Shown here: piece by piece, positions 1 through 64,000 of the stretch
How positions within the stretch are numbered: position 1 is the first letter of the stretch
How the letters are laid out: each line of letters opens with the position of its first letter
DNA from: Loxodes magnus
Lineage: Eukaryota > Ciliophora > Karyorelictea > Loxodida > Loxodidae
Assembly: GCA_946699065.1 (NCBI GenBank)
Contig: CAMPDV010000235.1
Location: 248,001-312,000 of the forward strand
Length of the DNA stretch: 64,000 nt
Direction: 5' to 3'
Program-made: the position numbers and the translations under genes
Notes under the pieces: generated by a model
Told to the model about the DNA's origin: nothing
Databases searched by the model: none
Seen by the model: only the letters and a program-made list of their open reading frames with translations

Positions 1-398
1 ACTCTGTTTCATTACACTCTCCTTCTATCTCACCAACTAGCGTTTTCTAGTTATTGCTTATTCTTCCAGATTTGATTCTAACTCTTCATACTTCTTCCAT
101 ATCTAGGCGAATAATCTATTAGAAGCCTTTATAATATAAAAATGATTTATTAGCCAGACAAGTATTCTAAAGGCCTTATGTAGATAAAGCATAAGAGTTG
201 ATATAACTAAATAAATAGCTATTCATTAAAGAATAAAGCTACTATAGTCTTTCCTCTTTTGCCTTTTGCTTTAAGTAAACTTGATAAGCTTCTTTATAGT
301 AAAATTGCTCTTAAGTTTCTTAGCTGGTTTGAAGTGAATGGGTAAATTAATACCTTAAATAAACTTCTAATGCTTGCTGATATTAAAATTTTAATAAT

Positions 399-902
399 AT
401 GGTGACAGAGAAATGGAGCAGTCAATGTATAGCTTCTTTGATCGATATTAATAAAAGTGAGTTGAATTAGTAAAAGTAGAAGAGATAGGATAATGCTTAT
501 CTTAATAAGGAGATTATAAGACTTAATGTTCAGTGGATCTAAACTACAAATAAGTATCTGAAGGGTAATTATGATATCATAGAAATACCTAAGAAATCTA
601 GTTCTTTTAAGGTTGTTCAAAAGTTATTTAAGTACAAAACTCAAGCTAACAATTGAAACTTAAATTCTAACTTTTCGACAGATTTTATATAGAAACATTT
701 TAAGAAAGCTGGGAAACCAAGTGAGGCTATTGATTAAAGATTAGGTAATAGTTTAGTAGGGGAAAAGAAAAAGGAGAGGAAAATGTTGTAAAACTTCAAA
801 ATAATAAGTTTAATATTGTAGATCTTAGCTTTGTTCTGTATTCAGTGCGTATTAATGAAATATTTAATAGAAACCCAACAAGTGAAAGGAGATAATACTT
901 GA
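399..902 (+). CDS. Small C-terminally anchored membrane protein, family of unknown function, copy 1
   Basis: Encodes 167 aa when TAA/TAG are read as Gln and TGA as Trp; it ends at TGA 900-902 and has only one internal TGA. The body is polar, rich in Lys, Gln and Asn. A hydrophobic segment of about 20 residues lies near the C-terminus and is followed by the tail CVLMKYLIETQQ. This membrane segment and tail are shared with five other divergent loci in the window (near 19.4, 37.8, 41.4, 53.6 and 59.8 kb), which is the main support for the frame. I chose the ATG at 399 because it lies in frame shortly before the conserved body. An identical-length copy lies in the right arm at 32,824-33,327. I do not recognise the family. 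A single C-terminal anchor suggests insertion into an internal membrane with the body in the cytosol, which is inference. Confidence 0.72.
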
Positions 903-1910
903 AAGTTAGTTTTATATAAATTTTGTTTATAAATAACATATGAAAATAGTCTATATCAGCTAATAAGCTAATACTCTCACAAGATTATTTCACTTAAAAT
1001 TAAAATCTCATTAAGCATTGCTAAAAAGGAGAAAGATCACCTTACAAATCTAATTTTACTGAGTTTAAATAGTAACTCTTTTTAATACCATTAGATATAT
1101 TACAACAAGCTTCTGGTTTAAGATATTAGAGCAATATTAAACATATTTGAACTACTATATATATTTAAACCCTATTCAAGAAGATTAGAAAGACTTAAAG
1201 TATTTTCAAATAATACTTTAGAATCTACTTATATACATTATATTATGATATCTCTTAATGAATATGAATATGTCAATCTAGATAATTCAACTTAAATTAT
1301 TTCAGAAATACTTTAGTTATGAATAGACTGATATTTTGCTTATGAGTGTTGAAAATAAAACATAAAGCATTCATAATAATTTCACTATATCAAATATAGT
1401 GCTTGATTCTTAAATTGATATAATTTTAGAAGGCTGCTGTATTATAAAAATTGTAGCTTTTCGATTTTTTGTCTGCTTTCAATTTTTTATTTCTACTAAC
1501 CCTTTTTAAGTTTTCATTTTATTCAAAATTAGATTGCTAGTTTCTATTTAAGTCTAGTTTGATAATCATTTAGCTTTCCATTGATTAATTGTAAAACTAG
1601 AAATTTTTATAAATTTAATATTTTTCAATTTTGAAATCAGAACGAAATATAATGCTTAGCTTCGATTATAAGTAAATAAGCCTCTAATAACTAAGTTATA
1701 TATTAGATACAATTTAAACTTAGAAGTATCTATTACTAAAATGACCATCTATATGTTGTTTGTTAGTACTATGAATGTCCTTCTTATTTAATTCATAAAG
1801 CTTTCTTAAATTATCATTTAAATCCTATTGATTTATTGATCTTAAGCTCTTTGAATATTTTATTATATACCACTTTAATTAAAATTTGCCTTACTATTAC
1901 TATTAATAAG
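903..1910. other. No gene recognised; part of the inverted arm
   Basis: AT-rich sequence mirrored at about 31,800-32,823. I see no motif or TGA-poor frame with family resemblance. Confidence 0.5.
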
Positions 1911-2800
1911 CTAGTTTATTATTATTATTATGAATAAAATTGTTTGGCCTTCTTGTAGGTATTTCAACCTATTTCTAGCCTGCCTCCAGATAGCTCTGGA
2001 GTCTAAAATTAAATGTTTGAACTCCATCTCCATCCATTGTCCTGTCTTGCTTGTTCTTGAAGTCTTCAGTTTCTCTTCCATTATTAATTGCTTTTTTTCT
2101 TGTATATATTCCCAAGAGCGTTCATCCATACCTGTTCTCTATTCTTTCTTACTTTGAGCTGTTCCTACCTCTTCTTTTTTTCCTACTATTATCTTTGCTT
2201 TTGTCAGTAACTCTGTTTGAAATTTAGGAATCTCTTACACTTCCTTCACAAGTGTTCTCTTGAGCCACACTAGTAGCAGGATTTCATTTCTCGCTTGTAT
2301 AAAGGCTTGTCAACGTTAATTTATTCGATTTCCATCTTGTCTTATTTCTAATCCCTTAATTCAATTTACTTTTGCAATGCTTGCTGATTTTCTACTAGCT
2401 GTGCTAATTTACCATCAATTTCTCTGTATTTTTAATCTTGATTCTGGGATTAGATGTTCTGACTCTGAGATATGTTCCAGAAAGCGCTTAGATCTCTCTC
2501 CTGAGACATGAGTCTTGATTCAATTTCCTCTCTTATTATGATTCTCCATTAATTTTTTATTGTCATTTTTCAGTTTCTTGACCTCTTCCTGGAGGTTCAG
2601 TATCACTTTGATGAGCTATTCCATACTCATCTGGCTAGAAGAATTGAAATCCGAAACCTCATAGTGATAAGCAGACTTCATCTACTTCCTTGGCTTCTCT
2701 TATGAGGTTGGAGTTATTGCATGTGTTGTCTTCTGAACTTGTTTCTGTTCCTCTCCAACTTTTTGGAGGTGGTGTAGAAACCTCTTTTGAATCCTTCCAT
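1911..2800 (-). mobile_element. Gag-like retroelement fossil, left-arm copy
   Basis: Reverse-strand copy of the gag-like fossil at 30,406-31,290, carried within the inverted duplication. It shows the same parts: a charged, coiled-coil-prone region, a CCHC zinc-knuckle region and a short downstream tail. No reverse transcriptase, RNase H or integrase region is recognisable in or next to it. It looks broken and is at least as old as the arm duplication. The class (LTR kin or LINE ORF1) cannot be settled from this fragment. Confidence 0.55.
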
Positions 2801-5800
2801 TTTTATCTAATAAGCTAGTTCAAGATAAAAACTTAATGTATTATTAGCATTTTTCTAAAGTATCAATTATTTAGAAACAGTTTAAAGTTTAAGTTTAGTT
2901 GACTCTAAGAGAGAAAAGGTATCCTTACCTTGTAGTTTTATTCCCTTATCTATACTCGGATTATCAGCTTATTTTTCATCTAATTGGGAGTAGAAAGCAT
3001 CAAGCAATTTTCTTATTTCTAGTGGAAAATTTTCTGTTTTAGTTATATTTAGCTGAAGAAGTTAATAACTTAATTAAAATATTTGACTGAAAGTCTTCTG
3101 AGTACTAAAATCATACTAATTACACCTTATTTGTAACTATACTCATTGAATAGAGCATGTAGGTTACAGCTATCTCAATGATTAATTAATTTACTAAGCT
3201 AAAATCTCTAATTTTATAGCTAATTCCTCAAAAACTGATGCTATAAACATTAAAAGCAACCAACTTACATTTTTAAAGCAAAGCATATCAATAAACTAGA
3301 AGTGAGTTACTATAATCAGATAGTAACTTAAACTAAGCTCTTAAGCTAAATTATATCGATAGTATTAGATTAAAGGATGTAAGCTTATTAAATAGATGCT
3401 AAATGGCTTTAATAATTAAAATTTAAGTGCTATAAATTATATTATTAAAGCTAAAGCTACTATAGATGATTAAATAGCTAATATAATTTTATTCTAATAA
3501 CTAAAATATCCTAACTATGTGTAATTTTCAGATTGCTAATAGAAAATATTTTGCATGTAAATATCTAAATTTTTAGTCCGTTTAGAAGCAGAAACCACAA
3601 CATTTTTCTCTTTGGTTTTCAAATTAATGTAAATTACATCAACTACAAATAGGAAATTTATAGCTGCTTTTGATTCTAACTTTCTAAAAGGTATAAAAAA
3701 GAGCAAAAATAGGTAGCTAAAATTGTTTAATTGGAAAAAGGAAAATAGCACTAAAAATTTAGACTTGCAAAAGCTACTAAATAAAATCCAAAATTAGTAT
3801 TTTTATTATGCACTATTTAACTAAATGGCAACTATAAAGTAGTACCTAAAGAAATATTTCTACTTTATTAACAAAACTTTAAAGCAAACAAAGATACAAA
3901 TATGTAGGCTAAGGTTTTATTAAGGACTCTTATTCAAATTCCTAGATTAGCTTTACCTTGTTTTCATTCCATAATATGAAAAGTATCTTTATGCTTTTGC
4001 AAATGAAAGTATCTTATTAAGTTCCTTTAGCCTGGTTTCAAATCAATTTAAGCAGAGATTTTAAAGATTCCTTGCTTATAATTTAGGTTATTATTATTTT
4101 ATTTCAACTAAATTAAGTTTAGAAAAGTGAATTTTAATCCAGACACATGAAGATAATACAAATTAAGTATATTAAAGAAGCTAAAGATAAGGGAAAGTGT
4201 AGTTTAAAGTGATATAGAAGCTTAACCTTTGACAAATTCCTTGCTTATCTCTTCAAAAAGAAGTAAATTTTCGAAATTTCATGTAACTTTTTTCTTTATT
4301 AAACAGGCTAAACATATTAGTCTCTCCTTAAGTTATAGAAATAAATATAATCCAGAGACATCTTAAGCTTAATATAAAAACCCTTATAATTTAATTCAAT
4401 TTTCATTATTAAAATCCTTAGCTTAAATAAAGGGAAATAATAATATGAGATATTATATCTTAGATATTTGTATTAGGTTATGCAGAATATAGCAAGAATC
4501 TTTGCATAAGATTGGAAAAATAATAGATCAGAATATTTGATAAATATCAACTTTAACTAAGTATATTTAATGCTTATGATATTAGCTTTTAATAAGAGCC
4601 ACATCGTATCTTCATTTAATTTTGGATGTAGTAATATAATCAACAAACATAAGAAATTTTCATTTTTATTTCTTATCAATGAGATAGAAGAAAGGATGAA
4701 GACAATGTAAATAGTATTGCTCTTTCGAATGTTTATTGCGGTATAAAACAATTATGCCAAGAAAAACTTTTAAGACTCTGATTTTTTATAAAATTTTAAG
4801 CATATTGAAAGAATGAAGATGCTTAAATGCATGCTATTGTAGTCAATTAATTGTTTCCTTAGAGGAAAAATATTTAATCGTTGCTTTAATCTTTTAAAAA
4901 TTTTCCGAAGCAAGTTTTGAATAAATCTCAAGGACTCAATGCAGCAACATTTGGCTGCTACTGAAAAATTTTAAATATAATTATCTTTAAAATTTTTATT
5001 AAAAATAACCTATTTTACGTTATCCCAAGAGATGCTTATAATTATTAAAGCTTATAACCTAATATTAAAATACACTCATTCATATATTTATTTTAAATTA
5101 ACTAGACTCTAAAACCAAAAATACTCTATTCAACTTTCTTTTTATTGTTCATATTCTATAAAAAAAAACCTATTTTTTTAGTTTATTCTGAGATTTTTCA
5201 AAGATATATTCTTTCAAAGCTATCTTAAATTAATATTTTAACCTAATTCCTAAATTAGCTCACTTAAAAGAAAACTTATAAAATAAGCTGTTTATACTTT
5301 TTTCACTCTCTTTATCATTAATTCTCCAGTTACATATTTAATTAAATAAAAGCTTCCTTATTAATACTATTAGAGTTAGAGTTCTGTCTATCTATTACTT
5401 AGGTATATAAGTTATTAGAGCAGCAACTTCTAAAACTTTTTCCTAAGCTCTATGCTAAGTATAAAGAATTCTATTTAATACTTTCCTTCTGAGCTAAATT
5501 AGCTCTGATTATAACCAAATTACACCATCAAATTCACTTAGCTTTAATATAGTTGATTTATGCTATTCTTTCTAGCTAATAACTAGGCTTTTTTATATAA
5601 AATCTAGAGAAATTTATTTTAATGAAAATGAGTTTTAAACGTAAATTGAGCTTCTTGGAAATCTAATTTATATCATAAATTTTATTTAACTATCTAGAAG
5701 CTTAGCTAATATAGTACGAGTATTAAGTAGCTCAATCTTTATAAATAAAATAGATTAATTAAAAAAGATATGCTTCAATCTGTTTACTCTTAAATGGGAA

Positions 5801-6217
5801 TTTAACGAGGAATACTTCTAGATTTATTTTCAAATCCAAAGCTAATTAGCCTTGGATTAAATATTCACATACTAAGTCTTTCTTTTTCAATATTTTTAGT
5901 AAACTACATATTTAATTCTGGAATAAGTAAGATTAGAAAGAAAACAATTGAAACACAAAGATTAACACATGAAAAATAATAAAGACTAAGAATGATTATT
6001 AGTTCACTTTTAAAGTGGCTAGCAAGTATTAATTCGTGAAGCTTCAGATTTTAATTTATTTAGAGATTAGAATTGATGAACTTAATATATTTAACTATCT
6101 TCTAAATAGGGATAAATATAATGAGAATTAAAGCTTTTTATTTAGATATTACTCTTAGATTTTAAGGAAATAATTATATTATTATTTCAAGGTGTTAGTT
6201 TCAATAGATTTAAAGTC
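2801..6217. other. Gene-poor stretch of the left arm, with an extra 1.5-kb segment
   Basis: Apart from the segment at 4,014-5,529 the sequence is mirrored at about 28,505-30,405. A short cysteine-rich frame near 3,540-3,750 (reverse) is also present in the right arm near 29,460-29,690, but its upstream part is out of frame between the arms, so I do not call it a gene. Confidence 0.5.
4014..5529. other. 1,516-bp segment present only in the left arm, flanked by ATC direct repeats
   Basis: The right arm runs straight across this point, joining the equivalents of 4,013 and 5,530 with a single ATC. The left arm has ATC at 4,011-4,013 and again at 5,527-5,529. The interior is AT-rich with no recognisable gene and no obvious terminal inverted repeats. 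It could be an insertion here, such as a mobile element or an internal eliminated sequence, or a deletion in the other arm by 3-bp microhomology. The boundaries are well defined by the arm comparison; the mechanism is inference. Confidence 0.8.
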
Positions 6218-9193
6218 TCAAAGACTTTCTTCATACACCCAGTTTATTATTTGCTTGCAATCTCTTGCTTTAAAAGGTTTTATAAAGAAAAGCTATGCTC
6301 CTGAATTTATAGCGTCTTCCTTCAAGCATAGATCTCCTGAAATCATTACTATTTTAACAGCTTCACTTTATCTTACATCCTTCTCTATTTCGAAACTTCT
6401 AACATACTTTATAATATCAATTCCACTAAGGTCATTCAGTTAATTGTCAGTAAGTATAGCACTAATGTTCAAGTAGTTCTATAAATAATAATTGATAGCT
6501 TCTTAATAACTCTCGGCAATTAATATTTCCACTTACATTCCTAGCATTTTGAACTCTTCTTGGAATAAAGTTCTAATAATTTGAAGTATAAAGACATCAT
6601 CGTCTATTATCAAAATCTTATTTTTGCTGTTAGTCTTTTCTATCATTCTTTGCTGCTTCTTTTTATTCCTCTATATTTCCTGCAAGATTCCTAGTATTTA
6701 CTCTTCTTGAAAATCCCTATATAAGAACTAAATATCATCTGGGAAATAAGATTTCCTTTCTTAAAATTTTTAGGAATTTTCAGCTAGTAGAAGCTTAGTG
6801 GAAATGTTAAGGATTGTATGGCTGCTTTCATATAAAGATACTATTCTTGCAAAATTTACAGCTCCTGTGTTTCTTGCTAAGTTGTCTATTAAAATTAGAT
6901 CCAAATCTTTTTATGCATGATTCTAGTATATTTGAAAAGCTATTTTGATATCATTCGTGTATTCTGCTTTACATCCCAGATGCTATAGTAGCTAGTATTT
7001 TTGTTTCAAATTTTCTCCAAATATTAGAATTTTTATATCGCTGAAATTATGTTCAATTGTAACTCCTTTATGAGCAGGTATTTATAGAGGAATTGAAATT
7101 ATGAAAGTAGATCCTTTTTCGATTTCACTTTCAAGAGTAATTGTTCCTTGCATTGTTTCTACGATTTTCTTACTTATTCAGAGTCCTAATCCAGTGCCTC
7201 CGAACTGCTTCTAAATTTAATTGTTAGCTTGTTAGAAAGGCAGGAACAGTTTCTTTTAATACTACTTACTTATCCCCAGTCCAGTATCCTTAACATATAT
7301 AATTAGATGGCCTTTTTTTTCATGACCTATTTCATATAAAACTTTGTCTGTTTATTTAACCTCTAATTAAATATTAGAACCTGTAAAGTATTGAGAAGAC
7401 TCCGAGCCTTTAGGAGTTGCATAGTTTAATTATATAGGAGACTAAACAATTTGTAGCTCTTAGGATATATTACCTGCTCCGTTAAAATTTATTTACTCTA
7501 TATCTTATTCTAAAGGCAAATCACTTCGAATTCGGATAGGTAGATTATTTGAATCTGATTCTTTTTTCAGTAAATTTTATACTTTTCTTATTTTCAAATT
7601 TTGCATCAAGTTTTGAGACTTGCATGCTGCCTCCGAAAGCTAATTTTTCTTCTTTAAGTTAAATTATTTTATTGAGCGTTTTGGTAAGGGAACAAATGGT
7701 AAATATATTTACTTCCCTGAGTATTAATCTCTGTCTTTTTTTGGAGTGAAATCACAGCTTTCTTTTGGTGTACTAACTTCAATATCCGAGCTTGTTCATT
7801 TGTTGTATTCAATTTAATCTAGCTACTTGTTTGAATACTCTTATGAACCTAAAGTTTAAAAATTTTTCTGCATAAAATTAAAAAAAGTAGGACTTGCTAT
7901 AATTTAATTAATCTCTGCTTCTTTTATAATTTCAGTCTTTTAAATGGTAGGAGAAGGAGGTTAATCTTTTGCTGTATCTTCTTTTTTATTGCTATAATTA
8001 AGATATTCTAGTTGAAAATGGTCTGCATATACTGTCTCAAGTTGGCAGTCCTTATTTCTATTACTACCTTCTTCATAGTGAGGAATTCATTCTATTTCCA
8101 CACTGACTTTTCCTTTATTTGTGAACTTAATTGCATTCCCCACTAAATTCATAAGAACTGAAATCATTCTTGACTGATCAATGAGTAAAATTTTAGGAAC
8201 TCTAGGTTTGATTTTCATTGATATGAAAAGTTCCTTTTTAGAGGCAGTTTACTCATTAGTTTTCATTATTCTTAGAACAGATTTTCTAATCTCTATAGGC
8301 TCATAATTCAGCTAAAACTTCCCTGCATCTATTTTAAAAGCATCCAGTAAGTTATTTACCATTAGTTGCAAAATATAGCCTTAATCTTACGCATTCCGAA
8401 TATAAATAACCTTATTAGGTGGGATTTCCTTAATTTCTGATTGGATCAAATCCAAACTTCCCAAAACAGTATTGAGTGGGTTTCTTAGCTCATGCACCAT
8501 AGCTGATATAAATTAGTCTTTCTACTAGAGCTAAAATTTGAAGCTATTTTCTTACTATTAAGTACATAGTTTCTGCTCTTATTTAGTGCTCTCACTATTA
8601 ACTATCTAATTTGCTTTTAAACTCTAACCTTGTAATAAAAGGAAGCTAATTAATGTTATCTAAATTTGCAAGCTTTAAGTATGTTGCTTTATTACCTAGT
8701 CTTGCAGCTAATTTTAAGAACTTACTGAAAGGGAGTCAAAAAGCTAATTTGATCAGATGATATTCAAAAAATAAACAGCTAAGCATACTAGCTGCGATAG
8801 TCTTAGGTTCTATGCCCAGTTGAAGAAGGTAACAGGGTATAGGTTAACCACAAAAGCACCTAAAAACATATATTACTAGGGAAAATTTGTAACCAGCTCT
8901 ATGCAAAGAAATCCAGCGACTGAGTAAATAAACTCTTCTCTTAGCTAAAATTTAGTCTACATCTTAACTAAGAACATAACTAATAAATAGAGCAAAAGGT
9001 TTTTAAGTAAAGAATCTAGCTTTTGCTATTCAGAAGCTTCTTCCTAGGATATAAAAATTATTTTAGCTAGCATACTAAGAGACACTATCTTGTAATAACC
9101 CTAAGAGTCTAGCCATTCATTAATGGGTTTTCTTTACTCACATTAGTTCTTTCTAGCAAAAAAGAGGTTAGTTATCAATTGTTCTAAGTACAT
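6218..9193 (-). CDS. Membrane-bound hybrid histidine kinase, left-arm copy
   Basis: Reads as 991 aa on the reverse strand from the ATG at 9,191-9,193 to a TGA at 6,218-6,220. The product would autophosphorylate on His and pass phosphate to Asp in its own receiver domain. Domains in order: five to six hydrophobic segments in the first ~200 residues, an H box with HELRNPL, an N box with NLVGNAIKF, a long Gln/Ser/Asn-rich insert, a G1 box DTGLG, an F box, a G2 box GGTGLGLW (Trp encoded by TGA), a degenerate receiver-like region and a C-terminal receiver with an acidic DDD and a Lys in the KPF motif. It is four codons shorter than the right-arm copy at 25,517-28,504 and otherwise collinear. Only small in-frame length differences and scattered substitutions were seen, so both copies may be functional. 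I did not compare every codon. Confidence 0.9.
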
Positions 9194-10080
9194 CAGCACT
9201 TATTATAAAAATGGAAATGTTATCACATAAAATATGGAAGGATATATATAAATAAGCTAATTTAAATTAATAACCTTATATCATTTTAAAGGAAATTAGT
9301 TTTAGAGCAATGTATTTTAGGTAAGTTTATTATGCTAGCTTTTAATGTTGCTTTCTTTTGCATAAGTCTGTTACTATTATATCATACTTTAGAATCTTTA
9401 GATTACTTTATTTATAAAGCTAAAACTTAGGTTATATGAAAATAGACCATAAAATGAGGTTGTTGAGATATCATTCCAGATAAAATTACTTAAATATATC
9501 TTTATAAAAAGCTAAAAATAAGCTGCTTGGAAAAGTAAATAAAATGTGCTTAAATTTCCTAGCCTTTCTACCTAATTAATATTAGTTGCATTTCAAAAAA
9601 AATAGATCAGTTGAATAAACATATCCTTATAGTTATAAATGAGATACTCTTAATAAGCTAATTACTTATAATATAAGAATTATATTGCTTATGCTATTTT
9701 ACTTTGCTCATCTTTATATAAATTCACTTGTATCATTTTACTAACTTAAGAGAGAAAATCTTGGTATGCTAGTGTATAGCAATGAGTAAATTTAGTCTAT
9801 GAAATTCATTCTATCAAAGTTAGTCTTTATGGTGGATTTAAGGAATTCTATTTTGAGGCTTAGATACATTTTGAAATAGTTAATTCTAATATCATTTTTT
9901 AGCAACTTTAATTAAAAAGTCTAGCTAGTAGGTTAAGTTATTACTATTAGAAGAACAAGGTAAGAATGATATTTACTTGATACCCTTGTATTATGCTTAG
10001 GATATTATAAAAGTATATCCAATTAAATGCTAACCAAGGATAGCAAAATCTCTTTAAATAAATTTAATATTATTTTCTAC
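9194..10080. other. No gene recognised; inner part of the left arm
   Basis: Mirrored at about 24,660-25,516. AT-rich sequence lying upstream of the kinase, where a promoter would be expected, but I see no motif I can support. Confidence 0.5.
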
Positions 10081-10690
10081 TTTAAATTTAGATTCTATAC
10101 AAAGCCTTTAAACTTTAATCTATATGAATGCTAATTTAGTTTAAAATAAGTTAAACAGATCTCTATATATGAACTAAATGGGAAGTATGGAAAGGAAATA
10201 AAGGAAATGTAAAGAGCATCTAAAAAGCAGTAGTCAAGAAATAAAATATAGTAGTAGAGGAATAAAAGGAATAGGCTTAATATATTACTATATATTTTCT
10301 ATAATTAAACATATGCAAAACCTTAATTAAGAGGTAATAAAATAAAAGAATAAATATTTAAGCTTTAGTTAATCTATTTAAGTTTTCTAAGCTAAGATAT
10401 AAGTATTTTAAATATGCGAAAGCTTCATAATACATGACATTTTAATTTTCGATAATGATAAAGCTACCGAATATCTTAAAATATTTTACTTCTCTTTGTT
10501 AGTTAAAAATTAATATTAGGTATCAAATCAAAAATCTTGGATCTTTTCCTTAAAATTTTTCAACAAGAGAGTATTGCCAAAAGATTGAGATTTCGCTCTT
10601 AATAACAAGTATTTACTATCTGAGCTGATTTAAGAGGATTTGATTGAATTAAATTAAAGAAAAATTTAAATTAAGAAGTCTGGGTATTAG
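10080..10690 (-). repeat. Dispersed ~0.6-kb repeat, copy 1 (inverted)
   Basis: Reverse complement of the copies at 14,720-15,300 and 24,170-24,660. A shared landmark is a run matching TAAACAGATC beside ACTAAATGGGAA. The copies have diverged by many substitutions and small indels. Confidence 0.8.
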
Positions 10691-11624
10691 TTTAAAACCA
10701 TAATAATTTAACTTATATTTATAATCAAATAGCTTGTATACCTCTTTAGTTAAATATGTTTTATCAATTTCTTTATGATTTAAGACTCATTCTAGAATCT
10801 TAAAATGCTATTTATTTTCAACTAGAAATAGTTCTAAGAATAGGTAATTTAAGCTTCATATAAATTATTTTATTTTATTTATTAATGTTATTTCGTCTTT
10901 ATTTGGCTTGATATTTATTAGTTTATAAAAATTCTCGAGAATTATTGTAAAAAATCATTGAAATTGTCATTTTCTTCTCAATGTTTGTATTCTAGGATAA
11001 TTGATCTATGACTGAATCTATCCTTTCTTTACTGCTGGTATTTTATTTAAACTTAATTGTTTCCAAGCATTTATTAAACATCTGCTATTTACAATAGTAA
11101 TTAGTCTCCACCATTCGTTTGTTTCCAATAAATTCACCTTCAGTTCTACAATAAATCTTGGTTAGTTTTTTCATTATTTTAAATTTCAGCTTTTTGGTAA
11201 TTTTTAATATCTCCAGCATTTCTTTTTTTCGTGTCTTATTCTTCTACAAAATCAACAAATAATTGGTCTTATTTTTATAACTTGTTTAGTTATCTATCTT
11301 TTTATAAGTTTATTAGTATTTAAGATTAATTGCTCAATCTTCATTGTATCGTATATAGCTTAAATCATAATTTTTCGTGATTTATCTAATTAAAATTTAG
11401 AGTTATTTATATTTAAATAATCTGTTCTTATAATTTCTTTATTTAATAATAGTGAAGAAGCTTTTTAAGCTTAATTTTGTATTAAGGACTTTACTATCAT
11501 TTAAATTAGTTAATTTTTAAATCAAGGTTTTTCATTTGTTGAATTAGTTGCTGCATTGAATTCTAAAATTTGCTATTCTTAGTAAATAGTGAATAAATCT
11601 CAATCAGAGTATCTTATTGCTAGT
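10691..11624. other. No gene recognised
   Basis: Very AT-rich stretch inside the 5.2-kb segment; no motif or conserved frame seen. Confidence 0.45.
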
Positions 11625-11800
11625 TAAGAGATTGATACAGTAGAACTGGATAAGTGCTACTTGCTTAGTGTTAAGATTAAATAAAAGTTAACTTTTAAGC
11701 ATTTAGTTTCTAAATAGTTAGTAAATTCTTAAGTATACGATTGAAGAAACTATAGAGGCATTTAATAAAGAAATAAATGAGTAACATTCTTACAAGTATG
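11625..11800 (+). repeat. ~150-bp repeat with an inverted copy near 36.9-37.1 kb
   Basis: The stretch around CTGGATAAGTGCTACTTGC and the following ~130 bases recur in reverse complement at about 36,905-37,075. A short TGA-free frame is open across it in one copy, but a single-base length difference breaks that frame in the other, so I treat it as a degraded repeat rather than a gene. Confidence 0.7.
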
Positions 11801-11969
11801 CTAATAAGATTAAGGCAAGATAATAAATTATATTTAACCTCTTTGGTCTAATAATAAATTCTTCATTGTAAATGATTAAGGAAACAACTAACTGTATTAT
11901 CAATTTTGAGGATAAGAGTAATTAAAAGCAGTAATAGATTTTATTATACATATTATTTTTTAATGGATT

Positions 11970-12340
11970 CTGGTTTCTAGTCGACCGATTAGGTAATCCG
12001 GCAAAGTCATGTCTGCATTGCAGGTACTCTTAATAGATACCATCACAACAAGTAAGTGCGGGCTCATTGTGTGGTAAGCCTTACTTGTTTGAGGCTTCTC
12101 TCTATTGGTACGAGAGGTCGACTAGAGGGAACTGAAATCCAGATCTAAGTTATCCTGATTTTACATGTTGCTATTCTGATCAGGAATTAGAAAACAACAA
12201 AGAATGACTAAGATAAAAAAAATTATTAATTAGAAGAATTTAACCTAATTGAGTCATTTGACGCAAATACTGGAATGTTCTCTAGTCCCTTCTAACTCCA
12301 GCCTTTGGAAGAATTACAAGAATTTGAAGAGTGAAGGCAA
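11970..12340 (+). repeat. Conserved, highly structured block, copy 1
   Basis: Shares blocks with 23,095-23,400, including GGTAATC(C/T)GG, ATTGC, a CCATCAC motif and AAGCCT....CTTG. The first ~150 nt are closed by a perfect 11-bp stem (11,976-11,986 with 12,116-12,126) and contain a perfect 10-bp inner stem (12,047-12,056 with 12,080-12,089). It is locally much richer in GC than its surroundings. A short coding-like stretch with the pattern SFD follows in both copies. This could be a non-coding RNA gene, the end of a mobile element, or degraded coding sequence; I cannot decide between them. Confidence 0.5.
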
Positions 12341-12469
12341 TAAATTTCGATTATAAAAACGGAGAGAAGAAGATAAGAATCAAAGAGACCAGATGAAGTT
12401 AGAAGCATTTCTAGCCTATTATTAAAAAAAGTTTAAAAAGTTAAAAAGCTTTGTTAAAGCCTTAGTAGT

Positions 12470-13280
12470 CAGCCATCTGACCTATTCTATCAGCTTGTCT
12501 CCATTAGTTCGTCTTGAATTTCTACTAGGCTTAGTTAGGCGGTGTAGCACTTCATTAGCGCACCATCCTTTAATATTCTGAATAGTTTTCATCTTGCATG
12601 TAGTCCTAATTATTTCTCCAAGGATTAAGATTTGAATTAAAGAATTTTTTTCTATAAATATTTCCGCTTTATGTTGGATATATCCTAAATAGTTTTCTAA
12701 AAATATCTTATTTATTCTTTCTTTAAATTTCGCTTAGTTAGTAGCAGTATTTTCATTGGTGTTATTTATTGCACACGTAGCATTTTATTCTTCTTTTAAA
12801 CTATTATTCCTGTAACACTTATTTAATTTAAATTTACTACTTATTTTAAATAAACGTTTACTGTTTATTTTAATTTGAGGCTTCATTTTCTATTTCCATA
12901 GGATCTGATTAATTCTGTTAAAACGAAAATGGCGTAACCTGAATTTATTATTAAATTTAAAGAATTCTTTGTTCCAGTTTGTCTTCTATTTCTTATGATT
13001 ATTAATATTGTTTCTCAAGTAAAGACGTTATTAGTTTTTCTAATTTTTCTACTTTATCAGTGAGGTATCTATTTTTAAACATAAACTCTTTTAATGACTT
13101 AGATAATATTTCTATTTGAGTTTGTGTCGGAAGTTTTTTTAGTTCTGGATTTCCAAGTGGTTAATGTTCGTCATATCAATCATATTTTTCACTTTTTTAT
13201 TTTTTAGAGAATTTTCCTGTTTAAATGTTTTGTTCAAAGTTCTGTTATTTCTTAGAGCCATTTTATATATCAATAATTAA
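12470..13280 (-). mobile_element. Gag-like retroelement fossil with CCHC zinc knuckle
   Basis: The reverse strand encodes a Gln-rich, coiled-coil-prone stretch followed by a zinc knuckle of the form CX2CX3HX4C (CYVCNKQHQWKYC). An acidic patch before the knuckle, MEIE, is also present in the gag-like fossil at 30.4-31.3 kb, so the two are probably related. Zinc knuckles of this kind occur in Gag proteins and in some LINE ORF1 proteins. No polymerase or integrase region was found nearby. It looks broken and old. Confidence 0.5.
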
Positions 13281-14339
13281 ATTTGGTTTCTTTATTTTTT
13301 CGTGGTGAACCAAACAATGTTGGTACCACGCTAATTTAGTTAATTTATACTTAGATTTAATAAAATTAGTACGTTTAAATACTTTATCAGTTAGCTAAAT
13401 TTTTCATATTCTAAAAAGCACTATAAATAACTAAAATTGTTAGCTGCTCAAAACTGTGAATATTTCAACATTTTATTAAGAATTTTTCTTCCATGTAAAC
13501 TAGATTTCGCTAATTCGAACTCTGATTAGAAGTTTTATAAAAAAAAGATGAATTTAAGATTTACTAAATGAAATGTTATAAGGAAATACCAACTAAGAAA
13601 AGAGAAATATTTAGATTTAAGATAAACTGGTTGACAGTAATTATAATAATTGTAGTAATTGTCTAAAAATTAATATATCTTTTAAGATTTTTTAGGTAAA
13701 TAGAAGAAGAAAATTTACTTTAAATGAAGTAGTTTATGAATGAAGTTTGATAAATTTGAGAATTTAGTATTAGTTAAGATTATAAAGATATAAAATAGAT
13801 TAAATAAACAAATAAATTAAGAAAATAAAAGCGAAGATCAAAGTCTAGATAGTTAGAAGATGTTACATAAAGACAATAAAGTGATATAGCTCTTTTGTTT
13901 TACATTAAAATTAAAAGGATTATAATTTTTACCTTTTATACTTTAAAGTTATAATAAAACTTAAGGTAACCTTTATAAAGACTAAGCATTTAAGCATTAG
14001 CCTGAATTTAATTTATTACTTATATTTCTTTGTAAAATTAGATTTATTTTAGAATGATATATTCTAATTGATTTAGCTATACAGTAGTTGATATATATAG
14101 ATTTAAATTTCTTTCAAGTTGATATTAGCATACAAATAGGTATTGCAAAATTATGATATAAAAGTCTAATAATCACAAAAAACAATTTAGATATAAGTTA
14201 AAGAGAAATAAGCTTTAGTACTCCTTTTAGAATAGCATATATTTTAATAATATCTATCATGAGTATAAATTTAAGCATATAGCAGACTCTAGAATATGCT
14301 GTATAGTTATTATTTACTGAAAGGTAGCTAATAAGATAC
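13281..14339. other. No gene recognised
   Basis: AT-rich spacer between the gag-like fossil and the hairpin repeat; nothing supported. Confidence 0.45.
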
Positions 14340-14500
14340 TTTATAAAGATGGTGTAAAGGTAATCTCAAATTATTAATTTGAGCTTTTTATCTTAGAAAA
14401 ATATAGAAGAGAATTGCTAAAAATAAAGCATATTGTATAAAAGGATAATTATAACCCTTTAGGCTTAAAGCAGAAACGACATTCTAGAGTATAACTTTCG
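14340..14500 (+). repeat. ~160-bp repeat with a hairpin, copy 1
   Basis: Direct-orientation copy of 22,890-23,060. Both contain a short stem-loop (here CTCAAATTATTAATTTGAG) followed by a T run, then a well-conserved stretch of about 90 nt. The hairpin plus T run resembles a transcript end, but that is only resemblance. Confidence 0.75.
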
Positions 14501-14719
14501 GATATATAAATAGTGAGATTAAATATATTTATTATTTTTAAATGAAGTTAAATTAACTATTCTTAGAGCTATTTCTATTTGAAAATAAAGAGCATTTTAA
14601 GATTCTAGAATGGGCTTTAAATCATAAAGTTATAAAATATACTAGACTAAAGAGATATACAAGCTATTTTATTATAAATATGAGCTTTATTATGACTTTA
14701 AACTAATAGCAAGACTTCT

Positions 14720-15300
14720 TAATTTAAATTTTTTTTAATTTAAATCTATTAAATTCTCTTAAATCAGCTCAGATAGTAAATACTTGTTATTAATGAACAT
14801 AATCTAATCTCTTTTTATAGTGTTCTCCTATCTTAAATTTTGGAAGAATTTAATTATATACCTACTATTAATTTTTAACTAGCATAAGGATGTAAAATAT
14901 TTTAAGATATTTTGATAGATTTAACTTTTTCTAAAGTTAAAATAGCATGACTAAAAGGCTTTCACAAATTTAAAATACTTATTTCTTTGCTTAGAAGAAG
15001 CTAATAGATTGCTAAAGCTTAAATAATTACTCTTTTATTATAATATCTCTTAATTAATGCTTTGTATAGTTTTATTTATAGAAACATATATTAGTAAGCC
15101 TATTCAATTTATACCTCTACTGATATATATTTATTTCTTGACTCCTGCTTTTTTTGAAGCGCTTTAGATTTGCTTTATTTCCCATTTAGTTGATATATAT
15201 TGATCTGTTTAGCTTATTTTAAACTAAATTTACATTCATAAAGATTAAAGTTTAAAGACACTGTATAGAATCATAAGTCTCAAGTATCTTTAATATAGTT
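14720..15300 (+). repeat. Dispersed ~0.6-kb repeat, copy 2
   Basis: Same orientation as 24,170-24,660 and inverted relative to 10,080-10,690. It forms the right-hand end of the 5.2-kb segment. Confidence 0.8.
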
Positions 15301-15734
15301 TACTCTTAGTGTGTAATAATTAAGTCCTAACTTAAGAAATAAAGATAATATGGTATAGTAAAAGGAAAAGCTTTATACATTGGATAAATGATTTTAAATA
15401 TTAGTCATTATAAGTGATTTAATTAAATTGGCTACAAAAAATGTTTGCTGTAAGAATAGTGAATCTATGCTTAATATATTAGAGAATATTTTATACTCTA
15501 AATAGATTTTAAAGGATTTCATCACTTTAATATAAGAAAATATCTTCACTAATACTTCAAATAATTATGTACTATTAATTAAGCAAAAAGGTAATCATTT
15601 AGAAGCATTTTATTTATTTAGCTTATAGAAGAAGGATATTAAAGTGAGTTTAAGAAGGAATATTTAGATGCTTTTCTCCTACTATCTAATCATTTAAATA
15701 AACTTCATCAGATCATTTTATTCTTTAATATAAG

Positions 15735-17296
15735 TTAAGGATGACAATGATTATTATAAATAAGTTGAATATCTAATAATTATAATGGTGTCCTTAAAAT
15801 TATGAAGTTTAGAATTATTATCTTCCTTAGGAATCATAATTGCTATGCTATGTCTAGGGGATATAAATTTAATCATGAAAACTCTCTTACTGATGGTTCT
15901 CACTAGACAATCCTATATGATGTGAGATGCATTTATAATCACAATTTTAAGAAGAAGATTTGTTATGAAGATAAGATAATATTGGAAGCATCTGGTATTT
16001 ACTGTATTAACTGGATATTGCATTTGTGTTGTTCTACTAACAATTGAAATTGCTCTTATACGAACTAGAAAAGAACATAAAGATAATAGGGAATATTTTT
16101 GGGGTATATTTCTGGTTACTTATGCCTATATAGAAATGATTCTGTATATCATTCTATTTTAGAGAATGCTTGTATATGAAAAACACAGATCCTTTTAAAT
16201 TGGACTGGCAGATAATTCTTAACAGCCTGTCTACTAATATCTTCAAAGGCTACTCTAAGATATGAATATTGAGAATCAAAGATTAAGAATACATGCTCTA
16301 ACTTAACAATAAATTGATACATTGCCTGAAATAGAATACTCTGATTCCAAGTAGGATTTATCCCTTAATAGTACAAGTAGTGGGTGCTCTGTATGTCTAG
16401 AAGAGTTTTAAGAAGGAGACAAATTAAAAGTGCTATAGTGCAATCACTATTTTCATTTGAGTTGTATTACTAGTTGGTTGCTACAACATAATTAGTGCCC
16501 AAACTGTAGAAACATAGTGGAGATACAATGACATAAGTAATAGTTAGCTTTATTCTTCTATTTTAAACTAAATCCTAGTTTTATTTTAACTTCCTTACTC
16601 TATTTTCAACTGGACATCTTATATTCTTTTGATATAATTGGAAAATACTCTCATCATTTTTAAAGCTACTAAGCAAGCCTTAATAATTTCTGATTCTTAG
16701 AAGTATTTTAATAAAGCTAGCATAGCATTTTTTAATTAATTTAGCTTTTAAATTTTAAAGTAAAGCAAGCCAAACTTTTATCTAATATCTAGTTAATATA
16801 ATCTTTCTAATATCTTTATAATTAATAAGTTTTATCTATATGATACATATATTTTGGTATTTCTCTGTAATGGAAATTTAGGCTATTAAGAATAAACCAC
16901 TATGAAATTAAATTTTAGGATTTATTTAATAAAATTTAACTATAAAAGTGCTTGTGAATGAGAACTCATTATGTGAATATTTTAACTGATAATAGTGCTT
17001 TTAATTATAAATACCTTGTGATTTCTTCTATTTATTAGCTTGAGATATAATAAGTTCAAAATAAGGAAAATCAGATATACTTACTTTAAATGGACTTCTC
17101 TAACTATAAAGAGCTTACAGTTACCTCTATAATTCCATATCCAACATCCCATTAGTTTTTCTTTTACTGCAAGTCTAAATGAAAGCATATTGTTACTATT
17201 ATTTAAATAAACCAGATTTAAAATATTAAATATATAGATAAACTTCACACTTTAAGTTATATTTATTATGCTTAATTATAAAATAGCTTAAAGCTA
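15735..17296 (+). repeat. Older inverted duplication carrying a RING gene, copy A
   Basis: Reverse-complement partner of about 43,815-45,770. The RING coding part is highly conserved between the two, the flanks less so. Copy A lacks about 370 bp that copy B carries just downstream of the RING gene. Confidence 0.88.
15785..16531 (+). CDS. Membrane RING-H2 protein, probable E3 ubiquitin ligase
   Basis: Encodes 248 aa from the ATG at 15,785 to TGA 16,529-16,531, with two internal TGA(Trp) codons. The first half holds about four hydrophobic segments (around residues 10-30, 35-55, 70-95 and 110-135). A polar linker follows, then a C-terminal RING-H2 finger with perfect spacing: Cys201-X2-Cys204-X14-Cys219-X-His221-X2-His224-X2-Cys227-X10-Cys238-X2-Cys241. 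This is the classic architecture of membrane-embedded RING ligases that ubiquitinate substrates at the cytosolic face of internal membranes. A near-copy lies inverted at 44,963-45,649; this copy appears intact. The substrate is unknown. Termination at TGA three codons after the RING's trailing residues is shared with the copy. Confidence 0.92.
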
Positions 17297-19385
17297 GTGT
17301 ACACTAATAAAATTGTTTTTATGCTTCATGGTTACTAATTTTTCTCTAAATTCCTGCTTGATAAATAAGTTGTAGCAATCTAACTTTTCCTATCTTTTTA
17401 GATTTATATTTATATTCCTGCAATTAATGTTTAAGTGTATTGTCACTTTGAACTTAAATATTAGTACTTTAGCTTTAATTTGAATAAGAGATGCTTAGAG
17501 TTAGTATATCTTAGCTTACCCTATTAAAATTATATTAAATAAAGCTTAAAATATCTTAGAAATAGAGGTAATGTATTATTAGTTTATGCATTATGCTTTA
17601 TGAAATCAGCTAACTATATCAAAGTTTTTATATAAGCTCTATTTAAAAATGTTATACTTCTAGTTTAACTTTAGAGAATACTAGCTAAATATAAAGCCTT
17701 ATCTTTATTTAATTACTTACACTCCTTTATTATTTTGCAGGTGATCTTAAGTATTTAGTCTAGAATTTCAATACAATTAAAAGCTCTTAATTCAATTAAA
17801 GAGACATGCTAATATTGTCTTAAGTTAGGTTGCTATTATTATAGCTACAAGAATTAATTAGTAGTTTAAGAACTTTCTATGCTAGTTATACTAAAATCCA
17901 TATTAATCTAGCAAATAGGATATCTGGATATTTGTCTTTCACCATAAAGACTCTTATTAAATTCCAAACATAAACCTTTATTGCCCTATTTAAATACTTA
18001 GTGATTATAATTTCTATTAATCATAGAGTCTAGATTAGAAGAATGTAGGGTAGTTTATAAAAAGGGGTTTATGTAGCAACTTAACTTAGTGATAGATTAT
18101 TTAGTATGTAATTATATCAAACTAACTCAGCAAGCTCTATATTTTATTATACCTTATCAAACTCAATAAACAAACCATTCTTTTCATTAATCAAGCAAGA
18201 ATCGTAGACTCAACATTAACCTTTAATTAGATATATTCTTTAAACTAGATGAAGATGCTACTTCTTTATACTCGAGTATAATAGATTTAATTAAGCAAAA
18301 ATACTAAAAAATTAAACTATCTCATAAAGTTAAAAGTTCTAATAATTCTGATTTAGAGCTTATATAGCTTATTAATAAGCTTCTATTTATAAGGTATTTT
18401 GCTTTATTTATAAACCAAGATAATTATAGATACACTTATAATATTGAACCACTAGTATGAATAGGCTGCTTTAATATTCTCTTAAATATTACTATATATA
18501 GCTATTTATAGCCTTAAGTTATAGGCACTTAGATACATTTCCAATCATTTTCATAATTTACCTATTTAAGGGTTTGGCTTTTTATTCCTTATATTATCAA
18601 AGGTTCTGACTTATATTATAAGATAGGAGCAATCCCTGAATATACTTAGCTTTAAGAATATTTAAGAAATCAAGATTTAGAAAGATTACTAATTTTTAAA
18701 GAAGCAATTTGGAAGATTAACTAGAAGATATAAAATAAGCTGGTGTCCAGTTTACTGCTCTTTTAGCCTTTATAGCTAAAATTATTTAAACTTATAGAAA
18801 ATAAGCTATCTTGGCTGTATAGCCTTTAAAGGTACTTTATAGAAAGTGAATTAAAGCATATAAGAGTTTGATTTAGTCTATTAAAAGGATAAGCTACTGA
18901 TGATAATAGAATAACTGTACAACTAATCTAAAAAGCGTTGATTACTCTCTTAAATAAATAATAAAAAGATAAGTTTAAAGATATTTCTTAGGAAGCATTA
19001 CACTTATTTAGACAGTAAAATAGTTATTAAGTTCTAAGTAAGTATAAGAAAAAAGCTTACGGTTATTTAAACTGCTTATATTTAATTTAAGTCTAATAAG
19101 GAAGCTTGAAAGGCTAATTACTTAGTTATTATAAATAAGGAATAATCTAAATTAAAGCTACAACCCACTAGTCTTTTTATAGATTACTAAATTAAATTAT
19201 TTATAAATATAAGGATAATAAAGGAGTCCCTACTGCTATTCTAGTTAAAGTGAGAAGGGTAAGTTATTAAGATTAGGAATGTATAATATATATTCTGGAT
19301 GTATATGGACATAATAATAAAGATGTTAAATTTAAATTATTTATTTTTCTTTAAACAAATCAATTCTAAAATCCTTTTAATAAAT
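17297..19385. other. No gene recognised
   Basis: AT-rich stretch between the RING gene and the next small membrane-protein gene. All frames carry TGA at near-random frequency or lack any recognisable motif. Confidence 0.4.
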
Positions 19386-19871
19386 ATGGTTCCCTCAGTA
19401 ACAAATTTTAGCCACAATCTCAAGAATGCGTAGCAGGAAGATTGTAAGGCAGAGTTGCTAGAAAATGAGAGATACAACCATATTAAGAAATTTTGTATCT
19501 AAAGGAAGAAAGCGCTTCCCATAATTTAGATCCAGATGGATAAAAATATTCACTATTGGTTTTGCTAGAATGAAATAAACAGAGCTGCGAGAAATCATTT
19601 TGACTGCAACACAAATAAAGTTAGCCGAAAAAGAAATACAATCTGCTAATCGCTTGACGAGTAAATTTGCTCGGAGCCAACAGGAGATAACGATAAGCGA
19701 TTTATCTATCAAGAGTAAAATAAGATAGAACTGTTGCAGGACAAAAATTTAGTCATTCAAAGCAAAAAAGAAGCAAAGAACTATATGGATGTAGCTCTTC
19801 ATATTTTTGTTCTGTTTATCATATAATGCTGGCTAATGAAATATCTGATAGAAACCCATCAAAATGAATAA
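19386..19871 (+). CDS. Small C-terminally anchored membrane protein, family of unknown function, copy 2
   Basis: Encodes 161 aa from the ATG at 19,386 if TAA 19,869-19,871 is the stop. It has no in-frame TGA, and its length exactly equals that of the paralogue at 40,959-41,444. Shared features with that paralogue are CKAEL near residue 20, KFCIQRKK about 20 residues later, and the membrane segment and tail LFIIQCWLMKYLIETHQ. The next in-frame TGA is about 70 codons further on, so a TAA stop is favoured. The two paralogues sit in the older inverted duplication. A conventional ORF on the opposite strand here is a shadow. Function unknown. Confidence 0.82.
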
Positions 19872-22489
19872 CATTCCTTTTAAATAAATTAAGCAAACTT
19901 TATACAAATTAATTATTCTTAAATCATTTTTACTCATATCTACATTAAATAGAGTATACATAAGGTTAACGAATAATAGGAAATGCTAGTTTTAAATTAA
20001 AATTAGAAATAAGCTAGATAGATTTCAAAGCTTTATAATAGAATTAATTTGAACATACGAGGCTTAAAGCAGTAAAGAGTAAAATGAAATTCTAGCCAGT
20101 TGGAAATAATTTCTAAATTAAATAAGCTTAACTACATAATTAGGCTATCAGTAATTATTAGTTATGAACTTTAAGTAAATTCTTTATAAATTTTCAACTT
20201 CTATACCTTTGATAAAATAGTGAGTAAATTATAACTTAAAAATTGAATAGATAATCTAATTAAATTACACTCTGATAATGAATATTTTTAATATAAGTGC
20301 TAATGTTTCATATATAAGGTAATTAATATAAAATCTCAATTTGATGATCCAGAAGTGATTGTATGATCTGGTCAAATTTTATATTAAGATAAGATCTAAA
20401 GTTTAATAGCCTAGAATTTATTATTATGTCCAAAGAGTTACTTTTGAGTATTTTATTTACTCATTATCATTTATCATGAAAATTAAGTTTAAAATAACTT
20501 TAGTTAATTATACTATTTAACTCTTGATATATTAATTAAAGCTTATTTATTTCCCTATTACTCTCTTCTTATGTTCAGGCAAATTAAGAGGTAAATGTTA
20601 GTGGTATAAAAGAGTGGCTAGGTTATTTTTGGGAGTTATGATATTTATTAGAATAACTTGAATCATAATTTAACTTTATAATTATGTATAATGCATTGTA
20701 ATAAATGATTTTATGGTTAAAATAAAAAGAGTCTATCTTTTATTTTGATGTATATACAATTGACTCTAAAGTATTATGTGTAATAAACTTTGTTATAGCT
20801 AATTTAGAACAATAAAGTCTATAATTAAAAGTCGTTTGTTTTACTTTGCTTGTTCGAAACTTAATTTCACTTTTCACTTTTCACTTTTCCATTTTTAATT
20901 TTGACACTCAACTTTTACATTTAGCTCCTTTTAGAATCCTTAAATGAAGCATATGAGTAAGGTATTATTTATATTGTATAGACTTATATTAATTAGCCAT
21001 AAACTTTAATAAATAGTAATTACGTAAAGTTATTATGATTTCCTCGATAGAGATATAGTTTATTAATAATATCGAGTAAGTAGCTATAGCTACATGCTTC
21101 ATATTATAGCTAACAGAGTTTTTATCTTCTTAGATAAATTCCATTTTTATTATTTTATTTAACCTTTTGGATTGAAATAGAGTTCGCTTAGAACTACCTT
21201 TCCCTTGTAAACTAATTCTTTTAATTTTAGGTTTAAATTTTCTTTAGTAAGATAGATATTGGAACTAATAAAGCAAATATTCATATTGGACTCATTTAAT
21301 AAGGTATCTTTAAAGCATATAATGAAGATACTAAAATACCTTTGAACTTATTCTTTGTGATAATTGTTATCTAAGAAGGAATAAATCTAATTTTATTAGC
21401 TTAATCATTTAAAAGCTTTAAACTAGGTAATTTATATTCTGCCTTCTTTATTAAGCTATTTTCTATTTGTAAGTCTCAGTGTAATGCTTTTGAGGTTTTA
21501 ACAAGAGTTATATATATCCTACAATTTAGTAGGATTATGAAATAATTCTTAGTTTATTCGAACTAATTTATTTAAAATGATAAGCTTAGGCTATTTAATT
21601 TTACTCTTAATTGGCATAATAAAAAATATAATGCTTTGAAAGTTTTATCTAAATAGTCTAGCTAGAAAGATCCTAAAGTTTATTTGAAAGTAAAATAGAT
21701 AAGCAAATGTAGATTTCAATTATATTCCTAAAATAGTTTTTAGTTTCCTTATATTAAAGATAATTAACAAAGCTATTAAGTTTATAAATAGTTGAATGCA
21801 TTTGTTTGTTATTAACTACTATAACTCATTTAGCTATATTTAGTATCTAAATCTATTCATTCAATTCATTTAAATTAGCTTTACTTATCCTGTTAGTATA
21901 GTAACTAAGTTAAGAGTATGATTGTTTAAGCAGCTATCTAAGTCTATCATTTAAATCTTAAACTCTAACTATTTATGTTCCTTGTTAATAGCAATTATTA
22001 GCATAATCAAATCATTATGCTTAAAGAAGCTACTTTAGTCATATACATTAATCAGCAAAAGTTATACATATTTACTAGATTTTACCAATAAAGATAGTAA
22101 AATTCAGATTCAGTTTTATTTAATATCCAGTAGGCAAAGTTTATAGCATTAGACTCTATGCAAGGTTAATTTAAGAAGGTTAGATTAAGGTAGAATTGTA
22201 AAAAGAGAAAGAATAGAAATTAGAAAGATGCAATTTAGAGTATGCTACAAAAGTGCTTCTTTTAAGATTTTAGGTAATTGTATTTGCAAAGCTTTAAATT
22301 TAGAAGTCAATTAAGATGTATAATAGATATAAAAGCCTTTTTAAAAGTATATCCAAAAGTGATAATTTAAATAGAGAGAAATTAGGGATAAGTAAAATGT
22401 AGATAGCTTATACATCTAGATAAGCATTTCTACTAAATTTTGGTATATAAATTAGTAGAAAATAAGTTAGAATGTTTAATTATCTTTAG
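19872..22489. other. No gene recognised
   Basis: AT-rich stretch. A short tandem CACTTTT repeat sits near 20,868-20,893. Nothing else is supported. Confidence 0.4.
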
Positions 22490-22885
22490 CATAATAATGT
22501 GATTCTAACTTTAGTATATATAATTTTATTTAAGATAATCAAGAGCATTCAATCAAATAATTAAGAAAATATATCAACGACACTAATTATTTTTAATAAT
22601 ACTATACTATTTTTCTTACATTGGCTACTTATACAATATAAAATATTTTAATATAAGACTATTAGCTTAAATATAGTCTAAAAGACCTTCTATCATAAAA
22701 TACTCTCACAATTTCTTGGTATTAAATGGTTCTATGCTTATATTGGTAATTCTTATGTTGAAGATATTTTAAAATTATTTGTATTTACTCATCCCTTGAA
22801 TATAATGCTTAGATCCATTTTCTAAAATACATCTTTTAATATTTTTTAAATTATAGGCTAGATAAATAAAATAGAGGCCAGTAAG
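22490..22885 (+). repeat. Inverted partner of 39,655-40,045
   Basis: About 390 bp recur in reverse complement, for example around ATGCTTAGATCCATTTTC and ACACTAATTATTTTTAAT. It marks the outer limit of the older inverted duplication that also holds the RING genes. Confidence 0.75.
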
Positions 22886-22889
22886 ATTC

Positions 22890-23060
22890 TTTTATAATGA
22901 TAGCGTAAAGGTAATTTCAAATGACTAATTTGTAAGCTTTTTATCTTAGAATAATTTAGAAGAGAATTGCTAAAAATAAAGCATATTGTATAAAAGGATA
23001 ATTATAACCATTTAAGTTTAATGTAGAAACAACATTTTTAGAGTAAAACCTTTGGATATA
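22890..23060 (+). repeat. ~160-bp repeat with a hairpin, copy 2
   Basis: Direct copy of 14,340-14,500, with a diverged but still pairable hairpin (CAAATGACTAATTTG) and the conserved ~90-nt stretch after it. Confidence 0.75.
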
Positions 23061-23094
23061 TAGTCTATATTTATATTATATTAAAAAAATATGG

Positions 23095-23400
23095 AAGTAG
23101 ACCGCGGTCAGAAGAACTAGTAGGTAATCTGGTGTAGTGTATACTACATTGCGAGTAATCTCTCACTAGATGCCATCACGAGGACAAGCTCAGATGAGAC
23201 AAGCCTAACTAACTTGAGGGATCTTGCTAGTAGTATGGAAGTTTGACTGACGGGCCTACTAATGACTTAATTACTAATTCTTATTTGGATCTTATTCAAG
23301 AAGACTGGAGCATTTGATTCAAAATTCGAGAATAATCTTTAATAAGTAGATTTCCCATTTGGAGAAGGTGACGTGACTCATTGGACAACTAGAATTTTAA
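23095..23400 (+). repeat. Conserved, highly structured block, copy 2
   Basis: Related to 11,970-12,340 by conserved short blocks with variable spacing. It has its own closing pairs (TAGTAGG near 23,121 with CCTACTA near 23,254) and a TGTAGT/ACTACA hairpin, so pairing may be maintained while the sequence changes. Identity as an RNA gene is not established. Confidence 0.45.
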
Positions 23401-23448
23401 TAAAAAGGATGAGAACATTTTTTCTTAATAAAAAATATAAATTTTGAA

Positions 23449-23560
23449 AGAGCTGCAAACCAACGAGGTGCAACGAGCTCTATAATCATATTTATTTATA
23501 AATAATAAATAAATAAATTTTATTATAGAGCTCGTGGCACTCTCATTGGTGCGTAGCTCT
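23449..23560. repeat. Two stem-loop motifs in head-to-head inversion
   Basis: 23,449-23,481 and 23,527-23,560 are inverted copies of one motif that itself folds as AGAGCT...GCAC-loop-GTGC...AGCTCT. Together they form a ~40-bp imperfect inverted repeat around an AT-only loop; the innermost 14 bp (23,473-23,486 with 23,522-23,535) pair perfectly. A third copy is at 31,293-31,326. Confidence 0.8.
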
Positions 23561-23870
23561 TTAAAAAAAATGTTTCATACTGACAAGAATGTTTGTTACT
23601 GATAAAATTATCAGATATTGGTAGACCTTGTTCAATACTGGTATAATTATTCAGTACTGATAAAAATGTTCAATACTGATATAATTTAAGAATACTCGTA
23701 ATCTTTAATACTTGTTGAAGTCCAAGGACATGGCCGGATTGTGTCTCATTGCATCACCAAAGCAGAGGATGACATGTGTCAATTATGAGTACTTGACTTC
23801 CCCAACCTCTGATGAAGATGACCTTGTTGTTCACCTTCGAACAACTATTTAATAATATATATAATAAAAT
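23500..23870 (+). repeat. Short dispersed repeat R, copy 1
   Basis: Shared with the ~520-bp right-arm insertion at 31,277-31,797. After the stem-loop motif comes a run of degenerate ~20-bp units of the type TTCAATACTGATATAA, then a GC-richer part with a short open frame encoding SPTSDEDDL. It has no resemblance to a known protein. The class is unknown. Confidence 0.7.
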
Positions 23871-24169
23871 GATAACTAAGAAACATTTCACCTAAATAAA
23901 TCTCATAACTAACAATAAGATACTCTGATTTAGATTTATTCGTTATAAGCAGACAATAAAAAATTATAGAATCAGTTCAACAAATAAGCAGCCTTTATTT
24001 AAAAATTAACTAACTTTAATTGAAAGCAAAATCCTGAATACAAAATTAAGCTTAAAAAGTTTCTTTACTATTATTTAGTTAAGAAATTAAAAGAATAGAT
24101 GATAAAAATATAATAAATTCTAAATTTTAATTAGATAAATCATTAACAAGTTATGATTAAAGCTATACA

Positions 24170-24660
24170 AGATATATTAATTTTAACTAACATAAGGTAG
24201 TAAAGTATTTAAAGATATTCGGTAGCTTTATCATTATCGAAAATTAAAATGGTATGTGTTACGAAGCTTTCACATATTTAAAATACTTATTTCTTTTCTT
24301 AGAAAACTTAATTAGATTAACTAAAGCTTAAATATTTATTCTATTAATATAATATCTCTTAATTAATGCTTTGCATAGCTTTATTTATAGAAACATATAT
24401 CGCTATGCAGTAAGTCTATTCCTTTTATACCACTACTGATATATTTATTTCCTTACTCCTCCTTTTTTAGGCGTATTTTACACTTCTTTTTGTTTTCTTT
24501 CAACATTTCCCATTTAGTCATATATATTGATCTGTTTAACTTATTTTAAACTAAGTTCGCTAATTCTTATATTAATATAGATTAAAGTTTAAAGGCAATG
24601 TATAGAGTCTAAATTTAAAGTAGAAACTAATAATAAATATGTTTAAAGCTATTTTGCTAT
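24170..24660 (+). repeat. Dispersed ~0.6-kb repeat, copy 3
   Basis: Matches 14,720-15,300 directly and 10,080-10,690 in inversion. It forms the inner end of the right duplication arm. Confidence 0.78.
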
Positions 24661-25516
24661 CTTTAGTTAGCCTTTAATTTAATTTGCTTTTATAGCATCT
24701 TAAGCCTAAAGCTAGGGTATCAAGTAAATCTCATTCTTACCTAGTTCTTCTAATAATAATAACTTAACCTACTAGCTAGACTTTTTAATTAAAGTTTCTA
24801 AAAAATGATATTAGCATTAACTATTTCAAAATGTATCTAAGCCTCAAAATAGAATTCCTTAAATCCACCATAAAAACTAACTTTGATAGAATGAATTTTA
24901 TAGACTAAATTTACTCATTGCTATACGCTAGCATACCAAGACTCTCTCTCTTAAGTTAGTAAAATGATGTAAGTGAATTTATCTAAAGATGAGCAAAGTA
25001 AAATAGCATAGACAATATAATTCTTATATTATTAGTAAATAGCTTATTAACCATATCACATTTATAATTAAAAGGATATAATTATTCAACTGATTCTGTT
25101 TTTTTTGAAATGCAACTAATATTAATTAGGTAGAAAGGCTAGGAAATTTAAGCACATTTTATTTACTTTTCCAAGCAGCTTATTTTTAGCTTTTTATAAA
25201 GATATATTTAAGTAATTTTATCTGGAATGATATCTCAACAACCTCATTTTATGGTCTATTTTCATATAACCTAAGTTTTAGCTTTATAAATAAAGTAATC
25301 TAAAGATTCTAAAGTATGATATAATAGTAACAGACTTATGCAAAAGAAAGCAACATTAAAAGCTAGTATAATAAACTTACCTAAAATACATTGCTCTAAA
25401 ACTAATTTCCTTTAAAATGATATAAGGTTATTAATTTAAATTAGCTTATTTATTATTTATATATATATCCTTCCATATTTTATGTGATAACATTTCCATT
25501 TTTATAATAAGTGCTG

Positions 25517-28504
25517 ATGTACTTAGAACAATTGATAACTAAATTCTTTTTTGCTAGAAAGAACTAATGTGAGTAAAGAAAACCCATTAATGAATGGCTA
25601 GACTCTTAGGGTTATTACAAGATAGTGTCTCTTAGTATGCTAGCTAAAATAATTTTTATATCCTAGGAAGAAGCTTCTGAATAGCAAAAGCTAGATTCTT
25701 TACTTAAAAACCTTTTGCTCTATTTATTAGTTATGTTCTTAGTTAAGATGTAGACTAAATTTTAGCTAAGAGAAGAGTTTATTTACTCAGTCGCTGGATT
25801 TCTTTGCATAGAGCTGCTTACAAATTTTCCCTAGTAATATATGTTTTTAGGTGCTTTTGTGGTTAACCTATACCCTATTACCTTCTTCAACTGGGCATAG
25901 AATCTAAGACTGGCTCAGCTAGTATGCTTGGGTATTTATTTTTTGAATATCATCTGATTAAATTAACTTTTTGACTCCCTTTCAGTAAGTTCTTAAAATT
26001 AGCTGCAAGACTAGGTAATAAAGCAATATACTTAAAGCTTGCAAATTTAGATAACATTAATTACCTTCCTTTTATTACAAGGTTAGAGTTTAAAAGCAAA
26101 TTAGATAGCTAATAATGAGAGCACTAAATAAGAGCAGAAACTATGTACTTAATAGTAAGAAAAGAGCTTCAAATTTTAGCTCTAGTAGAAAGACTAATTT
26201 ATATCAGCAATGGTGCATGAGCTAAGAAACCCACTCAATACTGTTTTGGGAAGTTTGGATTTGATCCAATCGGAAATTAAGGAAATCCCACCTAATAAGG
26301 TTATTTATATTCGGAATGCGTAAGATTAAGGCTATATTTTGCAACTAATGGTAAATAACTTACTGGATGCTTTTAAAATAGATGCAGGGAAGTTTTAGCT
26401 GAATTATGAGCCTATAGAGATTAGAAAATCTGTTCTAAGAATAATGAAAACTAATGAGTAAACTGCCTCTAAAAAGGAACTTTTCATATCAATGAAAATC
26501 AAACCTAGAGTTCCTAAAATTTTACTAATTGATCAGTCAAGAATGATTTCAGTTCTTATGAATTTAGTGGGGAATGCAATTAAGTTCACAAATAAAGGAA
26601 AAGTCAGTGTGGAAATAGAATGAATTCCTCACTATGAAGAAGGTAGTAATAGAAATAAGGACTGCCAACTTGAGACAGTATATGCAGACCATTTTCAACT
26701 AGAATATCTTAATTATAGCAATAAAAAAGAAGATACAGCAAAAGATTAATCAGACTAATCTCCTTCTCCTACCATTTAAAAGACTGAAATTATAAAAAAA
26801 GCAGAGATTAATTAAATTATGGCAAGTCCTACTTTTTTTAATTTTATGCAGGAGAATTTTTAAACTTTAAGCTCATAAGAGTATTCAAACAAGCAGCTAG
26901 ATTAAATTGAATACAATAAATGAACGGGCTCGGACATTGAAGTTAGTACACCAAATGAAAGCTGTGATTTCACTCCTCAAAAGAAAGACAACAATTAATA
27001 CTCAGGAAAGTAAATATATTTACCATTTGTTCCATTACCAAAACGCTCAGTAAAATAATCTAATTTAAATGAAAAAAATTAGCTTCCGTAGGAAATATGT
27101 ATGCCTCAAAACTTGATGCAAAATTTGCAAATAAGAAAAGTCTAAAATTTACTTTAAAAAGAATCAGATTCAAATATTATACCTATTCGAATTCAAAGTG
27201 AATTACCATTAGAATAAAATCAAGAGTAAATAAACTTGATCGAAGCAGGTAATATATCCTAAGAGCTACAAATAATTTAGTCTCCTATATAGTAAAATTA
27301 TGCAACTCCTAAAGGCTCAGAGTCTTCTCAATACTTTACAGGTTCTCATATTTAATTAGAGGCTAAATAAGCAGATAAAGTTTTATATGAAATAGGTCAT
27401 GAAAAAGAAGGCCATTTAATTATATAAGTTAAGGATACAGGATTGGGGATAAGTAAGTAGTATTAAAAGAAACTGTTCCTGCCTTTCTAACAAGCTAACA
27501 ATTAAATTTAGAAGCAGTTCGGAGGCACTGGATTAGGACTCTGAATAAGTAAGAAAATCGTAGAAACAATGCAAGGAACAATTACTCTTGAAAGTGAAAT
27601 CGAAAAAGGATCTACTTTCATAATTTCAATTCCTCTATAAATACCTGCTCACAAAGGAGTTACAATTGAACATAATTTCAGCGATATAAAAATTCTAATA
27701 TTTGGAGAAAATTTGAAGAAAAAATACTAGCTACTATAGCATCTGGGATGTAAAGCAGAATATACGAATGATATCAAAATAGCTTTTCAAATATACTAGA
27801 ATCATGCGTAAAAAGATTTGGATCTAATTTTAATAGACAACTTAGCAAGAAACACAGGAGCTGTAAATTTTGCAAGAATAGTATCTTTATATGAAAGCAG
27901 CCATACAATCCTTAACATTTCCACTAAGTTTCTACTAGCCGAAAATTCCTAAAAATTTTAAGAAAGGAAATCTTATTTCCCAGATGATATTTAGTTCTTA
28001 TATAGGGATTTTCAAGAAGAGTAAATACTAGGAATCTTGGAGGAAATATAGAGGAATAGAAAGAAGCAGCAAAGAATGATAGAAAAGACTAACAGCAAAA
28101 ATAAGATCTTGATAATAGACGATGATGTCTTTATACTTCAAATTATTAGAACTTTATTCCAAGAAGAGTTCAAAATGCTAGGAATGTAAGTGGAAATATT
28201 AATTGCCGAGAGTTATTAAGAAGCTATCAATTATTATTTATAGAATTACTTGAACATTAGTGCTATACTTACTGACAATTAACTGAATGACCTTAGTGGA
28301 ATTGATATTATAAAGTATGTTAGGTATTTCGAAAGAGAGAAGGATGTAAGATAAATTGAAGTTGTTAAAATAGTAATGATTTCAGGAGATCTATGCTTGA
28401 AGGAAGACGCTATAAATTCAGGAGCATAGCTTTTCTTTATAAAACCTTTTAAAGCAAGAGATTGCAAGCTAATAATAAACTGGGTGTATGAAGAAAGCCT
28501 TTGA
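25517..28504 (+). CDS. Membrane-bound hybrid histidine kinase, right-arm copy
   Basis: Encodes 995 aa from the ATG at 25,517 to TGA 28,502-28,504. Hydrophobic segments lie at about residues 65-80, 88-105, 108-125, 132-150 and 179-190. The phosphorylated His is residue 234 (HELRNPL), the N box starts at 349, G1 (DTGLG) at 640 and G2 (GGTGLGLW) at 669. The ~290 residues between the N and G1 boxes are unusual; the spacing is normally a few tens of residues, and the extra is Gln/Ser/Asn-rich. After the ATPase domain come a degenerate receiver-like region with an LILID strand but no acidic pair, then a true receiver: DDD at 868-870, phosphoacceptor Asp920, Lys976. It would act as a phosphorelay sensor in a membrane; the signal is unknown. 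Both TGA=Trp and TAA/TAG=Gln are required in conserved motifs. Confidence 0.96.
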
Positions 28505-30405
28505 GACTTTAAATCTATTGAAACTAACACTTTGAAATAATAATCTAATTATTTCCTTAAAATCTAAGAGTAATATTTAATTAAATAGTCTCATTATATT
28601 TATACCTATTTAGAAGATAGTAAATATACTTAGATTCATCAGTTCTAATCTCTAAATAAATTAAAAGCTGAAGCTTCACGAATTAATTCTCGTTAGCACT
28701 TTTAAAAGGGAACTAATAATCATTCTTAGTCTTTATTATTTTCCCAGTTAATCTTAGTGTTTCAATTGGTTTCTTTCTAATCTCACTTATTCCAGTTTTT
28801 CTAAAAATTAAATGTGTTAGTTACTAAAAATTTTGAAAAAGAAAGACCTAGCATTTGAATATTAAATTCAAGGCTAGTTAGACTTGAATTCTAAAATTAA
28901 ACTAAAAGTATTCTCATTAAATTCACATTTAAGAGTAAACAGATTGAGGTGAATCATTGTAATTAAGTCTATTTTATTTATAAAGATTGAGCTACTTAAT
29001 ACTCATACTAGATCAGCTAAGCTTCTAGATAGTTAAATAAAATTAATTATATAAAATTAGATTTTCCAGGAGGTTAAATTTACGTTAAAAAGTAATTTTT
29101 ATTGAGATTAATTTCTCTAGATTTTATATAAAAGCCCTAGTTATTAGCTAGAAAGAATAATATAAAATCAGCTATATTAAGATAATTGAATTTGATACTT
29201 TCATTTGCAAAAGCATAAAGATACTTTTCATATTATGGAATGAAAACAAGGTAAAGCTAATCTAGGAATTTAAATAAGAGTCCTTAATAAAACCTTAGCC
29301 TACATATTTGTATCTTTGTTTGCTTTAAAATTTTGTTAATAAAGTAGAAATATTTCTTTAGGTACTACTTTATAGTTGCCATTTAGTTAAATAGTGCATA
29401 ATAAAAATACTAATTTTGGATTTTATTTAGTAGCTTTTGCAAGTCTAAATTTTTAGTGCTATTTTCCTTTTTCAATTAAACAATTTTAGCTACCTATTTT
29501 TGCTCTTTTTTATACCTTTTAGAAAGTTAGAATCAAAAGCAGCTATAAATTTCCTATTTGTAGTTGATGTAATTTACATTAATTTGAAAACCAAAGAGAA
29601 AAATGTTGCGGTTTCTGCTTCTAAACGGACTAAAATTTTAGATGTTTGCATGCAAAATTTTTTCTATTAGCAATCTGAAAATTACACATAGTTAGGATAT
29701 TTTAGTTATTAGACTAAAATTATTTTAGCTATTTAATCATCTATAGTAGCTTTAGCTTTAATAATATAATTTATAGCACTTAAATTTTAATTATTAAAGC
29801 CATTTAGCATCTATTTAATAAGCTTACATCCTTTAATCTAATACTATCGATATAAATTTAGCTTTGAGCTTAGTTTAAGTTACTATCTGATTATAGTAAC
29901 TCACTTCTAGTTTATTGATATGCTTTGCTTTAAAAATGTAAGTTAGTTGCTTTTAATGTTTATAGCATCAGTTTTTGAGGAATTAGCTATAAAATTAGAG
30001 ATTTTAGCTTAGTAAATTAATTAATCATTGAGATAGCTGTAACCTACATACTCTATTCAATGAGTATAGTTACAAATAAGGTGTAATTAGTATGATTTTA
30101 GTACTCAGAAGACTTTCAGTCAAATATTTTAATTAAGTTATTAACTTCTTCAGCTAAATATAACTAAAACAGAAAATTTTCCACTAGAAATAAGAAAATT
30201 ACTTGATGCTTTCTACTCCCAATTAGATGAAAAATGAGCTGATAATCCGAGTATAGATAAGGGAATAAAACTACAAAGTAAGGATACCTTTTCTCTCTTA
30301 GAGTCAATTAAACTTAAACTTTAAACTGTTTCTAAATAATTGATACTTTAGAAAAATGTTAATAATACATTAAGTTTTTATCTTAAACTAGCTTATTAGA
30401 TAAAA
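28505..30405. other. No gene recognised; mirrored in the left arm
   Basis: Counterpart of 2,801-6,217 without the 1,516-bp segment; the junction is near 29,190-29,200. Nothing coding is supported. Confidence 0.5.
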
Positions 30406-31290
30406 ATGGAAGGATTCAAAAGAGGTTTCTACACCACCTCCAAAAAGTTGGAGAGGAACAGAAACAAGTTCAGAAGACAACACATCCAATAACTCCAACC
30501 TCATAAGAGAAGCCAAGGAAGTAGATGAAGTCTGCTTATCACTAGGAGGTTTCAGATTTCAATTCTTCTAGCCAGATGAGTATGGAATGGCTCATAAAAG
30601 TGATACTGAACCTCCAGGAAGAGGTCAAGAAACTGAAAAAGGACAATAAAAAATTAATGGAGAATCATAATAAGAGAGGAAATTGAATCAAGACTCATGT
30701 CTCAGGAGAGAGATCTAAGCGCTTTCTGGAACATATCTCAGAGTCAGAACATCTAATCCCAGAATCAAGATTAAAAATACAGAGAAATTGATGGTAAATT
30801 AGCACAGCTAGTAGAAAATCAGCAAGCATTGCAAAAGTAAATTGAATTAAGGGATTAGAAATAAGACAAGATGGAAATCGAATAAATTAACGTTGACAAG
30901 CCTTTATACAAGCGAGAAATGAAATACTGCTACTACTGTGGCTCAAGAGAACACTTGTGAAGGAAGTGTAAGAGATTCCTAAATTTCAAACAGAGTTACT
31001 GACAAAAGCAAAGATAACAGTAGGAAAAAAAGAAGAGGTAAAAACAGCTCAAAGTAAGAAAGAATAGAGAACAGGTATGGATGAACGCTCTTGGGAATAT
31101 ATACAAGAAAAAAAGCAATTAGTAATGGAAGAGAAACTGAAGACTTCAAGAACAAGCAAGACAGGACAATGGATGGAGATGGAGTTCAAACATTTAATTT
31201 TAGACTCCGGAGCTATCTGGAGGCAGGCTAGAAATAGGTTGAAATACCTACAAGAAGGCCAAACAATTTTATTCATAAATAAATTTGATT
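30406..31290 (+). mobile_element. Gag-like retroelement fossil, right-arm copy
   Basis: The parts are a charged coiled-coil-prone region (about 30,560-30,700), a second polar helical region, then a zinc knuckle CX2CX4HX4C (CYYCGSREHLWRKC) near 30,930-30,970, followed by a basic stretch and a short segment with an LILDSGA motif like the active site of retroviral-type proteases. No reverse transcriptase or integrase follows. It looks broken, with at least one interruption, and incomplete. Its mirror copy at 1,911-2,800 shows that it predates or was carried by the arm duplication. The family is probably LTR-type; a LINE ORF1 origin is not excluded. Confidence 0.6.
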
Positions 31291-31797
31291 ATAGAGCGCG
31301 TAGCACTCTCATTGGTGCGCAGCTCTTTAAAAAAAATGTTTCATACTGACAAGAATTTTTGTTACTGATAAAATTATCAGATTCTGATAAACCTTGTTCA
31401 ATACTGGTATAATTATTCAGTACTGATAAAAATGTTCAATACAGATATAATTTCAGAATACTCGTATCTTTAATACTTGTTGGAGGTCCAAGGACATGGC
31501 AGGATTGTGTCTCATTGCATCACCAAAGCAGAGGACGACATGTGTCAATTATGGGTACTTAAATTCCCCATCTCTGATGAAGCTCGCAATATTATTTCTT
31601 TTTCGTTCCAGAATTAAAAATTATAATAAGTCAGTGCCGAAAGTCAAATTAGCAGATGTCTCGAGGCAAAGCCAAAGCAGAGGAAGACATAAAGTCGATT
31701 ATGGGTACTTAACTTCCCCAACCTCTGATGAAGATGACCTTGCTGCTCACCTTCGAACAATAAGTAAAGCAATTTAATAAAAATTAATATATATAAT
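31277..31797 (+). repeat. Short dispersed repeat R, copy 2; absent from the left arm
   Basis: The left arm reads straight through this point with an ATAATAAT junction, giving an empty-site comparison. The content is the stem-loop motif at 31,293-31,326, the degenerate TTCAATACTG units, and two related ~60-bp units (31,522-31,582 and 31,672-31,733) containing GGGTACTTAA and CTCTGATGAAG. That makes this copy longer than the one at 23,500-23,870. The conventional reading frame at 31,496-31,777 lies wholly inside it and is of doubtful meaning. Confidence 0.75.
31293..31326 (+). repeat. Stem-loop motif, third copy
   Basis: AGAGC...GCAC-loop-GTGC...GCTCT. It has the same loop TCTCATTG as the motif at 23,527-23,560. 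Confidence 0.75.
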
Positions 31798-32823
31798 AAT
31801 AATAATAAACTAGCTTATTAATAGTAATAGTAAGGCAAATTTTAATTAAAGTGGTATATAATAAAATATTCAAAGAGCTTAAGATCAATAAATCAATAGG
31901 ATTTAAATGATAATTTAAGAAAGCCTTATGAATTAAATAAGAAGGACATTCATAGTACTAACAAACAACATATAGATGGTCATTTTAGTAATAGATACTT
32001 CTAAGTTTAAATTGTATCTAATATATATAACTTAGTTATTAGAGGCTTATTTACTTATAATCGAAGCTAAGCATTATATTTCGTTCTGATTTCAAAATTG
32101 AAAAATATTAAATTTATAAAAATTTCTAGTTTTACAATTAATCAATGGAAAGCTAAATGATTATCAAACTAGACTTAAATAGAAACTAGCAATCTAATTT
32201 TTGAATAAAACGAAAATTTAAAAAGGGTTAGTAGAAATAAAAAATTGAAAGCAGACAAAAAATCGAAAAGCTACAATTTTTATAATAAAGCAGCCTTCTA
32301 AAATTATATCAATTTAAGAATCAAGCAATATATACGATATAGCGAAATTATTATGAATGCTTTATGTTTTATTTTCAACACTCATAAGCAAAATATCAGT
32401 ATATGCATAACTAAAGTATTTCTGAAATAATTTAAGCTGAATTATTTAGATTGACATATTCATATTCATTAAGAGATATCATAATATAATGTATATAAGT
32501 AGATTCTAAAGGATTATTTGAAAATACTTTAAGTCTTTCTAATCTTCTTGAATAGAGTTTAAATATATATAGTAGTTCAAATATGTTTAATTTTGCTCTA
32601 ATATCTTAAACCAGAAGCTTGTTGTAATATATCTAATGGTATTAAAAAGAGTTACTATTTAAACTCAGTAAAATTATATTTGTAAGGTGATCTTTCTCCT
32701 TTTTAGCAATGCTTAATGAGATTTTAATTTTAAGTAAAATAATCTTGTGAGAGTATTAGCTTATTAGCTGATATAGACTATTTTCATATGTTATTTATAA
32801 CAAAATTTATATAAAACTAACTT
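31798..32823. other. No gene recognised; mirrors 903-1,910
   Basis: AT-rich part of the right arm; nothing supported. Confidence 0.5.
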
Positions 32824-33327
32824 TCAAGTATTATCTCCTTTCACTTGTTGGGTTTCTATTAAATATTTCATTAATACGCACTGAATACAGAACAAAGCTA
32901 AGATCTACAATATTAAACTTATTATTTTGAAGTTTTACAGCATTTTCCTCTCCTTTTTCTTTTCCCCTACTAAACTATTACCTAATCTTTAATCAATAGC
33001 CTCACTTGGTTTCCCAGCTTTCTTAAAATGTTTCTATATAAAATCTGTCGAAAAGTTAGAATTTAAGTTTCAATTGTTAGCTTGAGTTTTGTACTTAAAT
33101 AACTTTTGAACAACCTTAAAAGAACTAGATTTCTTAGGTATTTCTATGATATCATAATTACCCTTCAGATACTTATTTGTAGTTTAGATCCACTGAACAT
33201 TAAGTCTTATAATCTCCTTATTAAGATAAGCATTATCCTATCTCTTCTACTTTTACTAATTCAACTCACTTTTATTAATATCGATCAAAGAAGCTATACA
33301 TTGACTGCTCCATTTCTCTGTCACCAT
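32824..33327 (-). CDS. Small C-terminally anchored membrane protein, recent duplicate of the gene at 399-902
   Basis: Reverse-strand counterpart in the right arm: same length (167 aa), same start context and same TGA stop (32,824-32,826). Differences from the left-arm copy are few. The conventional frame on the opposite strand at 33,106-33,432 is a shadow. See the entry at 399-902 for the family description. Confidence 0.72.
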
Positions 33328-33727
33328 ATTATTAAAATTTTAATATCAGCAAGCATTAGAAGTTTATTTAAGGTATTAATTTACCCATTCACTTCAAACC
33401 AGCTAAGAAACTTAAGAGCAATTTTACTATAAAGAAGCTTATCAAGTTTACTTAAAGCAAAAGGCAAAAGAGGAAAGACTATAGTAGCTTTATTCTTTAA
33501 TGAATAGCTATTTATTTAGTTATATCAACTCTTATGCTTTATCTACATAAGGCCTTTAGAATACTTGTCTGGCTAATAAATCATTTTTATATTATAAAGG
33601 CTTCTAATAGATTATTCGCCTAGATATGGAAGAAGTATGAAGAGTTAGAATCAAATCTGGAAGAATAAGCAATAACTAGAAAACGCTAGTTGGTGAGATA
33701 GAAGGAGAGTGTAATGAAACAGAGTGA

Positions 33728-36700
33728 AATATGAAAAAGCATCAACTTAAAATAAAAGAGATTTCGTATAAATAAAGAAATATTTAAATAAGGCAATCAT
33801 CTTAATTTATTACAATATATATAAACTATAATCAAAAATTAGCAAAATGGCAGAATTTGGAATAAAAGAAATGCTTCAAAGCAACTTTAAATTGGTAAGC
33901 TAATATAAGTATATCATTTATGCTACTAATTAAGAAATGGATATACAATTAAACAAAAGAGTAAGATAAGTCTGTAAATAGAATAAGAAAGAATTTGGTA
34001 TATACTAAAGGGTACACACAGGAAACAAATAGTTAAATATGTATATAGTTTCTAAATTCTAGAAGATGATAATTTAATTATTATCTGTTCGTTAATAATA
34101 GTTTTAATTTTTAATGATTAATAATCCTTTAATTAAAGCATTAAAAACTAATACTTTCATTTTTTATTCAGAATAAGCAAGGAAATTAAATAAAAGAAGG
34201 AGGGTATAGATTTAAATGAAATACTAGTGTAAAAGTTTCTTTTTGTTGAAAATGAGGAATTAGCGAGTTCTTTTACCTAAATCGAAGTGATGTGTAGGCT
34301 AAGTAGATGTATAGTCTTTGAATGACTAAGAGAAATAAATGTCTCTAACTATTGATATACTCTAAGTATTTGAAAAAGTGAAAAAGACAAAATGCGAATT
34401 TAAATTTTTAGACAATAAATTCCCTTTAAGAAGAAGCTAAATATTTAAGAGCAATTTATAATTAATAAAATACCTTTTGAAAGTGTAAGGAATTACTAGC
34501 AGCTTTAAAAAGAATGCTTGCAGATATCAAGCTACAGCAATGATTTATGTCAATAATAAACTTAGTAAAATAGTTACTCTTAAGTGAGTATTACAATAAA
34601 GTATTTACCTCTGAAGAGAAGAATAAGAAATCACCTTGTAAATAAATTGCTTAAAGTATGTGATTTTTAGACCTAATTTAATTCAAGCAATATAAATAAA
34701 TTAGCTTTGAAGGAAAAATAAACTTTAACTAATTATTCTTGAATTATAGTGAGTATACATTATGTTCTAATCTATCAAGAAAATAAAATAAAATTTTTAG
34801 TCAACTAATGATAAGCAGCTTGCAAAAAGTAAAGAAGAGGATCAGATTATATAACTATTTTGGAAGTTCGGACTTCTATGCTTAAAATTTAAAACATACA
34901 AGCATACAGGGAAGAGCAACAATTTTTGCCTTTTAATGGAAGTTAAATAAATAAGCACACCAAAATTAAAAGCAGCATTCTTAATATTTGGCAAAATGAA
35001 AATAGCCTAGATTGAACTTAATAATTTCTTAATATAAGCAAGCTATCTCAATATTATAAAGGCAATGCTATTAATTAAGAAAAGAGTAAATACCTATACA
35101 TTAAAGCTCAATCTTTTGTTTTATATATACTTAATAGAATTTCAATAATCATCTTAAGAAAATCTTTATAAATAGTATGAAAAACTAAATATTAGTCTAT
35201 CCATTGTATGTGGTTATAACTAAATAGAGCTAATAATTTATATCTGATATCATATGAAAACATTATGAGAAAAAAGCTATAAATCTTAGTATTTATCTAA
35301 ATATAGAGAATTTATTAAGATAATCTGAAATAGATAGATTAAAACTTAAAGCTTAAGTAATATAGTTGGCAATTGAAGCAATATGAAAATATCTATAACT
35401 AAAGAAATAAAAATGATACTTGGGGATGTTCTAAACATAGCAATATTATGATAAAAGTGGTCGAAAAAGAAACATCTTTAAGGAAGAAAATCTCTGAACG
35501 AACTAGAAAAATTGGAAGCACATAAAAGTAAGCCCTTCGTATATTTAGACTCTTATCTTAATAACTTCACTAAATAAAACTTTTAAGTTCTTTTTTTTCT
35601 TTTTAGACTACAAGATATCCATATCATTCTCAATCCCCACAAATATCTCTAATATTGTTAAAGTTTCTTGCGGGTATATCTAGCATTTCTAATAAAAGGA
35701 AATGAAAGCTTTTAATTTCCTAAGTTTGATATACTAATAAGTAACTAAATAACAGATCTAATATTAAATAATTTAGTTCTCTTTTAGTTATTTCCCTTTT
35801 ATAAAGAAATCATAATCCTTTACAAAGTAAAGAGCTTAGGCTAATTTAACTAATATAATAGCCTTTTTATTTACTTAGTCTCCTTTAACGATTATCATGA
35901 ATATCTACTAAATCCTTTATTAAGATAATTTAGAAGTCTCTTCAAGCCATAACAAAGTTAATACCTTGCTCACTATTTTGCATTTGAGATGAATTTAGAC
36001 TTAAGTTATCAAACTAACGAAAGCTACAAATTGGCTAATAAAAGATAAATCAATTAAAGAGCAAAAGGTATATTGCTATAGAGGTATTAATAACCTAGCT
36101 TGATGTAATTATTTCAAAAGCTATAATCTAAAGTCAGGTAATCTTTAGTAGATTAATCCAAGTAAAAAGCTAAGACAGATTTAAAGTATAATAATGAAGA
36201 AAGGTTTAAGCTTAAAGGATAAAACAGTGCTTAGGATTAAGTTTACTTAGCTTATATTATTTAATATAGTGCAAATATTAGATCAATCAATTAATTTGAA
36301 ACTTACACTAAAATGCTTCATATGAGATTAAAAAACGAATAGAGGGACTAAAAGAGAATAAAGTAGGTAAACTTTCATTCTTTTTTAAATTAATAGCTAC
36401 ATTAATCAATTAATTGAATTTAAAGCTTTATAATATATCAGAGCTCATATCATGAAATATGCCTTTATACTTTATTGTGCTAGTGCTAATTTAAAAGATC
36501 TAATTGATAGTTCAATGTAAATTATGATAAAATTTTGTAATCTATTGCAAAAAAGAGTAAATTCATATTATAATTACCATCTTAAATATAAAAAGCAATT
36601 CTAATAAAATCTATTTTCAGACGAACTTTTAGTAATTAACACCAAGGGATCTTATTTTCGTATTTGAGATATCTGAAAAACTCAATTTATTTAAAAATTA

Positions 36701-37813
36701 CCAGCATAGTTTATAATAATTTATAGAAAGAATAAGTATAAGAAGGTTATATAATTAGTTACTCTAAATGATGCTATTTAATGATGTTCAGCTATTATAA
36801 TAATTTAGATTCTAAGTATTACAAGCAAGAAATTAAAGATTAATATGCAAACATACTTAAATTATATTTCTTATAGTTATCCTTTAATAATAAAATAACT
36901 ATATTCAACTATCACACTCATTTATTTCTTTATTACATGCCTCTATAGTTTCTTCAATTGTATCCTTAAGAGTTTAGTAACTATTTAGAAACTAAATGCT
37001 TAAAAGTTAACTTTATTTAATCTTAACACTAAGCAAGTAGCACTTATCCAGTTCTATTGTATCAATTAATAATTTATCCTAGTGACTTCATACTGTCATA
37101 CTAACTCATTTCTATACTTCTAAGCGTAATAATTTTTATATTTATACCCAAGTAGAATCCTAAGATAGTACTTCAGTGTATTAAGTCTAAAAATTTAGAG
37201 CAATCTGATATATCTTACATCCATTTATTTTCTTATCTTATAATAAATAAATGAAACTAAATCTTAAGCTAATAAGAGTATAAAGAGAGTATTTACAATT
37301 TAAGCAATGTAATTATAATTAGCTAGTCTAGGCTAATAACCCTTAATCATATTTTAACTCTTTTCCTTTTAGTAAGCTTTTATAAATGTAACAGTAGTAA
37401 TCTGTTTTATATATAAGGATAGCATATTATTAATAAGAGTGTAGTTTAATAGGAAATAATCAAATAAAAGGTATATAATAAACCCAATTATGTAATATAA
37501 GTTACTCTATGGTTATTAATGTAAAAGACTTTAACTCTTTATAGATAAAATAAGCTTTCATAACTAATTAATTATCTCTTTCTATAATTCATTATGGTAT
37601 AATCTAAAAGTCAGTTAAGAGATGTATCTTATGAAGCTTTCTATAACCAAAACATGTTCATAAATAATCCAATTATATGCTCTATAACATTTAAAGTAAG
37701 GCTGTCTAGATTTAAGAGATACAACTATTATCGTCTTTAATATAGCTTGCTATTAATCTATTTAAATATGGGAGATTTAAAATAATTAAATATACCCAAG
37801 TCGTTTTATAAAA
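33728..37813. other. Gene-poor stretch
   Basis: A TGA-free frame starts with an ATG near 33,847 and runs about 140 codons, but it has no motif or homologue here and I do not call it. A ~170-bp inverted copy of 11,625-11,800 lies at about 36,905-37,075. Frames across 34.2-35.6 kb look protein-like by eye but carry TGA at the random rate. Confidence 0.4.
36905..37075 (-). repeat. Inverted copy of the 11,625-11,800 repeat
   Basis: Reverse complement match around CTGGATAAGTGCTACTTGC, with a single-base length difference in a run of A after it. Confidence 0.7.
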
Positions 37814-38356
37814 ATGGAGAGATTGAATAGAGTTGATTAAAGGAAATAAAATCAACTACATTCAACTAGAAATACGTAAGAGTGCGCTTTTAATAAGGAA
37901 AAATACTGAATTTAGAGTAGAAATACTGATAAATATCCTTAAAGGAGGTACTAATTAAAAAAGATATGAACTAATGATTACCTAACGCTAAGATAAAATT
38001 TAGGAACTATTAGTAAAATAAAAAAATCAGCATCTATAGAACTTATAAAGGATCTTCCAAATATCGTTTAAGAAGATACTTTAAACGATTCAATTTTAAA
38101 GACTTCACCAAGCCCATATACAACTGCTTAAAATGTTGACAGCTCTTCCTTCTAATAGCAAGTCACAAAATTCTTTAATAATAATAATTAAAGTTTAAAT
38201 CTGGAAGCAAAAACAGTCCAAAAATAGGAGGAAATTAGGTTAAGAAAAGTTTGGAAGACGCTAAAGAGTAATTATTCTCTAATAACTTCCATCTTATTTC
38301 TCTTTGCTTTTCAATGCTTTCTAACAAAGTACCTAATTGATACCAGAACAGATTGA
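37814..38356 (+). CDS. Small C-terminally anchored membrane protein, family of unknown function, copy 5
   Basis: Encodes 180 aa from the ATG at 37,814 to TGA 38,354-38,356, with two internal TGA(Trp) codons. The body is rich in Asn, Gln, Ser and Lys. An ECAFNKEKY stretch near residue 25 aligns with CKAEL-type segments in copies 2 and 3. The C-terminus is a membrane segment with the tail FQCFLTKYLIDTRTD. It ends at TGA immediately after the tail, supporting the idea that the family ends a few residues after the conserved Thr. Function unknown. Confidence 0.82.
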
Positions 38357-39654
38357 TTTTAATTAAGTTATTTTAATATTTTTGTCATTATAACTTTCCT
38401 TCAATCAACATTAAAATTTCATCTAATATAGATTCAAATTATAAAGCAAGCTTCCATTTATGTCAAGAGATTTTTCTAAGCTTAAAAAAAATATATAGCT
38501 AGTTAATAGTCGAGACTTTCATGATATAAAAAAAACTTAAAAATTATTACTAAGGAAATTTAAGAGTATTAAGAGTCTTTAAAATAGATGGATTGGTAAA
38601 TTCTTACACTTCGTATAAAATTTAATCAAACATAAAAATGAAAAAATTTTGGTCAAAAGGATGCTAAATGCTTCGCCATTATAGATAAAAGATCCTTAAA
38701 GTTTATTTATTAATATAGGTATAAAATCTAGTTAAAGACATAATGTCTATAAAAGGTTCAAGTAGTTTGATATGACTAAATAAACTATAAAATAATGCTT
38801 CGTAGAAGAATTTAATTTCAAAAGAATGAAATGAAATTATAGCTAAAGAAGGTATTTAAAGTCTATTAATGTGATATTTGCATTTAATTATATGAATTTA
38901 TCTATTGAACTGTATTAGTTAAAAGAGGAATGATTTATTATATAACATCAATCAAATTTTTAAGCATAAAGTATTTAAATTTTAGTCTTATCTAGTGCTT
39001 ATAATTTATTTTATAGTCATACTATTAAGATAATTAGTTTACCTATTTACAGAATTTAGTCTGCTATGATAAATGAGATTTTAATTAAGAGAACACTTAA
39101 GTTTTATTATTTAATATCCAATAGACTAATGATTTCTTAAGTTTTTCAGATAGGGTTATTTAACCTCTTTTATAAAAATGGGATTAAGTTGTATTAAATA
39201 ATTAATAAAGAAATTATGTGTTACTAATAAACACTTAATTGCCCCAGTATATAGACTATTTAGTTTTACTAATACATCTATATATTAAATTGCTATTCTT
39301 TCTTAGCTTTAATTGTTAACTTAGTGAATAAGTAAATATATTTTGCTAAGGTGTTTGCTTTATATTTTGATAAGTTTTTCTTTTATTTTAAATTTTCTTT
39401 TTTATACAATTTTTACTCTCTTAGCTAAAATTATTTTAGTACTCTCTTTTTGATTAATTTTCCCTAAAATAATCTTAAAAAGGCTTAGAAATTAATTAAT
39501 TAATGATAACTCTTTTTTATAAATAAGCATAAATATCATTGTATTTATTACTAAAGCTAATAAAATGGACTAATGAGGCCACTTTTTAATAATCTGATTC
39601 TTTAAGTTATTAAATTAATATTCTCTTACAGCTATTAACGCTCTATTGTAAATA
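38357..39654. other. No gene recognised
   Basis: AT-rich; nothing supported. Confidence 0.4.
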
Positions 39655-40045
39655 TAGTATTAAGATAGAAAATTCCTCTATTTTATTTATCTAGCCTATA
39701 ATTTAAAAATATTAAAAGGTGTATTTTAGAAAATGGATCTAAGCATTTTGTTCAAGGAATGAATAAGTAAAAATAATTTTAAAATACCCTTCAATATAAG
39801 AATTACCAATATAGGCATAGAACCATATGATACCAGCAATTGTGTGATAATTGGTGATACAACTGATGCTAAAAAGTCTTTTAAATTATAAATAACCTAA
39901 TAATCTCATAATATAAGTCTTAAAAATAAAAAAAAGCAACCAATGTAAGAAAAATATTATAGTATTATTAAAGATAATTAGTGTTGTTGATTTATTTCCT
40001 TTATTATTTCATTAGATGCTCTTGAATGCTTTATATCATATTTTC
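39655..40045 (-). repeat. Inverted partner of 22,490-22,885
   Basis: Degraded but clear reverse-complement match; part of the older inverted duplication. Confidence 0.75.
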
Positions 40046-40958
40046 ATTATACAGATCAAAAAAATAAAGGGATAAACTCTTTTATTGAAAATATTAAATC
40101 ATTTATTATAAAGTACTTTAGCTTACATTACAGTAAGCTTATTTATGATTCTAGTTGTTCTATTAGTTATTACAACTCACAACAAAGATATAGTTATGTC
40201 TTTATATCAATAACTTTTGCCTCTTTATTTGGCCTAAACCCAAGAAGATAGTAATATGAAAGTTAAAAATTAAATCTAGTTATCAAAAGTAAATTGGAGC
40301 AAGTAGTCATGATAATTATAAACTGGATGTTTAGTTTGAAAATTTATATGAGTAAATCAATTAAGCGAAGTTAACTTTTTAAGCTCATTAATAAATTCTA
40401 GTCTCTAATCTTTTGATCTTACCACATATAGAATTTGGTCAAATAAGCTACTACATTTCTGAATCATCATTTTTGATTTTATCTATACTTTTTATATAGC
40501 AATAGGCACCCTTAGTGTTTATCATATAGATAATCATTTTCAGAGTGTAATTTAATTAATTTTAAGTTTAAACTTTGAAATACAATTCTTCCAGTCTTAT
40601 TTCAAAAATATAAAAGGTAGAAAATTTATCTAGAAACACTTCTAAGCTTATAACGAATAAATGCTCCCAATCTATTTTTGCTTGCTAAGCATGATTAACT
40701 TCTAAATGACAGTTGAAAGTTAGGATTTCATTTTCATTCTTTACTATTCTTTTAGAGTGTTTGCTATAAATAAATCCTATTATAGAAGCCTTGAAATTTA
40801 TAAAACTATGATTTAAGTTTTATGGTTAATACTAATAAATCCTATATTTATGAAGCTTAAGCTTAAGATACCTTATTTAATGTAGATATGAGTAAAAATG
40901 TTTCCTGGTTATTAAATTAAAAAAAAATTAATTGTTTGTAGTTTCTAAGGAATCTTGG
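40046..40958. other. No gene recognised
   Basis: AT-rich stretch downstream of the small membrane-protein gene; nothing supported. Confidence 0.4.
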
Positions 40959-41444
40959 TCATTTTTGAGTCTCTATCAGATATTTCATTAGCCAACATTG
41001 TGTAATAAACAGAATAAAAATATGGAGAGCTAAAACCATGTAGTTCTTTTCTCCTTTCTTGTTCTGGACGATAATTTTTTTGTCTTATATTTGATCTATT
41101 TTATTTGATTCTTGATTACCAGTTCGCTTATCAGTAGCAGCACTTGCTACCTTAGTGGAGATTTTATTAATAAGTTATTAACTAATTTTAGTTCTCTTCT
41201 TGTTTGCATTATTTAAGCTATATTCAAATGAATTTGATCTCTTAATTCTATTTACTACATTATAATTGATTCAATAGCCAATATTATTATTCATCTGGGT
41301 TTAAATTATAGGAAGCATTTTCTTCCTTTAGATACAAAATTTCTCAATATTATTGCAAGTCTCCTTTTCTTATAGCTCTGCTTTACATTCTTCTTATTAT
41401 GAATTTAAGTAATTATTGCTCCAATCTCTTGCAAATGGATCCAT
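40959..41444 (-). CDS. Small C-terminally anchored membrane protein, family of unknown function, copy 3
   Basis: Encodes 161 aa on the reverse strand from the ATG at 41,442-41,444 to TGA 40,959-40,961. It has one internal TGA(Trp). A motif DWSNNY lies near residue 7, then ECKAEL, KFCIQRKK, a Lys/Asn/Ser-rich middle and a membrane segment at about residues 135-153, followed by the tail QCWLMKYLIETQK. It is the closest relative of the gene at 19,386-19,871 (same length, aligned motifs) and lies in the mirror position of the older inverted duplication. The two share far more in the tail and N-terminal third than in the middle. Confidence 0.88.
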
Positions 41445-42978
41445 ATTTATAAAATTAAATAATTTTGATTTTTTTGTCTTAACGAAAAATTGTTCTTTAA
41501 ATCCCATCTTTATCGTTTATATCCATATCCATATACATTCAGACTATATATTAAATCTCCTATTCTATCCTTATTAAATTCTCCTCCCACTCTTTTTACT
41601 TAGAACTGGAGAAAATTACTTCCTTTTTGACTTTATAATCCATTTTATTGGATTGAATGTAAAAAGACTAGAAAAGGCTAGAGGATTGTAGCTTTTATTT
41701 GATATACTAGTTGATTTAATAATTAAGAGGCATAACCTACAAACTACCTTTTTGATAGAAGAATATTTGGCTTTTAGTAGTAATAAAGCTTAAATAAACG
41801 TAGGTTTCTTTCATATGCATACTTTAGATCTAACTACTGTTTTACTTTCTTAAATATAGAGTTTTCTATTAAGTATCTTGAAACTTAGCCCTTAGTTATA
41901 TAAATAGAGCATATAATACTTTTTAAGTTTGCTACTCAATTTTTTCTTTAATCTTTGACTCCTTTTCATTTTAATAGTCTAAACCTAATTCTTTATTTGC
42001 TTTTATTCAGTTTCTGATATATTTTTATTAAAGGTAATTAAAGCTGAATAGCTGAGTTGCTATAAAATACTATTTCAAATGTTTTTAATCACAAAGGGGA
42101 AAGTGAACAGTAGACTGATACCCAAAAATTTATGGTGTATAGATAAACTTAAAAAGTGCTTCGTTATATAAATTAGCAATCTTCCTAAAGTTGGGTATCT
42201 AAATAGTCTTAAAAGCTAGATAGAAAGTAGAGATTACTCAAGTTTTACCCTGTTAATCTAAGTTAGAACCTTTTATTTCTATCATTATTAAAAAAGAGGA
42301 TATAAAGAGTTAAAATACTAGACTATCATAACTATTTGAGGATAGAGAAGGCAATATTGAGAAAAGATCCAAGATGTACCTGAAGTGCTTAATAATGATG
42401 TCTATAAATAACTAAGCTAGTAATATTTAAGAGAGAGTATTGTAAGAATCTTTCATATTAATAGGCTCAATAATATACGTGTTATTATAATTATATTGGC
42501 TTATAAATTAAGCAAAATATCCTATAAATAGAAGCTTAACAATAAGCCTTATAATATAAACACTTGTGGAATAAGTAAAAATCAAGTTTATAAGACTATT
42601 GATATAAAGACCTTAGAGATAATTGAATTCTGAATATATTTGCTTAAATGGAAAAGTAATTAATAGATATGAGTATATGGAACTTTAATGTTTAGCTAAT
42701 TTGATATAAAAATGGAGAGAATTGAAGGAGAATGTTGAGTCAACAATTCTTGTTTGATTAATGAAAGAGCAGCATGATATATTAAGCTTAAAAAGATGTA
42801 ATAAACTATTAAGTTTATACAGTTAGGCTTTGATACTTATATAATTAGTGTTTAATTACTGAGTTAATTTGCTTAACAAAGTCCCTTTATTAAAATTAGC
42901 CCTTCATTTTTAAAGTCAAAATTATTTGATTTAAATAGAAATTGTAATCACTTTAAGCTTTGAATAAAGTAATAAAAT
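41445..42978. other. No gene recognised; possible relic of a family N-terminus
   Basis: At 42,714 an ATAAAAATGGAGAGA context nearly identical to the start of the gene at 37,814 begins a short frame with an ECW motif, but no membrane tail follows before the tRNA. It may be a truncated relic. Confidence 0.3.
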
Positions 42979-43050
42979 TCCACATCCGGGACTCGAACCC
43001 GGGTCTTTTGGGTGAAAGCCAAATATCCTAACCTGCTAGACTAATGTGGA
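42979..43050 (-). tRNA. tRNA-Glu (anticodon UUC)
   Basis: The 72-nt reverse-strand gene folds as a perfect cloverleaf. Acceptor stem is TCCACAT with ATGTGGA, D arm GTCT with GGAT, anticodon stem TTTGG with CCAAA around loop CTTTCAC, T stem CCGGG with CCCGG around TTCGAGT. The anticodon TTC reads GAA/GAG. No CCA is encoded and there is no intron. It is the only tRNA gene seen. It is not one of the suppressor-type tRNA-Gln (UUA or CUA) genes the code would need. Confidence 0.97.
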
Positions 43051-43814
43051 TCTTAAATTAACTGACATAGAAAGTTCTTAAACTACTTAATTAATTATAA
43101 ATCCTGTAAATATAATAAGAGCAAGTTAACTTTTAGAAAGGCTAAATGAATATATCACATAAAAATCCTTTATCCAAGAGTTTATAAACTCATTGCAATA
43201 ATAGAAAGATATTTAAGATATCAAAGCTAACTTGTAAAATAAACTAGGAAATTAAGTCATAAATGAAGTTTATAGTCCACTGAGACTTTAAAATTAGTCA
43301 ATTAATTCTTAAACCTAACCTTAGTATAAATGTTTTATATTCATTTCCTTTAAAACTTCAAAAATACCAACTGATTCATCAAGGTAAAAGTTTAAACTCC
43401 TCTTTCACTAAATTTTCTCTATTTCTAGGATTTTTAAAATACTTATTTTAAACCATTTTAATACTATAAATCAATAAGTCTACTATATTTCCTACCTAAA
43501 ATGAATTAAACCTTGCTGCATTGATTCTAAAGCTTAAATATTTGCATGAATATAGTGTTTGATGAATTTAAGACGAATGAAGATAAAATAAAAGTAGGTA
43601 ATATTAATAAATATCTCTATTCAAACTAAAAATGAAAACGAAGCTTATGTTGATATCTATTTCCTTATCTTAATATATAGCTTTAAGATAAATGTATATC
43701 CTAAAGGATAAGAAAGATCTTGTAGTATAATTACCTTATTTGTCTAGCAGGCTTTTAAGGAAACGTTTCCCCTTTAACCTGAGAAATTTAAAATGGCTAT
43801 TAATTAATTTGACT
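43051..43814. other. No gene recognised
   Basis: AT-rich; nothing supported. Confidence 0.4.
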
Positions 43815-44368
43815 TCCCAGCATATCCTTTAAACTATTTTATAGTTAAGCATAATAAATATAACTTAAAGCATGAAGTTTGTCTATTTACTTAATACTTT
43901 AAATCTGGCTTTTTAAGCAATAGAAGCAATATAATTTCTTTTAGACTTACAGTGCAAGAAAAACTAATGGGATGTAGGATATATAGTTATAAAGGAAACT
44001 GTAAGTTCTATATTAGTTAGAGAAGTTCAATTAAAGTAAGTATATCTGATTTTCCTTACTTTGAACTTACTAGATCTCAAGTTAATAAATAGAAGAAAGT
44101 ACAAGGTATTTATAATTAAAAGCACTATTATCAGTTAAAATATTTACATAATGAGTTCTCATTCACAAGCACTTTTATAGTTAAATTTTATTAAATAAAT
44201 CCTAAAATTTAATTGCTTAGTGGTTTATTCTTAATAGCCTAAAATTCCATTGCAGAGATATATCAAAATAAACGTATCATATAGATAAAACTTATTAATT
44301 ATAAAGATATTAAAAAGATTATATTAACTAGATATTAGGTAAAAGCTTGGCTTGCTTTACTTTAAAAT

Positions 44369-44758
44369 TCAAAAGCTAAAATTAATTAAAGTTAATTATG
44401 CTAGCTTATATTTCAGATGCTTTGCTTTATTTAATTATTTCTAAGAAACAGAAACTTTTAAAGCTTGCTTAAAAGCTTCAAAAATTATGGGAGAATAATA
44501 ATTCTTTGCATACAAATGCATTTGGAAGCTGAATCTAATTTGACCTCCGAAAATATATTCAACATAAGCTTTAGTCCATTGAATATAACATCTTTAGTAA
44601 ATAGGCTGTTCTAATTAAGCCTGTTCTTCCGCAAAAATTGTTAACCAGCGAGGTTCTCTGGTAACATTACCATATCTTGGTGCTCAATGAGCTCGAACAG
44701 AATTAATTATTGTATCATTGTCCATTTCGTAGTTATGCTGGCAACTCTAATTTCTCAT
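44369..44758 (-). CDS. Hypothetical protein downstream of RING copy B
   Basis: A 129-aa frame on the reverse strand from the ATG at 44,756-44,758 to TGA 44,369-44,371, with a single internal TGA(Trp). Composition is balanced and richer in Trp, Pro, Gly and charged residues than the surroundings (for example HWAPRYGNV, EPRWLTIFAEE and YVEYIFGGQ), which argues for coding. A second good coding stretch upstream at about 44,770-44,875 is in a different frame, so this may be the 3' part of a gene broken by a frame change, or a gene with a small intron. Most of it is missing from RING copy A. I do not recognise the family. Confidence 0.5.
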
Positions 44759-44962
44759 TCATTAATCTATCTTGAATAAATTCTCATAAATGTAACATCA
44801 GCATCAACATAAAATGACTATAAATCCATTTAAACTGGCTCTTTAGGGTATTCCCCTGTTAGATAAAGAATATAAGATGTCCAGTTGAAAAAAGACAAAG
44901 GAAGTTAAAATAAAACTAGGATTTAGTTTAAAATAGAAGAATAAAGCTAACTATTACTTATG

Positions 44963-45649
44963 TCATTGTATCTCCACTATGTTTCTACAGTTTGGGCACT
45001 AATTATGTTGTAGCAACCAACTAGTAATACAACTCAAATGAAAATAGTGATTGCACTATAGCACTTTTAATTTGTCTCCTTCTTAAAACTCTTCTAGACA
45101 TACAGAGCACCCACTACTTGTACTATTAAGGGATAAATCCTACTTGGAATCAGAGTATTCTATTTCAGGCAATGTATCAATTTATTGTTAAGTTAGAGCA
45201 TGTATTCTTAATCTTTGATTCTCAATATTCATATCTTAGAGTAGCCTTTGAAGATATTAGTAGACAGGCTGTTAAGAATTATCTGCCAGTCCTATTTAAA
45301 AGGATCTGTGTTTTTCATATACAAGCATCCTCTAAAATAGAATGATATACAGAATCATTTCTATATAGGCATAAGTAACCAGAAATATACCCCAAAAATA
45401 TTCATTATTATCTTTATGATCTTTTCTAGCTCGTATAAGAGCAATTTCAGTAGTAAGTAGAACAACACAAATACAATATCCAGTTAATATAGCAAATACG
45501 AAGTGCTTCCAATATTTTCTTATCTTAGAAAAAAAACTTTACCTGAAAACTGAGATTAGAAACAGATCTCACAGCATATAAAATTATCTAGTGAGAAACA
45601 TTAAAAAGAGAGTTGCCATAATAAGATCTATATCCCCTAGACATAACAT
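44963..45649 (-). CDS. Membrane RING-H2 protein, inverted near-copy with altered N-terminus
   Basis: From the internal ATG at 45,647-45,649 to TGA 44,963-44,965 it gives 228 aa, with the same four hydrophobic segments less part of the first and an identical RING-H2 finger. Relative to the copy at 15,785-16,531 there is one extra T at 45,660-45,661 (GAATTC against GAATC) that puts the original ATG (45,708-45,710) out of frame. The RING domain and linker are almost unchanged, while the region around the second membrane segment has several substitutions. It could still be active from the internal start, be a young pseudogene, or reflect a sequencing error. Confidence 0.78.
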
Positions 45650-45770
45650 AGCAATTATGATTCCTAAGGAAGATAATAATTCTAAACTTCTGAAGTTTAA
45701 GGACACCATTATATTTATTAGATATTCAACTTATTTTAAATAATCATTGTTATCCTTAACTTATATTACG

Positions 45771-47500
45771 ATACCTTATCTTCTAAACTCTGTTTAATAC
45801 ACTTCACTAAAATAGTTCCATTTTATGAATACTTGAAGCAATTTAATTGCCAAGTTTGATCTAAATTTACCTGGCTAGTTATAAGTTATTTTTATATCAT
45901 GTGTTATAGTAAGGAAAAAAAATTACTAAGCAATCATTTAGACTGCGTTATTAAAGAATCAAGCAATCTGATGAGCTTCATTTAAATTATTTGATAGTAT
46001 GAGAAAACTATGAAAATATCCCTTTCTTAAACTAGCTTTAAACTCCTTTTTCTAAAAGTTAAATGAATAAATGCTTTTTAATTATTATCTTTTTATTTAA
46101 TAAATAGTGTATAAGTGGCTGTATTATTAGAGAAGATAATTTTCCTTATATTAAAGTGATTTTATGAAATCTTTTAAAATCTATATAGAGTATGAAATAA
46201 ACTCAACTAAGTTAAATTGCACAATTTCGTCTAGACAATTTATTCTTCAAGCAAACTTTTTATTTAACCAATTAACACAATTCATTTATCCTGATTAATA
46301 GCTCAAATAATTTATCCCATGCTATAAAGCTTTTTCTTATTATTTTTATCTGAACATGCCATATGTTTTTTATAACTTAAGTTAGAACTTAAAAAATACA
46401 GACTAAGAGTAAATTGTTTTCAAGATAGAAGATATAGATAGCAATAGGCTTTTCTTAGGAATTAAGCAAATCATGAATTATTTTTATTATTTATTGATAT
46501 CATTTTTTTATTGTCCTAAGCTTAAAAATGATGGATCTTTAGTTGGTTAGACTTATGACTTTGAACATTATCTTACAATAATTGGGAGTAAATGTGTGCA
46601 AAATAATAAAAGCCCTTTTATATAATAGCTGCAGCTTTAAGCTTTCTCCTTACCTTTGGCTTTCTCTTTGTTTCCTTATTTTAAACCAGAATATTTTTCC
46701 TTAAAAATGCTTTTTTAAGGCTTTATTTTATTGGTTTATAATCCAAGTTTAACAAGTTTAAAATTACGCCTAATTGAGAATTAAGAAAACCCTTATTATT
46801 TTGTCTACGTTTAAGATTCATTTTAAACAAGTAAGTTTATCTTAGATTAAATTGGTTTAAAAATACCCTTAATTCGGACCATTAATATACAGTTATAAAA
46901 ATGAGCATTAACACATTTGCTAACAAGATAAGTCTTGGACAGTTGATACTAGATACTAATGCAAGTCACAAGTGAAATTAATCCTAAAGGATGTAATTTT
47001 ATCTTACGGTATTTTTGTTTTCTTTTCTGGTAAAAGAAACACTTATAGCTTTATAGGGAAACTCTCTAGATTAGTAATTTGGTACTTTTATATACAATTT
47101 TTTACTTTTTAGCATTCTGATTTTGCTATTTAAACTCGGAAACTAGCTTAGCTTAAAGCCTGTGATAGTTTATTTTGTGCTAGTTGTATTTAGCGAAATG
47201 TCCCTAATTTTAATTCCAGTTGATTGCTTTTTTATACGCAGCTTCGTAAAAATTTCGTTTCTAAGCATGATTTTTCAATTGACTAATAGTTCCAAAATAT
47301 CCTATATTTTACTTATGGCTTAAAGTCTACCATAGATAGCTTAAACATATCAATTCATAAATTTATTAACTTCCCTTTTAGAGTAAAACAAGAAACATAT
47401 AGTAATAGAGCATGTTTGAAGCTTATAAATATAAGTATTGATAATAAGTTTAATTTTGCTCTGGTATTAAATTAATAATACCAAGGAACATGCCTAGGAA
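45771..47500. other. No gene recognised
   Basis: AT-rich stretch upstream of the third kinase. A hydrophobic stretch just before 47,501 could be a remnant of a membrane region but is too short to call. Confidence 0.4.
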
Positions 47501-49864
47501 ATGGACTTATGCTGTGATGCAAAAGACTAGAGCTTGAAAACGTTTGCTGAGTAAAATGAAGTTTGTTGCTAGGATAAGCTACAGTAAAAAGACTAGTTCA
47601 TATCTGCAATAGTGCATGAGTTGAGAAGTCCTCTTAATACTGTGTTGGGAAGTTTGGATTTGATATAGTCGGAAATTAAGGAAATTCCTCCTAGTAAGGT
47701 TACTTATCTGAGAAATGCCTAAGATTAAGGTTACATTTTATAGCTGATGGTTAATAATCTACTTGATGCCTTTAAAATAGATTCAGGTAAATTTGAACTT
47801 AATAAGGAACCAATAGAGTTCCGTAAGTCTGTTTTAAGGATTATGAAAACAAACGAGTAGAATGCTACGAAAAAAGGACTATTCTTTTCAATGAAAATCA
47901 ACCCCAGAGTTCCTAAGATACTTTGTATTGATTAAGCTAGAATAATTTCAGTTTTGATGAATTTGGTAGGAAATGGAATCAAATTTACAAGCAGAGGCAA
48001 GGTTTGTGTAAACGTCGACTGAATCCCACGTTTTGAAGATACTAATCATGATTGCAAAAACTGTTAAATTGAGAAAGTGTTTACGGACTAATTTGACATA
48101 GAACTAAATGATTACAGCAATAAATAGGAAAGTAATAAATGCCAGTAATCTCCTGACTCTGTAAATATTAGAGAAGATCTATTTTCTAAGTCGGATAACA
48201 ACTAGATCGTTGCAAGTCCTGCATTTTATGATTTTATATAGAGAAACTTCTAGAACTAAGAATCAAAAGAGTATCTCAAAATTAAATTCTCGTCTAAATC
48301 TTTTAACTCTCATTTTGATGCTAGCACTGCAAATAAAAGTTACGAAATATCTCCTTAGACTGAATAAATTAATTTACCTTATATGCATTTAAAAATGAAC
48401 ATCCAAAGATAAAAAAATTTACAGAAATAGATGACATTTAATACAAAAAATTGGATTTCTTAGGGCTAAATACATAAAAATAAAATTTAGCAAATAGCTT
48501 AGTTGCTAAAATAAGAGTCAGAGTCTGATTTGTCGCCTTTAAAAGTTACAAACTCGTATTATTCAATAGATAATATTGAAAGATAAAGCCAAAATGATAA
48601 AAACTCCAATTCTTAAAAAAGCAATAACTTTGAAACTCCATATTTTTTGGAAAACTAACAATCATAAGATAAGCTAGAAACTCCTGCGTTTTTTGCTTCT
48701 CCTAGTTAAAAATTAGAAGAAAGAATGCTAAAATATTTGCTCTATGAGATAGGACATGAAAAAGAAGGTGATTTGGTAATAACTGTTTAGGATACTGGAC
48801 TTGGAATATGCCCTAGGTATTAAAAGAAACTATTTCAACCTTTTTAGCAGGCTAATAATTAAATTTCTAAGGAATTTGGAGGAACAGGCTTGGGCTTGTG
48901 AATTAGCAAGAAAATAGTAGAAACTATGAAAGGTACAATAACACTCGAAAGCGAAATTGAAAAAGGTTCTACTTTTAAAGTAACAATTCCCTTATAAATT
49001 CCTGCTTAAAAAAGTTCTACAAAAGATCACGATTTTAAGAATATAAAGGTATTGATTTTTGGACACAAATTGAAAAATCAATATCAGCTACTACTACATT
49101 TGGGATGTAAAGTTGAATATGCGAAAGACATAAAAAAGGCTTTTCAAATATATTAAAAATATGTTAATAGAGACTTGGATCTCATTTTAATAGACAATCA
49201 AGCTCAAAATACAGGAGCAGTAAACTTTGCTAGAATCGTTTACTTATACGAAAATAGTCATACCATTAAGCATATTTCCACTAAATTTCTATTAGCAGAG
49301 AGTTCTCAGAAATACGAAGAAAGAAAATCTTATTTTCCAGATGATATTAAGTTTCTATATAGAGATTTCTAAGAAGAGTAAATAATAGATATCCTTTAAG
49401 AAATAGAGCACAGTAAGTAGAGATAGATTAAAATGGCAGAACGTAAAAGAGAGGGTAAGAACTCAATTTTGATAGTAGATGATGATATTTTTATACTACA
49501 AGTCATAAAGGCTTTGTTTCAGGAAGAATTTAAAATGCTAGAAATGGAAGTTGAAATATTAACCGCTGAAAACTATTAGGAAGCCGTTGATTTGTATTAA
49601 AAGAATTACAAGGATATTAACGTTATTCTCACTGACAATTGACTTGGTAATCTCAGTGGCAATGATGTAATCAAGAGTGTTAGAAATTTTGAAAGATAAA
49701 TGGGTCTAAATCAGAGTGAAGCTGTCAAAATTGCTATGATATCTGGAGATCTTTGTCTAAAAGAAGATGCAATCAAATCAGGAGCGCAAATTTTCTTTAT
49801 TAAACCTTTCAAAGCTAAGAATTGCAAAGAAGTGATTAAATGGGTATACGATGAAAGCCTCTGA
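47501..49864 (+). CDS. Hybrid histidine kinase lacking the membrane region
   Basis: Encodes 787 aa from the ATG at 47,501 to TGA 49,862-49,864. It is collinear with the kinases at 6.2 and 25.5 kb from just before the H box onward: His39 (HELRSPL), N box NLVGNGIKF, a long polar insert, G1 DTGLG, G2 GGTGLGLW, a degenerate receiver-like region with LILID, and a receiver with DDD, phosphoacceptor Asp and the Lys of KPF. The ~195 N-terminal residues with membrane segments in the other two copies are missing, so this would be a soluble kinase or a 5'-truncated gene. Divergence from the other copies is mostly conservative and the frame is kept, suggesting it has been under selection. A conventional frame at 49,175-49,372 is a fragment of it. 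Confidence 0.93.
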
Positions 49865-51172
49865 ATAATAAAGTTTGTATAAAATTATTTTTAATCTATT
49901 CTAGTATCTAAGCTTAAAACTTCTATCTTTAAAGACTAATTTACTTAGAATCAACAAATATAAGTTTCTTTGAATAACTAAAATCTACCAATCTTTATAG
50001 TCTTTTACAGTTACTCTTGCTATTAAATTCTTCAATTAGTAGTTTTAAAAATCAAAAGCGAGGTAATTTTATATTCAAATAATGATATCTAAAATAAAGA
50101 GATATTGAATTTTCTTTTAATTTAATTAAGCTTTTCCTTGCAGAATCAGATTAAAATATTAGAGGAACTAACTTCTTACAAGAGGAATGAATTTTCTTGT
50201 AATTTGCTTATAAATTAACTATTTTTTTACTTCATAAAGTAAACTTAATTTTAAAAACCATTCTATTATATCTTAATAGCAAGCTTACTGATCAAATTGG
50301 ATATAATTACTTAGCAAATAACTAAGATAAGCATTTATAAGCATTTCCTATTATAAAATTTTTATTTTATTTCTTAGCTTCAAACTCCAATAAATTTAAA
50401 AGTTAAAAGTACTATATATATTTAGTTCAAATTAGCCTTTTTTCCTTTTATAACTATATAAACCAGAAAACGAATACCCATATAACTTTCTCTTATTTAC
50501 TAATTAGGAAATTACTCACTTCAATTTTAACTTTTAAAGATAATTATCTAACATGAATTTCTATCACTTTTATAGATTTTATTTCCTTCTTTTTTCAATT
50601 TAAGTTTACATATTCCTATGCTTAATAATAAAGAATAGCTTTACTTTAAATTGAGACTTCTAATTTTAAACAGATGCTCTAATCCTTTTCTTTGTCTATT
50701 TTTAAGACCTCCTATTACCTATCTCCTTAATTACTTTTTCTAAATATGAAAATTTTGAAGCCTACTGTGCTTATCAATCTTTATCTATGTTACTTGTTCG
50801 CTCAAATTAATATAAATAACTTCTATTAATATTAAAATCTAGACTTAGTTATACTCTTTAACCAAATCCTCTTATCTATTCCAATCTTTATTCTATTTTG
50901 CTTTCTCAGAATTACCATAGATAATCTTAGTAATCATCAATTCATGAGAAATAGAGAAGAATGCTCTAGAAATCAGCTTTGCTTTCATCTAACCTTTAAT
51001 GTTTTATAGCCTTTGGTTTAGATCTTTTCTATTAACTCTTAAAATTAATTGCTACTTTATTTTAACTTTTGGTAGATTAAGTGTTAGAGTCAAAGATGTT
51101 TATGTAATAAAAAAATAGCTATATAAAGACTTTAAAGGTTATGGTAGTACTTAAGGTAATAAGAAAAAGAAG
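49865..51172. other. No gene recognised
   Basis: AT-rich. A TGA-poor frame continues upstream of the coiled-coil gene from about 50,950 and might be part of it, but I cannot support a start there. Confidence 0.35.
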
Positions 51173-52028
51173 ATGGAATAGTCTATTCGCCTATCCAAAA
51201 TCGAAGTTAGAAACATAAAAAGGAAAACGGCAATTCAGATATAGAAATAGCAAATACTAGAAGAGAAATCAAGTTCTTCATCAGAGGGTAAATTATGATC
51301 GGTACAGTTGAGAAGAATTCTGGAAAGATTGAAAATAAATAAGAACTCTTTTTATAACTCGATTGAATGAAAAATACAATCTAAGAGAATCGAGTAATAA
51401 CTTAAAATAAAGGAGAAAAATAAGTCAATTAATGAATTTCATAGAATATTACAAAATGAATTGGTAATAATTAGACATCGGTTAACCTAGGATAATTTAC
51501 TAAATGAATACGTTCTATAATAACAATCTTAAACGAAACTTGAACAAAGCTAAAGCATGATTATTGAAAAAGGTTGCCCTTAAAAAAATGTCCAAGAAAA
51601 TATAAAGATGAAAAGATTGACTCAAACTTAATGAAAGGAATTAATTAGATTTTAAAAAAATTTTATGAAAAACCTCAAAAAGAAATTCAAGCAATGTTTT
51701 CTTTAACAAGCCAAAAAAATTTATTAAGACATTATGTTGGCTGGAAGTAAATATAAATAAAGCGGCATTAAGAACACAAAGACTCCTAAAAGAATTTGAA
51801 TTACTAAAAACGGAATTTGAAAGAAAAAATATTGGCAGAAAACTCAAAAATTTTTAGTGGCTACTACCCACTAAAAATATCTGTCATAATATCCATCTAC
51901 GTTCAAAAAAATAACAGCAAGAAACTAGTAGAGATCCCAGAGAATACAAGACTTTTTAATTTTTAGTTCATTATTATTATTAGAACTTGAGGTATGAATC
52001 ATCCCAGTTTTGTAAATTATTAGACTAA
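51173..52028 (+). CDS. Coiled-coil protein, frame changes at two A7 runs
   Basis: From the ATG at 51,173 a Lys/Glu/Gln-rich helical sequence with a Ser run (SSSSSEG) runs to an A7 tract at 51,582-51,588. The coding signal then moves to the -1 frame, and at a second A7 tract at 51,713-51,719 it moves by -1 again. It ends with a strongly coiled-coil stretch (KEFELLKTEFERK) and a TAA at 52,026-52,028. The total of 856 nt is two bases short of a multiple of three, exactly what one missing A in each run would explain. The causes could be sequencing or assembly errors, mutations, or ribosomal slippage at A AAA AAT. A third A7 run (51,654-51,660) is read in frame. No family recognised. Confidence 0.45.
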
Positions 52029-53095
52029 GCAATTTTAATATATTTTCAATAATCTTTAATGAAAATTAGTCGTATTTAAGGTTCTAATTGTCTCATTATT
52101 TAAAGCTTAGATTTTACTTATTATATTAGAACACAATTTACATCTCTCGAAAGCTTAGTCTTTTATTAAATAACAAGATTTATGTAAAAAGAGTTTAGAA
52201 TTAGCTATTTATTAATCCTAGTTATCATAAAAGGTAAAGGATGCATGACTATTTAATTATGTCAGATTTCATTTAATAAACCGCTGATTTTATTCCTTTC
52301 TATTAGTTAAGCCATTCTTAGAGTAGTAAAGCTAGAAATAATTCAGCTTTTAAACCAATATATGGATGATATAATGATCTATTAAAGGTTTTCTGGATAT
52401 ATCAAGTGCATTTATCCTTATCCAAATATATTTGAATGCTTCATATCAATCCTCTTATGTTTAACTAAACAAAAATTACATTAAATACAAAAAATAATTC
52501 CATAATTTTACTCATTCAAAGGCCTTAATAGTTTTAATAATGCCTTCAAAGTTATTTTTTCTTCTAAATCCAGTATTATATAGATGTATTGATAGAATTA
52601 CAATCCCATCATCTGTTCTAAATATTTTGCTCTATAGTATGATTTTTTTATTTTAGGCGAAATTTTCAATTTATTTTAGTGTCCATTAAGCGTTCAAACT
52701 TCTTCCTTTGATTATGCAATTTTTCTGATTTTTAAAAGGTATTTTGAAAGCTTCGTTTCTTTAAGGAAAGATTACTATTTTAAACCAATATTTGCTATTC
52801 TCTTTAAAATTGCTTAGGAGATAGGCTTGGAAAAGAAGGTTTAGGATATACCTTTTATTAGTATTAGGGTAGTTTTGATTAAACAACTTGAAAATAGATT
52901 AGAATGCCTAGTTAATAGTATTAGCATTAGATTTAAGCCAATCTTTTAAACTTTATAGAGGCTCTTTTTAAAGGTAGGGTATGAATAGCTTCATAAATTA
53001 TATATTATGAACACATTTTTTAGCTTTAGCGAAAGAGTTATATCCTGCAATATGAATGTACAATTATAAATAAATTATATAATATGTATTTAGCT
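52029..53095. other. No gene recognised
   Basis: AT-rich; nothing supported. Confidence 0.4.
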
Positions 53096-53602
53096 TTAAT
53101 CTTATCTAGTGTCTATAAGGTATTTTATTAAGCAGCTTTGAATTATAAAGAGAATAACTAATGAACTTATGAAAACGCTGGTCTCTCATAACTTTTGGTA
53201 GCGGGTTTCTAGGTTTTCACTAGTTTTTATTTCTTTCTTGGCAGTTTGTATGCTTTTTAGATTTTAAGACTATTAGATTTTTCTTTCTTCTTGTATAGGT
53301 CAGCAATTTTCTATGCATTTGGTGTAAGTTGTATTTGGACTCATAGAAGCTAGAGAATCAATTTAATCTATTTCACTATCTTAATTAGGATTAGAAGCGC
53401 ATGTTACTTATTATGAGGGAAATTTCTAAGGTAGTTAGACTCCAAAATTTGAGTGTAGCATGATCTAATTACATATCCAAATTTCCTTTTAATCAAGATT
53501 TGTCTGCTAATCTTTATCTTCCGGCTTGATATCCTTTCAATCCTTTTAATCTTAAGACTTGATGGTAGTTTCCTAGTGACATTTCTTCTTCCAAAGTTCC
53601 AT
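53096..53602 (-). CDS. Small C-terminally anchored membrane protein, family of unknown function, copy 6
   Basis: Encodes 168 aa on the reverse strand from the ATG at 53,600-53,602 to a TAA at 53,096-53,098 (a TAA two codons earlier at 53,102-53,104 is the alternative stop). Three internal TGA codons are read as Trp. It has a polar N-terminus starting MELWKKKC, two further Cys near the middle (CIENC), and a membrane segment followed by QSCLIKYLIDTR, matching the tail of copy 5. No TGA stop lies near the tail; reading TAA as Gln would extend it far into AT-rich sequence, so TAA termination is inferred. Confidence 0.8.
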
Positions 53603-55273
53603 ATTAATTTTTCCTATAAAGCTTTAATCCTTATAAAAGTAATAAAATAATACAAACTTTTTTAGAAATCTCTTAAAAACTCTAAAGTTTTCCTTGTATA
53701 TCTGAACAAGAAATAATACTCAAAAAGTCAGTTATCTTGGTTTATATTTACAAACTAGCTTTCTAGACTTTACCCTATAAAACTCACCAGAGTTGAATTA
53801 ACCTTCACTTTAATCCAATTAAACTAGTAAATTTTACACTTTTATAAGTAAATCTTAACCTTTCAATCTATTGTTTACTGATTAACCAAGCAGACGCAAA
53901 GAACTTTAAATCAATAAAGTAAATTAGTTTAAGCTATATTTATGAGACCTTTAATTATAAGATTTCAATTTTTGTAAAGCACAACTCGGCTAGAAAGATT
54001 TAGACTTGCTAAAGGATCTTTATTACACTTTTTTTAAGTGAATCAAAAAAGTAGTTTAGGCCTTCACTAATTATATTTATATATCTATGAAATCAACTTT
54101 ATAGGCAGCTTTTTGATTTAATACTTTAACTGGTTTTTAATTTAGCGATCGCTTCAATAACAACTGCTTATATTAAACAAATTTACTTTCCTTAAATTAA
54201 GGAACTTCCTAAACTAAGTTATAAGATATATCTGATAATGCTATATCTAGTTCCATATGTTTTTGCATTATTGCTACATTCTCTTTAGCATGCTTCTAGT
54301 ATTTTCAGATATAGAAAATAGTTAATCTATAAAACTCCTCTAGTAGTTTCAATTGAGGCCTCAATTATCCCTATAATCCTATAATTTTCCTTTTTGGCTA
54401 TTTTAGCCACCTATTTACCCTTAAACTAGATGGTGTATAAAAGATGCTATTATATAGTATGTTTAACTTAAAATAGGATACTTAGATTGTTTCAAATCTA
54501 ACTATATATATCAAAGTGAATTAAAGCCATAAAAGATGCTCTTCCAAATTAAAGCTTGTTCATAGTTAAAAACCAAGAAATGTAATAAAAGATCTTAGAT
54601 GAGTATTAAAGAGATAAGCTTGATACAAACTACTCCTATAAATTAATAAGTCTATCCAACTTTAATAGGTTCTTGCTTTTTAATTAATATCCTCCTTTAA
54701 AATCTCAGTATCAAATCTTCTCTTCAAATCTGCCAACACTCAAAAAAACCTCTAAGGTATCTATTTGAAGTATTATAACTTTTATTTGAAGCTTAATTTA
54801 GAAATTAATAAACCAACTAAGGTAAGAAATATAAATAAGCTTAAGAAAGAATTATAGTAGAGGAAATTAATTTTTGCGCTTCAAACCTAAAAATACTTAA
54901 TAGCCATTGGAATTAAGTATTAGATACTCATATAAGAAGAAAAATATTTCTTTTATAACTTTAAAATGGTAATTGCATTGCCTGTGGGAGGAGTTAACTT
55001 CTAATAAAAGTTTTTAACACTTCTTGTTAAAGTGAATAAACAAGCTCTATAATTGAGCTTTGTAATATAGAAAGTAAGAAGGGTAGATACAACAAGCTTG
55101 ACGGAATATATTTTTGTATTGGCACTAAAAGTTCGCTAATCAGCTTCAAGTCTTATAGCTCTGGGATAATATTTGAAGCTTCTTATTTCGTTGTCTAAAT
55201 AATTAATTAGTGTATAAAGGTTATTTAAAGGAAGTCTTTATAAATCATTTTAACAAATTGATAAATTAAAAGA
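53603..55273. other. No gene recognised
   Basis: AT-rich; nothing supported. Confidence 0.4.
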
Positions 55274-57151
55274 ATGCAGGGTAATAATTCCTGTGTTATC
55301 TGCTTTAAAGAGTATAACAAAGCTAGGAACCAACCTAGATAGCTAAATTGTAAGCATATTATTTGCTTTGATTGCGCTTTTAAAATTCACTAATAGTAAA
55401 AATAAATCCAGTGCCCTTTGTGTAGAGTTGTTACTAATAAAGAGCCTCCAGATCTTGAACTAGCGTTTGTTCCTGAAAATTAAGATTAAAGTAGCAAGCT
55501 ATGCTAGGTTCATTAGGACTAAGAAATGCTGCTATTCTGTAGGAATGATCTGGAAGTAATTTGCCAATTATGTGCGTTCTCAGAAGCACATAAAAGTCAT
55601 GATATTGTAATATTATAACAAGCTATTGAAGATGTGAAGAAGACAGAAATTCTGATAGCTTATGAACAGAAGGAAATGCTTGAAAACACAATCGAAAAAC
55701 TTAAATAATCTCTAAAGGAAAACTAACTGAAAGCTATAGATGAGTTGAAAAAATGTAAGCAACTTCTTAGCTTAAATACTTCTAAATTAATTAACTAACT
55801 ATATAAAATTAAGAAAAGCTTAACCAAATTGCTAGACTAAGACTAACTTATTATAAAAGAAAAGTTTGAGACTGAAATTTAAAAAGCAGATAAATTTAAA
55901 CTTTAATTGACAGAATGCGTCCCTTAAAACTAAGAGGATATAAAGGATTTATTCAAGTTTATAGAATCTATTTCTTAGTTCTTTAGCCAAGATACTCTAA
56001 ATTTGTTAGAGGTAAAAGTGAATTATTAGGATAAGACTCAATAGATTTGCTAGTAATTAGATGACTTTATAACTTATTAGAAAAGTGACAAATGAACGAA
56101 ATTAAAAATTGAATAGCATCTTAAATGAAAAATAGAGTAATAAAGCCAATTAAAAAACGTATCCACCATATGCTAGAATTCGAATAACGTTAAAATGTAT
56201 TTTATTGCTGAAAAAAAGTTTTGGCAATAATAGATCAATATTTAGAAAGTAGACTTAGATTATTCCTAGGTAGAGTAGATATCAGATGAAGCTCTTATTA
56301 TAACAGGAGGTAAATCTTTCAACCAAAATCGATTTACGTTCTATACTGAAGATTAAACTTAAGAGTTCCTAATGCGCTTCTAAAGATATTCACATCGAAC
56401 TAATTTTGACAAAAAGGATAAAGTCTATATAATTTCTGGGAAATTATATTAAAATAAGCTTCATTCGAATGTATCCAACTGTGAAGTCTTCAATATGCAT
56501 TCTAAAAATTTTAGTGATATCAAATCAATTACGACACCTACTGATGTATTTGGATGTGATTAAAGCAACTCTAGGATTTATGTTTTTGGAGGATTTAATT
56601 ACTAGGAAGGAAACTATTTAGATGCAATATAGGTATACGATTGTAAAACAAATGAATGAAGCGAATCCGATCATGTATTAACAATGGAAAGCCATACCTC
56701 AGCTATTTTCATTCCTTAGAATAAATATTTCCTCATCTATAGAAATGGAAAGTGTGATATAGAAACATAGATATATGACTTAAAATAAATTAGTATCTGA
56801 GGAGAAAAATACATAGGAAGACTTTGCTACTATGATTATGCATAGCCTGTTCAATGTGGAAATTAAATATACTAATTCGACTATAATAGTGATTTGTTTA
56901 GTTTTGACTTACATAATGGAAAGTGAAAAAAATTAAACGAGAATTTGGAAAATACGAAAGCATATAAGACCTTAAGAAAAAACGATTGCCTCGTTATTTG
57001 AATCATTGGACTTGTTATTCTATTTTTAACAATTATAATAACTTTTCATTTCTTTAAATCTTTCATTTTATACATAAGGTAAAGCAATCTAAATATATTT
57101 AAAAATTGTAAATTTATAAAGCTTATTTAGAAAGCATTTTCTTATATCTGA
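55274..57151 (+). CDS. TRIM-like RING/B-box/coiled-coil/kelch protein with C-terminal membrane anchor
   Basis: Encodes up to 625 aa from the ATG at 55,274. A RING-HC finger sits at the N-terminus (Cys7, Cys10, Cys26, His28, Cys31, Cys34, Cys47, Cys50). A type-2 B-box follows (Cys77, His80, Cys89, Cys97, Cys100, His106, His109), then a ~150-residue coiled coil, then kelch-type repeats (RIYVFGGF, VYDCKTNEW and FDLHNGKW). A strong membrane segment lies near the end (LVIWIIGLVILFLTIIITF). The RING predicts E3 ubiquitin ligase activity, the B-box and coiled coil dimerisation, and the kelch region substrate binding; the anchor would hold it on a membrane. The end is uncertain: TAA shortly after the membrane segment, or the TGA at 57,149-57,151 used here. 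Several kelch Trp residues are encoded by TGA. Confidence 0.92.
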
Positions 57152-59281
57152 CTTATTTGAATAAATGTATCCCTATTTTATTATATTTAACTAGAAGGAT
57201 TTATATCTAACTCTAAATAAAAAACTAAGGCATTTAGATTTATAATAGCTTTAAGTTATATAAATTTATCAACTATCTAAAAGATCCAGTTTACAGAACT
57301 TTCCCTTAAGTCTGGAAAAGTTTAAATACCCTTTAAAATATATCCTATCTAACCTCTCTACCATAGCTCTATTCTATTCAACTTCCTCATATCTCTTTCT
57401 TCCTATACTTTTTAATTAATAAGAGTCTTTTAATTTATTAAATGTGCTTAAATAAGTTTTATAACTTATCTAGAGATCCCTGTTCTTTTTAATCACTATA
57501 TACCCTTAATAGCATTTTATAACAATTATTTTCTTTTCTTTTCATTAAGTTTTTTTATCAAATTTATTAAGCACTAATAGAGTTAGCTAAGATAACCTTA
57601 TGATGGACTTATAGTATTTTAAACAGTATTACTAAAAAATAAAGGTATCTCATTTTTCGTTATATATTGACTAAATTAAATCAATTTTTAGGTTTGAAAT
57701 AGATATTTTATCTTATGCCCATGATAATGAATTCCTATAACTACTAAAAGCTAGCTATTAGTATTTAACTATGACTCTTTATACAAATAAGCGTTATATA
57801 AATCTCTCAGATCCTTTAGTATTTTATAATCAAACTGCTTATCCTTAGTTTTAAAGGTCCTATATTAGTTTTTTTGAGAAGTATCAATAGTTTAAATAAA
57901 AGATTTAAAGCTCTAATCTTCAGATATTTCCTTAACTACTCTATAATACATAAAGTCCTTTATTTTTTATTAAGCTAAGTAAATATTCTAATTGTTCCAC
58001 TCTACACAGATTAAGTTAGAGGAATATAAAGAATTAGATAACTATGATAAAACTTTGATAATTAACTGGCTAAGAGAGTAGAGGATACGCTTTAATATCT
58101 TTCAATTGCTAAGAATTAAATAAAGGAAATTTCATGAGTTAGGTTTTATTAGTATATCTGCTTGAAATTTAAGTGCTGAGATGTTAAGAAATTTTATTAA
58201 TTTTTAAAAGGGAAAAACACTTAAAACTTAAATAAGTAACAGAGTTCTTAAAAGGCTTTCTTGATTAAGCTAGTTAAATAATGCTTACGAAGTTTTAGCA
58301 GTTTTCCAAATATAGAACAAAAGTCCTGAATTTTAAGATTTGAACCTTGGCTTGTTTTCTAGCAATACAAAACTCTTAGCATTTTGGCCATTATATATAG
58401 AAGAAATGAGTAATAGAGGACTAAAGTATTAATTGATTTAAGTTAGTTATAAAATAATAAAATTGAATAAGAAATAGTTCTTAATCTTATTTTAAAGGAT
58501 TAGGCTAGATTTTACAGTCATATTTTACGTTCAACTTAAAATAGCTCTTTCTTTAAGTTCCTTTATTCTTATAGCCCCTTTAATAATAGCGCTTCATGAT
58601 TTAGTATAGTCTAAGAATCTTTCATATATGATGCTTATATCTAATTTATAATTAAAAGCTTCAATTTTAGCCATAAAACTGAATGAAAAAAGGCAGAAAA
58701 TAAGAAATGCTTCTAGAATTAGGGATACTAATTCCTATGCTATTTTAGATTCAACGTTAAATTTTCATTCAAGCAGATAAAATAATAAAAGTTGCTTTTA
58801 AGATTGATACTTTTTAATGGGTGACTAGTTAATGATAGAATGAGCAGCTTTATTAGCAAGTAATTAAATAGATTCTAAAAATAGAAATATTATAATGCTT
58901 TCTTCCTTTATAGCTTTATATCTAGTTTTTGAATAATGCTTTTGTGAAATTTGATGTTCAGTTATTAAAGGATGCTGAGAAGTATGTAAGATTACTTAAA
59001 TCTTAGAATTATTATTGTTATACTTCGAACTTTTAACCCTTTTTTTAAATAATTTAGGCTATAAAATTTTTTATTATAAAGATAGTTTAAATATGAGTAG
59101 AGGAAATAGAAACGTAACGACATTAAAGGAAAAAATAGATCTGCTTATGTAAAATAAAATTGATGTCTCTTAATAATGTAGCTCGTATATCTACGTTATG
59201 CCATCCTCTTAACTTAGTGATATAAGCTTTCTTGTGGTGAGTATGATTTAATTAATAATATTAAACTAAAAGTCTTCGCTT
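57152..59281. other. No gene recognised
   Basis: AT-rich; nothing supported. Confidence 0.4.
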
Positions 59282-59821
59282 TTATTCACTTCTTGTATCT
59301 ACAATATGCATTACTAAAAGACACTGAGTTACAAATAAAATCAGCATGGACAGAATGAAAACCCAGTTTATACCTCTATCTTGAAATTCTTAGTCTCGCT
59401 ATTCTTTGTCTTTTTTATTAGCTTTTATGATTTCTTCGTTTTGCTTTCAAATTGTATTCTTTACGCGTTCTTTGCTAGAAAACTTCACAGACAAAACTTT
59501 TGCTTAATTAATAATTGTGGACCTAGGACTTGGCGAAATTTGGGATTCTATTTCATCTGCCTCTCATTGCGTATCAAAAACTTTATGCAAGCATTCAAAC
59601 GATTTAGCCTTCCTCGGTACTATCAGCACTTATTAAGGCTACTGTTAAAAAACATTATTGCTCAATCCCTTTTGTTTCTAATACATCTGTATTTCTTAAT
59701 AAATTAGTTGCTTTTTATTCAATCTAAATCGAGATCCTCCCTGAAGCTTAATGTACTTTTATTATAAAGTAGGTAAATTTTTGGATACCTAGCTCCACAT
59801 CCTATTATTATAATGCTCCAT
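59282..59821 (-). CDS. Small C-terminally anchored membrane protein, family of unknown function, copy 4
   Basis: Encodes 179 aa on the reverse strand from the ATG at 59,819-59,821 to a TAA at 59,282-59,284, with two internal TGA(Trp) codons. The N-terminus has MWSQV (compare DWSNN in copy 3). The middle is mixed charged, with FDTQWEADEIES and a Lys-rich stretch before the anchor. The membrane segment ends LFVTQCLLVMHIVDTRSE, aligning with the QC...T tail of the family but with HIV in place of YLI. It is the most divergent member. The conventional forward-strand frame at 59,381-59,707 is its shadow. Reading TAA as Gln gives no TGA within at least 80 codons, supporting a TAA stop. Confidence 0.78.
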
Positions 59822-61455
59822 ATTTATTATTATAAAAGCTATATAAGTATCCTTTAAAAGCGTATAGAGAATATATTTACCATCAAATTCTCTTTCAATT
59901 GCTTAATTATTCACGGACCTTTAAAACTTCTGTCAAGCAGATTTTCTTTTATAACGCTTTATTGACTTGTTATCCTCTAATGTTTAAGTATCCCAATTGT
60001 ATCCTTTAACAATAAACATTAGCTTTATATTATCTATTTAACTAGCTTAGCATTCTTCCCTATTATAAGTTGTTGCTACTATTTTAATTCCTTTGAAGAA
60101 GTTTAAAATTATACGGAACTAACCTTTTATTAGTTATATAAGTGAGAGTAATTTTTAAAGGGATGCTATAGTGGAGGTAAAAATTATTAATTGAAGGTAA
60201 GAGAAAATTTTATGGAGTAGAAGGAAGTCGAAAGTGTGAAGTTGCGGAAATGCTTAAAAATTGATAGCAAGGTAAGGAATTAAAATTAGGTTTTTACAAA
60301 TTTTACAATTTTTACAGGATAAATCTCTATTTTTATTATTAAGTTAGTTTAAAACCTCTAGTTAATAAAATAATCAATAAATATAAAACAATGACCGAGG
60401 ATTATTATTTATAGGGTCAATTTAAATCTGATATTTATTAAAATAAACCATGCAGTGTAAGTGAATTGTCTTGAAGAAGCTTATATATATGACAGAAAGA
60501 TGATATTCAAGGTTACTTATCTTTAATATGCAAAATATCGATCTAGAAATATTTCTAATTTAAGATTGCTTCCATAGAATGCTTAAAGAATAGAAATATG
60601 CAAATGGTTCTTAGATTTCTTTTCTCTTTATTTTAAATTATGAGATTAACTAAACCTCTATCGATGAGTTTTCTATTTAATTAAATTAATTTATGTTTTT
60701 AAATAAATTCTTAGATAATTTTTTTCTTGCTTTAATTATAAAATTCTGGTATATCTATATGCTTTATTTACCTTTTAGGGTTTTGTTAGCCCAAATAGAA
60801 CCTATGATCCCTTTTCGAGCTTGATGAATATAATTTTTTATATCTTTAAAATATATTTCTCCGCTTAAAATCTTAAATATTCTTTAGGTTACTTAGGATG
60901 AACTTTACTTAGTACTATTTACTTAATCTAAAGATCAGATGACTCTTTCTAATTTTTATGCTTCTTTTGTTAAGTATTCTGCTTCTTTTTCTATTTTGTA
61001 CTATACCTGTAATTTATTAAGTCTATTTTCTTTTTTTGTTTACTAAACTGCTTTCTAAGCTATATATTCAGGAAAATTAATTAACTTGATCTCTTCTTAT
61101 TTTCTAACTTTAAATACATATAAAAACCTTTTCCAATATACAAACTAACTAAAATGCATTTATTCAAACTCAGTGCGATTTAAAATGAAACAAAAAACCA
61201 AAAAAGTTGAAGCTGAGTAATCACTTCAGTATCTTGTCTTTCCTTTTAATGTTGCAAGCATGAGCTTTTAACCATACATATAATCAATAATTAATTTTAC
61301 ATTTATCAGTGACTAAATATTAAGGAAATTCATTTCCTAAAATGGTTGTATTTGTAAATGTAAGAGCTATTATGAAATTTTTAAAGTATGAAGTGTGGAA
61401 AAAAGCATCTAGATTATATATAAATTAAAATTTGAAACTCGTCTAATTTTTCACA
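59822..61455. other. No gene recognised
   Basis: AT-rich; nothing supported. Confidence 0.4.
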
Positions 61456-62010
61456 TGGCTTAGGTAACTTTTCCTTTATTGAAGAGGCAGATCAAAGCGA
61501 GAATGTTATTAATTTAAGTTCAAAGATTTGAATTAAATTATTTTTCAGATTTGCTTAGTGCAGACGTTTAATTTAATTCCTTAGTGTTTGGATATAAAAT
61601 CTTTATATATTCACTATATGTAAACGTTTAATTATGGAAAGGAATTAATTAGGAAGCAAGCATTGATTTACTAAATTTAACTCTATAAAGTTAGATTTTT
61701 CCATCAAATTTCTTCTCTTCATCACTTAGAATATTTTTGCGAATTGAATTTACAATTTCTTTAGCTTAACTATCAAATTTGAATTCAAACTGTCTAGAGA
61801 TAGAGATGTAATATGAAATCTAAGCAGAGAATATTCTTTTATGCTATCTTTGAAATATTCTTTTAAAAGAATTCCCGGATAAATAAAGCTTTCGCTATCT
61901 CATCCTTATACCTAATCTAATTTTATCTTATCCCTTATTTAATACTTAAGGAAATTTAAAATCGAAGAATGGATTGCAAGAACATATAATATAAATCCTC
62001 AAAATTTCAT
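61456..62010 (-). pseudogene. Coding-like region with a frame change, unidentified
   Basis: The reverse strand from an ATG at 62,008-62,010 starts with a hydrophobic, signal-like stretch and continues as plausible coding sequence (DSESFIYPGILLKEYF) to about 61,800. The signal then appears in another frame (FDSQAKEIVNSIRKN) down to a TGA near 61,456. Each part has few TGA codons, but the parts are out of frame with one another. It could be a pseudogene, a gene with an intron I cannot place, or chance. No family recognised. Confidence 0.3.
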
Positions 62011-64000
62011 TTAAGCTATTTAATATCTGAATCCATTCCCTTTTAGAACTACTTTTTCAATAAAAGAAAAGCTAAGCTCTCATATTATATATTTTATTGT
62101 ATTCTAGCCAAACTTCTATTAGATTATTTTTAATGTTCGTAGTTCTTTCATCCAGGAAAGTTTATATATAAACTGATGCTGTTCTTAAGTCTAAAAGCAG
62201 AAAAGATTTGATTTGCTTAGCCTTTTTTAAAAATAGACTGATTTATTTGTGGGGATATTTGAAGATTAGCTGCTTCTATTTCTAAGTAAGTGCTTTATAT
62301 AAATTCTTCCATCCTATTGAGTAGTTATATCTTTCAGTATTAATTTGCATAAAAATGTTCTAATAAAAGATAAAAAAGAGGTAAACCTAGAAGGAATCAG
62401 TTGTCAATCACCTCTAGAATATTATTTAAAGAAACTGAGAGTTTTAGTTTTAAACAGTGAAGGAAAATACTTTTTTGCATAGAGGAAATAATATCAGCAC
62501 TAATAGCTTAGCTTCAAAAGAGATTTAATTAAGTTTTAAATGACTTCACTTCTCTGTATTACATCAGACCTTCATCTCACTAAGTCTTTGACATTTAAAT
62601 TGAATTAAAAGATTTCTTCTAAAACTAAGGCTAAATAAGCATAGTAAACTAGCTCTAATTCTTTGAATAATATGCATTTCATAATACTTTGATTGGTATC
62701 TTTTAACTTTAGCATTATTTAGACACTCAGTTATTAACTCTACTTTGATTATAGTGCTGAAAAGGTAAGGAAATTAAAAGAATGGAAAAATCAGTTTTGG
62801 TTGAAAGCTTCTGATAACAGTAGAAAGAATATTACTAGCAAAAGAGATTCAGTAATAGAAAACTATCCTTTGTTTGTCTTAGCAGGTCATCAATGTGATA
62901 AAAGGATATAGCAATAGCATTCTATATACATTCAAAATTATGTAAACCTCCTAATATAAAATCTTATAAAGTAATTAACAATTAACTGATATCATATAAG
63001 CTTATAATAATGATCTTAACTCCAAATATTTTCACTATATGGTACTAAAAGCCCAGATCTAAATAGAATTAATATATTTACTAAGCAAGTTGAAATTGCT
63101 TTTAATTAAAATTAATAACTAAAAATTACAAATTTGAGATATCATCTGAAACGAGAAAAGAATGAGATATAAGAAATATGGGGATATAGTAATCTAATCT
63201 GATCAACAATGGAATAAAGTAAAAGAAAGGTATATTTAATATTGCTAAAGAGGTATTTGAACATATCGGACGCCCTTAATGAATTAATATAAATCTTTAA
63301 CCATAAATTTTTGTTTAATATTGGCTTTAAATTTTAAGATTTAGTAGCTTTTTTATTTTAACTTCAAAATCTATGAAATTTTAAGAACCTTTGAGCAATT
63401 TTTTCAAGAAGCTATTAAATTAAGATAAATTATAAGCTAATAACTTTGAGTTTCTCATATTCCCTTACAATTTAGAAACCATCAGTGCTTGAAATTTTAT
63501 TTTGGTATTCTAATTTGATTTCTTTATTGAAAGACAAACAAAATGACAAAACGTAGATGCAAAACTTTATATTTAGGTAGATATTCTGATATCCACTAAA
63601 TATTGCAAAACTTATAATTCTTCATTTAACTTTTACGGCTCTCTAATAAAATATTTCTAACCATCTAAAGCGTTAAAGCCATCTATTTATAACTAGCATA
63701 GGATTAAATTAGGTAAAGAATTCATTTTAAAATATTTAATTTTACATTCAGAAACTTAAGTCTAATAGTAGCAATTAAAGGATATAAGTTATTATAAGTG
63801 CTAAAGATAAATGATTAAATAGAAGCTTCTAGATCTATTATAAAGGTATTTATAGTATTGAACAAATATAAGAAACTAAGTGCTATACAATCTTAGTATT
63901 TCTCTTTTATTTAAAGAGTCTAGAAATATTTATGTCTGTCATGCTTTATGTCAAAATACACTTTTTATTAACGAAGGAATTAAAGAGCAATGCACCTCAT
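62011..64000. other. No gene recognised
   Basis: AT-rich to the window end; nothing supported. Confidence 0.4.

Follow-up and report, generated by a model that had tools for sequence, protein, structure and literature searches.

Seven loci in the window, by which we mean the whole 64,000-nucleotide stretch of Loxodes magnus DNA analysed here, encode a family of small proteins in which a single C-terminal membrane segment is followed by a short shared tail. The family members are protein-coding genes, with purifying selection in the one pair for which it is measurable (B and C in Table 1). The reading that we favor, with a probability of roughly one in two, is that they are small tail-anchored membrane proteins of the ER or secretory type in a ciliate-like nuclear genome, with a cytosolic body and a constant anchor and tail that would serve for docking; on this view they probably act as adaptors attached to a single internal membrane.

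Table 1. Loci of the protein family and arms of the inverted duplications, in positions of the window.
Feature	Position	Strand	Description
A1	399..902	+	167 aa; proposed stop TGA; anchor and tail 801-899
A2	32824..33327	-	copy of A1 with one synonymous change; anchor and tail 32827-32925
B	19386..19871	+	161 aa; proposed stop TAA; anchor and tail 19782-19868
C	40959..41444	-	161 aa; proposed stop TGA; paralogue of B; anchor and tail 40962-41042
D	37814..38356	+	180 aa; proposed stop TGA; anchor and tail 38270-38353
E	53096..53602	-	168 aa; proposed stop TAA; QS replaces QC; anchor and tail 53099-53182
F	59282..59821	-	179 aa; proposed stop TAA; MHIVDT replaces KYLIDT; anchor and tail 59285-59368
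Left arm, inverted segmental duplication with A1	1..10508		3.9-5.4 kb partly unaligned
Right arm, inverted segmental duplication with A2	24181..33725		
Left arm, older inverted duplication	15726..19858		reaches through B
Right arm, older inverted duplication	40966..45768		reaches through C

The open reading frames emerge when TAA and TAG are read as glutamine and TGA as tryptophan. Their coordinates are those claimed in a sequence-only reading of this DNA, which also proposed genetic codes 27 or 28 and proteins of 161–180 aa with one C-terminal membrane segment; translation under codes like these is supported, and the protein sizes and the segment are borne out at all seven loci. That this is a real protein family is confirmed by the alignment, the profile scores, the patterns at starts and stops, and selection. 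First, all seven proteins end in LFxxQ[CS]xL...[E/D]T (anchor-tail consensus LFxxQCxLxKYLI[E/D]T), and M1, L, F, Q, L and T are invariant in an alignment of the six distinct proteins. The tail described earlier, QC...KYLI(E/D)T, holds in A–D, that is in four of the six distinct copies, and not in E or F. Second, leave-one-out scores against a profile of the other five run from 30.4 to 88.1 bits for the full proteins and from 26.5 to 49.8 bits for the last 36 residues. The bodies score above the best of 200 shuffles in four of six cases (B, C, D and F, with B and C each supporting the other), and no significant relationship of the A and E bodies to the others emerges from the same test. Third, a six-frame profile search of the window recovers all seven loci, six of which had contributed to the profile; no further hit exceeds 6.0 bits. 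The motif K[YFH][LI][IV][ED]T occurs in the window only at six of the seven loci, the exception being F; looser pieces, for example LF..Q[CSA].L, are also present at two unrelated places.

The estimate of dN/dS is limited to B and C, as in every other diverged pair the synonymous sites are close to saturation across the full frame. It is 0.286 for the whole frame, 0.293 for the body and 0.165 for the tail, against a median of 1.08 and a 1% point of 0.597 in a neutral simulation. The sequence-only reading had proposed such a comparison between copies 2 and 3; for B and C, the one pair in which it is measurable, the value is well under 1. Its view that the bodies diverge while the anchor and tail stay constant stands as regards the shared anchor and tail, but the body is itself constrained in this pair, and diversifying selection is ruled out for B and C. 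Among the tails, pN is lower than pS in all 15 pairs and pS is at least 0.75 in eight of the 15, so the constraint acts on the protein; conservation of the tail at the DNA or RNA level is ruled out by the same values. Chance translation of AT-rich DNA was also rejected, on the leave-one-out profiles, the gap pattern between B and C, dN/dS, the thinning of stop-like codons and the start context.

All six distinct members begin with ATGG (base rate 239 of 1690), and in a leave-one-out scoring of start context the family starts rank 4–36 among 1689 ATGs. At the other end, in-frame stop-like codons fall from 73 of 866 codons in the bodies of the distinct members to two of 150 in their last 25 codons, and glutamines written TAA or TAG from 64 of 93 to two of 11; the last 25 codons of the window's three histidine-kinase genes include 1, 1 and 0 of the stop-like kind. 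Because stop-like codons drop toward gene ends, we read termination as context-dependent. All three stop codons are used as sense, as is required of table 28: TAG occupies 20 codons in the family bodies, a HATPase_c domain spans an in-frame TGA (48899–48901), and TAA codes for the invariant tail glutamine of B. A further in-frame TAA stands two codons ahead of the proposed TAA stop of E. The assignment of TAG to glutamine is probable, from the alignment and from knowledge of such codes. The window's genes resemble those of Condylostoma magnum (table 28, PMC4967479) and of karyorelicts (table 27, PMC11441545) in having TAA, TAG and TGA as sense inside genes and thinned before their ends; for the window, the code is read from the sequence.

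It is improbable, in our judgment, that the tail is not the C-terminus and that the frames continue, either by readthrough of TAA as glutamine in the manner of code 27 or by splicing, so that the helix would be internal to longer proteins. Judged only from the alignment and codon thinning, TAA appears to be the end codon of B, E and F, and with TGA as the sole stop they would extend by just 72, 35 and 108 codons; TGA is also where the window's kinase genes end. However, TGA is the proposed end of A, C and D, the stops of D, E and F coincide in the alignment after T-R-x-[D/E], and stop-like codons thin out right before the proposed ends. Moreover, gap runs between B and C are never triplets after the stop (0 of 9), and in their flanks triplets are three of 24; inside the frame the gaps are of 3, 3 and, just ahead of the stop, 2. 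Against the family as called here stands a rough codon-usage scan, whose first training set included some of these genes: it picked up B, E and F but missed A, C and D, and it lengthened F by 273 nt upstream of the proposed ATG.

The region is repeat-rich, with nested inverted duplications. A1 and A2 lie in an inverted segmental duplication of about 10 kb (1–10.5 kb against 24.2–33.7 kb) and differ by one synonymous base in 504, and B and C lie in an older inverted duplication that retains 67% identity over 3126 alignment columns spanning the gene and its flanks. Since both pairs are duplicated blocks, the seven loci represent five lineages. The earlier account of six divergent copies at high density plus a recent duplicate needs revising to this extent: the near-identical copy is there, as part of the larger duplication, but the divergent copies reduce to five lineages, and block duplication accounts for part of the density. 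With 2.5 kb compared on each side (only 398 upstream of A1), extended flank similarity is found only in A1/A2 and B/C, and A, D, E and F share no flanks; a mobile element carrying the gene is therefore disfavoured. Three short matches are taken as tail homology or AT-rich chance: one of 29 nt between A and B within the anchor-tail, one of 36 nt that links a site about 2.2 kb upstream of B with one just upstream of D, and one of 44 nt, lacking the tail motif in every frame, between C (2.4 kb downstream) and the tail of E. A search for a nearby telomere gave no match to two CCCTAACA units. Such a repeat-rich setting is where decaying copies or mobile-element cargo might be expected, but that these loci are non-functional is extremely improbable given the low dN/dS of B and C, the conserved starts, the codon patterns at the ends and the unshared flanks of A, D, E and F.

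The best 19-residue hydropathy window lies at the C-terminus in each of the six distinct members (1.75–2.6), the next best is at most 0.43, and no second hydrophobic segment is seen with such windows. All six have the single C-terminal membrane segment expected of tail-anchored proteins and the short tail as well, 8–14 residues following the anchor given the proposed stops; an N-terminal signal peptide is lacking, as judged by the absence of any other hydrophobic stretch in these windows. The net charge is +1 to +5 over the 20 residues ahead of the helix and -1 to +1 in the tail. The charge ahead of the anchor suggests that the body is cytosolic, and a lumenal tail serving as a signal would fit. 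PMC5450235 gives mean tail charges of 0.21 for ER, 1.12 for mitochondrial and 6.03 for peroxisomal tail-anchored proteins; the family is near the ER group, under targeting rules that apply there to mammals and yeast. Helix GRAVY is 1.49–2.6, and the lowest value, that of D, falls short of the 1.75 that the same paper quotes for the yeast ER. As in the tail-anchored proteins it describes, there is a single segment at the extreme C-terminus, a short tail of near-zero charge and a polar N-terminal body; unlike in them, the anchor-tail is far better conserved than the body across paralogues, and no sequence relative was found in our searches. We consider it very improbable that these are surface, receptor or mating-type-like proteins with variable bodies facing outward, as had been suggested. 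Multiple copies, divergent bodies and a duplication-rich region are what such proteins might show, but the B/C body is under purifying selection, the charge pattern points to a cytosolic body, and there is no signal-peptide-like segment.

Among 814 candidates in a protein database none is a homologue at E up to 10, and the same database also came up empty for a control, the window's RING/B-box/kelch protein (4418 candidates, none at E up to 0.001). As a further control, one of the window's kinases gave 263 matches, and all organisms named among the 120 matches listed are bacterial. Because the first control failed and the organisms named in the kinase listing are bacterial, absence from this database says little about ciliates. 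PDB sequences hold no match for the family, and viral contigs, searched with D only, gave eight pattern matches and no relative. In Pfam, searched with six members at E up to 10 through HMMER filters that discard most weak matches, there is no KASH or SNARE family and no regulin match. Five families (DUF7381, TMEM107, MT0933_antitox, OPT and DUF3899) are each matched by one of the six members at E 0.007–0.17 and are taken as chance.

These searches bear on the possibility, which we think unlikely, that the family belongs to an established class of tail-anchored proteins, for instance the KASH-type linkers of the nuclear envelope or SNARE-like fusion proteins, but has diverged beyond the reach of sequence profiles. 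KASH proteins combine a constant membrane helix and short tail with divergent cytosolic parts, as this family does, but their C-terminus is proline-rich, whereas the six tails are 8–14 residues long without a single proline. SNAREs resemble the family in size, in the C-terminal anchor and in the long helix leading into it. The AlphaFold model of D, which also counts toward the tail-anchored reading favored here, has such a helix (residues 110–179), with block means of 82, 93 and 79 over residues 151–180 and values below 50 over residues 58–109, in a model that is weak overall (mean pLDDT 56.8, pTM 0.22). However, the SNARE motif is of fixed length, and here length varies just ahead of the anchor, a stretch of D, E and F being missing from B and C in the alignment. 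The lack of Pfam and PDB matches counts against both classes.

The same lack weighs on a reading that we hold to be rather improbable, in which these proteins regulate a membrane pump or channel through their single helix, as phospholamban or sarcolipin do, with helix and tail binding the transporter and phosphorylation of the body relieving it. Constraint is concentrated in the helix and tail, basic-serine sites occur in four of six bodies, and regulins likewise have a conserved helix with an LF pair and, in sarcolipin, a short conserved lumenal tail; their bodies, however, are much shorter than those of this family.

For small tail-anchored proteins of the ER or secretory type, we propose the following. 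The genome would read TAA and TAG as glutamine and TGA as tryptophan except near gene ends. The polar body of about 130–150 residues would stay in the cytosol while the helix is inserted post-translationally into an ER or secretory membrane, and the constant anchor and tail would dock on one conserved partner or confine the protein to a single compartment. Against this, a test for a conserved helical face of the anchor was not significant (p 0.115). The bodies, divergent and largely disordered, may each bring in different cytosolic clients, possibly switched by phosphorylation (a [KR][KR]xxS[FI] site is present in the bodies of A, C, D and F; those of D, E and F have S-P sites), and copies would have been gained through segmental, inverted duplication. 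More speculatively, and at odds we consider long, LFxxQCxLxKYLI[E/D]T might be a lineage-specific docking code for a single membrane or lumenal partner, following the logic of KASH and SUN with unrelated components. The duplicating family would then be a toolkit that plugs different disordered cytosolic modules into that site, in a ciliate with no dedicated stop codon in its genes.

The loci constitute a well-bounded gene family in a genome where gene calling is hard, each stop codon also being able to act as sense. Toward the end of these genes glutamine shifts from TAA/TAG to CAA/CAG, a pattern seen in a handful of short paralogues that could aid in locating where genes stop in genomes of this type. 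Should the anchor-tail turn out to be a docking signal, the family would be a new protist example of a fixed membrane address with a variable body.

Seven loci in the window encode small proteins with a variable body, a single C-terminal membrane segment (the anchor) and a short shared tail, and together they constitute a real protein family in which the anchor and tail are the best conserved part. With TAA and TAG read as Gln and TGA as Trp, each locus is a single open frame of 161–180 residues. Two of the loci (A1 and A2, together A) are near-identical, leaving six distinct proteins, A to F, whose alignment spans 199 columns with an invariant Met1 and invariant L, F, Q, L and T residues near the C-terminal end. 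When a profile built from five members is used to score the sixth, the full proteins score 30.4–88.1 bits and the last 36 residues 26.5–49.8 bits; for B, C, D and F the body alone outscores each of 200 shuffles (B and C support one another), which is not the case for A and E. Run against the window in six frames, the profile recovers the seven loci, six of which had gone into it, and no other match above 6.0 bits. The full tail described in the sequence-only reading, QC...KYLI(E/D)T, is carried by A to D; in E the QC is replaced by QS, and F reads MHIVDT. The pattern K[YFH][LI][IV][ED]T is confined within the window to six of the seven loci, and looser pieces of the tail motif occur at other places too.

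Features of the window (positions within the window)
Feature	Position	Strand	Remarks
A1	399-902	+	family locus
A2	32824-33327	-	family locus
B	19386-19871	+	family locus
C	40959-41444	-	family locus
D	37814-38356	+	family locus
E	53096-53602	-	family locus
F	59282-59821	-	family locus
Hybrid histidine kinase copy 1	6221-8752	-	HisKA, HATPase_c, response regulator; domain scan
Hybrid histidine kinase copy 2	25961-28501	+	judged from similarity to copy 1
Hybrid histidine kinase copy 3	47354-49861	+	HisKA, HATPase_c, response regulator; domain scan
RING finger, B-box, kelch repeat protein	55262-57262	+	
tRNA-Glu(TTC)	42978-43050	-	only tRNA gene found in window
Segmental duplication carrying A1/A2	1-10.5 kb vs 24.2-33.7 kb	inverted	
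Near-identical tract	1-927 vs 32799-33725		within A1/A2 duplication
Duplicated gene	30243-31772; 1639-3102	+; -	one copy per arm of A1/A2 duplication
Part of older duplication	15726-17293 vs 43827-45768	inverted	

Four lines of evidence agree that these loci are real genes. For B against C, dN/dS is 0.286 over the whole frame (body 0.293, tail 0.165), and neutral simulations (n = 500) have a median of 1.08 and a 1% point of 0.597. Gaps within the B/C frame are of 3 and 3, plus a 2 right ahead of the stop, whereas the flanks, counting end gaps, have 24 gap runs of which 3 are triplets. Each of the six distinct start codons is followed by G (ATGG), as are 239 of the window's 1690 ATGs, and they rank 26, 7, 4, 10, 36 and 7 of 1689 by a leave-one-out start-context score. 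Of 866 body codons 73 are in-frame TAA, TAG or TGA, compared with 2 of 150 over the final 25 codons (p 0.001); the share of Gln codons that are TAA or TAG drops likewise, from 64 of 93 to 2 of 11 (p 0.0017). These counts are not fully independent because B and C are related. Pointing the other way, a rough codon-usage scan, whose initial training included some of these genes, recovered B, E and F and missed A, C and D; it extended F by 273 nt on the 5' side of its proposed ATG.

The window has a GC content of 25.8%, a composition that, taken with the genetic code, suggests a heterotrich- or karyorelict-like ciliate. The hybrid histidine kinase copies, two of three lying in arms of an inverted duplication, carry in-frame TGA as sense. 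In copy 3 the HATPase_c match ends at profile position 77 and restarts at 79 across an in-frame TGA, and becomes a single match (E 1.3e-22) once the TGA is read through, showing that TGA is a sense codon within this gene. The last 25 codons of the three copies hold 1, 1 and 0 stop-like codons, and all end ESL-TGA. Thinning of stop-like codons ahead of the true gene end is described for Condylostoma (PMC4967479), and Loxodes shows it for UGA and UAA (PMC11441545). The apparent stop of the family genes is TGA in A, C and D and TAA in B, E and F. The stop position is common to D, E and F (T-R-x-[D/E]-stop), which favours a table-28-like code for the window. However, E has a second in-frame TAA two codons before its proposed stop, and were TGA the sole stop, B, E and F would be longer by 72, 35 and 108 codons.

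The first count, six divergent loci and a recent duplicate, holds for the number of loci but not of lineages: there are five, since A1/A2 and B/C are duplication pairs and A, D, E and F share no extended flank similarity (2.5 kb compared; for A1, 398 bases upstream). A2 differs from A1 by one synonymous base in 504 but is not an isolated copy, as it sits within an inverted segmental duplication whose arms are ~82–100% identical per 300-base window, counting those in which 290 bases or more align; parts of the stretch at 3.9–5.4 kb are unaligned. Around these genes is a 927-base tract with a single mismatch, ~400 upstream bases included; the adjoining 0.6 kb differ by 1–3% and the same duplication elsewhere by up to 18%, and the tract looks like a gene-conversion tract or very recent exchange. 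Both arms also show the strong coding signal of one further gene, at which ~520 gap columns separate the two arms near 1.8–2.1 kb; neither Pfam (above cut-off) nor PDB gives a match for it. B and C belong to an older inverted duplication, 67% identical across 3126 alignment columns. In one part of it the listed pieces are 82–94% complementary, and the two longest frames there match nothing in Pfam.

A single hydrophobic segment lies at the C-terminal end of every protein; the runner-up 19-residue window reaches at most 0.43 (Kyte-Doolittle). Net charge is +1 to +5 over the 20 residues preceding the helix and -1 to +1 over the 8–14 residues following it; mean tail charges given for mammalian tail-anchored proteins in PMC5450235 are 0.21 (ER), 1.12 (mitochondria) and 6.03 (peroxisome). 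Helix GRAVY is 1.49–2.6, and five of the six exceed the mark of 1.75 given there for yeast ER anchors, D lying below it. An AlphaFold model of D from the six-row alignment is weak overall (mean pLDDT 56.8, pTM 0.22), with residues 58-109 below 50 and a helix at 110-179 (block means 82, 93 and 79 over 151-180). Weakly shared blocks in the bodies include [KR][KR]xxS[FI] (A, C, D and F) and S-P (D, E and F), which may be phosphorylation sites. Within the helix, an invariant Gln and a Cys that hardly varies point to a possible helix-helix contact, but a test for a conserved helical face is not significant (p 0.115).

Five Pfam families are each matched by one of the six members (E 0.007–0.17), matches regarded as fortuitous; none of the five is a KASH, SNARE or phospholamban family, and there is no PDB sequence match. 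A protein database gives no relative among 814 candidates (E up to 10), but it also gives none among 4418 candidates (E up to 0.001) for the window's own RING/B-box/kelch protein, so a negative result there carries little weight for ciliates. D has no relative in viral contigs. Among the open papers listed by searches of one collection, no title or opening of an abstract describes such a ciliate family, which is weak evidence that it is new.

A receptor- or mating-type-like role, raised in the sequence-only reading, is not favoured, because the variable part probably faces the cytosol and B and C, the one measurable pair, are under purifying selection. The family is real, well-bounded and tail-anchored, ordinary in kind and possibly lineage-specific. 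Its anchor and tail may be a constant part, giving the protein a set place in the membrane or a surface for docking, on which cytosolic bodies would be exchangeable.
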